A stretch of DNA of 64,000 nt, taken from positions 31,085,274 to 31,149,273 of the forward strand of contig JAFMSR010000013.1 of the NCBI GenBank assembly GCA_022818135.1, given 5' to 3'. Made by a program: the position numbers and the translations under genes. Position 1 is the stretch's first letter; each line of letters starts with the position of its first letter. The notes beneath the pieces were generated by a model. It was given only the letters and a program-made list of their open reading frames with translations, ran no database searches and was not told the origin of the DNA. Source of the stretch: Saxidomus purpurata (lineage: Eukaryota > Mollusca > Bivalvia > Venerida > Veneridae). Shown here one piece after another: positions 1 to 64,000 of the stretch.

Positions 1-933
1 TATACATGTATTGCCAAATAATGCTACCTATCAATCAAATGTCTAAACTCTGAAGTAAACTTTTTGTGAAGGTTTATCAGCACAATGTCTCTGCCAAATT
101 AAATAACCAGTCAAGTGTCAAGTCTGTAGATTAATTCTTTAAAACTTAATCAGTTGTATGGATCAACAGCTGAAAATCTTTATCTTTTAAAATAGGTATC
201 TTTAATAACTAAATATGTCAGTTTACAGCACAAACTTTACATACAATATATTTTGTTTTCCAGTTAAAGTTACTGTAGTTGATTGAAACAATTAAACACT
301 TATTACCGTACACTGATTTCATTGTGTTTCTTTGTATTTTCAGATATTTAACATCACTGAAGCCTGGTGGACTAACAGTTAAAGTGCCAGTTGAAACAAA
401 GTTTTGACAAACAGAATATTTTTGAATTTTATTTGTCAAATTCAACAATATTATTATACTGTGTTTAATAGAAAGTGGTATGTGCATAAAAGATACATGC
501 CACTTTTCTAAGTATGCAGTAAACAACTTTAAAGAAAGCTCTCATTTAACTTGGGTCCTCAGATTATCAGTTTGACACTATTTTCCAGACTTGCTTTTTT
601 GCCATCAGGATCGCTCACTGTCTGTAGTACATCATCCATCTGTCCATCCATCATTTCCTTCAAACGACATAATTATCTGAAACTTAATGGTGATGAAATT
701 TGACAGGGATGTTCCTTAGGTGAAGCTCCAAGACTGGAACGTCTAGAGCTTAGATATTTTGCATGTAGCATTGTCTAAAGGGCCTCTACTAAGGGTGTTG
801 AAATCAACAATAGATCATACTGGACTGAGAAACTGTGTATAATAGAAAGTGGAATGCGCATAAAAGAAACTCTCTACTTTTCTAAGATTATCTTTTTAAC
901 ACCATATGTCACAAGGCATTTTCCCAACTTGCT
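1..933. other. no gene seen; degenerate repeat around 590-790
   Basis: No exon-like or protein-like segment was recognised. The stretch 590-790 (catccatctgtccatccatc, then a 'gatgaaatttgacaggga' phrase) reads like a decayed bivalve interspersed repeat with a Gly/Asp-poor, non-coding character. Confidence 0.4.
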
Positions 934-1296
934 TTTTATGCCCCCAAAGGTGGTCATATTAAAATCGCACAGTCCCTCTGTCTGTCAGTCCATGTGTCCG
1001 TCCTTACATTTACATGTCTAGGCTTCAACTTTGTCATGCATTGAAGGATTTTAAACACATCAAGACAATGTGTCGCATACAAGACCCACGTCCTTACCTC
1101 AATGTTGAGGTCACTTGTAGAGTTTAAAGGTAATTGAATCCTGTATATATGCACACATTCGTGTCCAGACTATAATTTTGTCATGCATGGAAGGATTTTA
1201 AAATCACATGGCACTGTGTTGAGCACATGGAGAGGACACAGACTGTGATAATTACCTTGTTTTGGCATTCGTCACTTACTAGGGACAGCTCTTGTT
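934..1296 (-). mobile_element. short AACAAGAG-type element, minus strand
   Basis: Read on the minus strand it begins AACAAGAGCTGTCCCT at 1296, contains one degenerate 'gtaaggacg...cctcaatg' unit and a cacagactgtgag-type segment, and ends in a CCTTTGGGGGCATAAAA terminus at 934. It is a truncated relative of the elements at 31688 and 45242. Confidence 0.6.
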
Positions 1297-1889
1297 AGAT
1301 ATATTCCTTCATTATAATAATGAGATTTATTAACTATAAAATTGGCCATTTTGTCCCAAAATGTTTGTTCTGAAAACGAGGTTGGGTGGTCTTTATAGCT
1401 GAACTTTACTTTAACCAATGGTAGCAATGGTTGCAAGGCACCAAACTTACCATCCTTGCATTGACTTCTTTCAAAAAATAGAAAATGACCCTGGTCCACT
1501 GCATGCGAAGGTCACTGTTTCTAAAACTTTGAATGAACCACTTGTTGGAAAGTCATCAAACTTGCTCTGTAGCATCCATCTACGGTCACATTTCAGGGGT
1601 AACCAGATTTGAACTGTTGTATGCAAAGCTCGCAGTGTAAAGTGTGTAAAGAAAATGTATTTGTGTTGAGGTAAGTTCTAAAAGCGGCAATGCAGAATAT
1701 AAAATTTAAATGAAACAAATATCTAGAAAACGAAAGACAATGTGTAAAATGTACTGTAGTCAGCACGAAGATGCTAACGTTTAAGGGCATGACTGAACAA
1801 GCAAGGGATATTTTACCCCAAAAGCCCACCCCACTCTCATACTATCTGCCCCAACCCCACCCCTCTATATAGTGTGTATATTTATTTAT
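1297..1889. other. no gene seen
   Basis: Open frames here are short and resemble nothing recognised. No repeat structure stands out. Confidence 0.35.
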
Positions 1890-4581
1890 CCCCCCGCCGA
1901 AGGCAAAGGGGATATTAGTAATGGTCTCCGTCCGTGTTTCCGTCCCAATTTTGTCCGGAGCATAATTCCAAAAGTACTTGAGGGATTTTCTTCAAACTTA
2001 ATACACTGACAGAGCACATTGGGAGGAAGTGCAGTGTTTAAGAACAATAACTCTACCTTGCCTACTTTTAGAGTTATTCCCCTTTATCAGATTTACTTTA
2101 AAAACTTTGTCCGAAGCATAACTCCAAAAGTACTTGAGGGATTTTCTTCAAACTTAATACACTGACATAGCACATTGGTAGGAAGTGCAGTGTGCAAGAA
2201 CAATAACTCTACCTTGTCCACTTTTAGAGTTATTCCCCTTTATTAGATTTACTTTAAAAGTTTTGTCCAGAGCATAACTCCAAAAGTACTTGAGGGATTT
2301 ACTTCAAACTTAATACACTGATAAAGCACATTGGTAGGAAGTGCAGTGTGCAAGAACAATAACTCTACCTTGCCTACTGTTAGAGTTATTCCCCTTTATC
2401 AGATTTACTTGTCCGAAGCATAACTCCAAAAGTACTTGAGGGATTTTCTTCAAACTTAATACACTGACATAGCACATTGGTAGAAAGTGCAGTGTGCAAG
2501 AACAATAACTCTACCTTGCCTACTTTTAGAGTTATTCCCCTTTATCAGATTTACTTTAAAAGTTTTGACCAGAGCATAACTCCAAAAGTACTCGAGGGAT
2601 TTACTTCAAACTTAATACACTGACAGAGCACATTGGGAGGAAGTGCAGTGTGCAAGAACAATAACTCTACCTTGCCTACTTTTAGAGTTATTCCCCTTTA
2701 TCAGATTTACTTGTCCGAAGCATAACTCCAAAAGTACTTGAGGGATTTTCTTCAAACTTAATACACTGACATAGCACATTGGTAGGAAGTGCAGTGTGCA
2801 AGAACAATAACTCTACCTTGCCTACTTTTAGAGTTATTCCCCTTTATCAGATTTACTTTAAAAGTTTTGACCAGAGCATAACTCCAAAAGTACTTGAGGG
2901 ATTTACTTCAAACTTAATACACTGACATAGCACATTGGTAGAAAGTACAGTGTGTAAGAACAATAACTCTACCTTGCCTACTTTTAGAGTTATTCCCCTT
3001 TATCAGATTTACTTTAGAAGTTTTGTCCAGAGCATAACTCCAAAAGTACTCGAGGGATTTTCTTTAAACTTAATACACTGATAAAGTACATTGGTAGGAA
3101 GTGCAGTGTGCAAGAACAATAACTCTTCCTTGCCTACTGTTAGAGTTATTCCCCTTTATCAGATTTACTTGTCCGAAGCATAACTCCAAAAGTACTTGAG
3201 GGATTTACTTCAAACTTAATACACTGACATAGCACATTGGTAGGAAGTGCAGTGTGCAAGAACAATAACTCTACCTTGCCTACTTTTAGAGTTATTCCCC
3301 TTTATCAGATTTACTTTTAAAGTTTTGTCCAGAGCATAACTCCAAAAGTACTTGAGGGATTTACTTCAAACTTAATACACTGATATAGCACATTTGTAGG
3401 AAGTGCAGTGTGCAAGAACAATAACTCTACCTTGCCTACTTTTAGAGTTATTCCCCTTTATCAGATTTACTTGTCCGAAGCATAACTCCAAAAGTACTTG
3501 AGGGATTTTCTTCAAACTTAATACACTGACATAGCACATTGGTAGAAAGTGCAGTGTGCAAGAACAATAACTCTACCTTGCCTACTTTTAGAGTTATTCC
3601 CCTTTATCAGATTTACTTTAAAAGTTTTGTCCAGAGCATAACTCCAAAAGTACTTGAGGGATTTACTTCAAACTTAATACACTGACATAGCACATTGGTA
3701 GAAAGTACAGTGTGTAAGAACAATAACTCTACCTTGCCTACTTTTAGAGTTATTCCCCTTTATCAGATTTACTTTAAAAGTTTTGTCCAGAGCATAACTC
3801 CAAAAGTACTTGAGGGATTTACTTCAAACTTAATACACTGATAAAGCACATTGGTAGAAAGTGCAGTGTGCAAGAACAATAACTCTACCTTGCCTACTTT
3901 TAGAGTTATTCCCCTTTATCAGATTTACTTGTCCGAAGCATAACTCCAAAATACTTGAGGGATTTTCTTCAAACTTAATACACTGACATAGCACATTGGT
4001 AGGAAGTACAATGAGCAAGAACAATAACTCTACCTTGCCTACTTTTAGAGTTATTCCCCTTTATCAGATTTACTTGTCCGAAGCATAACTCCAAAAGTAC
4101 TTGAGCGATTTTCTTCAAACTTAATACACTGACATAGCACATTGGTAGGAAGTGCAGTGTGTAAGAACAATAACTCTACCTTGCCTACTTTTAGAGTTAT
4201 TCCCCTTTATCAGATTTACTTGAAAAACAATTTCCGGAGCATAACTCCAAAAGTACTCGAGGGATTTTCTTCAAACTTAATACACTGACATAGCACATTG
4301 GTAGGAAGTGCAGTGTGCAAAAACAATAACTCTACCTTGCCTACTTTTAGTCAAATAGAAAAATATCATACCTATACTGATAATGAACATTAATATAATT
4401 TTGCAAACCTTCTCTTCATTGCCTTATTCTTTTTCCACTTACTTGAAAACTGTACTCAGCATGACCATAACTATACGGCTTTTTAAGGATTTCCTTTCAC
4501 CAAGTAAAATGTACGAAAGTACAACCTTCTGGTAACTTCTTCCCAGCGGGGGGATTAACCATGTGTAACATGGCTCTTGTT
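1890..4581 (-). mobile_element. pearl/HINE-like element carrying a long tandem array
   Basis: Read on the minus strand the element begins AACAAGAGCCATGTTACACA at 4581 with a small hairpin (CCATGT..ACATGG), continues through a GGGGG-containing segment, then the tandem array, and ends at 1890 in a stretch rich in ccgtccg and a CCCCTTTGCCTTCGGCGGGG hairpin. The organisation of hairpin terminus, core array and G/C-rich terminus matches pearl elements described from oysters and now grouped with Helentron-derived HINEs; that classification is inference. Confidence 0.65.
1950..4350. repeat. 16-unit tandem array of 146/156-bp monomers with higher-order period of 760 bp
   Basis: The phrase cataactccaaaagtac recurs at 1961, 2117, 2273, 2419, 2575, 2721, 2877, 3033, 3179, 3335, 3481, 3637, 3793, 3939, 4084 and 4240. 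Two monomer lengths alternate: 156 bp when the spacer reads actttaaaagttttgtccag and 146 bp when it reads acttgtccgaag. The spacing pattern 156,146,156,146,156 repeats, giving 2117 to 2877 to 3637 as exact 760-bp steps. Shared private variants confirm it. Confidence 0.95.
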
Positions 4582-4710
4582 ACTATTGTAAACAGGATCT
4601 ACGAAAATTGTATGCCGGTATCAATGTAATGAATGACTGTAAAGCGGTAAACTTCTATGTATAGTACGTATATGTTATTAGGATGACTACAGTGTTGATT
4701 GCAATGCTGT

Positions 4711-4820
4711 CTGTACCTTCTCATATGACACCATGCAGTACTGTTTTTTCCAGGAAGCGGACTCGAGTGACTCGTTCTTCACAATCGAGCTTAAATGAAT
4801 TGGTGTAAACTATAAACTAA
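4711..4820 (+). repeat. SINE 3' tail fragment
   Basis: Contains ccaggaagcggactcgag, then ttcttcacaatcgag and gtgtaaact. The same tail occurs inverted at 10595-10715 and, diverged, at the 3' end of the SINE at 56835. Confidence 0.6.
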
Positions 4821-5880
4821 ACAAGACAAATTTTGATGCAAAGCATCAAAGGCGCTGCGCATGTTTTTGAAACATGATTTAAAGGAATCAGAGTCATTTT
4901 AGAATATCAGTAAACAACCTATCAACGGGAAAAACCACATACATTATGTTATATGTAATTGTTATCATAATAAGTAAAAAACCACATTTACTACAGTTTA
5001 ACCAAAAAATAAACGAATCATAAAACAACCTTCCGTATAATAGTACGATGACGCCCACTAAACAAGGCTACAGCTCGTGGTCAGTAGACGCTTTTCGACG
5101 CAAAAAGAAACCCACGTGATTAATTTTGTCTTTACTATTGGTCAGTTGTTAGCGATGCTTTACATAACTTTCATTGAGACCCCATGTATCGCATAGTTAG
5201 GTGAACGGTCTTATTTATAATGCCTACATTTTACTTTAGTATGTAGTAATTAAAATGGGTTTTCATTAATTATTCACGTTGACAACATATGCATTTAAAC
5301 CTCAAAATGTTTAGAGATAGCAAAACAACTATCGATTCGTTTTTTTCTGAACGTTGATTAATCTGGCCGTAGGGTCCGTAAACAAAGCAATAAAAAAACC
5401 GTAACCTTCAAGTTTGTGGAAAAGTTATTAAATATCCTATGAGTATGTCAAACGTTTTGAATTAACGGTCGAAGACGTATGCATCTGGTATAGTATTGTT
5501 TGTAATCAGTTAATACTATTTATTTATTCATTATAGGGAGTTTGTTCAAACATAATACATAGTTTTTATTACAATAATAATGTTGGCTGCTCCCTATTCG
5601 ATTATGCAACCCCATGGTACAAAATTAAAACCTATTCAATACTGGCACTGTGCTTCCGCACAGCGCCAATAAGAAACACATACACCCGTTATTCGGTCAA
5701 CCCTCAAATATCGTACGGAATTCGCTTACTTTATAAATAAAATAATTATCCGCTTATCACATAAATACCTCTGCAAATTATGGTAAACGGTTGGATTTTT
5801 TCACATTTTTCAAGTACAAATTACGGAAATAAAAATACATTAACCAAAAATCACAACAATTTCCATGTGACTGATATAAA
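4821..5880. other. no gene seen
   Basis: AT-rich, with a small palindrome ctgtgcttccgcacag near 5650. No coding or repeat signal could be supported. Confidence 0.35.
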
Positions 5881-5889
5881 CTAGTATCA

Positions 5890-6200
5890 TTGTGATGGAG
5901 ACTGTTTCCAAATATCTCCCGACTGACCCTAGGATTTTACACAGGATGCACTCGATGCCAAGGCTTCTTACAGGAGCAGGTTGATGAGACAGTTGCATAT
6001 AAGGGTAGCTGCCCCTATCTCTTACGAATAGACACGTGCCCGGCGTAGCAAGATGCATTATGAGACTACCCCTGGGTTTGTAACCAGTTCGTCTGTAGAC
6101 GCTGAAAGCGTTTCGATAGCCCCGGTCGGCATTGGGACCGTCCAGATCGGTAGTTCAGAGCGATAACTACGCGACCACAGAACGATCGACCCTTGTTTCC
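5890..6200 (-). repeat. SINE-like interspersed repeat
   Basis: On the minus strand the segment starts with a tRNA-like phrase (tagttatcgctctgaactac, then ggtcccaatgccgacc), followed by a body with ctggttacaaacccagg and cgggcacgtgtctattcg. It is markedly GC-richer than its surroundings. The box A/B correspondence is imperfect. Confidence 0.4.
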
Positions 6201-7639
6201 AAATATATATGAAACTGTAACTAAAAATAAGCAGTTACCACACTAATGCTCTGCAAATTATGGCGATGATAGCTATTTTTTCAAGAATGGTCTACGGAAT
6301 TCAAACGTTATAAATGCAAGATTTTTCATCATTGAAAATAAAATGGATTAAAATGTAATTGAACAAACAAATCTAACTAAGAAGTTGTTTGACAACATGC
6401 TATAAAAGCACCATTTACTGTCCGAAATCAATTATTTTTGTGTTTATCAATTTGAGACATCAGTGATTGAGAAAGTTTAACATTTTGCCAGAAAAAAACT
6501 GACTGCTAACAATGTCCTTTTTTAGGTAAAATACTAAGCTGGATAAAAAAAATTTGAATTGCCGTTCTAAGCCCGCAGAATGATGACGCCCCGCGTCGGA
6601 CCACCTCCCCACCACAGCCTGCCTGTTCCCGTCGACATATTATAGAAAAAATGGCCCATTTTCTGTAAAATAACGACTCTCCGTTGTATAAAAGTGACGC
6701 AATTTCTAAACATACTCTGAGTACGGCTACTATAGTAACTGCCATATCTACAACAGAGAGAAAACTCATTATAATGAAGTAACGAACAGAAACATCGACA
6801 GTTCCAATCTCAAAACTGTAACAGTTGTAAATGAATAATAAATACTGAATTTTAACTTCTGTCTACCTATTTTGGTAGCTGCTATTTAACAATGATTATT
6901 GTACATTTTGTAATAAAACACGCATTTATTGGTATTTATCACCGCTTTGTCCGTCCGTCCATCACACCTTTGCTCGAAGAATTACTCCAGGAATTTCAAC
7001 TTGAAACACAGATATATAGAGGAAGTAGAGAGAGTAAAACTAGCATATTTGTTTTGGCAGTACAAATGTATCGTCTGTCCGCCGGTCTGTAATTTTTTTT
7101 AAGTCTATCTTTCGCTTTTCTTGGTTTCATCTCAAACCCTGTCACTGATAGCGATTCCGTTCAAAGTATACATTTACCCGTACAAAGCACGGTTGCACAA
7201 CTTTCCCCGATGACCAAGATTTCTGTAAGTGTTTGGACTGTGACGAAACTGTTAAAGATATACAAGGCAGAACAATTCGAGCAGATGCTACCTGACGGAC
7301 GGACGGGAGCAAGCAAATATGAGGGTTTAATTTATTGTTTGTTATGAGTTTAACGCCCGTTTTTAAACAATGTTTCAGTCATATACAGACAGACAGTTTG
7401 TTTAACCATCGTTCATGGGTTTCTTACCAGTATCAGAACCCCTTTATCACATTTAAATGCCATATAGTCGAGGTCCCCGTTCATTATTTAAAGTTGTACA
7501 CCACGAAAATTCGGCTTGGCGCATTCGAGGATTATGACCGGAACTTCATTTCTTTCTTTAATTTACTTTCTTACAGCGGAAATGATATTTGTGCCATTAA
7601 ACTTATTACTATTGGTTAGGCTATCTCTGGATGTATCTA
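6201..7639. other. no gene seen; repeat debris near 6940-7320
   Basis: Phrases gtccgtccgtccatcac near 6950 and gacggacggacggg near 7294 are typical end pieces of bivalve array elements, in opposite orientations. Nothing coding was recognised. Confidence 0.35.
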
Positions 7640-8112
7640 ATTAGTTCACATCGTATATTTTCAAAGTAGCACACTGGTAATTCATATACAGACACTGTTG
7701 GCTGATTTGGGTAAACTACAAAATAGAACCGACAGCCTGCCGTGACCGACAGCAAGCTTTTCAAATTTGGAAAGAGATAGAAGTCGCATGGTGCCATGTC
7801 TGGGGAATAAGGGGGATGTGGTAACACTAACTCTCTCCGACTTCAAAAATGTTGCTATGTCACAATCCCATTTTACTGGTACCTGCAGTGCTATTCCTTC
7901 ACCAGAGAAGAATATGGAATACAATACCTTGGATGATTTTTGGCCTTTTATTTTGTTTGATGGACCCATATTTTGTTTCCAACTTTTCGGAAAAAAGTGT
8001 GCACATGTTTCACCATCAGAATTGCTTCGTCATATTTTGGAAACATCTTCTGCGGTTTCAACGCCCGACCCTTTTTGGTCGTCTGTCAATAGGTGGGGCA
8101 CCCACTTTCAAG
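7640..8112 (-). pseudogene. mariner transposase pseudogene
   Basis: Three frames on the minus strand spell a mariner transposase in order: WVPHLLTDDQK near 8108, then KYDEAILMVKHVHTFF and KIWVHQTK after a shift, then VLYSIFFSGEGIALQVPV, then FLKSERVSV, then PHPPYSPDMAPCDFYLF at about 7810-7760, and a tail resembling the CIE..YFE end. Stops and frameshifts separate them. The segment that should hold the second catalytic Asp (the DNAPAH motif) is deleted between QVPV and FLKSE, and the N-terminal half is absent. It is inactive. No TIRs were identified. Confidence 0.88.
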
Positions 8113-8565
8113 ATTTTCTTTAGAATAAAATGAACTGTTGATAGTGAAACACACTATGTAACGTCATTTTGAAGACTTTATTATTTTTGACACGATTTTC
8201 GACCGACCTGATTTTGCTGCATTTCCTTTTCTATTTCTAGTAGCATAGAAAATAACTTTGGGCATGACACTCCGTGTCTGAAATCAATGATCAGCCAATG
8301 TACCATTGTGCAGAAATTTGATACAGGTGCATGTATTCAGATGTATCACAATAGATGTAGAAGTTTGAGAAATGCTTATATAATGAGTTAATTTTAATTG
8401 CCGCATGGCTAACAAGTAACAACTGCTTAAATTTATCAATCTTCGTTGAATTGCAATAGTGTTTAATAATGAGTGCCGGGTAAACAACGTTGCATAGTAC
8501 CATTACCGCGTTTGTTAGAAATGATACCCTGTTGGAGTTACTTCCCTTTCTTTGACGAAATTAAG

Positions 8566-8850
8566 GCCCTGTTCTCTCTTAGCGCACTTTTTGAAAATGT
8601 TAGTTTAGATGTATCAGACAAGGTAAAGCTTTTTAATTCCATAGTACTTCCAATACTAAGTTCTGGATATGAGATATGGGGTTTTCATAAAGCACCGGAC
8701 ATTGAACGTGTATATTTGAAGTTCTTAAGCAAGTTCTTGGTGTTGAGCAACAAACATGCAACAGTGTAGTGTATGGCGAATTTGATGTACTTCCTTTGTA
8801 TGTATTGCGAAAAGTAAGAGTTATAAAGCGATTGTACATATATGCATTGT
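8566..8850 (+). pseudogene. LINE ORF2 C-terminal fragment (CR1/L2-like)
   Basis: The frame LFNSIVLPILSSGYEIWGF..IERVYLKF, followed after a frameshift by VLGVEQQTCNSVVYGEF and PLYVLRKVR, matches the region after the palm domain of CR1/L2-type reverse transcriptases. It is a broken fragment without 5' part. Confidence 0.7.
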
Positions 8851-9194
8851 GAATGCAGTGCATCATTTTCAATTACATTTAGGAAAAAGGCTTTCTTGGA
8901 ACGTTTTTCTTTTGTAAGGATGCACCGTATAAAAAGGGGGAAATATATACGTTAACATCGTTTCAAAGTAAATAGAACTTTGATAATTGGAATTAGTGTC
9001 AAAAGTGGTACTCGTCATAATATACTTTGTACAAATTCTACTGTTTCTTTCAATATTTCTATGCTGTGGAACAATGAAATCTTAACAACACAATTCGATG
9101 ATTTTCACTCTTAATACAAGTTGAATATTTGTCTACCTGGAATTTGGTTTGTAAACTTACAAAACGATTTTTGGTAGATTTCTAACATCTGATA

Positions 9195-9975
9195 TCCACT
9201 GCTGCACAAACTGATCGCCCAAGGCCTTAGATATTACACATGTCAAGTTATCTGTCCTCCAGAAAGCAACAAATCAACTTGAATAAACAATATTGTAAGT
9301 TCATGTGCTAATATAGAAAAGGGTGTTCCACAGGTCTCAATATTAGAACCTCTCCTGTTTAATATATTTATAGACGACATTTTTTACTTCATAAAGAAAA
9401 GCAATCTCTATAATTATGCTGATGATAATACTCTCTCTTTCTGTTCCACAAATGCAAACCCTGCAATCTGAAAGTGAGATTCTTTTACATTGGTTTCAAA
9501 TCAGCTGTATGCAAGCTAACCCGTATAAGTTCCAGGCAATTGCAGTAGGTAAAGACCCATGAAAAACCTCCACAATTCAATATTGGTAATGCGGTAATTA
9601 AATGTGACGAAGAGGTGAAATTGCCAGGTATTGACATCGATTTTAATTTAAAATTTGATAAACATACAATATTTGTTCCAAGGCAGCTATACAACTTATT
9701 GTTAACCTATTTCATTTCCCAAAGTCTTTACCTATCCTTTTTAAAATACAACACTTTCATACATGTACTCTCAAATCTTAATTTTTGTGCACTCTCTTGG
9801 CACTTTTGTTCATTACAAAATACAGAGGAAAATGAGAAAATTTAAGAACGAGCACTGAGATATGTTTATGAAGATTATAACAGTTCATATGAAGAATTAT
9901 TAAATAAAGCAAAGCTACCATCTTTACATGTAAGAAGAATGAGAATATGCTCTATTTTTCTAGGCATAACGTAAA
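9195..9975 (+). pseudogene. LINE reverse transcriptase fragment
   Basis: Pieces in order: YLSSRKQQINLN (about 9250), KGVPQVSILEPLLFNIFIDD (9318 on), then NYADDNTLSFCS with the catalytic YADD box (about 9413), VKLPGIDIDFNLKFDKH (9617 on) and ALRYVYEDYNSSYEELLNKA with a following LPSLHVRRMR (9853 on). Frameshifts and stops interrupt it. The usual GVPQGS has become GVPQVS. It is probably non-LTR, CR1/Jockey-like. Confidence 0.85.
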
Positions 9976-10594
9976 CAACACCAGACGTTGTCCCGCGCAT
10001 TGTTGAGCGTCGTTTCGTTTTTATTTTTGTGACTTTTTTATTCTAGAAAAGTGTTATTCTAGGAATATGTTGGTGCCCACACCCTAACACCACCCGCCTC
10101 GGAATTCTGCAAATGTTTTAATACAAAAAACGTTGAACGTTTAACTATATACACGTATTTATGAACCTGCAGAGCATGAAGATTTTCATTCCACCCTGCC
10201 ACAATAGGTAATTCGCATGTTCCTACAAATGTTGAAGAAAACACATTACAGTTGTTTGTTTTTAGACGTTGTGCACTTGAAATTCGTGCTGGCCAACCAT
10301 CCCACAAAATGAATTAATTTTATCCTTTTGTTATATGTTCTACACATAGACCTATCACTTAAAATCTATAAACATCAGCATTAAGTTAAAACAAAGACGG
10401 GGCACCTATCCTCAGTCTAATCAATAGTGCCATATTTGTTTCTGTAGATCTAGTACCAGCGGTTATAGACGTAACCAAAATTGCCATGATTTTGTCGTTG
10501 CTGCTCTGTCTTTATGACATGGAGGATAATTGTTGGTTTCGGAAAGGGATATTTTCACGAGTGACGCAGCTACGGGTGAAAATAACTACTATTC
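9976..10594. other. no gene seen
   Basis: Non-coding, AT-rich, no recognised motif. Confidence 0.35.
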
Positions 10595-10715
10595 AGTTTA
10601 TACTAATTTATTTTAGCTCAATTGTGAAGAAAGCTTGTACCTTATCGAGTCACTCTCGAGTCCGCTTCCTGGACGGACCAGTACTGACCAATGTCATGTG
10701 AGAAGGTCTTTCGGT
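10595..10715 (-). repeat. SINE 3' tail fragment, inverted copy
   Basis: Its reverse complement reads ccttctcacatgacattgg, then tccaggaagcggactcgaga, then ttcttcacaattgagc and agtataaact. This is a clear homologue of 4711-4820 in the opposite orientation. Confidence 0.6.
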
Positions 10716-11429
10716 GTTTAACATATGAAATTATCGTGATATTCCATAGAAACCAATATTTTTTCTGCTTATTTTATGTCTTAAACTCTACTTATTTGAG
10801 TTAGAAGAAAATGTAGAAAATTGCTAGAAACGTCTTCGAGTAGCATAGTAAGTTAACATGATGTTTTTTAACAACGTTATCGTCGTGCAGTTCTGTCATT
10901 CATTACGTAGACAGATTCTGATAATTTTCACTTGGTGGACATGGAGTTTATTGGTATATAATCCACTGTTATATTTCGATCAACCAGCGAAAGACATTAA
11001 ATAAAACCCTATTACTGTATATTTTTTTTTATTTTCTCGCGCAAATAAATGTAAGAGCGGTGATTGCTATTGTTTAGAAGTTGACCCGTACCAAAACTAG
11101 GGACAGTAAATTCAGTTTTGCCATGACAGTAAGCATGCTATATAGTTTGACCTAACTACCGAATGTTTGGTAACCAAGAGAAGTCTTGCTAAAATATTCC
11201 TATTGGCATATCCCAAACACTTTCCGACCTCAGACATAAAGCTTCGGCATATCCATTGTCATCTAGCACTTGTTCCAAGGACCTGTACGAGGCATGTGTA
11301 TTTTACTACCCGTTGTATGCGTGACCAATCCAAAAATATGGCCACTGCCCTCTGCTGATTAATTCACAGAAATCCAAAGGTTCAAAACTTAGGATTTAAA
11401 CCATAGGACGAATGATGGAAAATAAGAAA
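10716..11429. other. no gene seen
   Basis: AT-rich, with no repeat or coding signal that could be supported. Confidence 0.35.
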
Positions 11430-12205
11430 AACAAGAGCTGCTGTCCCTCACAGGTGATACATGCACCCGAAAGAGGTGTCTCACAGTCTGTGTCCTCTAG
11501 ATGTGCTCAACATGTGTGCCATGTTATCATTAAAATTACCTTCAAACTCTTAAGTGTGACCTTGACCTTCGCGGTAGGGACCTGGGTCTTGCACGCGACA
11601 CATCGTCTTGATGTGCAGAGCATTTGTGCCAAGCTATTTTGAAATCCTCCAATGCATGACAAAGTTACAGTCCGGACACGAATGTGTGCTTCTATACAGG
11701 TTTCCATTAGCTTCAAACTCTTAAGTGTGACCTTGACCGTTAATGTAGAGATGTAGGTCTTGCACGCGACACATCATCTCGATGTGCTAGCATTTGTGCC
11801 AAGTTGTTTTAAAAGCCTTCAATGAATGACAAAGTTACAATCCAGACATCAGTTTGTGCATATAATTATAGAGGATTCCATTACTTCGATCTCCAAGTGT
11901 GACCTTAACCTTTAAGGTAGGGACGTGCGTCTCCTTCTCCATGACACCAAACATGTAAGGGCGGACACACAGACGGACGTTCTAACACATGGATACCTCT
12001 GTTGCTACTCAATTGTTCTCCCCATTGTTATTCTAGCCACGTAAGAGAAAACATAGCCACCTAGGAACTTACGGAATGAATGACATCAAAGTGTATTTAC
12101 TGTTACCTATTGTTTCTATAGCTACCCAAGTATCCAAATGTAATCACGGTAGAGCATACCGACATATGGTGCGATTTTAGTATGCCACCCTACAGGGCAT
12201 AAAAA
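11430..12205 (+). mobile_element. AACAAGAG-type array element, degenerate
   Basis: Begins AACAAGAGCTGCTGTCCCTC, carries two to three decayed copies of the unit containing gtgaccttgacc and acgcgacacatcg, then a gcggacacacagacggacg tract, and ends with tgcgattttagtatgccacc and an agggcataaaaa terminus. About 170 bp between the GGACG tract and the terminus (11990-12160) is not element-like and may be an insertion. Confidence 0.65.
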
Positions 12206-13130
12206 TCAAAGTGAAAGACTTAGTCATCTTTTTTTTTAACTTTGAAACTGATACGGTTCCTGAAAATTGGCAATATGTGAAAGCCGTATGCGGCGTTGGT
12301 CGTCGAAAAGGGGAATTTAATTATTCACTTGTGTTTGACAAAATAATCGATTTCACATGAGCACTGTTTTCATATTGGCGTTACATGTCCCAAACGCACT
12401 CTAAAGCTTACAAAGGTTTATTAAATGCAAGGGATTATGACATTGACATTTGAACTAGGAAGCTGACGTTTGTTTTTATACATGTTTTAATCATACTACC
12501 AACTGTATGAAGTATTTAAAAACTAATCAAATTTTGACTAAACTGTGCACAGGACAAAATAAAACCAAAGAACATATGTGCCATTAAACCGAGGGACAAA
12601 AGAACTAACCGACACCAATCTGCTACGGCAGTGGCATCCTTATAGGGCTCAGCCCCTATGCGAATTCAACAATAAAAACATATAGGCAATAGACATGAAC
12701 CTAGTAGATGACCAACAGATGGATGAATGTACAATACGATTTATATTATATGCAATTTTGTGTGAAGTTTTCATGCAATTCCTGTAAAACAACTCAAGCA
12801 CTAAACTTAAAGGAGATCAACAATTATTCGTTTATCTTATTTTTATTTTTTATGAATTTCATAAACTGACATACAAGTTATAAAAACACAGTGGTTGTAT
12901 GAAATTATGTAAAATAAAAATAAAATATTAACAATTATCACAGATGTTTTAACAAATAAAAAATATGTACTTGTATCAATAAAACTTATAGTATGATATT
13001 AAGAAAACATTGTTATTAATTAAAAGATGATCCAAGTCCAGTGCTTATGAAATATTTTCTCAAAATGTGACACTTGAAATCCGCTTCTAATTTTAAACAT
13101 CTTAATCACCTGAGTAGCACTGAAAATATT
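12206..13130. other. no gene seen
   Basis: Very AT-rich, with no supported feature. Confidence 0.35.
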
Positions 13131-13139
13131 AAAATACAT

Positions 13140-13660
13140 TTTCATGAAGATTGAATGCAAATAGATATGGCCTCCATTGCGTCCGAAGGCTTTTCATTTT
13201 ATTTTCCATGGTGACCTATATGCCAAAAATCAAGACAAACATTCTGACCAATTTCCATGCAAATAGGGTATCAAATGTGGCATCTAGTGTTAACAAGATT
13301 TTCCTTTAATTTAACCTTGTGACCTAGTTTTTGACCTCATGTGACCCTGTGACAAACCTGGCCCTGAGATCACCAAGACAATCATTCTGACCAAGTTTAA
13401 AGATGATTGGGGGTCAACTGTGGCCCTTATAGTGTTAACATAATTTTCCTTTGATTTGCCATGATAACCTAGTTTTTGACCCGATACATTTTGTTGAAAT
13501 ACTTATATTCAAACTCCACCTAGCTTTCAACAAGACAATAATTCAATTCTGACAAAGTTCACGAAAACCAAATAAAAAATGCAGCCTCTATTGCATACAC
13601 AAAGTTTTTCTAGCATTTGACCTGATAACCTAGTTTTAGTTTAGTTTATATTTATTTCTT
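13140..13660 (+). repeat. degenerate tandem repeat, 'gacctagtttttgacc' family
   Basis: The phrase (g/t)gacctagtttttgacc and its variants recur near 13207, 13320, 13463 and 13625, about 145-160 bp apart, each preceded by a 'caagacaatcattctgacca' type phrase. Three to four units of a known kind of bivalve repeat; its ends are not clear. Confidence 0.6.
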
Positions 13661-14418
13661 TTATGGCTTAACTTCTCGGAAAAAACTCCTTTTTTAACAA
13701 GCATGTATACAAAAGAACCATCACAAACTACTGTGCTCAAAATGTTACATAAATGCTTCACTTAAATGTCTGATATAATTATACTATATATCTTCATTTA
13801 CAACAATTACATGTTCACAAAAACACGTAAAACATACATTAAAACTATAAAATCAGAAAACTATATACGTTTTTCACTTTCCTCGTACTTTTCAAATGTT
13901 TTTTTCTGTGAGTATTCCATCTTTTTTCAATGAAATTGTAACATACATAATATGGTGTTATATAATTACAGTTCAACACGAAACTATGGATTCTTATACC
14001 GGTACCAATATATCCTCCTACATGAACAAACTCAGTGTAGAGAAAGTACAAAACACATGTATAGATATTAAGTATCATATTTTATATCCGTGCGTATATT
14101 TTTCATATTTTTATATATTTCTTTCAATAAATACAGGTACGAGTTTTCTGTATACCCTTTAACTTATGATAAACATCTGATGTAGTCACTGTGGCTACAT
14201 TTCTGGAAGAACTGACACATACATGTTTTCAGACTGGAAACCCAAACACAACTCCTCAGCAAGAGGCTGGTACTAAAATGAATCCAGGCACAGTGTACAT
14301 GTTTAATCACCAACATGTAACTTTCTAAACTCTAAATCCGGAAAAACAGCATTGGTTTCGCCTCATATTATGGAAAATGTTACCACACAGATGACTGGTT
14401 AAATGAAAATGGCGATCA
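13661..14418. other. probable 3' flank of the coiled-coil gene
   Basis: No open frame with family signal. It may hold the 3' UTR of the minus-strand gene. Confidence 0.3.
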
Positions 14419-14512
14419 TCACGTGACATGTGGAACAACAATGACTGGTCCTCGTCCTGTTTTGAATTTCGGACTGGCTGCATCAGCTATTAGTATACCG
14501 GAAGTCGATCTT
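14419..14512 (-). CDS. coiled-coil gene, terminal exon 22 (stop codon)
   Basis: Acceptor tcgttgtag/AAG matches phase 2 and opens a frame of 31 codons ending TGA. It encodes RSTSGILIADAASPKFKTGR and then GPVIVVPHVT. It was found by scanning downstream of exon 21 for a phase-compatible exon with a stop, 3.3 kb away, so it is less certain than internal exons. No confident poly(A) signal was identified; a minus-strand AATAAA lies near 13652. Confidence 0.65.
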
Positions 14513-17500
14513 CTACAACGAACATTGAAAACAAATTAAAAGGGTACTCCTATGTAAAACCAATTCTTAATCCGTCGTTCACAAGGCCCGATTTGAGCAT
14601 TTATTATGTAAAACAATTCATTAAAGGTATGACGGAGATGATTTATGCATTAATTCTGTATATCAGTCTTGACTATTATACTTCCTGTTGAAAAAGTAAC
14701 AGTTTAAATTTGTAATTTTATACCACACTTTCAATCTTGGTCGTGATTTTTATGACCCAGTTCTAATAAAGTGAATGGTTCACTAGGTATATAATGAAGA
14801 TTTTTTCTCTTAGCAACTATTTGAATATAGCACCTAGCTGTCTTTTAAGGTGACGCTTTTCTTCCCAGTTAAATCTATTTGGATGAAACTCAGTAAAGCG
14901 CATCTGAATTCTAGTCTAATACATCAGATACATATAACTACATAATTTGAGACCATTCACTGCTATATGTAAAAAGAATGCAATTTCTGTTTTCAGTTAC
15001 AGAAAGAAATATATATATATCACTTTTTTATGAAAATCACTCTACAATGTATTACGAGCATGAATAATATTAAAAAACGCGTTTTTCTCAAGTAAGCCTT
15101 ATGCGAAAACTAGAAATGAATCGATGAAACTTACGATCATTATGATAATTGTACAAAATAGTATGAATATGTTATGTTCAATTGTGAATAAAGACTAACT
15201 GTGAATAAAGACTAATTGTGAATAAAGACTAAGTTAATGATTTTACTTTTAATGTTAATGAAATAAAGCTGAAATTCGATAACATTTTTCGTTACACATA
15301 ATAAAAGGAAACAGTTCACCATATGATTATCCACTTGAAAATGTTGAAGTAAATATATGTTAACTAAATATAAATAATCTTACTTTACAATCAACTCAAT
15401 GTCGTAAAACACTTTAAACTTTTTATGTATTGTAATCATTACAAACTATGGAAGCAGTTTAGTACTGTCGTTTTATCAACACTAAAACCTGACACAGATA
15501 TTAATTGTCTTGTATAGAAAATGAAAAGGTAAGAAACAGAACTATGAATGATTCAACGTTGGATTTTTTGGAGAAAAGTCATCAAATTTCAGCTGAATTT
15601 TCACAACATACAAAGTAATGTACAAATGACAAAGATGCGTTTCACTGTATTTAAAAGCAATAAGATCATGAACATTGTTAAAGGTGACAGCGAATTAGAA
15701 ATGTGAACAAAAGCACTAAAATGTACAAGGTAAAGTCAAGCAAAATGTAAGTGACGATTAACGCTGAACATGAGAATAAAATAACATTTAATGGATTAAT
15801 TTATACTAAAATGTACGAAATTATCTTTCTTTTTTCTGAATACATTTTCAGTTAATCAAAACTGTCTAAGTATGGCGCTTTGGTGCACACCGAGTCAACA
15901 TTTTAACCAAACCTGCATGATTTACAAAGGGTTTAAAGATTTTAATATAAAACATTCTCTGCATCCCTCTTATTTACATATGGAGTATAGTGTTTAAAAG
16001 GTATTCCATTATGAGACCTGGTAGCGTGACCTGAGTTTGAACTTGGAAAAAAATCATTTAAACAATAAATGAGGACAAATTTTGTAATTTGGGGGTATGG
16101 ATGTGGCTTCTTAGCAGCCATGTTCTCCAGAATTTTCCTTGATTTGACAGCATGACATAAGTTTCAGAATTTCTTTTAAGATTATTAAGACACACATTCT
16201 GATCTATAATATGCTGACTGCGCTCTTAATGTGACCTTAAAGTGTTCACAATTGAACATGGAAGACAACAGGCAGCAGCTGCAGAGAAATTGACATTAGA
16301 TGATAACAATAGCCAACCTTGAGTTCCTAATGCTCAGTTGATCTTACAAATCAAAAATTAGATAAAATAGTTAAAGGACGAACTGCAAGGCAGAGCAGTG
16401 CTTGAAAAGCTATGTATGATTAGAGGTTGAAATAGAAACTACGAACATGCTCAGTGCAGAAAATCTGACTAAAATTAGTGATTTATAAGAAAAATTCTGT
16501 CTTAGAACTACATCTTACCACGTGACTTTAGTCACCGTTTGTTGATTTCCTAGTCTAAAATAATGATAAATAATTACATATGGTGTGAATTTTTCGCTTA
16601 TATTAATTTGAATAGTTTTCAAATCACCTTTTGCACAAAGACTGTTTTATTCGATCTACAGAAAATTAAATTGCAAAACACACGATTGAATGTCTATATA
16701 ATAAATATGACAGGCAATGATTTCTGTCAGAATGAAGGTTTTGACTTATTAAAATGATTGTTCTAAGTCTTCAAGCTATTAGTAAATGTTTCACTGATGC
16801 TCTAATGTTGATGTTTGAACAAAATGCCTATGATGAACGGAATAGCCTTAGCAATGATTCAATTTAAATCTAGGAAAAAGTCATACAAATCCAATAAGTT
16901 TATCAACAAATTTAATGACCATGTGCTTATAAAAGTTTCTTGAACAAAATATCATGGTCAGAACGAAATCATGCTCAAGTAACATGAAGTAAATTACAGA
17001 ATTAATATACTTATTTACAAAATCCGATTTAATATAAAGATACATAAACCAAAGAACAGACCTTCTGATTAATGTTACGGAACCCGACTTTGTAAAAATT
17101 GAAACTGCATATTTTAGAGTCCCAGGAACACAATTACACGCAGCTCTAATTTTACCAAGAAAGATGTCTTACTGGTGGAAATGAACTTTATTTGTACATA
17201 AAACGTTCGCAACTGCTTTTTTAATTGATGAATACATCTTAGAAATATAGTGCAGTATGTTTTTCAATGATAATGAAATAAATTAGAAAGGCTTTCTGGA
17301 AACTCTTTTTCGTGAAGAAACAGCTTGAATATGAAAGGAAGGTATGTGTCAACATTGTTTAAGATTGAACAGAACATGATTCTAATATTATCCTATCGGT
17401 GAATTAATTTGTCTTTATCAGTAAATTCAAAGTGATCCTGGCACTTAAAGCATCATTTCATGCTGAGCATGAGATTGTGCTCAAGAAACTTTTATAAGCA

Positions 17501-20500
17501 CGGGGCAAGATAAAACAAATCATCTGTAAAACAGCAACAAGAAGCTGGTCCGAGTCGGGTAGCATAAACTTTATCGAAAATTCTTGTAGTCTTACAAATG
17601 GAAATACTTTTATGAGCCTATCTGAAACCATATGGGATAGCAATTGATTATCATACAATCCAAACTTTAAACATAAAAATGAAAATGACTGTGTGTGTAT
17701 ACATGGTATCATTTGGTATGTCATCATAATATTCTATAAAAAACACAACAAACTCATCCTTATACATGTATATGGTCTTCAGGAAAAGAATCCCTGACAC
17801 CAAATTAAAGTGTTTTTATAAATGGAGGTAAAATGACTTTAAAAGATTATACCTGGCAGGTCTTTCAGGAAGTGGTACCACATCAGCTGGAATATCTTCT
17901 TTATCATGTTCAGACATAATCTGGTTTTCTGCAATAACAATTTAAAAGTTTTGTAGAAAAGAACTTGTTTCAATATAAATGGGGTTTAAACTGAGGTCTG
18001 CTGAGCCAAAGACAATGCCTCGACTTTTTGCAGTGATAAATAATCAATTTGTTCTATTAGTAGAAAACAACAGTACACTTATTAAATGTCACCTGGGTTA
18101 ATAGGAATCAAAGAACTAACTGCATCAGTGAGGGAAATCACTTGATATGAGTGGCGGCTTGGACGTTGGTAACAGCAATTCGGGCGTAAAAGAGCCGTAA
18201 AATTAGGTATTATTTCAAAACTAATTTCTGTCTTCGTAATATAGCCCATTCTTTGATCATTAGATAGTCCTTTATGGAATAGTTTTAAAAAAATTATGGA
18301 TTTTTAGAACACTTTACACTGCATTTTACTAACTAATCTCCTAGTGATGTTATCTAACGACGATAACATTATTTATTTACCAAAAAATATCTGAAGACCA
18401 TTCTGAATACCACAGAAGTAATTCGTACACTTGATACTAGCCTCCAGTGTTTTCATTTTCCAGTTTGACCGTAAATGATTATTTCATAGAGTTTTGTCTA
18501 AGAGGGGATGTTATTCACGCACGGATAATATCATGATGATGAACATACATGTACACGTGTCTTTTAATCTAATTTAATTAATCTGAAACTGAAATTATAG
18601 TATCACTGGTGTCTTAAAGTGATTTAAGAGATATAAAAATAAACCGTTTAAGAATCAACTTCATAAATAATATCACTTAAATGTGGATGCATGTATAAGA
18701 ATATCGGGGATTTTTTTTTTTTTTAATTTTTTTTTTTTTTTTTGTTTTGGTTCTTTTTTTTTAAAATACAAATATCTAGAGGCTGTTATACAGTGTATTT
18801 CGTTGTGATGTTAATTCCGGATAAGCTAACAAATGAAATCCACAAAAATAATTGCCCAAAGACTCACTGCTTTCAAAGTAATGTAATATATATCTACATT
18901 TGAATGACCAATTCACTGGTTAACTCAATGGCAGTTCTCGAAGTAAAATCTGTAACAGTTATTTGTTTCAGTCAACCTACCATCTGCAGAGAAAATGGCA
19001 GTCCCACGTCCACTAGGGGCTGATACTGTGTATGATATATAGTCCTTCTCTTGTGGAGCACCGGGTGTGGCATTTGGATTTATTGGCCTAGCATACTTCG
19101 GAATGTCTGGCTGTAATAAAAGGAAAAGAATATACACTGTAATTATATCAGAAAATGTGCCAAACATGTGTCTCAGACTTGAAACTGACTTTATAAGAAA
19201 GAATTATGTGCAGTTTCAACATACATGTAAAATATGACATATGTATCTGTTTTAAAAACATCTCCGATTCAGAAAAGCCCTTACCAGTGGTCTTTTGCTA
19301 GGACTAGCATGTTTTGATGAAGGGTGTATCCCCATGGGTGTGTCAGCCTGAAAAATAAAGCAACATTTAACACTTTTATCATTTTCATTCATATATATAT
19401 CATGCCTTAATACGCAATGATTTTATACCACTTGCAGTAGGCCAAACTGCTACATGTATGTACAGTAGGCCTATCTTACAGTTTTGTACATGATCAGAAA
19501 TTACTGTATTTAATCTTCTAGCTGCATATTGTACACTTACTGCATAACTGACAGCTGCATGATGCAAATTAGCGGCTTGTCTCTGTAACTGTTGACGAAT
19601 ATAACTTTCATCTTTCAGAGCATGCAGACTGAAACAGATAAAAATCAAGATAATAAATCAGACTTTCATTTTACACTTATGATATAGAAATACACTGCTT
19701 CATGTGACATCATTCATACAATGCTCAATCTATCTACTGAAACAAGGCCTAAACTCTTGTTGTATTGTCTCTTAACGGTAGTTTTAAAGCAAAAACTAAT
19801 ATAAAAATTATAAAGAACTAACATACTTTCCATATCTCGAAAAAGAAGTCTTTAGTTTAGTGTTTACTACTCTCATATATCTTTTAAGTATTACATTGAA
19901 TTCATATACATGTGATATGGTAGTAAATTAGTAATACCTGATAAAACACAGGAGTAAGCTACACATTAACCTACATATTTTTAGTTTTTATTACACAGTA
20001 CATTGTATTTTGAAAGTGGATGAAACTATACCTTTGTTGCAGAATTGCAAACTTCTTTTCCCAAGTTCTATGAATTCGCTCAATTTCACGTTTGAGTCTG
20101 AAAGAAATTCACAACTTTTATCATAACCATCTACACAACTTATCAATAATTTATTTATAACACAAGTTTTCAACACAATATATTAATAACGTGTTATGTC
20201 TGAAGACAGAATGTACACTAAACAATGCAGGTCATAACAATGTTAAAGAAATGTAAGCCTGTTCCAAGCTGAAGCCAATTTAAATAGTTCAAATATGTAT
20301 TGGCAGTCAGTATATCAAATTCTTCGTGGCCAGCATTAACATTTATTACTCACAAAACATTAGTTGACATGGTAGCTGCTTACCAGATCTGAATGTTTCG
20401 TTAGGCTATAAACAAAATGTGACTTACGTGACGATATGTTTTGTTTGTAAAACAGGAATTAAGAACAATTTACGAGCACAGTGACTTTGAATTAGGCAAT

Positions 20501-23500
20501 AATGCAATACTGTTGTTGGAAATGTAAGTAATTTTATCAGTATGTTTAAGGATGATACAAATCTGGACCTCACCTTGCTACCTCATCTCTCAACATCTGT
20601 TCACTTTTCCGCAGTCTATTCATGTCTGTGTCACCTTTCAGGGCCTCGGCAAGTTTAGCCCTTTCCTGTGAGAAATAGAATTATGTAGTTATACAGACTT
20701 GCACTGAAAATGGCCAATGTTATATTGCTAGGTGTGCGTGTTGTTTCATGAAAACAGATAAAACACATATCACATATGTAAGGATTTGACCTTCACGCAA
20801 AAAATCAGTATTATTTATTCATTTTAATGCATTGATAACTATTTATACTGAACACATAGTCTTCACTTAAAACCATTTATAATTCATAAAAATATCGCAA
20901 ACCAAATTTCAAAACATATTATTATGGTGTCATTCAAACATCATCACTAGTCTGAAAGCAACTGAATAACGCTCAATTACATTCTGTATTACAAATTTAA
21001 TAGAGAACAATATTTGCATAATAAAATTTCCGATTTGTAAAAGAGAATCTCCAATAATATCATAATAATGCTTTAGAATAAACAGTTTTTAATCACGACC
21101 TGCCTATACTTTTGACATATTTAAAAGATGTGTGTGACAAGAACAAAAACATGACTGTACAACTGTGAAATTACAACATGTCATCAAAAGTAAATGAGAA
21201 TTTTCTGTAACTCCTCGGTCATTCAAAGCTAAAATTTACACTTGATTGTATAGATTTGGTGCCAATGAATGTTCATATCAAGAGACAACTACTGCTAATA
21301 ACTTTCTTTAATGTACCTCATAAACAGATTCAGTGCACATTACATGTATATCTGAATTGCATTTAAAGATAAATTGAGTGCTAACAATATATTCATTCAA
21401 TACACACAATAGCCTTTAACCTTTAGTCCAGGAGAAAACAGTTCTGCATGAAAGATTAGAAAAAGGTAAATGCTTAAAAAAACGCATTCTCCCCACCATC
21501 ACCGAATAATATGTATAGATATATACATGCACGCCCAACAATCAGATACATAATTTCAGAATAATATCAAAAGTAATGTCTCGCTTCAAACGTTATCAAC
21601 ACTTTCAATAGTTACGTGGCATTTAAAAACTTGAATTCAGGTCATGGAAACTGTCTGCATGCAAGTATTTTTTTTCTAAACCAGTGTTTTGGACTGCTTG
21701 TAACATAACACTGGAGGTTTTATCACTCAAACCAAATGGATTTCTGAACCGAAATAGTCTGTGTTTTATTATATGAAATGCGATTACTATAACTTCTGTT
21801 TGGTGATGATTTACGGTCTGAACAATGAATTAAAATGAACATGACAAGCTAATTGAATGATTTTTATGTACTAGATCAAGGTCCATGATTTTCCATTATA
21901 TCTGATTCAATGAGGATGGGGCTATGATATTTCAAAATACTCTCAATGACTCCAAAAGGATTGCTATGTTAAACATCTTTTGGACACTTTGAGCAAACAA
22001 AATCTTCTAATATATTCACATCTTTTTTCTACTTCAATTTCATTAAATCTTCTCGTTGTTGTAGTGATTTTTATAGTTTTAAACTACCATGAGTGAAGCG
22101 AGACATATCATATGGGATAAATGTAGATAAGAAAAACATTTCAAATCAGGATTGTGGTTACAAATATGACAACTTGAAAAAATCTTAGGGCTTCAGTCAT
22201 ACGTCTTGTCCATTGTTTTGCATTTCATCTGCTTCAAGCATGGTATCGACTTCCTCTTCAAATTCCTTTACCAACAGACAAAAGATTGTGCAACTTTAAG
22301 AATACCTAGCAACTTGTGCAATTGTCACTTAATGTCAGATTACAAGTGTGATATTCCAGTCATAGATAACCTTCTGCATGTCAAAAGTATATAAGTGAAA
22401 TGCTTTTTTCAGTGGAAGCTCAAACCTCTTCTAGATGTCCTTGAAATTCCTAATACGTGAAATTTAATGAATTAATAAGAATTAACTTATGACAAATAAG
22501 GAGACATTAACCATCTCTTGTCCTTGCATTACCTAGCAGCTATATTATCTGACATAATAAATTGATAATTGAATTAATACCAGACAAAAATTAGAAGAAT
22601 TTTGAGAAAATGTTTCTCACTGGCACAGCAATAAATATATAATATAATAGAAATATCAAGTTTGGAACAATTTTCACATCACTGTTTATGTGTCTACATT
22701 TGGTGGATATCAATTTCTTTACAACTTAACAGTCATTACACTCTGTTAGCATACAGAAATAAAATAAATTAATGGTACAATGCGGCATAAGAATAATACA
22801 TATGACACAATGTATACATTTGTAAAATTGTGATTTACAGAACTTTCATAATTTCTTAACTACTGACAGTGTATCCTTTAAATCCAATTTTTCTCATCAA
22901 TTAGGTATGCAGTGTCATTTTGGACACTTATTTCTAACCAACGATTCGTTTTCTTTGAAATTCTATTTTTATACTGTGTGTGATTAATGAAATAGGATCA
23001 CATAATTACCCTGGCTAACTCTTCTTTCAGCTTCTTTTCTTGATCATACAAGTGTGCCATTTTGTCTTTTTCCGCCTGTTGTCTTGCTTTTAATTGGGCT
23101 TCTGCAGCCTCACTTGTCTGGAAATACATTTTTATTTTTAATTGAATAACTGACTTAAAACACCAAACTACAGTCTAGTATTATAGTTAAGTTCCTGTAA
23201 TAAAAACAGCCTTTGGACCAGTAAAAAGTGGTCTTATTATCAAAATGGTCTAACTATCGAGACCTCTTTACAATAAATAGGCCATTTGGATGGGAGATGA
23301 TCCGTCTTCATATCATGTGTGACATTAATATTGGGTACTTCATTGATAAAGTAATGACAACAAAAACTATCATAGAAAGTGATGAATGTCCCCCCCCACC
23401 CCTGGAACATCGAACTAATACAGTATATAAAATTCCTGTAACATTTGATAGAGCTGTTTTGAGTATTAAAAGTGACCCAAAATATGGATCATGCACAACA

Positions 23501-26500
23501 AGGCATGGTATTTATCACTTCTGCCAAACGTTAAATTGTGATCTGGTGTTTGGATATTAAAAGCGTGCAATATTTCATTATCTTGAGCCCCTGTGACCTT
23601 GCCTAGTGACCAGAAACATAGACTTTGTACAACTACATGTGGTAATCATTTCTGTGAAATATCATGACATTCAGACCAAGGGTTTTGGAGATTAGGTAGA
23701 CCACAAGATTTCGTCTACAGACGGACATATATACAAGCTGAATCCAGTATACCCCTTACACTTTGTGTGCGGGCATATAACAATGGTATATTCTGAATAT
23801 ATAACTTCACCTTAAATCATTATTCTGAAAACATTTTCAAAAACAAGAGGGCCATGATGGCCCTATATCGCTCACCTGACTACCACTGGCTATAATACAA
23901 GGGGTCAAGATTCTAACATAATTCGTAGAGGTCCACTACACGAACTTTTTCCTATATAAGCCTATGCAAAACCAAGTGACCCCCAGGGTGGGGTCAGTTT
24001 AACCCGGGGGTCATAATTTGAATAATCTTGCTAGAGGTCCACTGGCCAATGCTACATGCCAAATATCTAAGCTCTAGGCCTTGTGGTTTCAGAGAAGAAG
24101 ATTTTTTAAAGTTTTCCCTATATATAAGCCTATGTAAAACTAAGTGACCCCCATGCGGGTCAATTTTGACCCGGGGGTCATAATTTGAACAATCTTGCTA
24201 GAGGTCCACTGCCAATGTTACATGCCAAATATCTAAGCTCTAGGCCTTGTGGTTTCAGAGAAGAAGATTTTTAAAGTTTTTCCTTATTAGTATATGTAAA
24301 ACTAAGTGACTTCCCCTACAGGGTCAATTTTGACCCCAGGGTCATAATTTGAACAATCTTGGTAGACTTCCACTAGACAATGCTACATGCCAAATATCTA
24401 AGCTCTAAGCCTTGTGGTTTCAGAGGAGAACTATTTTATTGTTTTTCCTATATAAAGCCTATGCAAAACTAAGTGACCATCCCCGCGGGGTCAATTTTGA
24501 CCCTTGGGTCATAATTTGAACAATCTTGGTAGAGGTCCACTAGACAATGCTACATGCCAAATATCTAAGCTCTAGGCCTTGTGGTTTCAGAGAAGAAGAT
24601 TTTTAAAGTTTTTCCTATATAAAACCTATGCAAAACTAAGTGACCACCCGCGTGGGGTCAATTTTGACCCGAGGATCATAATTTGAACAATCTTGGTAGA
24701 GGTCCACTAGACAATGCTACATGCCAAATATCTAAGCTCTAGGCCTTGTGGTTTCAGAGAAGAAGATTTTCTAAGTTTTTCCTATTTGTTGCCATAGCAA
24801 CCATAGTTCTGCATGGAATGGAATTCTTTGAACAACTTTGATAGAGCTTCATGCAAGGAACATCCCTGCAAAGTCTCATCAACATTGGCCCAGTGGTTTC
24901 AGAGGAGATGTCGTTTGAAGGAAATGGTGGACGGACGGACGTATGACGTACGACGGACGGAATGCGATCCTAATAGCTCACTCTGGCACTTTGGGGCAGG
25001 TCTTACTGAACCAACGTCTTTAGATAAATTGATTTTACACCATGTCCAAGGCAAACTTTCAGCAGCTTCTGGTTGTTTTAGCTAAACAGATGTCCTACTT
25101 TTTTAAACAAGATACTATGAGGGTAATAAAGTTGGCATTCATCGCCATAAAACATACCGCAAAGTTATTTCAATCGTCTTCATTTAAAACTGGTTTATCA
25201 GCCAAATGGATTCCTTTCATTATTAAACATTTCATAGCAATAATTATTGTTATTACTCGTCTTGTGTTTTTCAAAAAACATGACGGACAGCAATTTCTTT
25301 CCATAAATAAATGACGGCACTGTGTTATCAACTGTCAATAATGAGAAAATCATACACAAGGATAGAAATGTACACGGTATGATAAAAAGGACAATAGTTT
25401 TCAGACAAATTTCATGATTTATTGTTTTTTGGTAATAGAAAGTCGTAATATTCATACTCGATATGAAAGTATACAATAAAAGGGCAACTGAACTTGATTG
25501 GAGAAATATTTCTTGCAGCTGATGTTGTAGAAACAACTCGCAAGCTCATTGTTCTCGTCAAATCATCTCCTTCCAAGATAAATTTCGAAAAACAAGTTTT
25601 ATGATACTGCTTACTGACATATGAGCTCATCATGAGGATTTTCTTGGAAAAGGTACTTACAGCTAGATGCGCTTGAGCAAGTTTCTCTTTCATCATCCGC
25701 TCCATTTCTTCCTTCTGTTTTGCTATCTAAGAAGTAAAGAATATAGAAATATTTCAATCTCATCATGCAAGTAAATGTTGTGACCTCATAAGTACACCAC
25801 AAACTTTGTGGAAGAGATTAAGTATAAAAAGTCATAATAAAAGTGTAAAACACTAACAAGATGGAGTTCTGAAGTTCGGTATCATTTGTTTCTAGTTTGA
25901 TCATCCTACATTTTCAAACAATCTAATTTTTCTCTTTCAGACAGCAAATAAAGTTGGTCAATAGATATTTGAATAAATGAGAAGTCATTCAAAAATATAC
26001 AAATGTCTGTACATAATAAACTGTTTATTGCAGAAGAAATAAATAAAGTTTCCAGACAAGAATATCAAATCATATTAACGCCAGATGTGGTAGTTAGTTG
26101 ATGCAATGGTGATAAAGGAAAATTTTGTGAGAAACCAACAACAGCTGTCCACAAAACAATATCATTTTTGCCTCTATCAGGATAGTTTGGTTAACAGTTC
26201 TGAGTAGTTATGATCTGTATTGTCAACCTGAGAAAATGGTGATGTTTTCATGTTGGTAATCTAAAGCTTATGTCTGAATTGGATGAAAACAAACAGTTTG
26301 AAAGCGAAACATCTTGTAATAATTGATCATTAACACTTCGAGACAACAAATGTTGTTGTACTGTGACATTTCTTCAGTTCAGTAGAGTTGTGTCACCATA
26401 TTCACTCCTTGTCCTTTTCATGTTTATGATTAGGTTTCAAGGCTAGGTTTAAGTGATCCTAATTGAACGCTGCATTTTTTTGTCAAACTTATGAATTTTA

Positions 26501-29500
26501 GAATCAAATATTATGTTCCCCATTATTTCTGCATGTAACTACATGCTAATGATTTATTAAACTACGTAAAGTGCAGTTCATACAGACTTAAGAGCAATCG
26601 TCAAGAGGTCTTCAAAAGTAATAATATTTATCATGCAGACATACAGGGTTGCAAATAAGCAGTTCATAGCTAGAAATCAAGAGTTTAAGCAAGGTAAATG
26701 TTAATTCGATTTTCAGTATGGGTTAATGCCTTGATGCTCTTCCTTAAGAAATCCACTCTTAAAAATATCTTCAATACGAAATTTGTACCACTCGATCATT
26801 TTAAAGTTCATGTAACGGAATTATCTACACAATGTCTTCATAAATGCAAGACGCAATTATAGCTTTCGTGCATTGATAGCTAAAAAGCAGGCAGATATTG
26901 GAAGGGTCGATAATTAAATAAAGAAGGAAAAAGGCAGGCAGTGCGTTAGAAGTTTCGTTCAGTATATATTTCTTTCATTTGCATACATGAACTTAGTACT
27001 AGTTAGTAAAATTTGTTAAAATAGTTAAAACAGCAAGCAAAACAAATATGTTACAAAAGACAGATTTTCTATATTGTTTCAGAAAAGTATGTTAAAACAG
27101 TACACTAAGCATATATTATGTATTTTCAATTACTTGTTAATAAATAAGATTCATAAAAAGTCTGCATAAAGTAAGGATTTGCAAGAAGTCATCAAATTGT
27201 TTTAAGATTATGCCAATAGCTAGTATTAGCCATGCAAGACAACATATTAAATGATGATGTTATGAAGAATCCTAAACCCAAAGGGTGCAGAGTTTCAAAA
27301 ACAGAGCATGCGTATGTGAATGAATGGTGTAATCATGCAATGACATGTATGGTTAAAAGCAAGGGAGAGAAGGCAGTATTAAATGGTAAAAGTATTGTAC
27401 TTGTTAAACAGACAGAAAGTTTTATCAAAATTGCTGACTCAAAGTTATAAAGAAAACTTGAGTCAAGTGTGAATATAACTTACTCCTGCAGACTGTAACA
27501 GAACAACAAAATAAGTGATTAAATATAAAATAGTACATGCCATAAACGTTAGTGTTGAAACACTGATATAATTTATTAAACCGAAACAGTGTAAAAATGG
27601 AACTTATTCATTCACTTCATCAAAAACAAATCACCTTTCTACGCATTAACCTTCAAGTTTATACATAAAACTTTATACATTAACCATCTATATGTAGAAT
27701 ATAAAATGAAAACTTTATGCATTAACTTTCCTTACTTAGAATATAAAATGAAAGCTCACTAGAATTTATTGACACGCATTTATTTAAAAAGGGTTAATTA
27801 TATATATAAAGACTGGATTGGTACTTCAAAGATGTAAATCTCAAACAAGAAACAACATTGTGTAACTGACTTAAAAACTGATAGTACATTATATGTCTTT
27901 TTATGAATTGTATGGATTTAAATACACTGAAAGAGGACAAAAACATCAAAAGAATGTTATAGGTATAACAACTGTTAAAGTATGACAATGTGGGATGGTT
28001 TAATATGTGAGTTATATTACTCTAATAGGTGGGATAATGATTGAATCACAAATAGTAAAAGTCAAAAATAAGATTATCAGGACTTTGTTACTCTGTCAAT
28101 GGCATATCAGAGATAGTTCTTCATAGGTGGGCTTTATTCGCTTTTCTACAAGAACTTTATATATTGGCTTTATTCTCTTCTCTTTAAAAACGTAGAAACG
28201 TTTGGAAAATGTGAAAGAAACAGACAGTGTGGTGAAAGGTAAATACAGTACTAACTATGTATAGCAGGTGAAAGACTGGAGCTGGAACTTAAGTTGAAGC
28301 TATGTTTTTAAGAGTGTGAAATTTTAATCTGAACAGCAATGGTACACGTTATATTAAAAATGTTTTGAACATCAGAACTCACAAAAGATCTGAGTTTCAA
28401 ATGAACATTGGAGAAAATACATTCTCTAGAAAACAAGAAGAAATGTGACAATGGTATTGTAAGCAGGGAAGTGTGTTTTTTATTAACAGCATTTGATATG
28501 AAGGACACTTTATTCGAAAGGGTTAGAGGTTTATAGTTAGGTTCAACATATTAATGTTAATAAATCCATTACCAGTTCGTCTTGCTGAAGAGTAAAACAT
28601 ACAACATAAGGACCTGTTTCAATATCAAAACATACTACCATTTCAGAATTAATTTTTAAGCATAACAATCTCTCAGAACTAAATTAATCAAAACTTGTAT
28701 AAAAATATCTCTGCAAAACAACCCGGCTACTTCATCGCTTAGTCGTATAACCAGACTATATTACGGATATTTTCAAGTATTGTTAGCTTCTTGTCGACAA
28801 AGAAAACAATATTGGAAGGAACAGGAAAAGAGCTTCAAGGTTTGACTGCAAAATGATCTCATCTGTTTCCATCTACTTAATATACCTAAAGAACAATTTT
28901 GCATAATAGTCCTCGATATACTCAGAAATGATATAATTAAACTTTAAATTAAAATCATGAATGAAAAATTAAATTCAAAATGGTTTATTTTTTCTGAAGA
29001 GACGACAAATCTCATTTCTTTCTACCTTTTGGGCAAAAAACTCGTTCTTTGTACCCTTTCAGCATGATTTTGTTCAATATTTTATCTCAGTTAAAAACTC
29101 AGAATCATTCAATTAAAAAGATCCCAGGCATATACAACGAAAACTGATACTTTGCAGCATTTTGTGTTTTGTATTGTAAATTACAATACTGTATAGCAGA
29201 GAGAATTACCTTTATACTGCATCATTTTACAAAGAAATAAAAAGAATTAATTACGAAATCAACGATATAATAATCATACGTCTTATACTACTAGTAATAA
29301 GAATAGAAGAAGTATGGTGACCTACCATTTTTTGAGAATTGGACTTGTCTTGGTGTATGGAATTCCTCAATGTCTCAATCTCAATTTGCAGCTGTAATAT
29401 GTATAACGATAATAAAAATTAAAGGCAAAGCGAACTTTTCATAGTAGTTTTCCTCCCACACGGTACAAAATTAACAATATTATGGATTTTACGTGTTGCT

Positions 29501-32500
29501 GACAGAGGAAAATACATACTGGTGTGATGGCTTAACACAGCCAATTAATTAAAAAAAACATTTCTTTACAAAAAATGAATCTTGTCAAAACAAGCATTTC
29601 GAGAATAAGACGAAAGTCTAATATACTGTGCGTGAGTTTCATGTATACACACAGAAATCTTGACAAAACTATTTTTATACAAATGTATTTCTTTCAAACC
29701 CATATTTTTACAGACGTGTTTGTAGACATCATCAGTCCTCAATTAAAACATTTCTTAAAAGTATTTATGACAAATTCTAAAGAAAATAATTCCTTTAAAT
29801 TTGGTCATGAATTAAAGACAAGACAAAGATTAAACTCTGACAACTCTAAGATGCTAGATCATAGCCTTCAATGCAGGCAAAGACATCTCTAAGTAAGCGA
29901 TTATGAAATTAATGAAAATAGTTTATGAGTAAAAATTAACTTATGAAATGGTGTGAATGGCTCGAATGCAATTGACAAACAACACAGTTACATTATGTCT
30001 TTCTTCATGGACATAAAGTGAATTCAAGCAAACTTAAAAATAAACTTATGTAGAAACAATTTTGTTTCAACCATTGGATCTAACCTGCTGTTTTTGCATT
30101 TTTTCATTCGTGAGCTGGGCACCGAGTTTGTTAACTTCTTGGCCTGAAAAAAAAAGCAAAGCATGATAAGAATGATTATCTATGCTTAGTGATCTATAGC
30201 ACTTCAAGTTGCAGCTCAAATATCAATTACACTATATACATGTATTTAAATGATACAAATTGCATATATATATAATTATGTTTGTTCATCATAAATAACG
30301 ATTGAATATCAAAGTGTTGTTTATAACATTTTCCCATGCTCACAAAAATTTTGTGCATTATTGTATTGCGACATTTTGAGAACATTTTTCAAAATATTAA
30401 AAATGTTCTGTAAAACTTTATAAATAATGTTGATAAAGTTGGTACTACGTGACAATGGTTACAGGCAATAATCTTACTAAGTTCACTGTTTTCATCCTCT
30501 TTCTCCAGTAAACTGTCTTTTAGTTCATTGAATTTCTGGTTTACTTCCTCTAGTTCTTCTTTCAAACTTTCAGCTTCATGATTAACACTTGGTGTTTTCG
30601 ATTGCAGTGATTCATCAATCTACAAATGTACGTACATTATCTGTTTACATCAATGGTAAGCAATATCTAAACTTAAAGCACTACAAATAAAATAAATAAA
30701 AAAAAATAAAAAATTAAAGCACTCAATGTGCAACTCTATTTATTTATGTTTTTCACAATATATACATTGTATTTTGGTATCAAGCAATATTGAAGATATA
30801 GTGCCTATGGTAATAAGAATGTTCACAATACCTGAAAAAAAATTGTATCATTTAGTCATTCACTAAATGAAGTTACTATCTAGCAGTTACCTTTTACCTT
30901 AGTTTATGGAACTTAATGTACATTTGTACAATCAACGTTTTGCATTATTGTTATACATAAAAATATTCAAACAGCATCATATTGTTCCCTGAAATTCAGT
31001 AAAATGAAATAAATTACTCTTATTCTAGTCAACTTCTATTATAGTCAAACAAAACTGGAACGTCTTCTACATGTCTTATACATAGATAAGCATTAACTTT
31101 TTATTTACTACAATGTTTGTCAACCTTCTATGACATGCTACAAACTAACAAATACAATATTTCAGTAACATTTTTATAAAACAGAACACACAGAGAAAGA
31201 CTACATGTAGATCTACACACAATTATACATGGAAACAAAAACAAAAACACTAATATATTAAACGTTTTACACAAAAACTAACTCTGGTTCAATTAATGCA
31301 CTTCAAACAAAGTTTTACAGACAAAGAAAATTCTACAGTTCCATGACTTTATTCCTAAAATGTCTTCTTACAAGAAATTTTATGTATTTTCAAACAAACA
31401 AGCGGATGTTTTGATCAATTTGTTTGCTTAACTTGTAGCAAATAATCAAACTATATAACTGTGAATTTTGTTCATGACGTTTATATATTTATATCTTTTA
31501 GTCACTACATCAATGTGTTTGAAACAAGTTGAGTATTTCCAGTTCAACTGGGGTTACCCGTATCTAAAACATATCAAGTACATGTAATATGATTCATGAA
31601 AATATTAACTTATCAACCGCTTGTAACTTGGATTAATTGCCTTTGAAAAATAAGTACAATCACCTTAGACAGGACAAGAACAAGATTAACAAGAGCTGTC
31701 CCTCACAAGTGACGAATGCCCCCGAAAGAGGTGCCTCACAGTCTGTGTCCTCTCCATGTGCTCAATAAATGTGCTATGTAATTTTAAAATCCTTCCATGC
31801 ATGACAGAGTAACCATGCATACAGTTTTCCATTACTTTAAACACTAAGTGTGACCTTGACCTTTGAGGTAGGGACTTGGGTCTTGCACGCGACACATCCG
31901 CTTGATGTGCTAGACATTTGTGCCAAGCTATTTTAAAATCCTTCAAAGCATGATAAAGTTACAGTCCGGACACAAATGTATGCATATATACAGGATTCCA
32001 TTACCTATAAACTCTAAGTGTGACCTTGACCTTTGTGGTAGGGATGTGGGTCTTGCAAGCGACACGTCATCTTGATGTGCTAGAAATTTGTGACAAATTA
32101 TTTTAAAATCCTTCAATGCATGACAAAGTTACAGTCCAGACACAATGTGTGCATATATAGAGGAATCCATTACCTTCAAACTCTAAATTGTGACCTTGAC
32201 CTTTGAGCTAGGGACGTGGGTCTTGCACGCCACACGTCGTCTTGATGTGCTAGACATTTGTGCCAAGTTATTTTAAAATCCTTCACTGCATGACAAAGTT
32301 ACAGTCCAGGACACGAATGTGTGTATATATAGAGGAATCCATTACCTTCAAACTCTAAGTGTGACCTTGACCTTTGAGCTAGGGACGTGGGTCTTGCACG
32401 CGACACATCGTCTTGATGTGCTAGACATTTGTGCCAAGTTATTTTAAAATCCTTCAATGCATGACAAAGTAACAGTCCGGACTCGAATGTGTGCATATAT

Positions 32501-35500
32501 GCATATATAGAGGAATCCATTACCTTCAAAGTCTTAGTATGACCTTGACCTTTGAGCTAGGGATGTGGGTCTTATGCACGTCACGTCGTCTTGATGTGCT
32601 AGACATTTGTGCCAAGCTATTTTAAAATCCTTCACTGCATGACAAAGTTACAGTCCGGACCGAATGTGTGCATATATATATGATTCCATAACCTTCATAC
32701 TCCAAGTGTGACCTTGACCTTTGAGGTAGGGATGTGGGTCTTGCACGCGACATGCGCTTGATGTGCTAGACATGTGTGCCTAGTTATTTTAAAATCCTTC
32801 AATGCATGACAGAGTTACAGTCCGGACACGAATTGTAAGTGGGGACGCACAGACGGACGGACAGATGGTGCGATTTTAATATGCCGCCCTTCGGGGGCAT
32901 AATAATGAAATGAAGTAATAAGTGAGGTCCATGTGATGCCTCTTGCCTCTAACAAGTTGGAGGCAGGACATAGTACAAAGATATTCTATAGGAAAAAATG
33001 TCAGAAAAGTGTTTTTAAAATTTGCTTCAGGTGTAATGTTTGTGTGGCTTTATGCACAACTAACAGTAACACACAAACAATACAGATTGATTAATACAAA
33101 ACATGTATCTACATCTCTCTCTACACAAATTAAGTTACACACATCTTTAAACAACCATACCTGTACTTCTTTATTTTTTGTCTACAATTTAGAAGTCGAA
33201 CATTGTAAGACCTTTCGAAAAGACAGACAGCTAAGTTTAACAACTGAATTTATTCTTTAAAAAATATGTAGTAATAAACTTTAAGTCGCAAAAATGATGA
33301 ACGTTACAACTCTTGCATGTAGATGTCTATGAAAAAAGTTATATATTCAAAGGGATTTTAAATGATATTGAAAACTAAATTTCTTACCAGTGGTTTGATT
33401 GATGCTTGTACACCCTAAATACAACAAATCAAACATTAGTATTATTTCATTTGATGTATGCAATTTAAAAAAATCAAACTTAAAAATTTTACATAAAAGT
33501 TATCAAGAACAGTGTTTTCAATAAGTCCATGTCATATGAATTGTTCGTTATGTGTCCACCGCCCAAATACATGACCAAACTTCAACTTCTCATTAAGTGA
33601 TATGTCATGCATTAATATATAAATATTCATTTAAAAGGTGACTGTCATTTAAATAAATACAAGAAAGACCCCGTCTGAAGGGCTGCCTTGAATACAGTAT
33701 TATAATGACGGTCCGATGCATATATTTGTTTGTTTAGCATCCATTTGTAATAGAATTTGAATTCAATTATCCACCTCTAGGATTTCTTTGGTGTTCTATC
33801 CAGAAAAATTCTCATGCCCAAGTGACTTACGAATTACATGTACCAAATGAGTGAAAACTTAAGAATGGCTGCATTGAATTCAAAATCATCATTTCTACGC
33901 CAAAGAAATTGTAAAATAGTTAATACATGTATAACTGTAAGTTATATTTTAGCATACAACGTGCTTTATCTTGCCAACAATTATAAAACACATAAAATGC
34001 CAACGAAATAGTAAAATATTGCTCAAATCCTAAGATTTCTATAAATGCCCAGAAGTTACTTACTTTCTATAAAAATGTTAGCTTATTAATAATTTTTCTG
34101 ATTCCTTTAAATTTTGAGTTAAAAACATAGAACCTAAAAAATGCTGTAACGAGACCATATGTTAAATGAGAAGTGAAACACACTCAATGAAAGAAATAAA
34201 CATTGTCAAATACAGTTTTATATATTGTAAATAAATACAGAACAAATAAAAAAATCTGACAATTTGAAAGTAAAACAAAAGTAATACAATTTACACTAAA
34301 TTAAACTGTGCAATAAGAACTTAACCATGCAATACACCATTACAATGAAATTGGGACTACATTTCCAAGTCATAGAGAACCATTTACCACCTATTTTCCG
34401 AAATGTCAACAATTCATTTTAACTTGACTGAGGCAATAACCATATAATGCTGTGTCAGTTTTATCAGTTCATTACAAGACATCACAAGGAACCAACCTGC
34501 GATGGGATAGATACATACAGTGTATCTATTTCAACAATCTATTTTCAAATGCCTAAATTTGCAAAACTGCTAATCCTAATCAATCTGGCGAAAGAACTGC
34601 TAAATAAAGTTAGAATCCATTGTGACACCGTTCATAGAATGTACAAACCGAGGACCATACTTGAAAGCCAATGTAGAGGTGCTAGTTCCATCATTATCTG
34701 GGTATTGAACTTGCATACTTGGATTAAATGAAAGTAGTAGGACCATCTATAGAATAGTACCACCAACTTCTAAAGCTAGTGAAGTATTTGAAAGGTCGGC
34801 AAAATTTAGAATCAATGAAATGATTGTACTAAATGCTTACTTCCAAAACACTTATCTATATACACATATCTTATTTTGGTGCAAGGATGAAAAATAAACT
34901 GACACATTTCAGCCTAAAGTTAAATGATGTGATAAGTAAAAAATGTCTAACATTTACATCTAAGCATTTCAAAACACCACAGTATACATAATCACACTGG
35001 TTATACACATTGATCACAGCAATATCAAATCAAACGATTAATCTACATCATCATCACACATAAGGCTAATAATATATTGAATCCACGTGCTTTAATATAA
35101 GAATATGCACTATTTCAAAGTAAATATCGAAACTTAAAAAACAGGAAATAACAGAGACTATAGATCGTAGTTTTATCGAGAGACTACTAGAGGCGTGGTA
35201 AAAAAATTAACAGCAAAGCTCATAAAAATTAATTGATTAAAATAAAATAATTGATGAAATAAATTTTAAATATTCATTGTATTTTCTATTACAGAACTGT
35301 CAAGATCTGATCAGATGTCCATCATGTAAACAACAATTCAAACAAGTTTGAAGCTCCTTTTAACATTCTCCTTTTGTCCCAAAGTTTTGTCTAAGGAAGA
35401 CAAGAACCAGAAGATCAAGGTATTTGATAATCAATAATATGTAAAGCACGTGTTTAAGTAGATATCAATAAACAAACCAAATATAGAGGAACAATATAGA

Positions 35501-38467
35501 GCACCTGCGACCACGGAAGAGAACAAGGTGCAAGGAACATCACATAATTATTAAAAATAATTTGAAAGACCTCAAAACTGAGTATAAGCTTGGGAGATAT
35601 ACAAGTAAATGTCACTAATATGGCACTAAGCTCACCAATAAACTTTCTGAAAGTGGACTTTCAGTGAAGCCAACGTCTTTGTAAAGACCAACTTACAGCC
35701 CAAATTAACAGATGGCTACATTTTGTAAATTTCATTTTCATTCTTTTCTACATTCGATCTAAACTTTAATGTAATAAAATATACACAACAATATAAATAT
35801 CAAAACAATTTTTCTACGCCCTTCATACACATTTGTTACAACAATAAAAAGCAGTTATTAATAACTACTGTACTATACATCCTCACCTTGTCTCTGACGC
35901 TCTGTAATAAGGTCATAACATAAATTTCAATCATTTTAGAAATAAGTTACTTATAGTTCACACTGTTTAACACAGAAACCATGTTAACTGTACTGTATTA
36001 TACATTTCTGTTATATGTATTAATTATGTAAAAGAAATATAATAAAAGCTATGTCAAGTTTTGGATAAAAAAAACTCATTTTTGTACAACAAGCAGGAAT
36101 TCATGACTGTATCATTATATAATTATCTTTATCTTCATGAGTTTCATTCAATTAATTTTCATGACAGCTGCAAATTATGTTCAATTAAACAATCTATAAG
36201 ATGTTTCTATAAATTGTACTGATTTGCTGATGTTAGGTAAATTGTCTATAAAAATGTGATGCAGTATAGGATTTGATGTTGCTAAATTTGATTTTGATCT
36301 ATGCATGCTGTCTTGTAGTCTTAATCTAAACGAGTATTTTACGAGTATTTTATCTATTTCACTAATATGTTCTATTAACCCAGCAGTCGTTCAAATGTTT
36401 TAACTGCATTCCAGTTTAATATAAATACTTTTAGCACCGGTTTTGTCTGTGCTAACGATAATCTTATCAAACCTTTGAGTGCTAAACACTGTCACTGAGT
36501 AGTGCAGAATATCATTCTTGTTCAGGAATGCCAAAAATGATAATTTCTTATTTGCATTTAATTAATTGATATTAAATAAATTTGAAAACAAATAGAGATT
36601 GGAGAACTAATTAGTTTAAAAGAGGATTCATACATTATTTTTCGATAAGCTGCCTTTTTGCACTTTCAAAAGTTAAAGTGAATGGGTCAGTCTAACGTGA
36701 TTTTCAGCATTTACCTCTATACACATGTTTCCTCAAATGTGTTTTCAGATCAGAAAAGATGCCAGTTTGTGTTGTGGCTTTAAAAATTGGTAAAGATCCA
36801 TCTTTGACTCAAGCCCCTGTCAAAGCACAATTAAAGACTAGCCTATTGATGTTTTTATGCATGTAGAGTATCTGTAATCCGAAAAAATGATTATGCATTA
36901 GGTGAACTCACCGGCGGTCTTGTTGACGTCACTGCTGTTGTTGGCGGACTTTCACCGAAACTCTATGTCATAATGAAGAGTATCAATTATTGAAAATTTA
37001 CAGACTATACAATTATAATCATTCATAGTTGAATTAGATGATATCATTAGATATATATATATGTGTACATAAATTTTGTATAATACTGAAATAACACATC
37101 AATGTCAACATTATATTTGAAGCTCGAAATCATACTATTTCAACATAAATACACAGAAATATTTTAACATAAACTTGTTTCAGATAAAAAGACCTGGTTT
37201 AAATATGTGTTAATAAATTTACAAAAAAAGATGGAATCAAACGTATTTATGACCATCAAGCAATTACAAATGTTTCTATCTCACAAGTTCCTACAACAGT
37301 TACCAGAAATAATAGAATTATCACTCACTCTACAGTCTGCATTCTACATTATTCAGTATTTACATACTTCTTAAGACAACTAATTGATATGTGTTAGCTT
37401 TAAAATAAACACTACAACCATAAGACAGCGTACTCTACTTTTCGAAGCAATTCATCAATAGAAATTAAACATTTTATCGATAGGCCATGATTTTGTCAAA
37501 ATACAAATTCAGATTTTTTACTCAAATACTTGTTTGAAGTTTCATGACAATAGCTATATTAATTTAGATTTTTCAAGATGCTACACTTGATCTTGGTCAT
37601 CATGAAGAGATGAATATTTAATCAAAGTTTGATGAAAATCCTTGTAAGAGTTAAGAAGATACAGTCAAGTGACCTTTGTCCCTTCAGCCAAGTTGACCTT
37701 GACTTTGAGTTGGAAAATGGATGCTTCACATCCTCTCAATGAGATTAGCATTAATCTGAAGTTTCAAGAAAATCTTTGAAAGAGTTTGGGAGATATGGAA
37801 ACATCACCTTACACCCTAAATCAGACCTTGATCTTGAACAGGCTTGGTTGAAACATATGAAACTATTTGTGAATCGGTTCATGCATACTAAAGTTACAGC
37901 TGGACACGAAGTGCGGTCGGAGTGAATGATAGACTGAACAACAGACATATTGACGGAACTGATCAAACATGCAATGGAACTTTATACTTTTAGCATGTTC
38001 AATTATTTTAAAGACTTAATGTGGTAATTTTAAAACCAGTAAATGTTATAATCTGAGAGACTGCCACTTCCATGCAAACCTTACATCAGGATTACAAAAA
38101 GGAATGTTATTTGGCCAAAATGCTCACAGAAGCTGTTGGATCTAGTTTTATGACTTTGTTAACTGATCCAAAGATATTTGTAAATTTTTTAAAATAATAC
38201 CAGTATGTGCATGGAATATACATGCCAAATTTACCTAAAGTGTGAAGAGAGTAAATTGCTCAAGCTATTCTTCGAAAACTTGCTATCAAATACATACTAA
38301 CAAATACAACATCAAACAAAATCACAGCATTTTCACTGCTATACACATAACGAGTGTTAATTCACAAAACTATCAAATGCTTAGTCTAAAACAGTCACTA
38401 CCAGTTTAGGATACATGCTAAACTAACAAGAACGGGGGGGGGGGGGGGGGGGGGTTTGTGGGGTTTT

Positions 38468-38498
<31 letters not shown>

Positions 38499-38592
38499 GG
38501 GGGGTTGTTTTTTTTTTGGGGGGGGTTTTTTTTTTTTTTTGTGGGGGGGGGGGGGGGGGTTTTTTTTTTTTTTTTTTTTGGGGGGGGTTTTT

Positions 38593-38638
<46 letters not shown>

Positions 38639-41600
38639 GAAGGGGGGGGCCCCCGTTTTTTTTGGGTTTTGGGGGTTCAGGGGGGTTCTCCCCGGCGTTA
38701 AATGCGACACAAGATTCGTCTAAAGTTGATATCTTATTTAGAAGATCTGTAAATGTATACATAAAGGTCTATTAAAACTCAAAAAAATAAAATCATTATG
38801 GTCTGGCTATAAAACAATTATTGGTAATCACATGTAGAAAAATGTCTTAACCATCATTGTGTGTTTTAACAAGTGTTACAGCTATGCCTAATCTCCTTAA
38901 ACTGTTAATACACTAATACATAGATTTGAAAATTAAACTGCATGGCTGAAACCTCGCACAAAATATTATTTTTTTTAATAAGAATGTCAAACTGTCCAGA
39001 AATACCTCTGTAATGTATAGTTTATAATGTTGAACGAAACTTTATATGGAGACGACTACCGGTACATCAGATGTACCAACAAAAAATATTATCACAATAT
39101 TTAATGAATTTTGCATTACCTAAAGCATCAACGTTAGTGTTACTGTATGGGGCTGGTATCTTACTATAACTAGCCGATGCAGAAAGCTGGTGGCAAAAAG
39201 CTTTGATTTTGCATCACACATGCCATAGTCTTATCAAATTAAGTCTTATGAAGATTGTAGAAAATGCATGGAAAACACATTTGACACAAAAACCGTTAAC
39301 TGGCAACAAAGTTAATCACAACAATAAACAATGAGGTTTTCCTCATCAGTAAACTCTAGCTGTTCTCATCTCCTTCATTGATGTCCGCTGGAAAGTCTGA
39401 AAGTTAATGCTCCGACAGAAACACGTACAAACCTAAGCACACTCATATACTCACCATAGCTTTACCAGCAGAGCTCTGTAAACATGTTTATCTATACATG
39501 TATATTCATGTTAACGGAAATGAGCATTAAGTTGTCTGCGACATTATTGGAATGAAGTACCGGTATATGATAGACAATACAAAAGTAACAAACAAGAATA
39601 TGTACATGAGGTTTCTTGAGAAATATTGATCCTACCAAAAAGCTGTATTGACGCATTACCATGTAAGATAATATTAATTATATACATTGTCACAAATTGT
39701 AAATGAGCTATTTGTATGTACTAGTCTGCAAACTATTTACATGCAAACTTATATGCTTGCTACAAGTCGTATAATGAGTGCAGAAACGAGATGGACAGTC
39801 AAAAACAAATGTTACTCCATCTACATACATGTTTCTAGTATAAACTAATAGACTATAGCTATATGTGTTGGTAATATTTCAACAACTAAACAATGAACAA
39901 TTAATATAGCTGACTGTGCAAGGTTTCATACAAAGCACTGCTGTATAATTGGAATATTGCAACAGTCGGTTGATCTGCAGGGTCCTAACGTTACAGTTGG
40001 CTATATAGTTTCCCATCCATATCGCACGGGATGCAGACAGAGGAGAGGTATATACAGCCAAAAGGTAGATATGGTTTATCTTAATATATGATACAAAAAG
40101 TTTGATAAAAGTTATTCTATTTTACTGCATAAATACTAAATATAATTCAAATAAACATTGACAAGTATAAGATAAAACAAATTATTGAATGTTTTTTGAA
40201 GTTATAAGGATTATTTTAATTGTATTATCGCAAAGTGGAGTGTTATTGTTAATAGTTTTCACTTTCATTGCTATTAGTAGGGGCATTAGTAACCAATTTT
40301 AATTTGCATCATCCTGTGCTAGATGATACTGGTTTCTCCTACAAACCCTAAGTCGTAATGATATTATGTGGCTAATCAAATAGATAAAATTGAGTCAACA
40401 CACTGAAGAAAATGTCCTTGATCAAACTAAACCTAAAAAGATTTATTTTTGTGGAAGAATTTGCTTTAAATGCCGAATCTATTCGGAAATGGCACAGGTG
40501 TTGAATACATTGTTAAACTAAATACTGACAATTAATATAAACCCTCTTTTCCATATCAAACAGTAATAAGTAGTTATTGCAAGACCACTGCATACTACAG
40601 TTAACGCATTTCCCAGTATTATTTCCTAGTGGTAACTTGCCTTCCTATACGATTAATCTTTCCATTACGGATACAAAATATTTTTTTTGTATTTCATCAT
40701 CATAACTGCGAGGCCAACACTTTCAATATAAAACTTTTAGTACTTGGTTTACATGGAAGGATGCTTACAGAATTCCCTAAGAACCAGATTGAACTGGCAT
40801 ATATTATGTCCTTTAGATCTTACAATTGCTTACAATTGGATTACTAAGCATTAGAACGGAACTTTCATCAACAGTTATAGCATACACATAAGATCAAGTT
40901 TCTATTATTTAGAATGTTTTGAACTATCACCTTCTAGTTCTGAGAAAAGAGTAAGTTTAAATCATATATAACAACTACAACAACTACAAGAATCTACATT
41001 ACAACATTAGACAGAACGTTAACTTATATATATCTCAACAATAAAATTTCAAAAGTATTATTACTCTGTTATATTCACCCAAGTTTGCCCATACAAGAAT
41101 CTTGATTTCCCAAATCAATTATATTTCCCAAAAGTACTAAAACATGCAAGTTTCCCATTATTTATAAATACCTACAATAAGCAGGTTTTTTCATGGATTG
41201 TTTTCTACATGGTAATTTTCCTAATAGAATGTCTACATAACTCTATACTGCAATCATATCTAATATTTAACAGTCCCTAGTCAATTTATAAAAAAAAATC
41301 ACTATGTTTTTCTTGGACTTTAAAACTCATATAATTTTTCTTAACTTTTGCCTTCTTTTAAAAACATGATAATGATGAAAAATATTACAATACATGCATC
41401 TTACACAAAACTTCAAAGTAATTGTAAGTGATGTTCATGTAATACATTTTAGTACATTTAGCAATACTACAAACTAACATTTGATAAAAATTTACAAAGC
41501 CAAAAAACTTAATAAACCTGACTGAAACCGACAACATAATATATAATTGGTCAGGCAAAATTTTAAGAGGGGAAATCATTTTCTTCTTGCTTGCTAGATA

Positions 41601-44600
41601 GAATATTTGAATATCTATTTGCCATTTGAAGTCCTGATGTCTCTATGCAGTATAAACAAACTAACAGGTATTTTAATAAGTTTCACTGTAACAAGAATGA
41701 TGGTGTAAGTAAAATTAAATGATAGTAGGTAACAACAGTTAGATATAGTATTAGTTTTAAACAGTTAGTGACATTTTACCGGTGTTTGTGGAGTCACTGC
41801 TGATGGACGCTCTGAATCACCTAGAGAAGGCTGCAATCAAATCATCTTTAGTTACTTACTGATATATGTGCAAAAAACTAAAGTAGGTGCATTGGAGAAC
41901 AGCGAGTTAGCCATCTTTTCTTGATATATTTTATTTGAACTTAATCAACTTGATTCCTATATGGCACCTTGTTTGTTGGTATACTAAACAAATACCCATC
42001 TAAATATTTCTTACCAATGCTTTTAAAACCACAAATATATCAATTGGATATATTAAAGTCCTTCTTCTTAATCTGTAGGCTTTTGTATTTTGGAATTATC
42101 TGTCATCAAAGGTTAAAATACTTCCTCTAGAAGCATTATGAAATCTTTTAATTTTTATCATTTGTTCAAGTCTAACTTTCAAACATCAAAAACAAAACGT
42201 TGATACCTATGCGTTTGAACTCTCCTTGGTGATTCAATTTACTATAAATCACCTTAAATCTTACAATCATACTGCAAGAGACATTCTAAATTTCATTAAA
42301 TGACAATTTGTTATGAATGAATGTTCAAACCAATACTCACACTATCAGCTACACTCGGTTCCTTGTTCTGAAGTTGTTGTATCTGCATTTTTAGCATATG
42401 TATGATAGACTCATTTCTCTGGACAGTCACCAGTAGTTCCTTGTATTTCTCCTCAAGTACATCGGCATCTCCTTCATGTTTTGACTTCTCTTGCCGCACT
42501 TTACGCTGCAGATTTTTCTGAAAAAAAAAAATTGTTGAATCTGTCTAAGTCTTCAGGTTTTTCAAAACTGAAGGAAATAAGATTTTTAAAGCTACTCCTT
42601 CTCAGTTTACTGTGAAAAATTAATTTCTCCAAAATGATATACTAAATCATAAAGTATAAAAGTACTTGCTAGAATCAACAACACAAGTAAAATCTACATA
42701 TCATTTTGAGGAAAATCTGTTGAAAATGTTGGTAAGCTAGGTTTGACTGCACCACTACACTATAGATACAAAAATGTGTTTATATTGGAATTTCAAAAGC
42801 GTTTATAACGCTTTATTATTTGGTAGTGTATAATTTCAAAAATACTGGAACTTTTTTGTTTGATGGTTCGTTCTAAAAACGTTTATTTAGATCTGTTCCA
42901 AGAACCTTGTTTTTTCACCAAAATCTGAGAGCGAGCAGCTTTAAAACCTAAATTTGAAACACTCCACAAACTTATAGCACATACTTGTCACTTATAAATA
43001 GCACATACTTGTCACTTATAAATAGCACATACTCTTGAAAGTCACTTAAAGACTCTCCTTCTAAACTGAATATCTAGTGTTACTGTGTAAGACAGATATT
43101 AGTAATCATGGTACTTTACATGGATAATTCTATTTCTTTTACAGCTCACTGCAGCAAAGCAAAATAATTAATTTAAGTGGCAAAACAACACTACATGTAT
43201 ATGTCTTTGCAGTTAAATAAAGAAACTAAGCTAAAATTATTAACATTTTCTGCAACGGCAGCTTCAGATCTCTGGTTTGTAACTGACTTTTAGAAACTTA
43301 ACTCAATTCTAAACAGCTGAGATTGGTGTCAGGCATGATTTAATCATGACCAAAAAAATTGTTTCAAATGTATTTCAAATGATATTATTTCTTAACATAA
43401 TAGAGATTTCTTAAATTATACATTGTCTACTCTATCAAGCTACATTCAAAATTCAACAAGAGCTGATTTAGACATAGCCATCTCCCTGCTAAGTGCTCTT
43501 TCTGTGACCAAGAAATTTGAAGCAAGAGGAATGGATATGGTAAAGGTTCTAATTCAATAAAATATTAGTAATTATAACCCATTGAGGGTTATACACCTGC
43601 ACTTTGTTACAATAATACACTTCCACTCTAAATCTGACATTGTATGCCTTGCACTGAACTTTTATGCGAAAAATCAATAATAGGAGATAACTCAAAACTA
43701 GGGTAAGTTTGAGTTATTGCTCTTGGACACTTCTCTGCATCTTAATGTCCTCTATAACTGTATGCAATTTGAACCAAGATCAGTTCAGTACTTAAGGAGT
43801 TATGGCCCTGACAAAACAGTAATAAAGGGAGATAATAGAGTTAAGGTCCTTGTACACTGTACTACTTCTCAATGTCCTCTGTATGTGTGTAAAGTTTAAA
43901 TAAATTCCCTTGAATATTTTTGGAGTTATGTTCCAGACAAAGGAGTAATATGAAAAATCAATATGAGGAGATAACTCTAAGATTCCCCCAAGGCAGGGAA
44001 GTGAACTTCAAAAAGCTGTTTAGTTTCAAATTTTTAATCCACATTTCATGTGTGTGAAGTAATTATTATGTTGTGAAATTTCTTGATAAATAAATATGTT
44101 TAAAGGTCAAAGATTTAACAACATTTTTATCCATTTTGTAAAGGACAGATAGGTGAATTTTGGAGTAAAACAAATTTGCATGTTGCAAACATTGGCAATA
44201 GAAACTAGTTTTAAAACAAGCAAATAGGGGAAAATATATAAAAAGCTAGATATTTGTCCAAGGGGATTTCATATATTTTATTAGACCTATGATTGCAGAA
44301 AAAAAATTGTTGCATCGTATTGGCATTTGGAAACAGAAACTATGGCAAAACTACTCACATTATATAATACTGCTACTCTAGCTATTGCATCGGAAAGTTG
44401 TTGTCTAAATGCCCTTCTTACTGTTCCCACTCTCTGAAAAGTAAAATGACAGATGGATATTCACAAAGACGACTTCTATTTGGTAATTTACAAAACTCAT
44501 TTCAAATTCATCTGACAAAATCTGAAGCAAGCCAATTGATAAAGATACATTTTTGTCTACTTTTGAAAGTAGTGACAAAAAAAACATCCCTGTCAGTGCC

Positions 44601-47600
44601 ATTATCTGATGATAATACCATCATTTTATATAGAATTTCTCTTCTGGAACATGCCAATTAGAAATGTGTGTTTTGATTTGTGTAAATAATACTGTAAATT
44701 GGGTTATTTTGTGTGATGAAAAATTCAAGATTTGATTGCGGACAGACATATTCATGAACTCAATATTTGTAAGAGAATGCTTTAATCCTAAATATTTGCA
44801 TTTGTTTGTGATTTTTTTTCTTTAATGAAGGAGAAAAAAACTGAAAATTAGATCAGTGCAAACAATTCCAAATAAGTATCTTCAGTTATCAATAGAAATT
44901 TGTAAAGAACAAACCTCTTCATGCATTTTCTCTAAATCTGAAACTCTTTCATTAATACGGCAGTATCTGAAATGATATGAAAGTAGCATTCATTGAATTG
45001 ACAGATAACAGCAGGGAATATTAAACAAGAAGTAATAAAGGGCCAGTATTGCTCTTCTGTTCTTTTCATGAAAATCTTTTGCAATGTTATCAAGAAAAGC
45101 TCACAGAGGTCACAAGGACTGTGACCTTGACCCACTGATCCCAAAAAACATTAGTGATCATCTACAGGTTGCATGCAACCTTCTGAGCAAGCTTCATGAA
45201 AGTCACATGAAAACTGTGACCTGTTAAGTGTTGTTATCAAGAACAAGAGCTGTCCCTCACAAGTGACGAATGCCCCCGAAAGAGGTGCCTCACAGTCTGT
45301 GTCCTCTCCATGTGCTCAATAAATGGCTATGTAATTAAAATCCTTCCATGCATGACAGAGTAATCATGCATACAGTTTCCATTACTTAAACACTAAGTGT
45401 GACCTTGACCTTTGAGGTAGGGACTTGGGTCTTGCCTGGACACATCTGCTGAGTGCTAGACATTTTGCCAAGTTATTTTAAAATCCTTCAAAAGCATAAA
45501 AAAGTTATAGTCCGGACACAAATGTAGCATATATACAGGATTCCATTACCTATAAATTCTAAGTATGACCTTGACCTTGTGGTAGGGATGTGGGTCTTGC
45601 ACGCGACACGTCGCTTGATGTGCTAGACATTTGTGCCAAATTATTTTAAAATCCTTCAAAGCATGACAAAATTACAGTCCGGACACGAATGCGGCATATA
45701 TGCATATATAGAGGAACCATTACCTTCAAACTCTAAGTGGACCTTGACTTTGAGGTAGGGACGTGGGTCTTGCACGCGACACGTCGTCTTGATGTGCTAG
45801 ACATTTGTGCCAAGTTATTTTAAAATCCTTCAAGCATGACAAAAGTTACAGTCCGGACACGAATGTGGCATAAAGCATATATAGAGGAATCCATTACCTT
45901 CAAACTCTAAGTAGACCTTGACCTTTGAGCTAGGGACGTGGGTCTTGCACACGACACGTCGTCTTGATGTGCTAGACATGTGTGCCTAGTTATTTTAAAA
46001 TCCTTCAATGCATGACAAAAGTTACAGTCCGGACACGAATGTGTGCATATATAGAGGATTCCATAACCTTCATACTCCAAGTGTAACCTTCACCTTTGAG
46101 GTAGGGAAGTGGGTCTTGCACGCGACACGTCGTCTTGATGTGCTAGACATGTGTGCCAAGTTATTTTAAAATCCTTCAATGCATGACAGAGTTACAGTCC
46201 GGACACGAATTTGTAAGTGGGGACGCACGGACGGACGGACAGACGGACGGACAGACGGTGCGATTTTAATATGCCTCCCTTCGGGGGCATAAAAAGCTAA
46301 CAGAGGTCACTTTGACCATGACCTTTGACCCACTGGATGGAAATTGTGACCTATAGAGGGTTATCAAGGAAAATCTAATCGAAGTCACTGTGACATTGAC
46401 CTTTGACCTACTGACCCCAAAAACAATAGGGATCATCTACATGTTGCAGGGTACCTTCTGAGCAACATCGATGAAAGTTACCTGTATAGTGTTAAAAAGG
46501 TAAAGCTATCAGAGGTCACTGTGACCTTGACCTTTGACCGGGAACATTTAAACACCTGTTTCAACCTTTATCTGTCATTTTTTCAGACGGGCAGTTTACC
46601 TAACTAGCATTCCTAGGAAGAACCCGCACTAGATCCCTATCCTCCATGAGGAATTGTTACCCTTCTCACATAAAGAAACATCATCAGCAGCAGGGCTCAA
46701 ACCCATGACCCTCAATGTACGAGAAGTCACAGTAATTTCCACTCAGTGACTCTAACCACTCGACCACGGAGGTTGACCATGCATGTTATACTTACAATTC
46801 TAGAGATTTCTGTTGTAACTTGGATTCATAGTCAGCCTGCATGACATGTTTAGCAAAATTGATGTCTCTTTTCAATGTTGCTACATCCTACAACAGAAAT
46901 TTGAATCCATGTATGTACAATTACACTATACCTATTTGTTAAGTTTCGATTGTGGAAAAAAATTCTGTCACTTAAATAAATATTTATTGCTCTTGAGACT
47001 CACTCCAGATGGAAACAAATTCAGAGACAGAGAGGCAATGTGGAATAATTCTGTATCTTGCACTACCACTGGTGTGGATTGAACCCAGGTCCCGATTTCA
47101 CGAAAATACTTAGGCCATTACTCAGTAACATGCTCAACTTATATAAACACTTGTCAGCCCCTTAGACATGTTAGATGTTTATTCATTCAAAGAATTAAGT
47201 TTTTCGGAATTGTATTTACCCATTTACATGTATTACATTTATATACATTTGTCTGTATTTGGGCAAGAAATCTGGTATAAAGCAAGTTATTTCTATAAGT
47301 AAATTCTTAAAAACTTGAGTTGTACTCAAATGAATTTTTCACAATATCTGACTTGCATTTCAAAGTATCATAAAACATTTTTCTTTCCACATGATTGTTA
47401 ATTCTATTAAGAATAGACTATCATTAAAAATGACAACAAGCAAAATCCTTATTTCTAGTGACAATTAAGACTTAAAAATAACTTTCTCAGCTGAGCACTT
47501 ACTTAAGTATTTTCATGAAATAGGGGCCAGGACCCTTAGATCGTAAAGCCAACACTCTACCACACTGCACCTAGGTGGCTCCACATTCAATTACAATGTA

Positions 47601-50490
47601 GTATGTACTACACACTTGAAATCTTTCATAACGGATATGTTTCTAGTCTATCTTGGTCTATGTTGTTACCTGATCTGTCCTGATTTGGCTCCCTCTGGTG
47701 GCACAGAATTTCTGTACATATAATTAAGTTTGTTTTAAAATGATTATAAAAGTATTGTTTATCCATGCATTTACAAGCTATATCAAGATACTGCTTTTCA
47801 CAAAATGATGCTCAAATACAGAAACTTTAAAATACCTGTAACAGAATTTGAAGGACTTCTGTCATTTCCTTGAGGTCAACAATTTCAGTGACATCAGTTT
47901 GTGATGCCCGGTCAAGACCAAAAAATCCAACTTTAGGCTGGTCTGCAAGGTCTGGCCTGAAAGAGTAATAAGAATAATTATCTTTAAAAAAGATTAATGA
48001 CCCTGGTGTGTTCTTGATCTATTATACAAAAGAAGATGAAGTTGTGTTAAATATTTTATGACCATTGTGCACATTACACACATGAACCTCAAAATCCAGT
48101 ATAATCTGATCAGTTATACTCCAGATGTATCTATGATAATACACTAAAATCATTCAAACTGTTGAATCATAGTGTAGTGTGCCCAACACCATGAAAGTTA
48201 TTGGAAGTTTGCCGGCTATTAATTCCTTTGACCTATGAAAGGTCAGTGGGGGCCTCCTCATTTTCCCCTTTTTGACAAAAACCTTCAAAAGTTGAAAAAC
48301 TTTGATAATTTAATCAAGAGTTGGCCAAACTTGTTTAAAGACATAAGATTTCATAAATTAAAGCACCAGAATATTTCTGCAACTATCTTGACCGTTCATG
48401 AGAAAAGTCCGGCGAAAACGCCGATTTTTCGTTTGTCACCTATTTTCGGGCCGGGGGTTTTCCTATTTTTTTCAACGGAAACAGTGTTCCAAAGAGAATA
48501 AAGAACAATACAAGTTTTCAATGAAAATAGAAGATTACTATATCAAGTGTGTTACACCTTGCGCTAAGTTAGTTCCTGACACCAGATTTTTACATAAAAT
48601 TTTGTTAGTTAAATTGTTAGTCCTCTCTTTTATTTGGCAAAAGAATATTGCTTTACATACTTATAGTTTGTTTCTTTATTAGATAACATTTTAAAAGTAT
48701 TATAGTTGATTTTTTAAAAATTCCCCTTTCTGGCAAAAGACGTAAATTCCCCTCCTGACGGGCCCCGCCACCTTTCCCCTCAGACCGAAAAAAAACACTG
48801 AAGGTCAATCTCCCTGTCAAATCTGCAAGATGCCTAGAAAAACTAGCTTCAAAAGTGTTTAGAATACAGAAAATTGCATGCATTGTTAAAAAAAATTTGA
48901 GGGGGATGGGGCATACCCCCAACCCCCCTATATGGCCTGTTATAATATAATATTGGCATATTCAACCAAATCATGTTGAGAACCCTGGGTTAATAATTTA
49001 AGTACTTAAATAATTCATATATATCAACACAATATGTTTTTACCTCCAAATTAATGTTGATTATAAGTGTAGAGTATTTATAGTTTCTTGGCCAGTGAAT
49101 GACGGTCAAAAACTGGAGTAGAATATTTATAAAAAAAAACAAAGACAATGCTTGTTGTTCTGATACACATGTCGCGACAGATATTTAATTACTATTGGGG
49201 ACATATTTGACAAGTGGCCAGTTAGCTCAGTCGGGAGAGCATTAGATTTAACAACTTTGCAAGGGAAGGTAGTCTACATGAGTTCGAATCATGGTCAAGG
49301 CTCTTTTTTTTTCTCATCATGTGACATTTGGCACCTTCCAATTGAATAAAATTAATTTTTACTATGAAAATCTAGCAATCAATCGCTTTCATATTCTAAA
49401 AATTGCGCCTTCTATCTTTTTTAAGGTAGAATCTAGTTCTTGTTTAGATTGAACAATTATGTGAGGACACTTGATCTGGAAATGAGAACATAGCAAACAT
49501 TTAACAAAAGTATCACTACAATTTTTATATCAAAATGTTCAGAAAAAGACAAGCTGTCAGACAAGAGTAACTATATTTTTTTTTGTGGCAGAAACAAACT
49601 AGTAAAAGATTCAAACATTTTCTTCCAAGGTTAGTGGTAATAGGTATATCCAAAAGTATGAAGATTATAGTCAACATGGATTTAGTAAAGCTTGCTTGTA
49701 ACACTTGTTTTGTTTTATGATTTGATTTTTTTAGAAGAATAATGATGATCAAAACTTTATATAGAGGACAGAGATGTCATATGTATTTTCAGTACTTAAA
49801 TGTGCACCTTCATTAACCAGTAAGACTCGCAGTAGCTTATTGGTATGACCAGAATACCTGATCTCGGCTACATGATACCCTCTCTAAATTTAGATTTTGT
49901 TCCGAATTCTCAGAGACAGAGAACATTGTGAAACATTCACAAGGTGCCAAAGCAGTTGTCATCTTGCCATATCATAATGTATAGCTTATTTACCCGGGCG
50001 CAATTTCATGATAAGAGGTGGTGGCTCAAACAAGACTCAAGTTTTTAAACTGGAGGCCCGTAAACTGGGACGCTGAAATTTTTTAGAACACTATCTAAAC
50101 TGAAGATACCTACCCAGATGCTTTAGTATGATAATGTGGTGTACTACCCAAAAGTGCATAAACTGCTGCATTAGCAAATTTGTTCTCACAGTATGGTGCC
50201 TCCATTTTATTCGATACATACTCCTCGTGACAGGCCAGCAAGAATGAAAACACGTTAATTTTCCCGTAAAATCAATTAAGAAATCTACTTCCGGTTTGAT
50301 GCAACTAATTTCAAATCTACTTTGTTTTGTAAGACAGAACATCTTGTAATAATGATTTTCAAATTGAACAGTACCTGAAAAGCTGACCGTCATTTTCCGT
50401 TGTTCCATATATCGTTAATATCCTCTCTTGAAGTTCTATTTCTGAATTCGCATACTCTGCGCCCGTCGGATCGCGCACGAGCAGCGCCAT
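14419..50490 (-). CDS. 22-exon coiled-coil protein gene, function unknown (C10orf67/DUF4709-like suspected)
   Basis: Joining 22 exons with GT..AG borders and matching phases gives 1827 nt, that is 608 residues from ATG 50488-50490 to TGA 14419-14421. Exons on the minus strand: 50375-50490, 47836-47956, 46796-46887, 44915-44966, 44359-44433, 42341-42517, 41780-41830, 36912-36962, 35887-35901, 33388-33414, 30478-30619, 30085-30143, 29326-29391, 25661-25726, 23010-23117, 20574-20665, 20032-20097, 19541-19628, 19285-19347, 18981-19110, 17853-17928, 14419-14512. Residues about 60-205 and 260-488 are charged and heptad-rich, so coiled coil; about 205-258 is a Ser/Thr/Pro linker; 489-608 is low-complexity and probably disordered. 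No signal peptide or membrane helix is seen. The ATG has A at -3 and G at +4. The segment around KMHEERVGTVRRAFRQQLSD is the most distinctive. Size and layout recall vertebrate C10orf67 (DUF4709), but this is memory of a poorly characterised family, not a match. A centrosomal or ciliary coiled-coil protein is an alternative. The exon chain is far more certain than the name. Confidence 0.85.
14513..17852. other. intron 21 of the coiled-coil gene
   Basis: 3.3 kb without recognised coding sequence. It holds the 17-bp tandem repeat, an (AT)n run near 15010 and a degenerate repeat at about 15985-16280 (gacctggtagcgtgacctga and related phrases). Confidence 0.5.
15184..15232. repeat. 17-bp tandem repeat, three copies
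   Basis: tgtgaataaagactaa(c/t) is repeated three times in a row with one variable base. Confidence 0.85.
17853..17928 (-). CDS. coiled-coil gene, exon 21
   Basis: 76 nt, acceptor ttattgcag/AAA and donor CCAG/gtataa. It encodes ENQIMSEHDKEDIPADVVPL and an acidic tail segment. It leaves in phase 2. Confidence 0.82.
18712..18762. repeat. poly(T) tract
   Basis: Two T runs of roughly 18 bases each interrupted by AA and followed by gttttggttc. Possible remnant of a minus-strand retroelement poly(A) tail, but no element body was recognised. Confidence 0.6.
18981..19110 (-). CDS. coiled-coil gene, exon 20
   Basis: 130 nt, acceptor ttattacag/CCA and donor GATG/gtaggt. It encodes PDIPKYARPINPNATPGAPQ followed by a Ser/Gly-rich stretch. 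It leaves in phase 1. Confidence 0.85.
19285..19347 (-). CDS. coiled-coil gene, exon 19
   Basis: 63 nt, phase 0-0. It encodes ADTPMGIHPSSKHASPSKRP, a basic, Ser-rich, probably disordered stretch. Borders are atttttcag/GCT and CTG/gtaagg. Confidence 0.83.
19541..19628 (-). CDS. coiled-coil gene, exon 18
   Basis: 88 nt, acceptor gtttcag/TCT and donor GCA/gtaagt. It encodes LHALKDESYIRQQLQRQAAN and ends the coiled coil near residue 488. Confidence 0.86.
20032..20097 (-). CDS. coiled-coil gene, exon 17 (66 nt)
   Basis: Phase 2-2, acceptor tctttcag/ACT and donor AAAG/gtatag. It encodes LKREIERIHRTWEKKFAILQ with a conserved-looking Trp in the coil. Confidence 0.87.
20574..20665 (-). CDS. coiled-coil gene, exon 16
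   Basis: 92 nt, acceptor tctcacag/GAA and donor CAAG/gtgagg. It encodes ERAKLAEALKGDTDMNRLRK and continues the helix. It leaves in phase 2. Confidence 0.88.
20666..23009. other. intron 15, no feature seen
   Basis: 2.3 kb of AT-rich intron without recognised repeats or coding sequence. Confidence 0.4.
23010..23117 (-). CDS. coiled-coil gene, exon 15
   Basis: 108 nt, phase 0-0, acceptor atttccag and donor AGG/gtaatt. It encodes 36 highly charged residues, ending in DQEKKLKEELAR. Confidence 0.88.
23575..23790 (+). repeat. decayed array-element end piece
   Basis: Contains gcccctgtgaccttgcctag, then ctacagacggacatatatac and a final tttgtgtgcgggcatataac. The final phrase is comparable to the GGGGGCATAA terminus of the other elements. 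Confidence 0.45.
23842..24990 (+). mobile_element. AACAAGAG-type element with five ~166-bp units
   Basis: Begins AACAAGAGGGCCATGATGGC, whose GGGCCATGATGGCCC forms a perfect hairpin. The phrase gtcataatttgaa(c/t)aatc recurs at about 24010, 24177, 24341, 24508 and 24674 (164-167 bp apart). Each unit includes gccaaatatctaagctcta and a variable ggggtcaattttgacc palindrome. It ends with ggacggacggacgtatgacg and aatagctcactctggcac. It sits in intron 14 of the coiled-coil gene. Confidence 0.8.
25661..25726 (-). CDS. coiled-coil gene, exon 14 (66 nt)
   Basis: Phase 0-0, 22 residues, starting IAKQKEEMERMMKEKLAQAH. Borders are cttcttag/ATA and GCT/gtaagt. It has the same length as exons 13 and 17. Confidence 0.86.
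25727..29325. other. intron 13, no feature seen
   Basis: 3.6 kb of AT-rich intron. Short open frames here have no splice-site or family support. Confidence 0.45.
29326..29391 (-). CDS. coiled-coil gene, exon 13 (66 nt)
   Basis: Phase 0-0, 22 residues, starting LQIEIETLRNSIHQDKSNSQ. Splice borders are atattacag/CTG and ATG/gtaggt. Confidence 0.86.
30085..30143 (-). CDS. coiled-coil gene, exon 12
   Basis: 59 nt behind a strong acceptor (tttttttttcag) with donor CAGCAG/gttaga. It encodes SQEVNKLGAQLTNEKMQKQQ and restores phase 0. Confidence 0.86.
30478..30619 (-). CDS. coiled-coil gene, exon 11
   Basis: 142 nt with acceptor tttgtag/ATTGAT and donor CTTA/gtaaga. It opens the second coiled coil and includes EAESLKEELEEVNQKFNELK. 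It leaves in phase 1. Confidence 0.88.
30620..31687. other. part of intron 10, no feature seen
   Basis: AT-rich sequence with several A-rich runs near 30690; nothing else could be supported. Confidence 0.4.
31688..32905 (+). mobile_element. AACAAGAG-type element with six ~170-bp units
   Basis: Begins AACAAGAGCTGTCCCTCACA, then atgcccccgaaagagg. The phrase (g/a)tgaccttgacctttg recurs at about 31850, 32020, 32190, 32361, 32539 and 32708. Units share gggtcttgcacgcgacac and gatgtgctagacatttgtgc. The end is acggacggacagatggtgcg, then gccgcccttcgggggcataa. ATGCCCCCGAA at the start and TTCGGGGGCAT at the end are inverted copies. Confidence 0.85.
33388..33414 (-). CDS. coiled-coil gene, 27-nt exon 10
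   Basis: The sequence between tatttag and gtaagaa encodes GVQASIKPL in phase 0-0. It is a short linker exon directly before the second coiled-coil block. Confidence 0.65.
33415..36911. other. introns 8-9, no other feature seen
   Basis: Apart from the candidate micro-exon at 35887 nothing coding or repeated was recognised in this 3.5 kb. Confidence 0.4.
35887..35901 (-). CDS. coiled-coil gene, candidate 15-nt micro-exon 9
   Basis: The sequence ccttattacag/AGC GTC AGA GAC AAG/gtgagg would add SVRDK in phase 0-0. Both splice sites are good and the frame is kept, but 15 nt is too short to rule out chance. Without it the protein is 603 residues. Confidence 0.45.
36912..36962 (-). CDS. coiled-coil gene, exon 8 (exon 7 paralogue)
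   Basis: 51 nt, phase 0-0, acceptor gacatag/AGT and donor CCG/gtgagt. It encodes SFGESPPTTAVTSTRPP. The acceptor was chosen because it gives the same length, phase and residue pattern as exon 7; its polypyrimidine tract is poor. Confidence 0.7.
37580..37960 (+). repeat. degenerate interspersed repeat
   Basis: Contains gttgaccttgactttgagtt and, about 130 bp on, atcagaccttgatcttgaac, followed by actaaagttacagctggaca and gcggtcggagtgaatg. These are decayed units and an end tract of the same general class of element. Confidence 0.45.
38434..38694. repeat. G/T-only homopolymer block
   Basis: From 38434 to 38637 the plus strand contains only G and T, arranged as long G runs (up to about 50) and T runs (up to about 20); a few C, A follow to 38694. 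Open frames across it are meaningless poly-Gly/Phe or poly-Pro/Lys. It lies in intron 7 of the coiled-coil gene. Sequencing or assembly artefact is the likeliest reading; a real G-quadruplex-forming tract is possible. Confidence 0.85.
38695..41779. other. rest of intron 7, no feature seen
   Basis: 3.1 kb of AT-rich intron without recognised features. Confidence 0.4.
41780..41830 (-). CDS. coiled-coil gene, exon 7 (Ser/Thr/Pro linker)
   Basis: 51 nt, phase 0-0, acceptor gattgcag and donor CCG/gtaaaa. It encodes PSLGDSERPSAVTPQTP, a disordered linker closely resembling exon 8. Confidence 0.8.
42341..42517 (-). CDS. coiled-coil gene, exon 6
   Basis: 177 nt, phase 0-0, behind a long polypyrimidine tract (tttttttttcag) and with donor AGT/gtgagt. 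It encodes 59 residues of continuous coiled coil, including YKELLVTVQRNESIIHMLKM, and ends in a Ser-containing turn. Confidence 0.9.
42976..43035. repeat. 25-bp tandem repeat
   Basis: atagcacatacttgtcactt plus ataa is repeated about 2.4 times in intron 5. Confidence 0.85.
43455..43990 (+). mobile_element. AACAAGAG-type element, decayed
   Basis: Begins AACAAGAGCTGATTTAGACA, then a gctaagtgct phrase. Three loose units share aatcaataataggagataac or gagataactcta, and 'tgtcctctataactgtatgc' type text, with agttatg phrases between. No clear 3' terminus was found. Confidence 0.5.
44359..44433 (-). CDS. coiled-coil gene, exon 5
   Basis: 75 nt, phase 0-0, with donor AAT/gtgagt. It encodes RVGTVRRAFRQQLSDAIARV and five more residues. 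This Arg-rich amphipathic helix is the most family-diagnostic part of the protein. Confidence 0.87.
44915..44966 (-). CDS. coiled-coil gene, exon 4
   Basis: 52 nt with acceptor tttcag/ATACTG and donor GAAGAG/gtttgt. It encodes YCRINERVSDLEKMHEE and restores phase 0. Confidence 0.85.
45093..46560 (+). repeat. 'gaggtcac...gtgaccttgacc' repeat interrupted by a nested element
   Basis: Units with cacagaggtcac, tgaccttgaccc and gatcatctacaggttgca occur at 45093-45241 and resume at 46294-46560 (aacagaggtcac, gatcatctacatgttgcagg). The element 45242-46293 lies between them. Confidence 0.7.
45242..46293 (+). mobile_element. AACAAGAG-type element, close copy of 31688-32905
   Basis: Same start (AACAAGAGCTGTCCCTCACA), same first-unit variants and same terminus (gcctcccttcgggggcataa) as the element 13.6 kb away, with five or so units. 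Between 45320 and 45900 it has many one- to four-base deletions relative to that copy (for example aagtggacc for aagtgtgacc). It lies in intron 3. Confidence 0.85.
46565..46778 (-). repeat. tRNA-derived SINE
   Basis: On the minus strand the head reads ccgtggtcgagtggttagag (box A) and, about 40 bp later, catgggtttgagccctg (box B), followed by a body ending near ctaggaatgctagttaggta. The head resembles a Ser/Leu tRNA. It lies directly upstream (minus sense: downstream) of exon 3. Confidence 0.7.
46796..46887 (-). CDS. coiled-coil gene, exon 3
   Basis: 92 nt with acceptor tag/GATGTA and donor AATT/gtaagt. It encodes DVATLKRDINFAKHVMQADY and the start of a helical, charged stretch. Confidence 0.87.
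47060..47585 (-). repeat. split tRNA-like repeat pieces
   Basis: A box B-like phrase, reverse complement ggacctgggttcaatccaca, lies at 47075; a box A-like phrase, reverse complement aggtgcagtgtggtagagtg, lies at 47570. Next to them gatttcacgaaaatactta (47092) and its inverted relative aagtattttcatgaaat (47506) form an inverted pair. Confidence 0.45.
47836..47956 (-). CDS. coiled-coil gene, exon 2
   Basis: The acceptor is tctttcag/GCC and the donor is TTACAG/gtattt. It enters in phase 2 and leaves in phase 0 (121 nt). It encodes residues up to 79, including VGFFGLDRASQTDVTEIVDL. Confidence 0.88.
48190..48960. repeat. GC-contrasting repeat-like segment in intron 1
   Basis: Phrases with runs of C (gggcctcctcattttcccct; cctgacgggccccgccacct) and gggatggggcatacccccaa stand out from the AT-rich intron. 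It is probably an interspersed repeat, but no family was recognised. Confidence 0.35.
49216..49298 (+). repeat. tRNA-like sequence, not a functional tRNA
   Basis: The D-arm region GTTAGCTCAGTCGGGAGAGC is canonical (box A) and gagttcgaatcatgg is a near-canonical T arm (box B); GGCCA can pair with TGGTC. The anticodon arm does not pair properly and the intervening region is too long, so it is a tRNA relic or SINE head. Poly(T) follows. Confidence 0.6.
50375..50490 (-). CDS. coiled-coil gene, exon 1 (start codon)
   Basis: Encodes residues 1-38 plus two bases of codon 39, beginning MALLVRDPTGAEYANSEIEL. The donor reads CTTTTCAG/gtactg. The start context is favourable (AAAATGG). No TATA box was recognised upstream. 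Confidence 0.85.
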
Positions 50491-50855
50491 TTTTGTTGCT
50501 ATCAACAAAGTACTCTTCTAAGGGGAACTACTCGGACTTAGGTATTTATAGGTAATAACGTACTAAATTCATCAATTCAACATAAACACTCCTAATATGA
50601 AATAAGGGATTGCCTAACAAGCTGTAGGCCTAAATCAAATTTTGACAGATTGGAAAAGTTTGTTTTTAAACGAAACCTTAGGTCTATTTAACGTTGCAAT
50701 ATACCCATTGCGACAAACAGGGTATCCAGTCACAAGTACAAATGTACTGTACTTACCTTTTCCAAGAATGAGAAAGCTTCTCTTTATTTTCCTGACACTA
50801 CCCGTTTAAATGTTGAGCGCTAAGCAAGGAAGCTGTCTGTACCATTTTTAATGTC

Positions 50856-50937
50856 CTTGGTTTGCTGCGGTCATGGACCGAACCCACCCTCCCACACACG
50901 ATGCAGACGCACTATCCACTAGGCTATCGAGACAGTT
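50856..50937 (-). repeat. tRNA-like SINE remnant
   Basis: The reverse complement reads gatagcctagtggatagtgc (box A) and gtgggttcggtccatgacc (box B), about 45 bp apart. No body was recognised. Confidence 0.55.
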
Positions 50938-51562
50938 TTTTTGTAGGACCTAGTATTTTCAGAGCTTTATTATTGTACTATGACCAAGGCCCTTAGTTAG
51001 TCATTTTAGGCTAAGCGGGATAGTGCAAGAATCAGAACACGTCTCAGTTCCAGAGACACCCCTGGTTATTCTACATGTCCGGTTTACAGCTGGTATAGCA
51101 CTTGAACACGGAAAACAATTTGAAGGTTTTATCCGGAATACCATTAGTTATGTTAGTGGAGAAGCCGAGGACATACAGGCGATTTCTGGATTGCCAGTCT
51201 TACAAGTTACCACTACAACACCCGTCATCTAGCTGAACAAACATCAATAATGTATAGTAGACTTTATATACAAGACATACGACCCCATGACCCCGAGCAT
51301 TCAACCCTGATCACTTGCTATACTTAACCCCGAACATGAATTAAGATATCCATCTGGCACATTAGACCTCGGAAATAAATTTATTCAAACACATTGACAT
51401 ATTTCTATCACAGGAAAATGGACCAATCCCTGCATACATTTTATTGACTTTAGAAAAGAAATGTTGGAACATCTGCATGCTTTCTTTAAATTACTTAATC
51501 AACGACTGATTATGATTAGTTTAGTTTAGCGGTCCCGTTTGTACACAAACGAAGAATTCCGA

Positions 51563-52512
51563 TTTTTCTAAAATAGAGGAAAGGGAAAACATACAAATAC
51601 ACATGGCAAACGAAATCAAGAGAAGCATGTACTATATAGTATTTTCTAAAATAAAGGAAAAGGAAACATTATACAAATACGCATGACAAATGGAATAATA
51701 TAGGGTCAATATGACGCTATATCGTTTGCTTGAGTAACACTGCCCTTCATGACAAGGTCACGAAGTCCAACACACAACACAAACATCCAGATATTGCTAT
51801 GTACACATGTTTGTTTTAACATGTCCATCAAACTGTAAGACCATAAACTATTTTTGTATTTTTGTAATAATAACCCACATGAGCTGAGATTTTGAAACTA
51901 TTTTTAAAAATAAATCAATCCTTTCCGACAAGATATTGTTTAGTTTTTCTATATAGCCTAGGTAAAACCTTTGCCAATCAGGGCGTGGTCAATTTTCATC
52001 CAGGCGCATGCTTTGAACAAACTTAGCTAAGGACCACTTAGTAGAGCTACCGAAACATATTCAAAATCTGTGCATCGCGGTGTTTGACAAGAAGATTTTT
52101 AAAATTTCCAATGTCTACATTTATTCAACCCCTAGAGCGAGGCCAGCTTGGACCCCAGAGGAGATATTTTACAGAGCTTAATGCCAGGACGCTTCTGGCC
52201 AAGTTAGATGAAAAAGAGTTCTGAGTAGAAGTCGTTCGAAGCAGGGTCCATATATTACATAATATAAGATAGTTGGATTAACAGATTAAACCAGTACATA
52301 TAACAGATAATAGGAATACACATTTTTTGTATTACATTTATACTGACTTCAGAAAAATATATGCACCGTCCTACAGATGCAGTAAAGCAACACGTTACAT
52401 AAAATGACAACTTACCCATATAGATTGAAAACGTACGAAACCGCATAATATCATTGATATGTTTTACTTAAATTTGATTGCAACAATTTCGATGTATTAA
52501 GGTATAATTATG
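51563..52512 (+). repeat. interspersed repeat, copy A, split by an inserted element
   Basis: ttttctaaaata(g/a)aggaaa occurs at 51563 and 51642 and is followed, after the insertion, by ttaacagattaaacc (52275), ccgtcctacag (52367), agcaacacgt (52385) and gatgtattaaggtat (52491). All these recur in the same order in 52958-53275. Confidence 0.7.
51697..52250 (+). mobile_element. degenerate array-type element inserted in copy A
   Basis: It starts agggtcaatatgacgctata, a decayed form of agggccatgatggccctata at 23848. Its units carry gggcgtggtcaattttcatc, ctttgaacaaacttagctaa and aagaagatttttaaaatttc, matching the unit of the 23842 element. Confidence 0.55.
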
Positions 52513-52724
52513 TTTGTTTTATTCATAATAAGGAAATGGTACCGTAAATTTTTTAAAATTAAATTTAATATTCTTGAAAACAGACAATCTACCGAAAATA
52601 AGCTTTTCTCGACTGCTAAACAAGTTCTTACAATTTGGATTAATCACTATCGAAACACACTCCAAGTGGAATCTATCAAAGCACAAATCCTTTTACACGC
52701 ATAATTATCATGGCACTACTAAAT

Positions 52725-52790
52725 CGGGATCGAACCAGAGACTCTCCAATTCTTAGGCGAACGTGCTACCACTTAAGTGTTATAATAGAT
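52725..52790 (-). repeat. tRNA-like remnant
   Basis: The reverse complement reads taagtggtagcacgttcgcc and later ctggttcgatcccga, a short box A / box B pair. Confidence 0.5.
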
Positions 52791-52957
52791 AAATAATGAT
52801 TTTTGATAGTCATGGCCATTTGTTGCGTTGTTCATCATGTGTTTTGTTGTATCACACTGCACTGCTGGATGCATTTAGTTGTATTACACCTTAAATATAT
52901 TGTACACACTCGAAAGCTGAAACAAATACTACGCAATGGTATTAACTTCTATTTAGT

Positions 52958-53275
52958 ATTTTCTAAAATATAGGAAAGGGAATACAGATGGCAAATGAAA
53001 AAAAGAGAGACAAAATTTGACTAAACAACAAAGACATGTCGTTAAATTATCGACCGTTGAACTAACAGATTTAACCCGTCCGTACGACAGATAACAAGGG
53101 TACACTCTAGATGTATTTACACAATATTCAGTACAAAAAGATATGCATCGTCCTACAGTTAAGCAACACGTGTACTTCAAATTACAACTTTGCCATATCT
53201 TTAAAACCATCGAAACCAGTTATACTTAAATTGGAGTGAATCAAATTTCGATTTATTAAAGGTATGTTTTTATAT
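52958..53275 (+). repeat. interspersed repeat, copy B, uninterrupted
   Basis: About 317 bp, homologous along its length to the two halves of copy A (ttttctaaaatataggaaag ... taacagatttaaccc ... atcgtcctacag ... gatttattaaaggtat). It ends about 440 bp before the transporter start codon. Confidence 0.7.
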
Positions 53276-53714
53276 GTAAATTTAGAAGATAGACAATATT
53301 ATTTGTGTAAATGAACAGCTGATACTGATATGTTAAATTCAGACAGTTCATACAAGTAAGAGCATAGAATTTGAATAATTTTTAAGAGCCTGGCGAAAGG
53401 ACATGAACCGTAACAAAAACGTTCGTATAATTATTGCAAAGCTGTGCAAAAGACACATTTCGAATCGCAAATAATGAAATAGAAAATTTCCTCTTGTTTA
53501 TTAAATACGAAGGAAAATACGGTCAAAACAAAACATTTCCCATAGGTTTCCTTATCAACGCCCTTTTGAAGTCACATAGAAAAGTTACTTGTTATATTAT
53601 TCATTTCATATGTCAAAATTCTTTCTCATTTTGTATGATATCACCTTGTACAATCCAACCTTAATAAATCGTTCAAAATGTGATTTGTATATTCTATCTA
53701 GACAAGGTCTGAAA

Positions 53715-53819
53715 ATGGTGGTCGAAAGAGATGGTGAGTTTCATGAACTTTCAAGTCTGGCAAATGAAGGACAAATGGAGCTGCAGAAGAGCATTGTAAA
53801 CTCGGAAAATAACGACGAT
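53715..53819 (+). CDS. MFSD4B-like: MFSD4-like gene, exon 1 (start codon)
   Basis: 35 codons, MVVERDGEFHELSSLANEGQ and onward, hydrophilic, donor GAT/gtaagt. The same frame stays open upstream to an ATG at 53589, but a possible acceptor (tctatctag) lies just before 53701. The later ATG has A at -3 and G at +4, so 53715 was preferred. Confidence 0.75.
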
Positions 53820-56800
53820 GTAAGTTCGATTATAATTCTCAAGTATTGCAATGTACAAATTATTTTCATACCTGAATTATGTTGTATGAAGTCACAAACG
53901 TGACATTTAAACACTTATAACGCTTATATCCTGTTCTGCTCTTTTAAATCAATTCAAATGAACTCATGTTAACTTTTTCTTTGATTATTTTCCCGGCCGA
54001 CCATGGGACTTCTCCCTGGACGAACTTGCCAACACTCCTGACCGATGCATGTTGAAGAGAGACAGATGCAGATACAAGGGAATCTGGGTACCCGATCCTA
54101 GCTCTGTTTTGCGAATAGACCCTTTGGTTCTTTTACATGCCCGGTGTTAAGATTCGATACACGTGATACTTACCAGTTTATCTCTTTAAATAAATTAAAC
54201 TAATTTCGTGTCATACCGTGTTATATCATGTTTCGTTATGCCATTATCATTTTTTATCAAGTTATGTTATGCTATGTCCATGTCGGTATCATTTAATTAA
54301 TATGATAGCACAAAATTCCGACAAATGAAGAAGACAACGAAGAGGCAAAGAAGCTCACCTTTCACAGAGTCTTGTTGCAGATAAAGACGGACAAATTGTA
54401 CCGACAGAGGATCGTACATACAGCGGTGTTATGCTGGGCATTTGTAGGTTTGGTAAATAAATCATTTGATGTTTTCCTAATCTCAGCATCGGTTCTGTTT
54501 TTGTTGCAGTTTTAGAGTTCCTGTTGTCGAAAAAATTATACCGTGGACTGTTTTGGTACTAAATTATTCTAAATGTAAATAAACAAACTAAATTTTTGTG
54601 TTGTAAACTGTGTTTTGCTTAGTTTTTCTTGCCCACACATTTTTTTCAGGACTTTCACTTTTAAGCATTGCCAATTTTATCTGCCACATCCAAATACACC
54701 CCCTTCGCATTTTGTAAATTCTATATGTGATTATATACTGCAATAAAATGATACATTGTACTTACATTATTTAGGTGATGACTTTAACTTAACTTACAGT
54801 TCATTTAGGATAATGTGGCAGTGACATAGCAGACGAGCATGGTATATAGAGGATATTTGTTTGTTTTGAGTGGTTATGGAATATATGTCACCAAGAAGTG
54901 ATACAACTGTAATATGTTTATGAGCGCGAAGCGCGAGTTAAAATGTGAAAATTGTATCACTTTGAGTTGAGATACATGTATATGCCATATCCACTCAAAA
55001 CAAACAAATTTTCTTTTTATCTTATGCTAATTACAGTATTTTATATACCATGCTCGTCTGCTATGTCACTGCCACATTATCCTAAATTAGTTAGCATAAA
55101 ATAATATAGTGTAATTTTCTTGGATTTTGTAAAGATTAATCTTTGCTTGCACGCATTATCTACTTTCTCAAACAATGGATGATATATTTTGTGTACACAT
55201 ATATCTATTACATTAATTTAACCATAACCAAGTTATATTAAATGAACTTTATATGTAATTAGGGTTGGTCGGCTGGAATGAACGGACCTACATTTCCTGA
55301 CTTGAGACAGATTGTACAGGAAGATCTTGCTAAGTCGGCCTGGATGTTCACTGTTGGATCATTTGGGTATGTTTTTATTCTCTTCAAAAATAAATATCTT
55401 TTTCCCTTTTGGTTTTGAAAGTAGTTTTCACATTTGAGATTTTAACAGGCGTTAAATTCTAAATTTTGCAAGCGTGCATGCAACGCGAAATTGGTCAAAG
55501 TTTATCTGAAAATGGTCGTACAGATATCAGACTTTAGGTGACATCGGTATGTTGGAGCAGGAGGTTGCCTTATACAAAACTGCAAATCACTTTGAATTCG
55601 CAAGACAAAAGCTTGCAATTTTGGAATCCGAATCAATTCACGAAACTGTGAATTTGCGAAGAAACGATCCTGTATGTTTCAGCAAATCGTTCATTGCCGA
55701 AGAAATTTAAATAAGCGAAACAAGTGCTCTCGCAAAAAAGACACGAAAAAAGTGTTTGCAATTATTTCATGATTTACAGTAGATTAATCTATTTTAAGTC
55801 TCACTTCTATTTTTACGCTTTAGAGGCAATAAGAAATGTAAATAGCTGCTTTACATAGGTCATTTAGTGCTAGTTTCTAAAGTGGTTTCGTCCATCTGTC
55901 AGTCTGGACAGCGGCATTCATTGTTCAAAGGGGTACCCGCTGAAAATTTCCAGAATATATAGCGTAATAGAGTAGATCAAGATCAGACTGCATTAATTTG
56001 CTGGTTTGTCATGATCTGCACTGGTCGCAAAGACAGAATGCCGCCACTGAGCTAAAGATACAGTCAAACAACGATTGCCAAACATTGTCTGAAAATGATG
56101 TACATTTTCCTCTACACAGATACCTCTCAGGGTCCTTAATATGTGGAATTATGTATGATAAGTTGAACAAAGTTTTACTGTTGGCAGTATGTTCACTCGG
56201 ATCAGGTATATCTACTCTACTAACACCATACTGTTCAACACTGTCATGGATGTTGTTTATAAAATTCATCGGTGGCTTCTTCTTTGGAGGTCTTGATACC
56301 GGTAAGAATACATTTAATTGTCGTTCATTTGATCTTACTTCTTTCTTCTATTATTTCGAAATTTTATTTAACTTCCAACCCGATTTTTGTTTTAGATACA
56401 ACATCACACATAAATTTGGTTTCATATTAAAGCCACTTTGAAAACTATCGACTGTATTCATGCGTAGGTTTTCCTTTACAACCACTTTTTAAGATCTGTA
56501 TCGTCAACATCTCCAGAAGTTATATGTTTCGTCAAATATTACTGTTATGAATATATAGAATCAACTTCAGAAATGCTTGTCAGTGTTGAGATGTTGTTTT
56601 CTTTCTGCAACTTGGAAGCATCTCCTGCCTATGGTCAAAAGTATAATAAAAGAGTCTCAAGCTTGAAAGGAAAACATTTGGTTTCACCCAATAGCACAGC
56701 TTGGCATCAAAGAATTTCTTAAAATTAAAGAATATATGTAGTATATCTGTTGTTATATCACAGTTTTATACCACTTTCTCAATGTTGATACATCAGACAA

Positions 56801-58524
56801 ATCATTGTAGTAATATAAACATAAATCGAGTCATGGAGCCACTATGGCGCAGTGGTAGCGCGTTCGCCTCAGGATTGAAGGGCCCCGGATTCGATCCCTA
56901 CCATAGCCATGTCGGCAGTGTCCTTAGGCAAGACACAATTAATTCCACATTGCCTCTCTCTCTTCGAGGTTAATTCCACCTGGAATGAGTCTCGAGAGCG
57001 ATTAATATTAGTTGTAACAACTTGTTTCGCAATCGAGAATAAATAAATTAGTATAAACTAAACTACAGATCGAGTGCTGATGCATATTTACTATGTAAGA
57101 CTGTGCACAAATGGTGCTGCTTAATATGAGGAAGAGATAGGTGTGTAACATTGAGAACAAAACGAGGAGCTTGCTTATGGTGAAGGCAAGCTAATGGAAA
57201 CCTATCTTAAATCGTTAAATCCACTCAATGATCGGAGCTAATCTTAACAATAGGCGTAAACGGAACATGACAATTAAATGGTGGAAATGCACCTTCTTGA
57301 GCTAAGTAAAGATCTTAACATGATACATGCATACGATAAGACCGAGATAAACTAAAATCACAATTGATTTATATAATGTTATAGTTTATCCTCGTATTTA
57401 CAGGTGGTAATGCAGATATTATTCACGTCTGGGGGAGAGACGTAGATCCGTACATGCAAGCACTACATTTCGCCTTCAGTGTAGGCGCTTTATTGTCTCC
57501 ACTGGCAACCGAACCATTTCTTGCTGGAACGAAAACGATCTGTGATGAGAGAAGAATTACTTCCACAAATTCCTCTGTTTTGATATCTACAACTACTGAA
57601 CAAATTAGATTCAAAGTTATGAAATCAGTTGCAAATGACACTGGTTATATTACAACAGTGCTGAACAATTCGTCGAATATAATCAACTGTGTTGAACATT
57701 TAGAGGACACACGTGTCCACTATGCATTCCTGATAGCGGCTGTATTCATGGTAACGTCAGCATTCGGATTTATTTATCTTTTCATATTGTTGAGACGAAA
57801 TAAACAAGATATTGAAATATGCAAGATTGAAAATGACCCAAAAAGTACGCCTGAAAGAAGAAAGGAAATGACAACTGTTGTAAAAGTAGTTGTGTTAGTG
57901 TTGTTGGCGATGATGATAGGTGCATATTGTATTGCTGAAGACAGTTTTGCTGGATTTTTAATGACATTTTCCCTAGATTATTTGGAATGGAATAAGTCGT
58001 TAGGGTCGTTTGCTACAGCTGTGTTTTGGTTTTCGTTTGGAGTTGGGCGTTTCGCTGGAATCTTCATTGTTGCTTGCTGCAAGAACTCGACATTGCTGAC
58101 GTCCTATTTACTTATGCTAGGTTTTAGTTATTTAGGGTTCTTAGTTACAACACTTTTCAGATATAATCCGTTAATTTGGGTTTTCACTGCCATACTTGGT
58201 TTTTCTATGTCCGTGATATTTCCTGCAATTTTTAGTTGGACATCTGAGCACATTATTCATGTTTCTGGTAAAATTTCTGCACTTTTTCTTACTTCCTCTT
58301 GCGCAGCAGGAATGGCATTTCCACTGTTGATTGGTAATTTGATGGAGTATTATCATCCAATGTGGTACGTTTATATTCTTGTCATCATGACTTTCTCGTG
58401 TATTTTTTTGTACTTCTTCGTCAGAATCATTGACATATGCTGTTTAAAGAAACGTACTCAAAACAATGATGCAAATGACAAAGATGCCACGGAGGAAACA
58501 GAAATGACACTGATGCGGCATTAA
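53715..58524 (+). CDS. MFSD4B-like: MFSD4 / sodium-dependent glucose transporter 1-like major facilitator
   Basis: Exons 53715-53819, 54309-54443, 55263-55366, 56120-56301 and 57404-58524 join in phases 0,0,2,1 into 1647 nt, 548 residues. Twelve membrane helices are placed at about 70-88, 106-126, 133-152, 157-181, 193-214, 282-304, 333-360, 375-400, 404-427, 431-454, 464-488 and 494-518. The N-terminus (1-68) and the acidic tail (519-548) are cytoplasmic. Family signs are the helix 1 end GMNGPTFPDL, the helix 4 end GGLDTGGNADIIHVWG and the helix 5 motif YMQALHFAFSVGALLSPLA. The large loop between helices 5 and 6 (215-281) carries N-glycosylation sequons at 231, 253, 263 and 264 and two cysteines (222, 271). 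Known members are about 515 residues; this one is slightly longer at the N-terminus. MFSD4B was described as a sodium-glucose transporter in kidney; substrate here is inference, and MFSD4A is an equally close paralogue. Confidence 0.9.
53990..54150 (+). repeat. interspersed repeat in intron 1 of the transporter gene
   Basis: GC-richer segment with ggacgaacttgccaacactc and accctttggttcttttacat, then gcccggtg. The last phrase is common in bivalve interspersed repeats. Its boundaries are approximate. Confidence 0.4.
54309..54443 (+). CDS. MFSD4B-like: MFSD4-like gene, exon 2
   Basis: 135 nt, phase 0-0, acceptor tatgatag and donor TTT/gtaggt. It encodes a charged cytoplasmic stretch followed by the first half of helix 1 (RIVHTAVLCWAF). 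Confidence 0.83.
54804..55086. mobile_element. fold-back MITE in intron 2 of the transporter gene
   Basis: The 5' arm TTTAGGATAATGTGGCAGTG, continuing through acatagcagacgagcatggt, is reproduced in reverse complement at the 3' end, and inner parts (tttgtttgttttgagtgg / ccactcaaaacaaacaaa; aagtgatac / gtatcactt) also pair. Nearly the whole 283 bp can fold into one hairpin. A small palindrome gcgcgaagcgcg is near the tip. No coding capacity. Confidence 0.9.
55263..55366 (+). CDS. MFSD4B-like: MFSD4-like gene, exon 3
   Basis: 104 nt, acceptor gtaattag, donor TTTGG/gtatgt. It encodes GWSAGMNGPTFPDLRQIVQE, the end of helix 1 and first loop, then the start of helix 2. Confidence 0.9.
56120..56301 (+). 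CDS. MFSD4B-like: MFSD4-like gene, exon 4
   Basis: 182 nt, acceptor cctctacacag, donor ACCG/gtaaga. It encodes the rest of helix 2, helix 3 and helix 4, including the glycine-rich FIGGFFFGGLDTG turn. The donor keeps a 1-base phase matched by exon 5. Confidence 0.9.
56835..57062 (+). repeat. tRNA-derived SINE in intron 4 of the transporter gene
   Basis: Head: tggcgcagtggtagcgcgtt (box A) and ggattcgatccctacc (box B). Body: gtccttaggcaagacacaat and gcctctctctcttcgagg. Tail: gagtctcgagagcg, tttcgcaatcgag and aaattagtataaactaaac. atcgagt flanks it on both sides (56825 and 57069), a plausible 7-bp target duplication. Confidence 0.8.
57404..58524 (+). CDS. MFSD4B-like: MFSD4-like gene, exon 5 (last, long)
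   Basis: 1121 nt, acceptor cgtatttacag. It encodes residues 176-548, helices 5-12, the glycosylated loop and the C-terminal tail ending TEETEMTLMRH, then TAA. A single long 3' exon carries two thirds of the protein. Confidence 0.93.
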
Positions 58525-58697
58525 TTATTAGCAAATTATTGTATCACTATTCAGATATTTCAGGGTCATTGGGCAGCACCATAAGTCGTCATTTATGAGT
58601 AAAATTTGAGTTTGTGAAACATTGCTGTGAGTTCTCGTCTTCAGAATTTCTAAGTGAAAGACTAATGTTCTGTGAAGGATTACTTTCCAGAGCTTGA

Positions 58698-58703
58698 AAT
58701 AAA
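58698..58703 (+). promoter_or_regulatory. poly(A) signal of the MFSD4-like gene
   Basis: AATAAA lies 174 bases after the stop codon; a second AATAAA follows about 25 bases later. This is the expected position for a short 3' UTR. Confidence 0.5.
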
Positions 58704-58799
58704 ATTTAACAAATCGATTTTGTAGCAAATAAATATTGAACTGATGAAGTTTTGTTTATGTAAACGAATTGATCTAATTTTTTTTGTTTTAGCTATCCT

Positions 58800-59513
58800 G
58801 AGCACGAAGTCCTCAACGTTGAGCTCTAATGATCGCCAGATGTCCGTCGTATGTTTGTTGTCTGTCTGTCTGTCCACACTTACCTTGCGTGCACTCTAGA
58901 TGCCACGTCATCGTGAAAATTGTTCAACATGTTTGTCTTGACTATCTTAAGGCCCAGTTCGAAACTGGGTCACGTTGGATTAAAAACTAGTTGACCAGGT
59001 CAAATTAAAGAGAAACAAGCCATTTTTATACTCAATTATCCTAAAATCAGTTGTCAGAATATATGTTTTGATGAACTCTAGGTGAGGTTCGCAACTTGGT
59101 CACGTGATGTCCAAAACTAGACCTCTTAAATCATAGAAAAACCTTATGAACACTCTAAAAGCCACTTCTTATACCAAATTATCTTGAAAATTAGGACACT
59201 AGTTCAAATCATACAAATGTCTCTATATGTCGCGTATTGAAAGCCAGTCATCTTGTTGAACTGTAGGTCACGGTCGATACAGGATAACATGTGGTCAGTA
59301 TTAGGTTACCAGGTACGTTGATCTTGACCACTTCACCTACTTATTTGTTTTTGAAGCTACAGTAATGAAATTTGGTCAATGTGAACAGTTTTGCAAGAAT
59401 ATTTCAAATCTGTCCTCGGCTGACTTTGATCATGACCTTTTGGCCTACTTTCTGGTTTCTTATGTTTTTTAGTACTCATGTGACCGATATTGGCCCAGCA
59501 TGGCCCTCTTGTT
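58800..59513 (-). mobile_element. AACAAGAG-type element, minus strand
   Basis: Read on the minus strand it begins AACAAGAGGGCCATGCTGGG at 59513, a variant of the start at 23842. It contains two to three decayed units with ggtcaagatcaacgtacc or 'gacctggtcaactagttttt' type text, and ends with ggacagacagacagacaaca, acgacggacatctggcgatc and attagagctca, matching the 24950-24990 end. Confidence 0.7.
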
Positions 59514-61056
59514 AAACAATATAGTCCTAACGTATTACGCCACAGTTGCCGGTGATACAAATTCTTCGAAGAACGTTATCATAGTATCTGTTTTAGTCCT
59601 CCATACCCCTTTCTTGTTGATTGAATTCGTATAGCAATTATTAATTATCACTACCGTAAAGTTAGATACATGAACATGTTTTTGGTAGAGAATTAGTATT
59701 CAATGATAATTAAAGTAGGTATGCATATAAACAAAGTCGATATATATGACTTGATACTTAGTAATAACTTATAAAGCATGCACATTAAATGAGAGAAGGA
59801 GTAATGAACTTTTCTTGAACCCAAAGGTAATAAAGACACATATTACACCACCATTATGATTACCGCCTAATTTTACCATCAAGTTAACGAGCATATAATC
59901 TCTGTACATCGTATTACTAACGTCTGCCTATATAGTTCAAGGATGCAACGAGTTAATAATACATACAAAACAGATGCTTTATTGCAATAAACTCGAACAA
60001 TATTTTCAGATTGCAAAATACGCACGTAATGCAAATTTTAAATTACAACTATTCTAATTAATCAACAATTAAAAGATAGAACTGATTACAAGACAGAGCT
60101 TCTATACATTATCTTTAAATTTGAACTGTCCGTATATCCCTCGTATCAAGTGTCTCATGATGGAAACTTTTTCTTGCATACCGTCTTGCACTTTAAAGTA
60201 GATTTCTAAATGCAAACTTATCAAAATGATGAATTATCATGAAAAACAAACGATTTTCGAAGATATGTTTGGGAAATTGACGTCACAATGTTTATAACGT
60301 TACGTCATAAGTGATTCACGAGAGTCGTCTGGCATAGGAGGGGTGCCAGACCGGTTTTTCCGGCATGGGCAAAATCACCGGAAATGCCGATCCGATATGC
60401 AAGAAAATTATAACCGTATTGCAGGATAGGGATCCATCAGTCCTATCAACCGTCCGAAACATTTCGTGTATGCCTCATAACTCTTAAACCCCATGGAAAG
60501 ACTTTCGTGAAACTTTGTTCAAATGTTTATTTCATCAGGATGGTGTGCAACCCTTATTATCCTTACCGTTCCGGCTCAAGGTCAATTCACACAGAGGAGT
60601 CATTGGTTTTTCGTGTCAACTCCTTAACTTCTAAAACCTTTGGAGGATTTTTACGTAGGTCACTCTAAGGGATCAAAGGTCATCCTCTCGGCTGGGGTTA
60701 TTACTGTCTTTCAGACTGCCTTGTTCTTATAAACTTATCTTATGGAGGAAAAGAACTTAAGTATTCCTTTGAGCTCAGCGAAGGACTAGAAACTACGCTC
60801 TGTGTTTTTAATTATAGGTCAAAGACAATATCAAATAGAGTTGATATACTAAGTGTATAACATAGTACGGATGTGTACTTATATAATACAGCTATCTTAA
60901 CAGTGGCGTTTCTAAGAACATTGACATGAAGTAATTATCCAATGAGAACTACGAAGGGAAGTGCGTAACTCCAGTGTTGATCTTTGAATAATTCAGGATC
61001 TTTAAACAGAGCCAATGATATACATAGTTTAAACATTTATAGACGAATTGTATGTA
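59514..61056. other. no gene seen
   Basis: GC-richer pieces near 60320-60400 (gtgccagaccggtttttccg) and 60580-60720 look repeat-derived. No coding sequence was recognised. Confidence 0.35.
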
Positions 61057-61240
61057 CAGTAAAATCTGTATATAACGAACTATTTGGGACCATTTAAATG
61101 TGTTCCTTATATCCGGAGTATCTTAAATCCATATTGCTTTTTCATATGAAATAAAGAAGTAAATGATTTGGCCCCATACAAAGTGTTCATTATATCATGA
61201 TTTTCAGTTTATCCGGAGTCGTTATATACGGAGTTTACTG
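61057..61240. mobile_element. pogo/Tigger-like MITE with TA target duplication
   Basis: Starts CAGTAAAATCTGTATATAAC and ends GTTATATACGGAGTTTACTG. The two ends are inverted repeats of about 23 bp with two or three mismatches, and TA sits on both sides (61055-61056 and 61241-61242). At 184 bp it has no coding capacity. CAGT ends and TA duplication are those of the pogo/Tigger group. Confidence 0.9.
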
Positions 61241-63692
61241 TACTTTTACTGATTTTGGGTTTAATGTAGGCAGCATAGTCCGCAACATTATGAACAGGGA
61301 CTTTGGTAAAACGCCTAACAAACATTTTCAATTTGATGGTCTTAACTATAATTACTGATATTTACAATATAGTAGTTTTAACGTATGAATAATTTGAGAT
61401 TTATGTAAGTACTGCAAATGCTAAAAGTAACACCACTACTGTAGAATTTGCTAACATCAGTGATTAAGTTGTTAATGCGATATATTTTCGAAAAAAAGAG
61501 AAAGGGTACGAATCCCAAATCATAAAATAAAAAGGGTGTTTTCAAGTAAGTAACCGAGTGCAATACGTACGTGTCTACCAATAATGAAATATGATTGCTG
61601 ATTCTCTCAAAAAGTTTTGATTTAACGATTAGTATAACATAAAAAACTTACTTATTATTGCACTGTACTGTGTTCACCCCAGGTGTTAAGATACATTAAA
61701 ATTAGCTAATGTCTGCAAAACTTAAGAACGTCAATTTTCAATATTTTGATTTCTAATCGACTTCTGTTTTATGTGTTGCTACCATTATCACTTGAACGTG
61801 GATCTGAGTAGATGGGCAGGTTTAACTGGATCCAATATTCAAAGCCAAGCCGTTGATTTTTCGCATAGCACGGCAAAATTTGAAACTGTGGTATTTTCCA
61901 TTGATTAATAACGATTTTGTGAACCTTTGATATCTAAGCTCATAGCATAAAACTGTCTGTAGGAAATTGTGCTAATCATCATGAAAATAACAATGCGTTT
62001 TTATGTTATACATAATAATTAGACACCTAGCTGATAATCGATGCAATCTACCTCAGATTAAAACATTATCGTCTGCAACATACTGTTGCATATTTAACGC
62101 TTGTATATATCATTTATCATTACAGTGTTCCTCTCTGGGAATATCTTACACCTACTATTCACTGTGAAGCTTGTTCTACTACTTTAGATATTGCTTAGCA
62201 ATATCGTTGCAGTCGCAGTCAGAGGTTACAAAAAATCTGTATTTTTATTCAAATGGCTTCTTTATCTTTCAATTTGGATAAGTTCCTAGGTCGTAAATGA
62301 GGTTCAATTATTGAATAGGAAACAGTCCATATACCAGCACACTGGTCATGATCTTCATTGGCCGCCAACAGGTTGAAGGTTTAGGGTTTTATATTCTAGC
62401 ACTAAAGGAGGCGTATGCAGTCTATATTTATCCTTTTGTAGGATAAAGTTAATCCAAAGGAAATCTATTTATATTACTATGTCAAAATGTCTTTAATAGA
62501 ACGAATATTATGAAAATATTTCACTAATTCATAAGTTAGCATAAACTAAAGAGTACGTTTGTATTTATCACCTTATTGAGCATTTTAATATCAATTAACG
62601 TGTTATTACAATGTTTTAAGTCCCATGATCGGACATAAGTGAGCATTTACTGATAAAACAGCATTCTATTTACTCTGAAATTCCATTTGTACTTGTGTAG
62701 TCATTTCTTTCTTCACAGTAAAAAGTACTTTCTTAAATGTTCTGTTTGTTTTTCAATATGATTGAAAACATAATGCCTTGTATTTAAGAAATATACTATT
62801 AATTAGATGTAAAACGCAATATTTATAATGTTTAAAAGTAATCACCAATCTGACCAACCAGAGACGGAGCTGAACGGGGTTGGAAGCTTATACTTGTTAT
62901 CCGACACTTTATTAAGATAACTTGTTCAAAAGACGATTTTGTTGTGTATGCGTGGACTTCAAGGAGGGCTAATATTTTCAGTAATAGACATCTTTAGTGA
63001 CATGGACATTGGCTAGAATATTGGTATTTGATCACTTCGTTAAATTTTATCGTAAAAAACCTTACAGGTATGAATACTGTTAAGTACCGGGTGTTCCCCC
63101 TTCTTTCTAATTATTGTTTGTATACAGACTGATCCTCAAATAAGGATAGTCTTTCAAGATGTGAAATAGTGCAAATTATGATAAAAATATCTGTATAAAA
63201 GTGATTTTATAATGAAATAATAGAAACTAGATTTGCAGGTCTCTCAACAGAAGCAAAACAAGGTAAGTCGATATATTACTCGTTTTTGCATATGATACAA
63301 ATGCAGATAATTTGTTACTCGTTATTGTATTTCTATATTACGTTATAAATTTTGATTACACGTTTTAATATTGATATACATAATCTCTTGTGTTCGATAA
63401 ATCTATTTCGCGATGTCTATTGTAAGTGTTTTTATAGTTATCAAATATTTTGATATTCTTTCTGCATTTTTTATTCACATACTTTGTTTATTGCTCAAAT
63501 AAGAATATCAAATCAATATAGAATAACAATTATTATAATGCATTTTACAACAAGAATGTCGAACACAATAGGAATAAGGACACATTCTAAAACAGTGATG
63601 GCATTTTAAAAACATGTATGAATGACAAAACAATGAATACCTATTACAACAATACAAAATTGACAATTCTTACTATTTTTACCATGTGAATA
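61241..63692. other. no gene seen
   Basis: AT-rich, with no supported feature in 2.4 kb. Confidence 0.4.
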
Positions 63693-64000
63693 CGAGGGGT
63701 GTTCAAAGGCCAACATCTCGCTTTTAACCACGATTTGCACGAAACAGGTACATGTATCGCATAGAGGGTTGTGTAAGCTCTCCATTGATAAAATACATGT
63801 TTAAATCCGTTCAGTGTAGTTTCACAATAGCTCGATTAACACGGTCTACTCGTGTACACTAAAGCTAAAATGGTTGGGAAAAGGTCTCCATTCACTGACC
63901 AAATACGGTCCTATACCAAGAACCGCTGTATTCTTGGTATACAGGCTAAAAACATATTTAATGAAATATGTCGCATTTATGGGAACAATGAACTTTCTTT
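63693..64000 (+). mobile_element. mariner element, 5' end (continues past the window)
   Basis: Preceded by TA at 63691-63692, the element begins CGAGGGGTGTTCAAAGGCCA, the form of many mariner terminal repeats. A 5' leader of about 177 bp precedes the transposase start codon. Confidence 0.75.
63870..64000 (+). CDS. mariner transposase, N-terminal part, cut by the window edge
   Basis: ATG at 63870 opens a frame of 43 codons without stop to the last base. Residues 11-30 read QIRSYTKNRCILGIQAKNIF and are followed by NEICRIYGNNELS, the first helix-turn-helix of mariner transposases (IRSYIKTR...L...AKDIF.ELC.IYG.NE.S pattern). The full protein would be about 340-350 residues; catalytic residues lie outside. 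Whether the rest is intact cannot be seen. It is a separate copy from the pseudogene at 7640, which has lost this part. Confidence 0.85.
   Translation, partial: MVGKRSPFTDQIRSYTKNRCILGIQAKNIFNEICRIYGNNELS

Follow-up and report, generated by a model that had tools for sequence, protein, structure and literature searches.

The literature on bivalves treats as open the question of whether satellites are captured or produced by transposons (Discussion of PMC7492417), and shared ends combined with different satellites have already been published for oysters (PMC7492417, PMC8268682). The same question is raised by a stretch of 64,000 nucleotides from Saxidomus purpurata (hereafter, the window), in which the original prediction had seen elements with one common terminus and exchangeable satellite cargo.

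The octamer and its association with tandem arrays

The exact octamer AACAAGAG occurs 10 times in the whole window (3.2 occurrences expected), a count of at least 10 being reached in 0/100 shuffles. Eight of the 10 copies represent ends of elements, at 1296(-), 4581(-), 11430, 23842, 31688, 43455, 45242, and 59513(-), and the copies at 19761(-) and 53498(-) have no array alongside. For 8/10 sites, a tandem array of the same strand follows within 300 bp downstream, where 3% would be expected (P ~3 × 10−11). The 13 array places of the window were compiled after the octamers were known, based on TRF rows and on unit models that are independent of the octamer; in five of them the octamer is absent.

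The predicted link between octamer and arrays was thus confirmed, but its direction, the unrelatedness of the units and a general hairpin were not. The elements had been described as starting with AACAAGAG, but this octamer is the reverse complement of CTCTTGTT, which forms the 3′ terminus, and the microsatellite adjoining the 5′ end corresponds to the GGAC tract. Seven elements had been announced, yet eight positions were given; eight octamer ends do exist, but the positions given for the minus strand correspond to the far end. Beyond the octamer, the comparison of 10 pairs of ends revealed C and D as the sole pair that is alike (36/42 bp identical; head score of 22, reached by 3/2000 random segments; tail score of 11, matched by 8/2000), and the ends of A, B, and C are not alike. 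The common terminus holds for the octamer at eight ends, but past it, among the pairs compared, only for C and D. A search of literature text for AACAAGAG and CTCTTGTT returned nothing on topic among the papers listed, as judged by titles and the first parts of abstracts, figures and supplements lying outside its scope, and the terminus may be published.

Elements and arrays in the window

Four copies belong to family A. Element A1 (31688–32902, plus strand) has its octamer end at 31688–31695, an array at 31747–32834 in which five full 170-bp units lie between two partial ones, a GGAC tract, and a tail hairpin reaching to 32902. Element A2 (45242–46293, plus strand), with its octamer end at 45242, contains an array (45301–46214) of four full units, likewise lying between two partial ones, followed by a GGAC tract and a tail hairpin. 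In element A3 (11430–12203, plus strand), the octamer end is followed by two full units, the array is broken off at 11932, and the remote tail lies at 12150–12203. Element A4 (935–1296, minus strand) consists of an octamer end at 1296, the left and right partial units only (1237–1004), and a tail.

Element B (1886–4581, minus strand) has its octamer end at 4581, an array of 146/156-bp units at 4350–1946 (16 unit matches), a GGAC tract, and a tail hairpin. In element F (43455–43980, plus strand), two decayed B-type units accompany the octamer end; neither a GGAC tract nor a tail was found, and the far end of F is uncertain. The end of F resembles that of B by eye, but not beyond chance (175/2000); F was grouped with B because of its B-type array.

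Element C (23842–25002, plus strand) combines an octamer end and a clear hairpin with five 167-bp BIV160-like units (23970–24793), diverged partial units at both edges of the array, a GGAC tract, and an eroded tail. Element D (58790–59513, minus strand) has a C-like octamer end, a degenerate array (about three unit matches, 59314–58906), a GACA tract, and a tail. The decayed copy predicted at 51697 proved to be a true relative of C, but one without the octamer (E, 51702–52109, plus strand): it has a weak C/D-type end (E-value, 0.045) and one unit match. Array G (45086–46540, plus strand) is interrupted by A2, which sits inside it, and represents the insertion site of A2. It is a fourth kind of array and lacks a clean octamer end; reading by eye suggested the near-octamer at about 45023 as a possible end of G, which was not accepted. 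Instead of at least four unrelated units, as had been claimed, there are three octamer-bearing kinds of arrays (A/B/F, C, and D) plus G, since the units of A and B are homologous and 43455 is B-type.

Terminal anatomy

Perfect subterminal inverted repeats of 11/11 bp were found in A1 (equalled in 2/2000 shuffles) and A2 (0/2000), and one of 10/10 bp in B (3/2000). These repeats are family-specific, with only six matches between A1/A2 and B. The inverted repeats of A3 (1761/2000 shuffles), A4 (228/2000), C (1803/2000), and D (2000/2000) are not significant, and the subterminal repeats of these four elements are eroded; F is without a tail.

Folding of seven element ends (all but A2, which is identical to A1 over 60 bp) revealed that the hairpin following AACAAGAG stands out in C (1/200 shuffles equally stable) and is borderline in B (15/200), but that those of A1, A3, A4, D, and F do not exceed shuffles. 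A simple stem criterion was passed by 3/8 element ends and by 24/85 near-octamers overall. The case for the short hairpin that had been predicted after most octamers is therefore weak, the hairpin being clear only in C and borderline in B. As a marker of element ends, the scan for hairpins after the octamer was rejected: it gave no separation, and the chance site at 53498 passes as well. For the hairpins at the 5′ ends, equally stable shuffles amounted to 12/200 in A1 and 8/200 in B, and the 5′ hairpin of D is not above shuffles.

In agreement with the original prediction, a GGAC-like tract, read directly, is present on the array side of the tail in 7/8 elements, the exception being 43455 (F). 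The tract is degenerate in A4 and D, and some 170 bp separate it from the tail in A3 (11430). The GGGGGCAT(A)A hairpin, rightly noted in some elements, is restricted to the four copies of family A, that of A3 being altered, and its equivalent in B is GGGGGGATAAA.

Relationships among the arrays

Comparison of the 170-bp units of A with the 146/156-bp units of B demonstrated that they are homologous (score of 22 against a mean of 9.4; reached by 3/5000 random segments). In a second run, the score was reached by 2/1500 segments, both at 37814–37818, a place matched by the unit models of A and B alike. Two seemingly unrelated satellites are in fact distant relatives, a twist in an otherwise mostly ordinary region. 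In 4/4 copies of A, the array begins at unit position 45, and in 3/3 copies with a complete far end it stops at positions 127–130; that of B ends (1946) exactly where the A model arrives at position 127. The arrays of A1 and A2 are collinear, A1 having one extra unit, and their octamer ends are identical over 59/59 bp. No in-order pairing was found between the units of A3 or A4 and those of A1/A2, and the left-edge partial units of B (25/500) and F (368/500) are not significant. Similarity between the arrays of C and D is not detectable. The unit similarity of A and G has a score of 17, equalled by 9/1500 control segments.

Insertion site and coding capacity

The flanks of A2, the single site examined, fit best to a sister unit in which a run of four Ts is kept and nothing else is duplicated; there is thus no target duplication at this site, but the other copies are without empty sites. 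By eye, the 5′ flanks of the remaining copies are T-rich. No match to Rep/helicase families (E-value of 0.01) and no element-encoded protein were found in 30 of the 39 window reading frames of at least 90 aa, the other nine being six frames in a G-run at 38.4–38.8 kb and those at 7831, 24807, and 31686.

Because of the inverted repeats of A and B, the GGAC/GTCC microsatellite, the central array, the insertion of A2 into a T-run without target duplication, and the fact that no protein was found, the elements are very probably copies from several families of non-autonomous Helentrons (HINE, pearl-type) of a bivalve, and the original assignment to HINE/pearl elements is retained. A single protein was searched, and its nearest match is from Mercenaria (61%).

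Comparison with known systems

The Cg_HINE elements of another bivalve, Crassostrea gigas, are described with a SubTIR and inverted repeat and a GTCC-like microsatellite, as here, and likewise with arrays of 138–181 bp units and TT insertion without target duplication (here seen for A2); they also have a palindrome (PMC7492417), a feature that is clear in C and borderline in B. The likeness concerns the anatomy. According to the same source, group 1 has related ends and arrays, and group 2 has related ends and unrelated arrays. Array homology across distant Cg_HINE families comprises two motifs only (cluster 4 versus 1, 2, 10, and 13; PMC7492417), whereas the match between A and B extends over much of the unit. 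Eight oyster Helitron-N elements with common 53-bp and 42-bp end boxes are reported as similar to different satellites (PMC8268682), and these boxes are comparable to the C/D end by description. In the pearl family (CvA, DTC84), the repeats of CvA are related to the BIV160 satellite (PMC5139131). Both BIV160 primers given in print match the C consensus, and their order is right (0/1000 shuffles each), with mismatches at 2/21 positions for bivR (24329) and 5/25 for bivF (23968); by these two primers, not by the whole monomer, the 167-bp central unit of C would belong to the BIV160 family. Mite HINE/Helentron elements and Drosophila DINE-1 are described with the same terminal anatomy, T-runs at the boundaries, non-coding copies and, in some elements, tandem repeats, as here; autonomous partners have been identified for those systems (PMC4067079), but none was seen within the window.

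Outside the window, the octamer with a partial hairpin was found in one IMG/VR stretch and 37 GTDB stretches. These were discarded because 0/38 have the full GGGCCAT...ATGGCCC stem and the GTDB count is close to the approximately 30 estimated by chance. A 21-base C-type pattern had no match in IMG/VR.

Alternative explanations and proposed mechanism

The octamer could be a chance or target-site feature next to ordinary satellites without mobile ends, in line with the two octamers without an array (about three being expected by chance), the five array places without an octamer, and an AA that may be target sequence. This explanation is largely refuted, and its being correct is extremely improbable, given the arrays at eight of the 10 octamers, the identical ends of the dispersed copies A1 and A2, and the insertion of A2 into G, whose flanks continue on either side. 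It is also improbable, though less so, that several unrelated families with machinery of their own converged on a similar 3′ end: A, B, and C do differ past the octamer, and in oyster the members of group 3 are reported to be unrelated in every module (PMC7492417), but the arrays of A and B are homologous, the tail similarities A1/C and B/C are each equalled by 11/2000 random segments, and an exact GCGATNNTAATA is confined to C and three copies of A. Exchangeable cargo, with an independent genomic satellite captured by each family between common ends through filler or cut-and-replace, appears rather unlikely as well. The similar ends and dissimilar arrays of C and D fit it, as do oyster group 2 (PMC7492417) and BIV160, known as a satellite outside such elements too (PMC5139131). 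The homologous units of A and B, their same end phase, and the one-unit difference between the collinear A1 and A2 arrays argue against such exchange, as do the ends of A, B, and C; of the predicted exchange, only the case of C and D stands.

For the non-autonomous Helentron families proposed here, the conventional order would run from a T-rich flank to the 5′ subterminal inverted repeat, which folds with an inverted repeat of its own, then through the GTCC-like microsatellite and the satellite array to the 3′ subterminal inverted repeat, and end in CTCTTGTT after a short spacer that may or may not contain a hairpin. By analogy with the family, the Rep/helicase of an autonomous Helentron elsewhere would nick and rejoin the ends, and rolling-circle replication would move the elements into T-runs; a single machinery acting in trans would fit the shared octamer. 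In A and B, the array is very probably an integral part of the element that is transposed together with it, probably grew by internal segment duplication, changes its unit number inside, and diverges jointly with the subterminal repeat of the family. Replacement of arrays between similar ends occurs too, as in C versus D.

It is conceivable, albeit tentatively, that much of the satellite cargo of bivalve Helentrons was neither captured nor exchanged but is a single ancestral module inside the element, which diverges together with the subterminal repeat of each family until its units no longer look related and is phase-fixed to the ends, as the start of A at unit position 45 and the homologous ends of A and B suggest, with replacement of the C/D type being the exception. 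The window offers an element nested in another array (A2 in G) and a pair of copies, A1 and A2, whose 3′ ends are identical but whose arrays differ in size. A tree of the ends can be tested directly against a tree of the arrays in families such as A and B, which are connected through the homology of their arrays, the phase at which these end, and inverted repeats specific to each family.

Octamer-Ended Array Elements and Similarity of Their Ends

The octamer AACAAGAG occurs in 10 exact copies in the window (3.2 expected). Eight of these are followed within 300 bp, on the same strand, by a tandem array or what remains of one (P 3e-11), a placement open to 3.0% of all positions and strands in the window. 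The 13 array places were listed after the octamers were known, from sources independent of the octamer (TRF rows and unit models). The octamer-bearing elements comprise family A (170-bp units; A1 at 31688, A2 at 45242, A3 at 11430, and A4 at 1296, minus strand), family B (146/156-bp units; 4581, minus strand, with the decayed element F at 43455 grouped with it), family C (167-bp units; 23842) and family D (59513, minus strand). The octamer is absent at five of the 13 array places (51975, 806, 13226, 45086 and 37596), which are decayed or fragmentary or, in the case of array G, without a clear end.

According to the original prediction, all of these elements have a common terminus. This holds for the octamer, shared by eight elements, but not for any longer end, except between C and D. 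Among ten pairs of heads (the octamer side) compared, C and D alone are alike past the octamer, with 36/42 identical positions and a score of 22 reached by 3 of 2000 random window segments, while the heads of A, B, C and F are not. The likeness of tails (the microsatellite side) is moderate for A1–C, B–C and C–D (reached by 11, 11 and 8 of 2000 random segments, respectively) and weaker for A1–B (111 of 2000); the D tail is unlike those of A1 (1488 of 2000) and B (804 of 2000). Exact copies of GCGATNNTAATA are confined, within the window, to A1, A2, A4 and C; A3 and position 57907 carry it with a single mismatch.

The ends were also folded (5′ and 3′ as in the published anatomy, with the octamer at the 3′ end). 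Among three 5′ hairpins tested, few shuffles were as stable as those of A1 (12/200) and B (8/200), and the D hairpin did not stand out (63/200). Of seven 3′ ends, C was clear (1/200) and B borderline (15/200); the remaining five did not exceed shuffles (A1 57, A3 98, A4 51, D 100 and F 142 of 200).

Subterminal Inverted Repeats and Direction

When the two ends of each element were compared for inverted matches without gaps, the best was ATGCCCCCGAA in A1 and in A2 (11/11; reached by 2 and 0 of 2000 shuffles, respectively) and ATCCCCCCGC in B (10/10; 3 of 2000); between A1/A2 and B the match falls to 6. These subterminal inverted repeats (subTIRs) start 29 nt from the octamer end in A1 and A2 and 27 nt in B. 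The same comparison was not significant for A3, A4, C and D (1761, 228, 1803 and 2000 of 2000 shuffles).

In PMC7492417 and PMC4067079, non-autonomous Helentrons (HINEs) are described as having, in order, a 5′ subTIR near the 5′ end, a microsatellite, an array, a 3′ subTIR and, near the 3′ end, a palindrome, and as inserting at TT; the microsatellite is GTCC-like in several oyster elements (PMC7492417). In the window elements, the GGAC tract adjoins the tail hairpin and AACAAGAG sits outside the opposite subTIR. Therefore, judged against the published anatomy, the elements run in the direction opposite to that originally predicted, and the shared octamer is the 3′ terminus CTCTTGTT, the TT of which may partly be target sequence.

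A2 lies inside a different tandem array, G (45086–46540). At this one site, the element entered a T-run without other duplication, since its joined host flanks fit the nearest sister unit best when a run of four A's (T's on the opposite strand) is retained. Array G has recurrent TGACCTTGACCTTTGACC words, which may resemble nuclear-receptor half-sites.

Relationships and Size Change of the Arrays

The units of A and B, originally described as unrelated, proved to be homologous. Placed in like orientation, they align across a large part of the unit with a score of 22; 5000 random window segments outside known arrays average 9.4 (sd 1.6), and the score is reached by 3 of these segments and by 0/300 dinucleotide shuffles. 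In a second control run (n = 1500), two segments reached 22, both at 37814–37818, a place also matched by the A and B models. A model built from 11 A units recovers 15/16 B units (E 2.2e-5 to 0.13); in the reverse search, nine A-unit places are recovered by the B model (E 4.7e-6 to 0.34). With A, B and F counted as one, the many unrelated satellites of the original prediction are reduced to three octamer-bearing kinds plus G. A decayed array at 37596–37910, weakly similar to A and B units (best pieces E about 0.002), has a CCGGACACGAA-like end, with no octamer found nearby. In the B array (1946–4350, minus strand), units of 146 and 156 bp alternate, a 10-bp indel making the difference, and the succession of the two lengths suggests higher-order repeats.

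In all four A copies the array starts at unit position 45, and in all three with a complete far end it stops at 127–130; the A3 array breaks off within a unit, and the B array end (1946) aligns to position 127 of the A model. Between partial edge units, A1 has five full units and A2 four, and A4 consists of one left and one right partial unit only. The edges of A1 and A2 pair at 99% (left) and 97% (right), and their inner units match in order, A1 having one more (A1_3 and A1_4 are both closest to A2_3), except that A2_4 is slightly closer to the A1 right edge. Among the A copies, the units of A3 and A4 do not pair in order. From these sequence comparisons we infer that the A array travels with the element and changes size within it. 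Diverged edge units are also present in C (0/500 shuffles at both edges) and not significant at the left edge of B (25/500) or F (368/500). For A and B, the preferred reading is that the array grew within the element. For C and D, the preferred reading is array replacement. Unit comparisons found no similarity between the C and D arrays, which makes this pair the only instance in the window where like ends enclose different satellites. In this they resemble group 2 of PMC7492417, likewise with similar ends and different satellites; PMC8268682 reports end boxes common to eight oyster Helitrons. Comparison of C with BIV160 covered the two primers given in PMC5139131, and its unit matches both.

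A relative of the D array at 13226–13639 (E 4e-51 by a model that includes this place; 80.8 bits by blastn with D as the sole query) is apparently a decayed D element. A C-type fragment at 601–806 (minus strand), recognized by a single unit match and a weak match to the tail, reaches the window edge region.

Coding Content and Affiliation

The frame at 57385–58521 (plus strand) matches MFS_1 (E 8e-10) and belongs to a sodium-dependent glucose transporter-like gene; a search with this one protein gave 33 relatives, the best being a sodium-dependent glucose transporter from Mercenaria mercenaria (61%), followed by Ruditapes philippinarum (55%), which points to a heterodont and perhaps venerid-like bivalve as the probable host. 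The frame at 55971–56438, with only an MFS match below threshold, may be an upstream exon, and element D lies ~270 bp downstream of the 57385–58521 frame. Alternating G/T blocks with long G-runs and T-runs at 38418–38768 are possibly a simple repeat or assembly noise.

The scan covered 30 of the 39 reading frames in the window and found no Rep or helicase match in them. As originally proposed, the elements are a real set of HINE/pearl type, of a known kind; by analogy with this family, they would move by a rolling-circle mechanism driven by a Helentron protein acting in trans.
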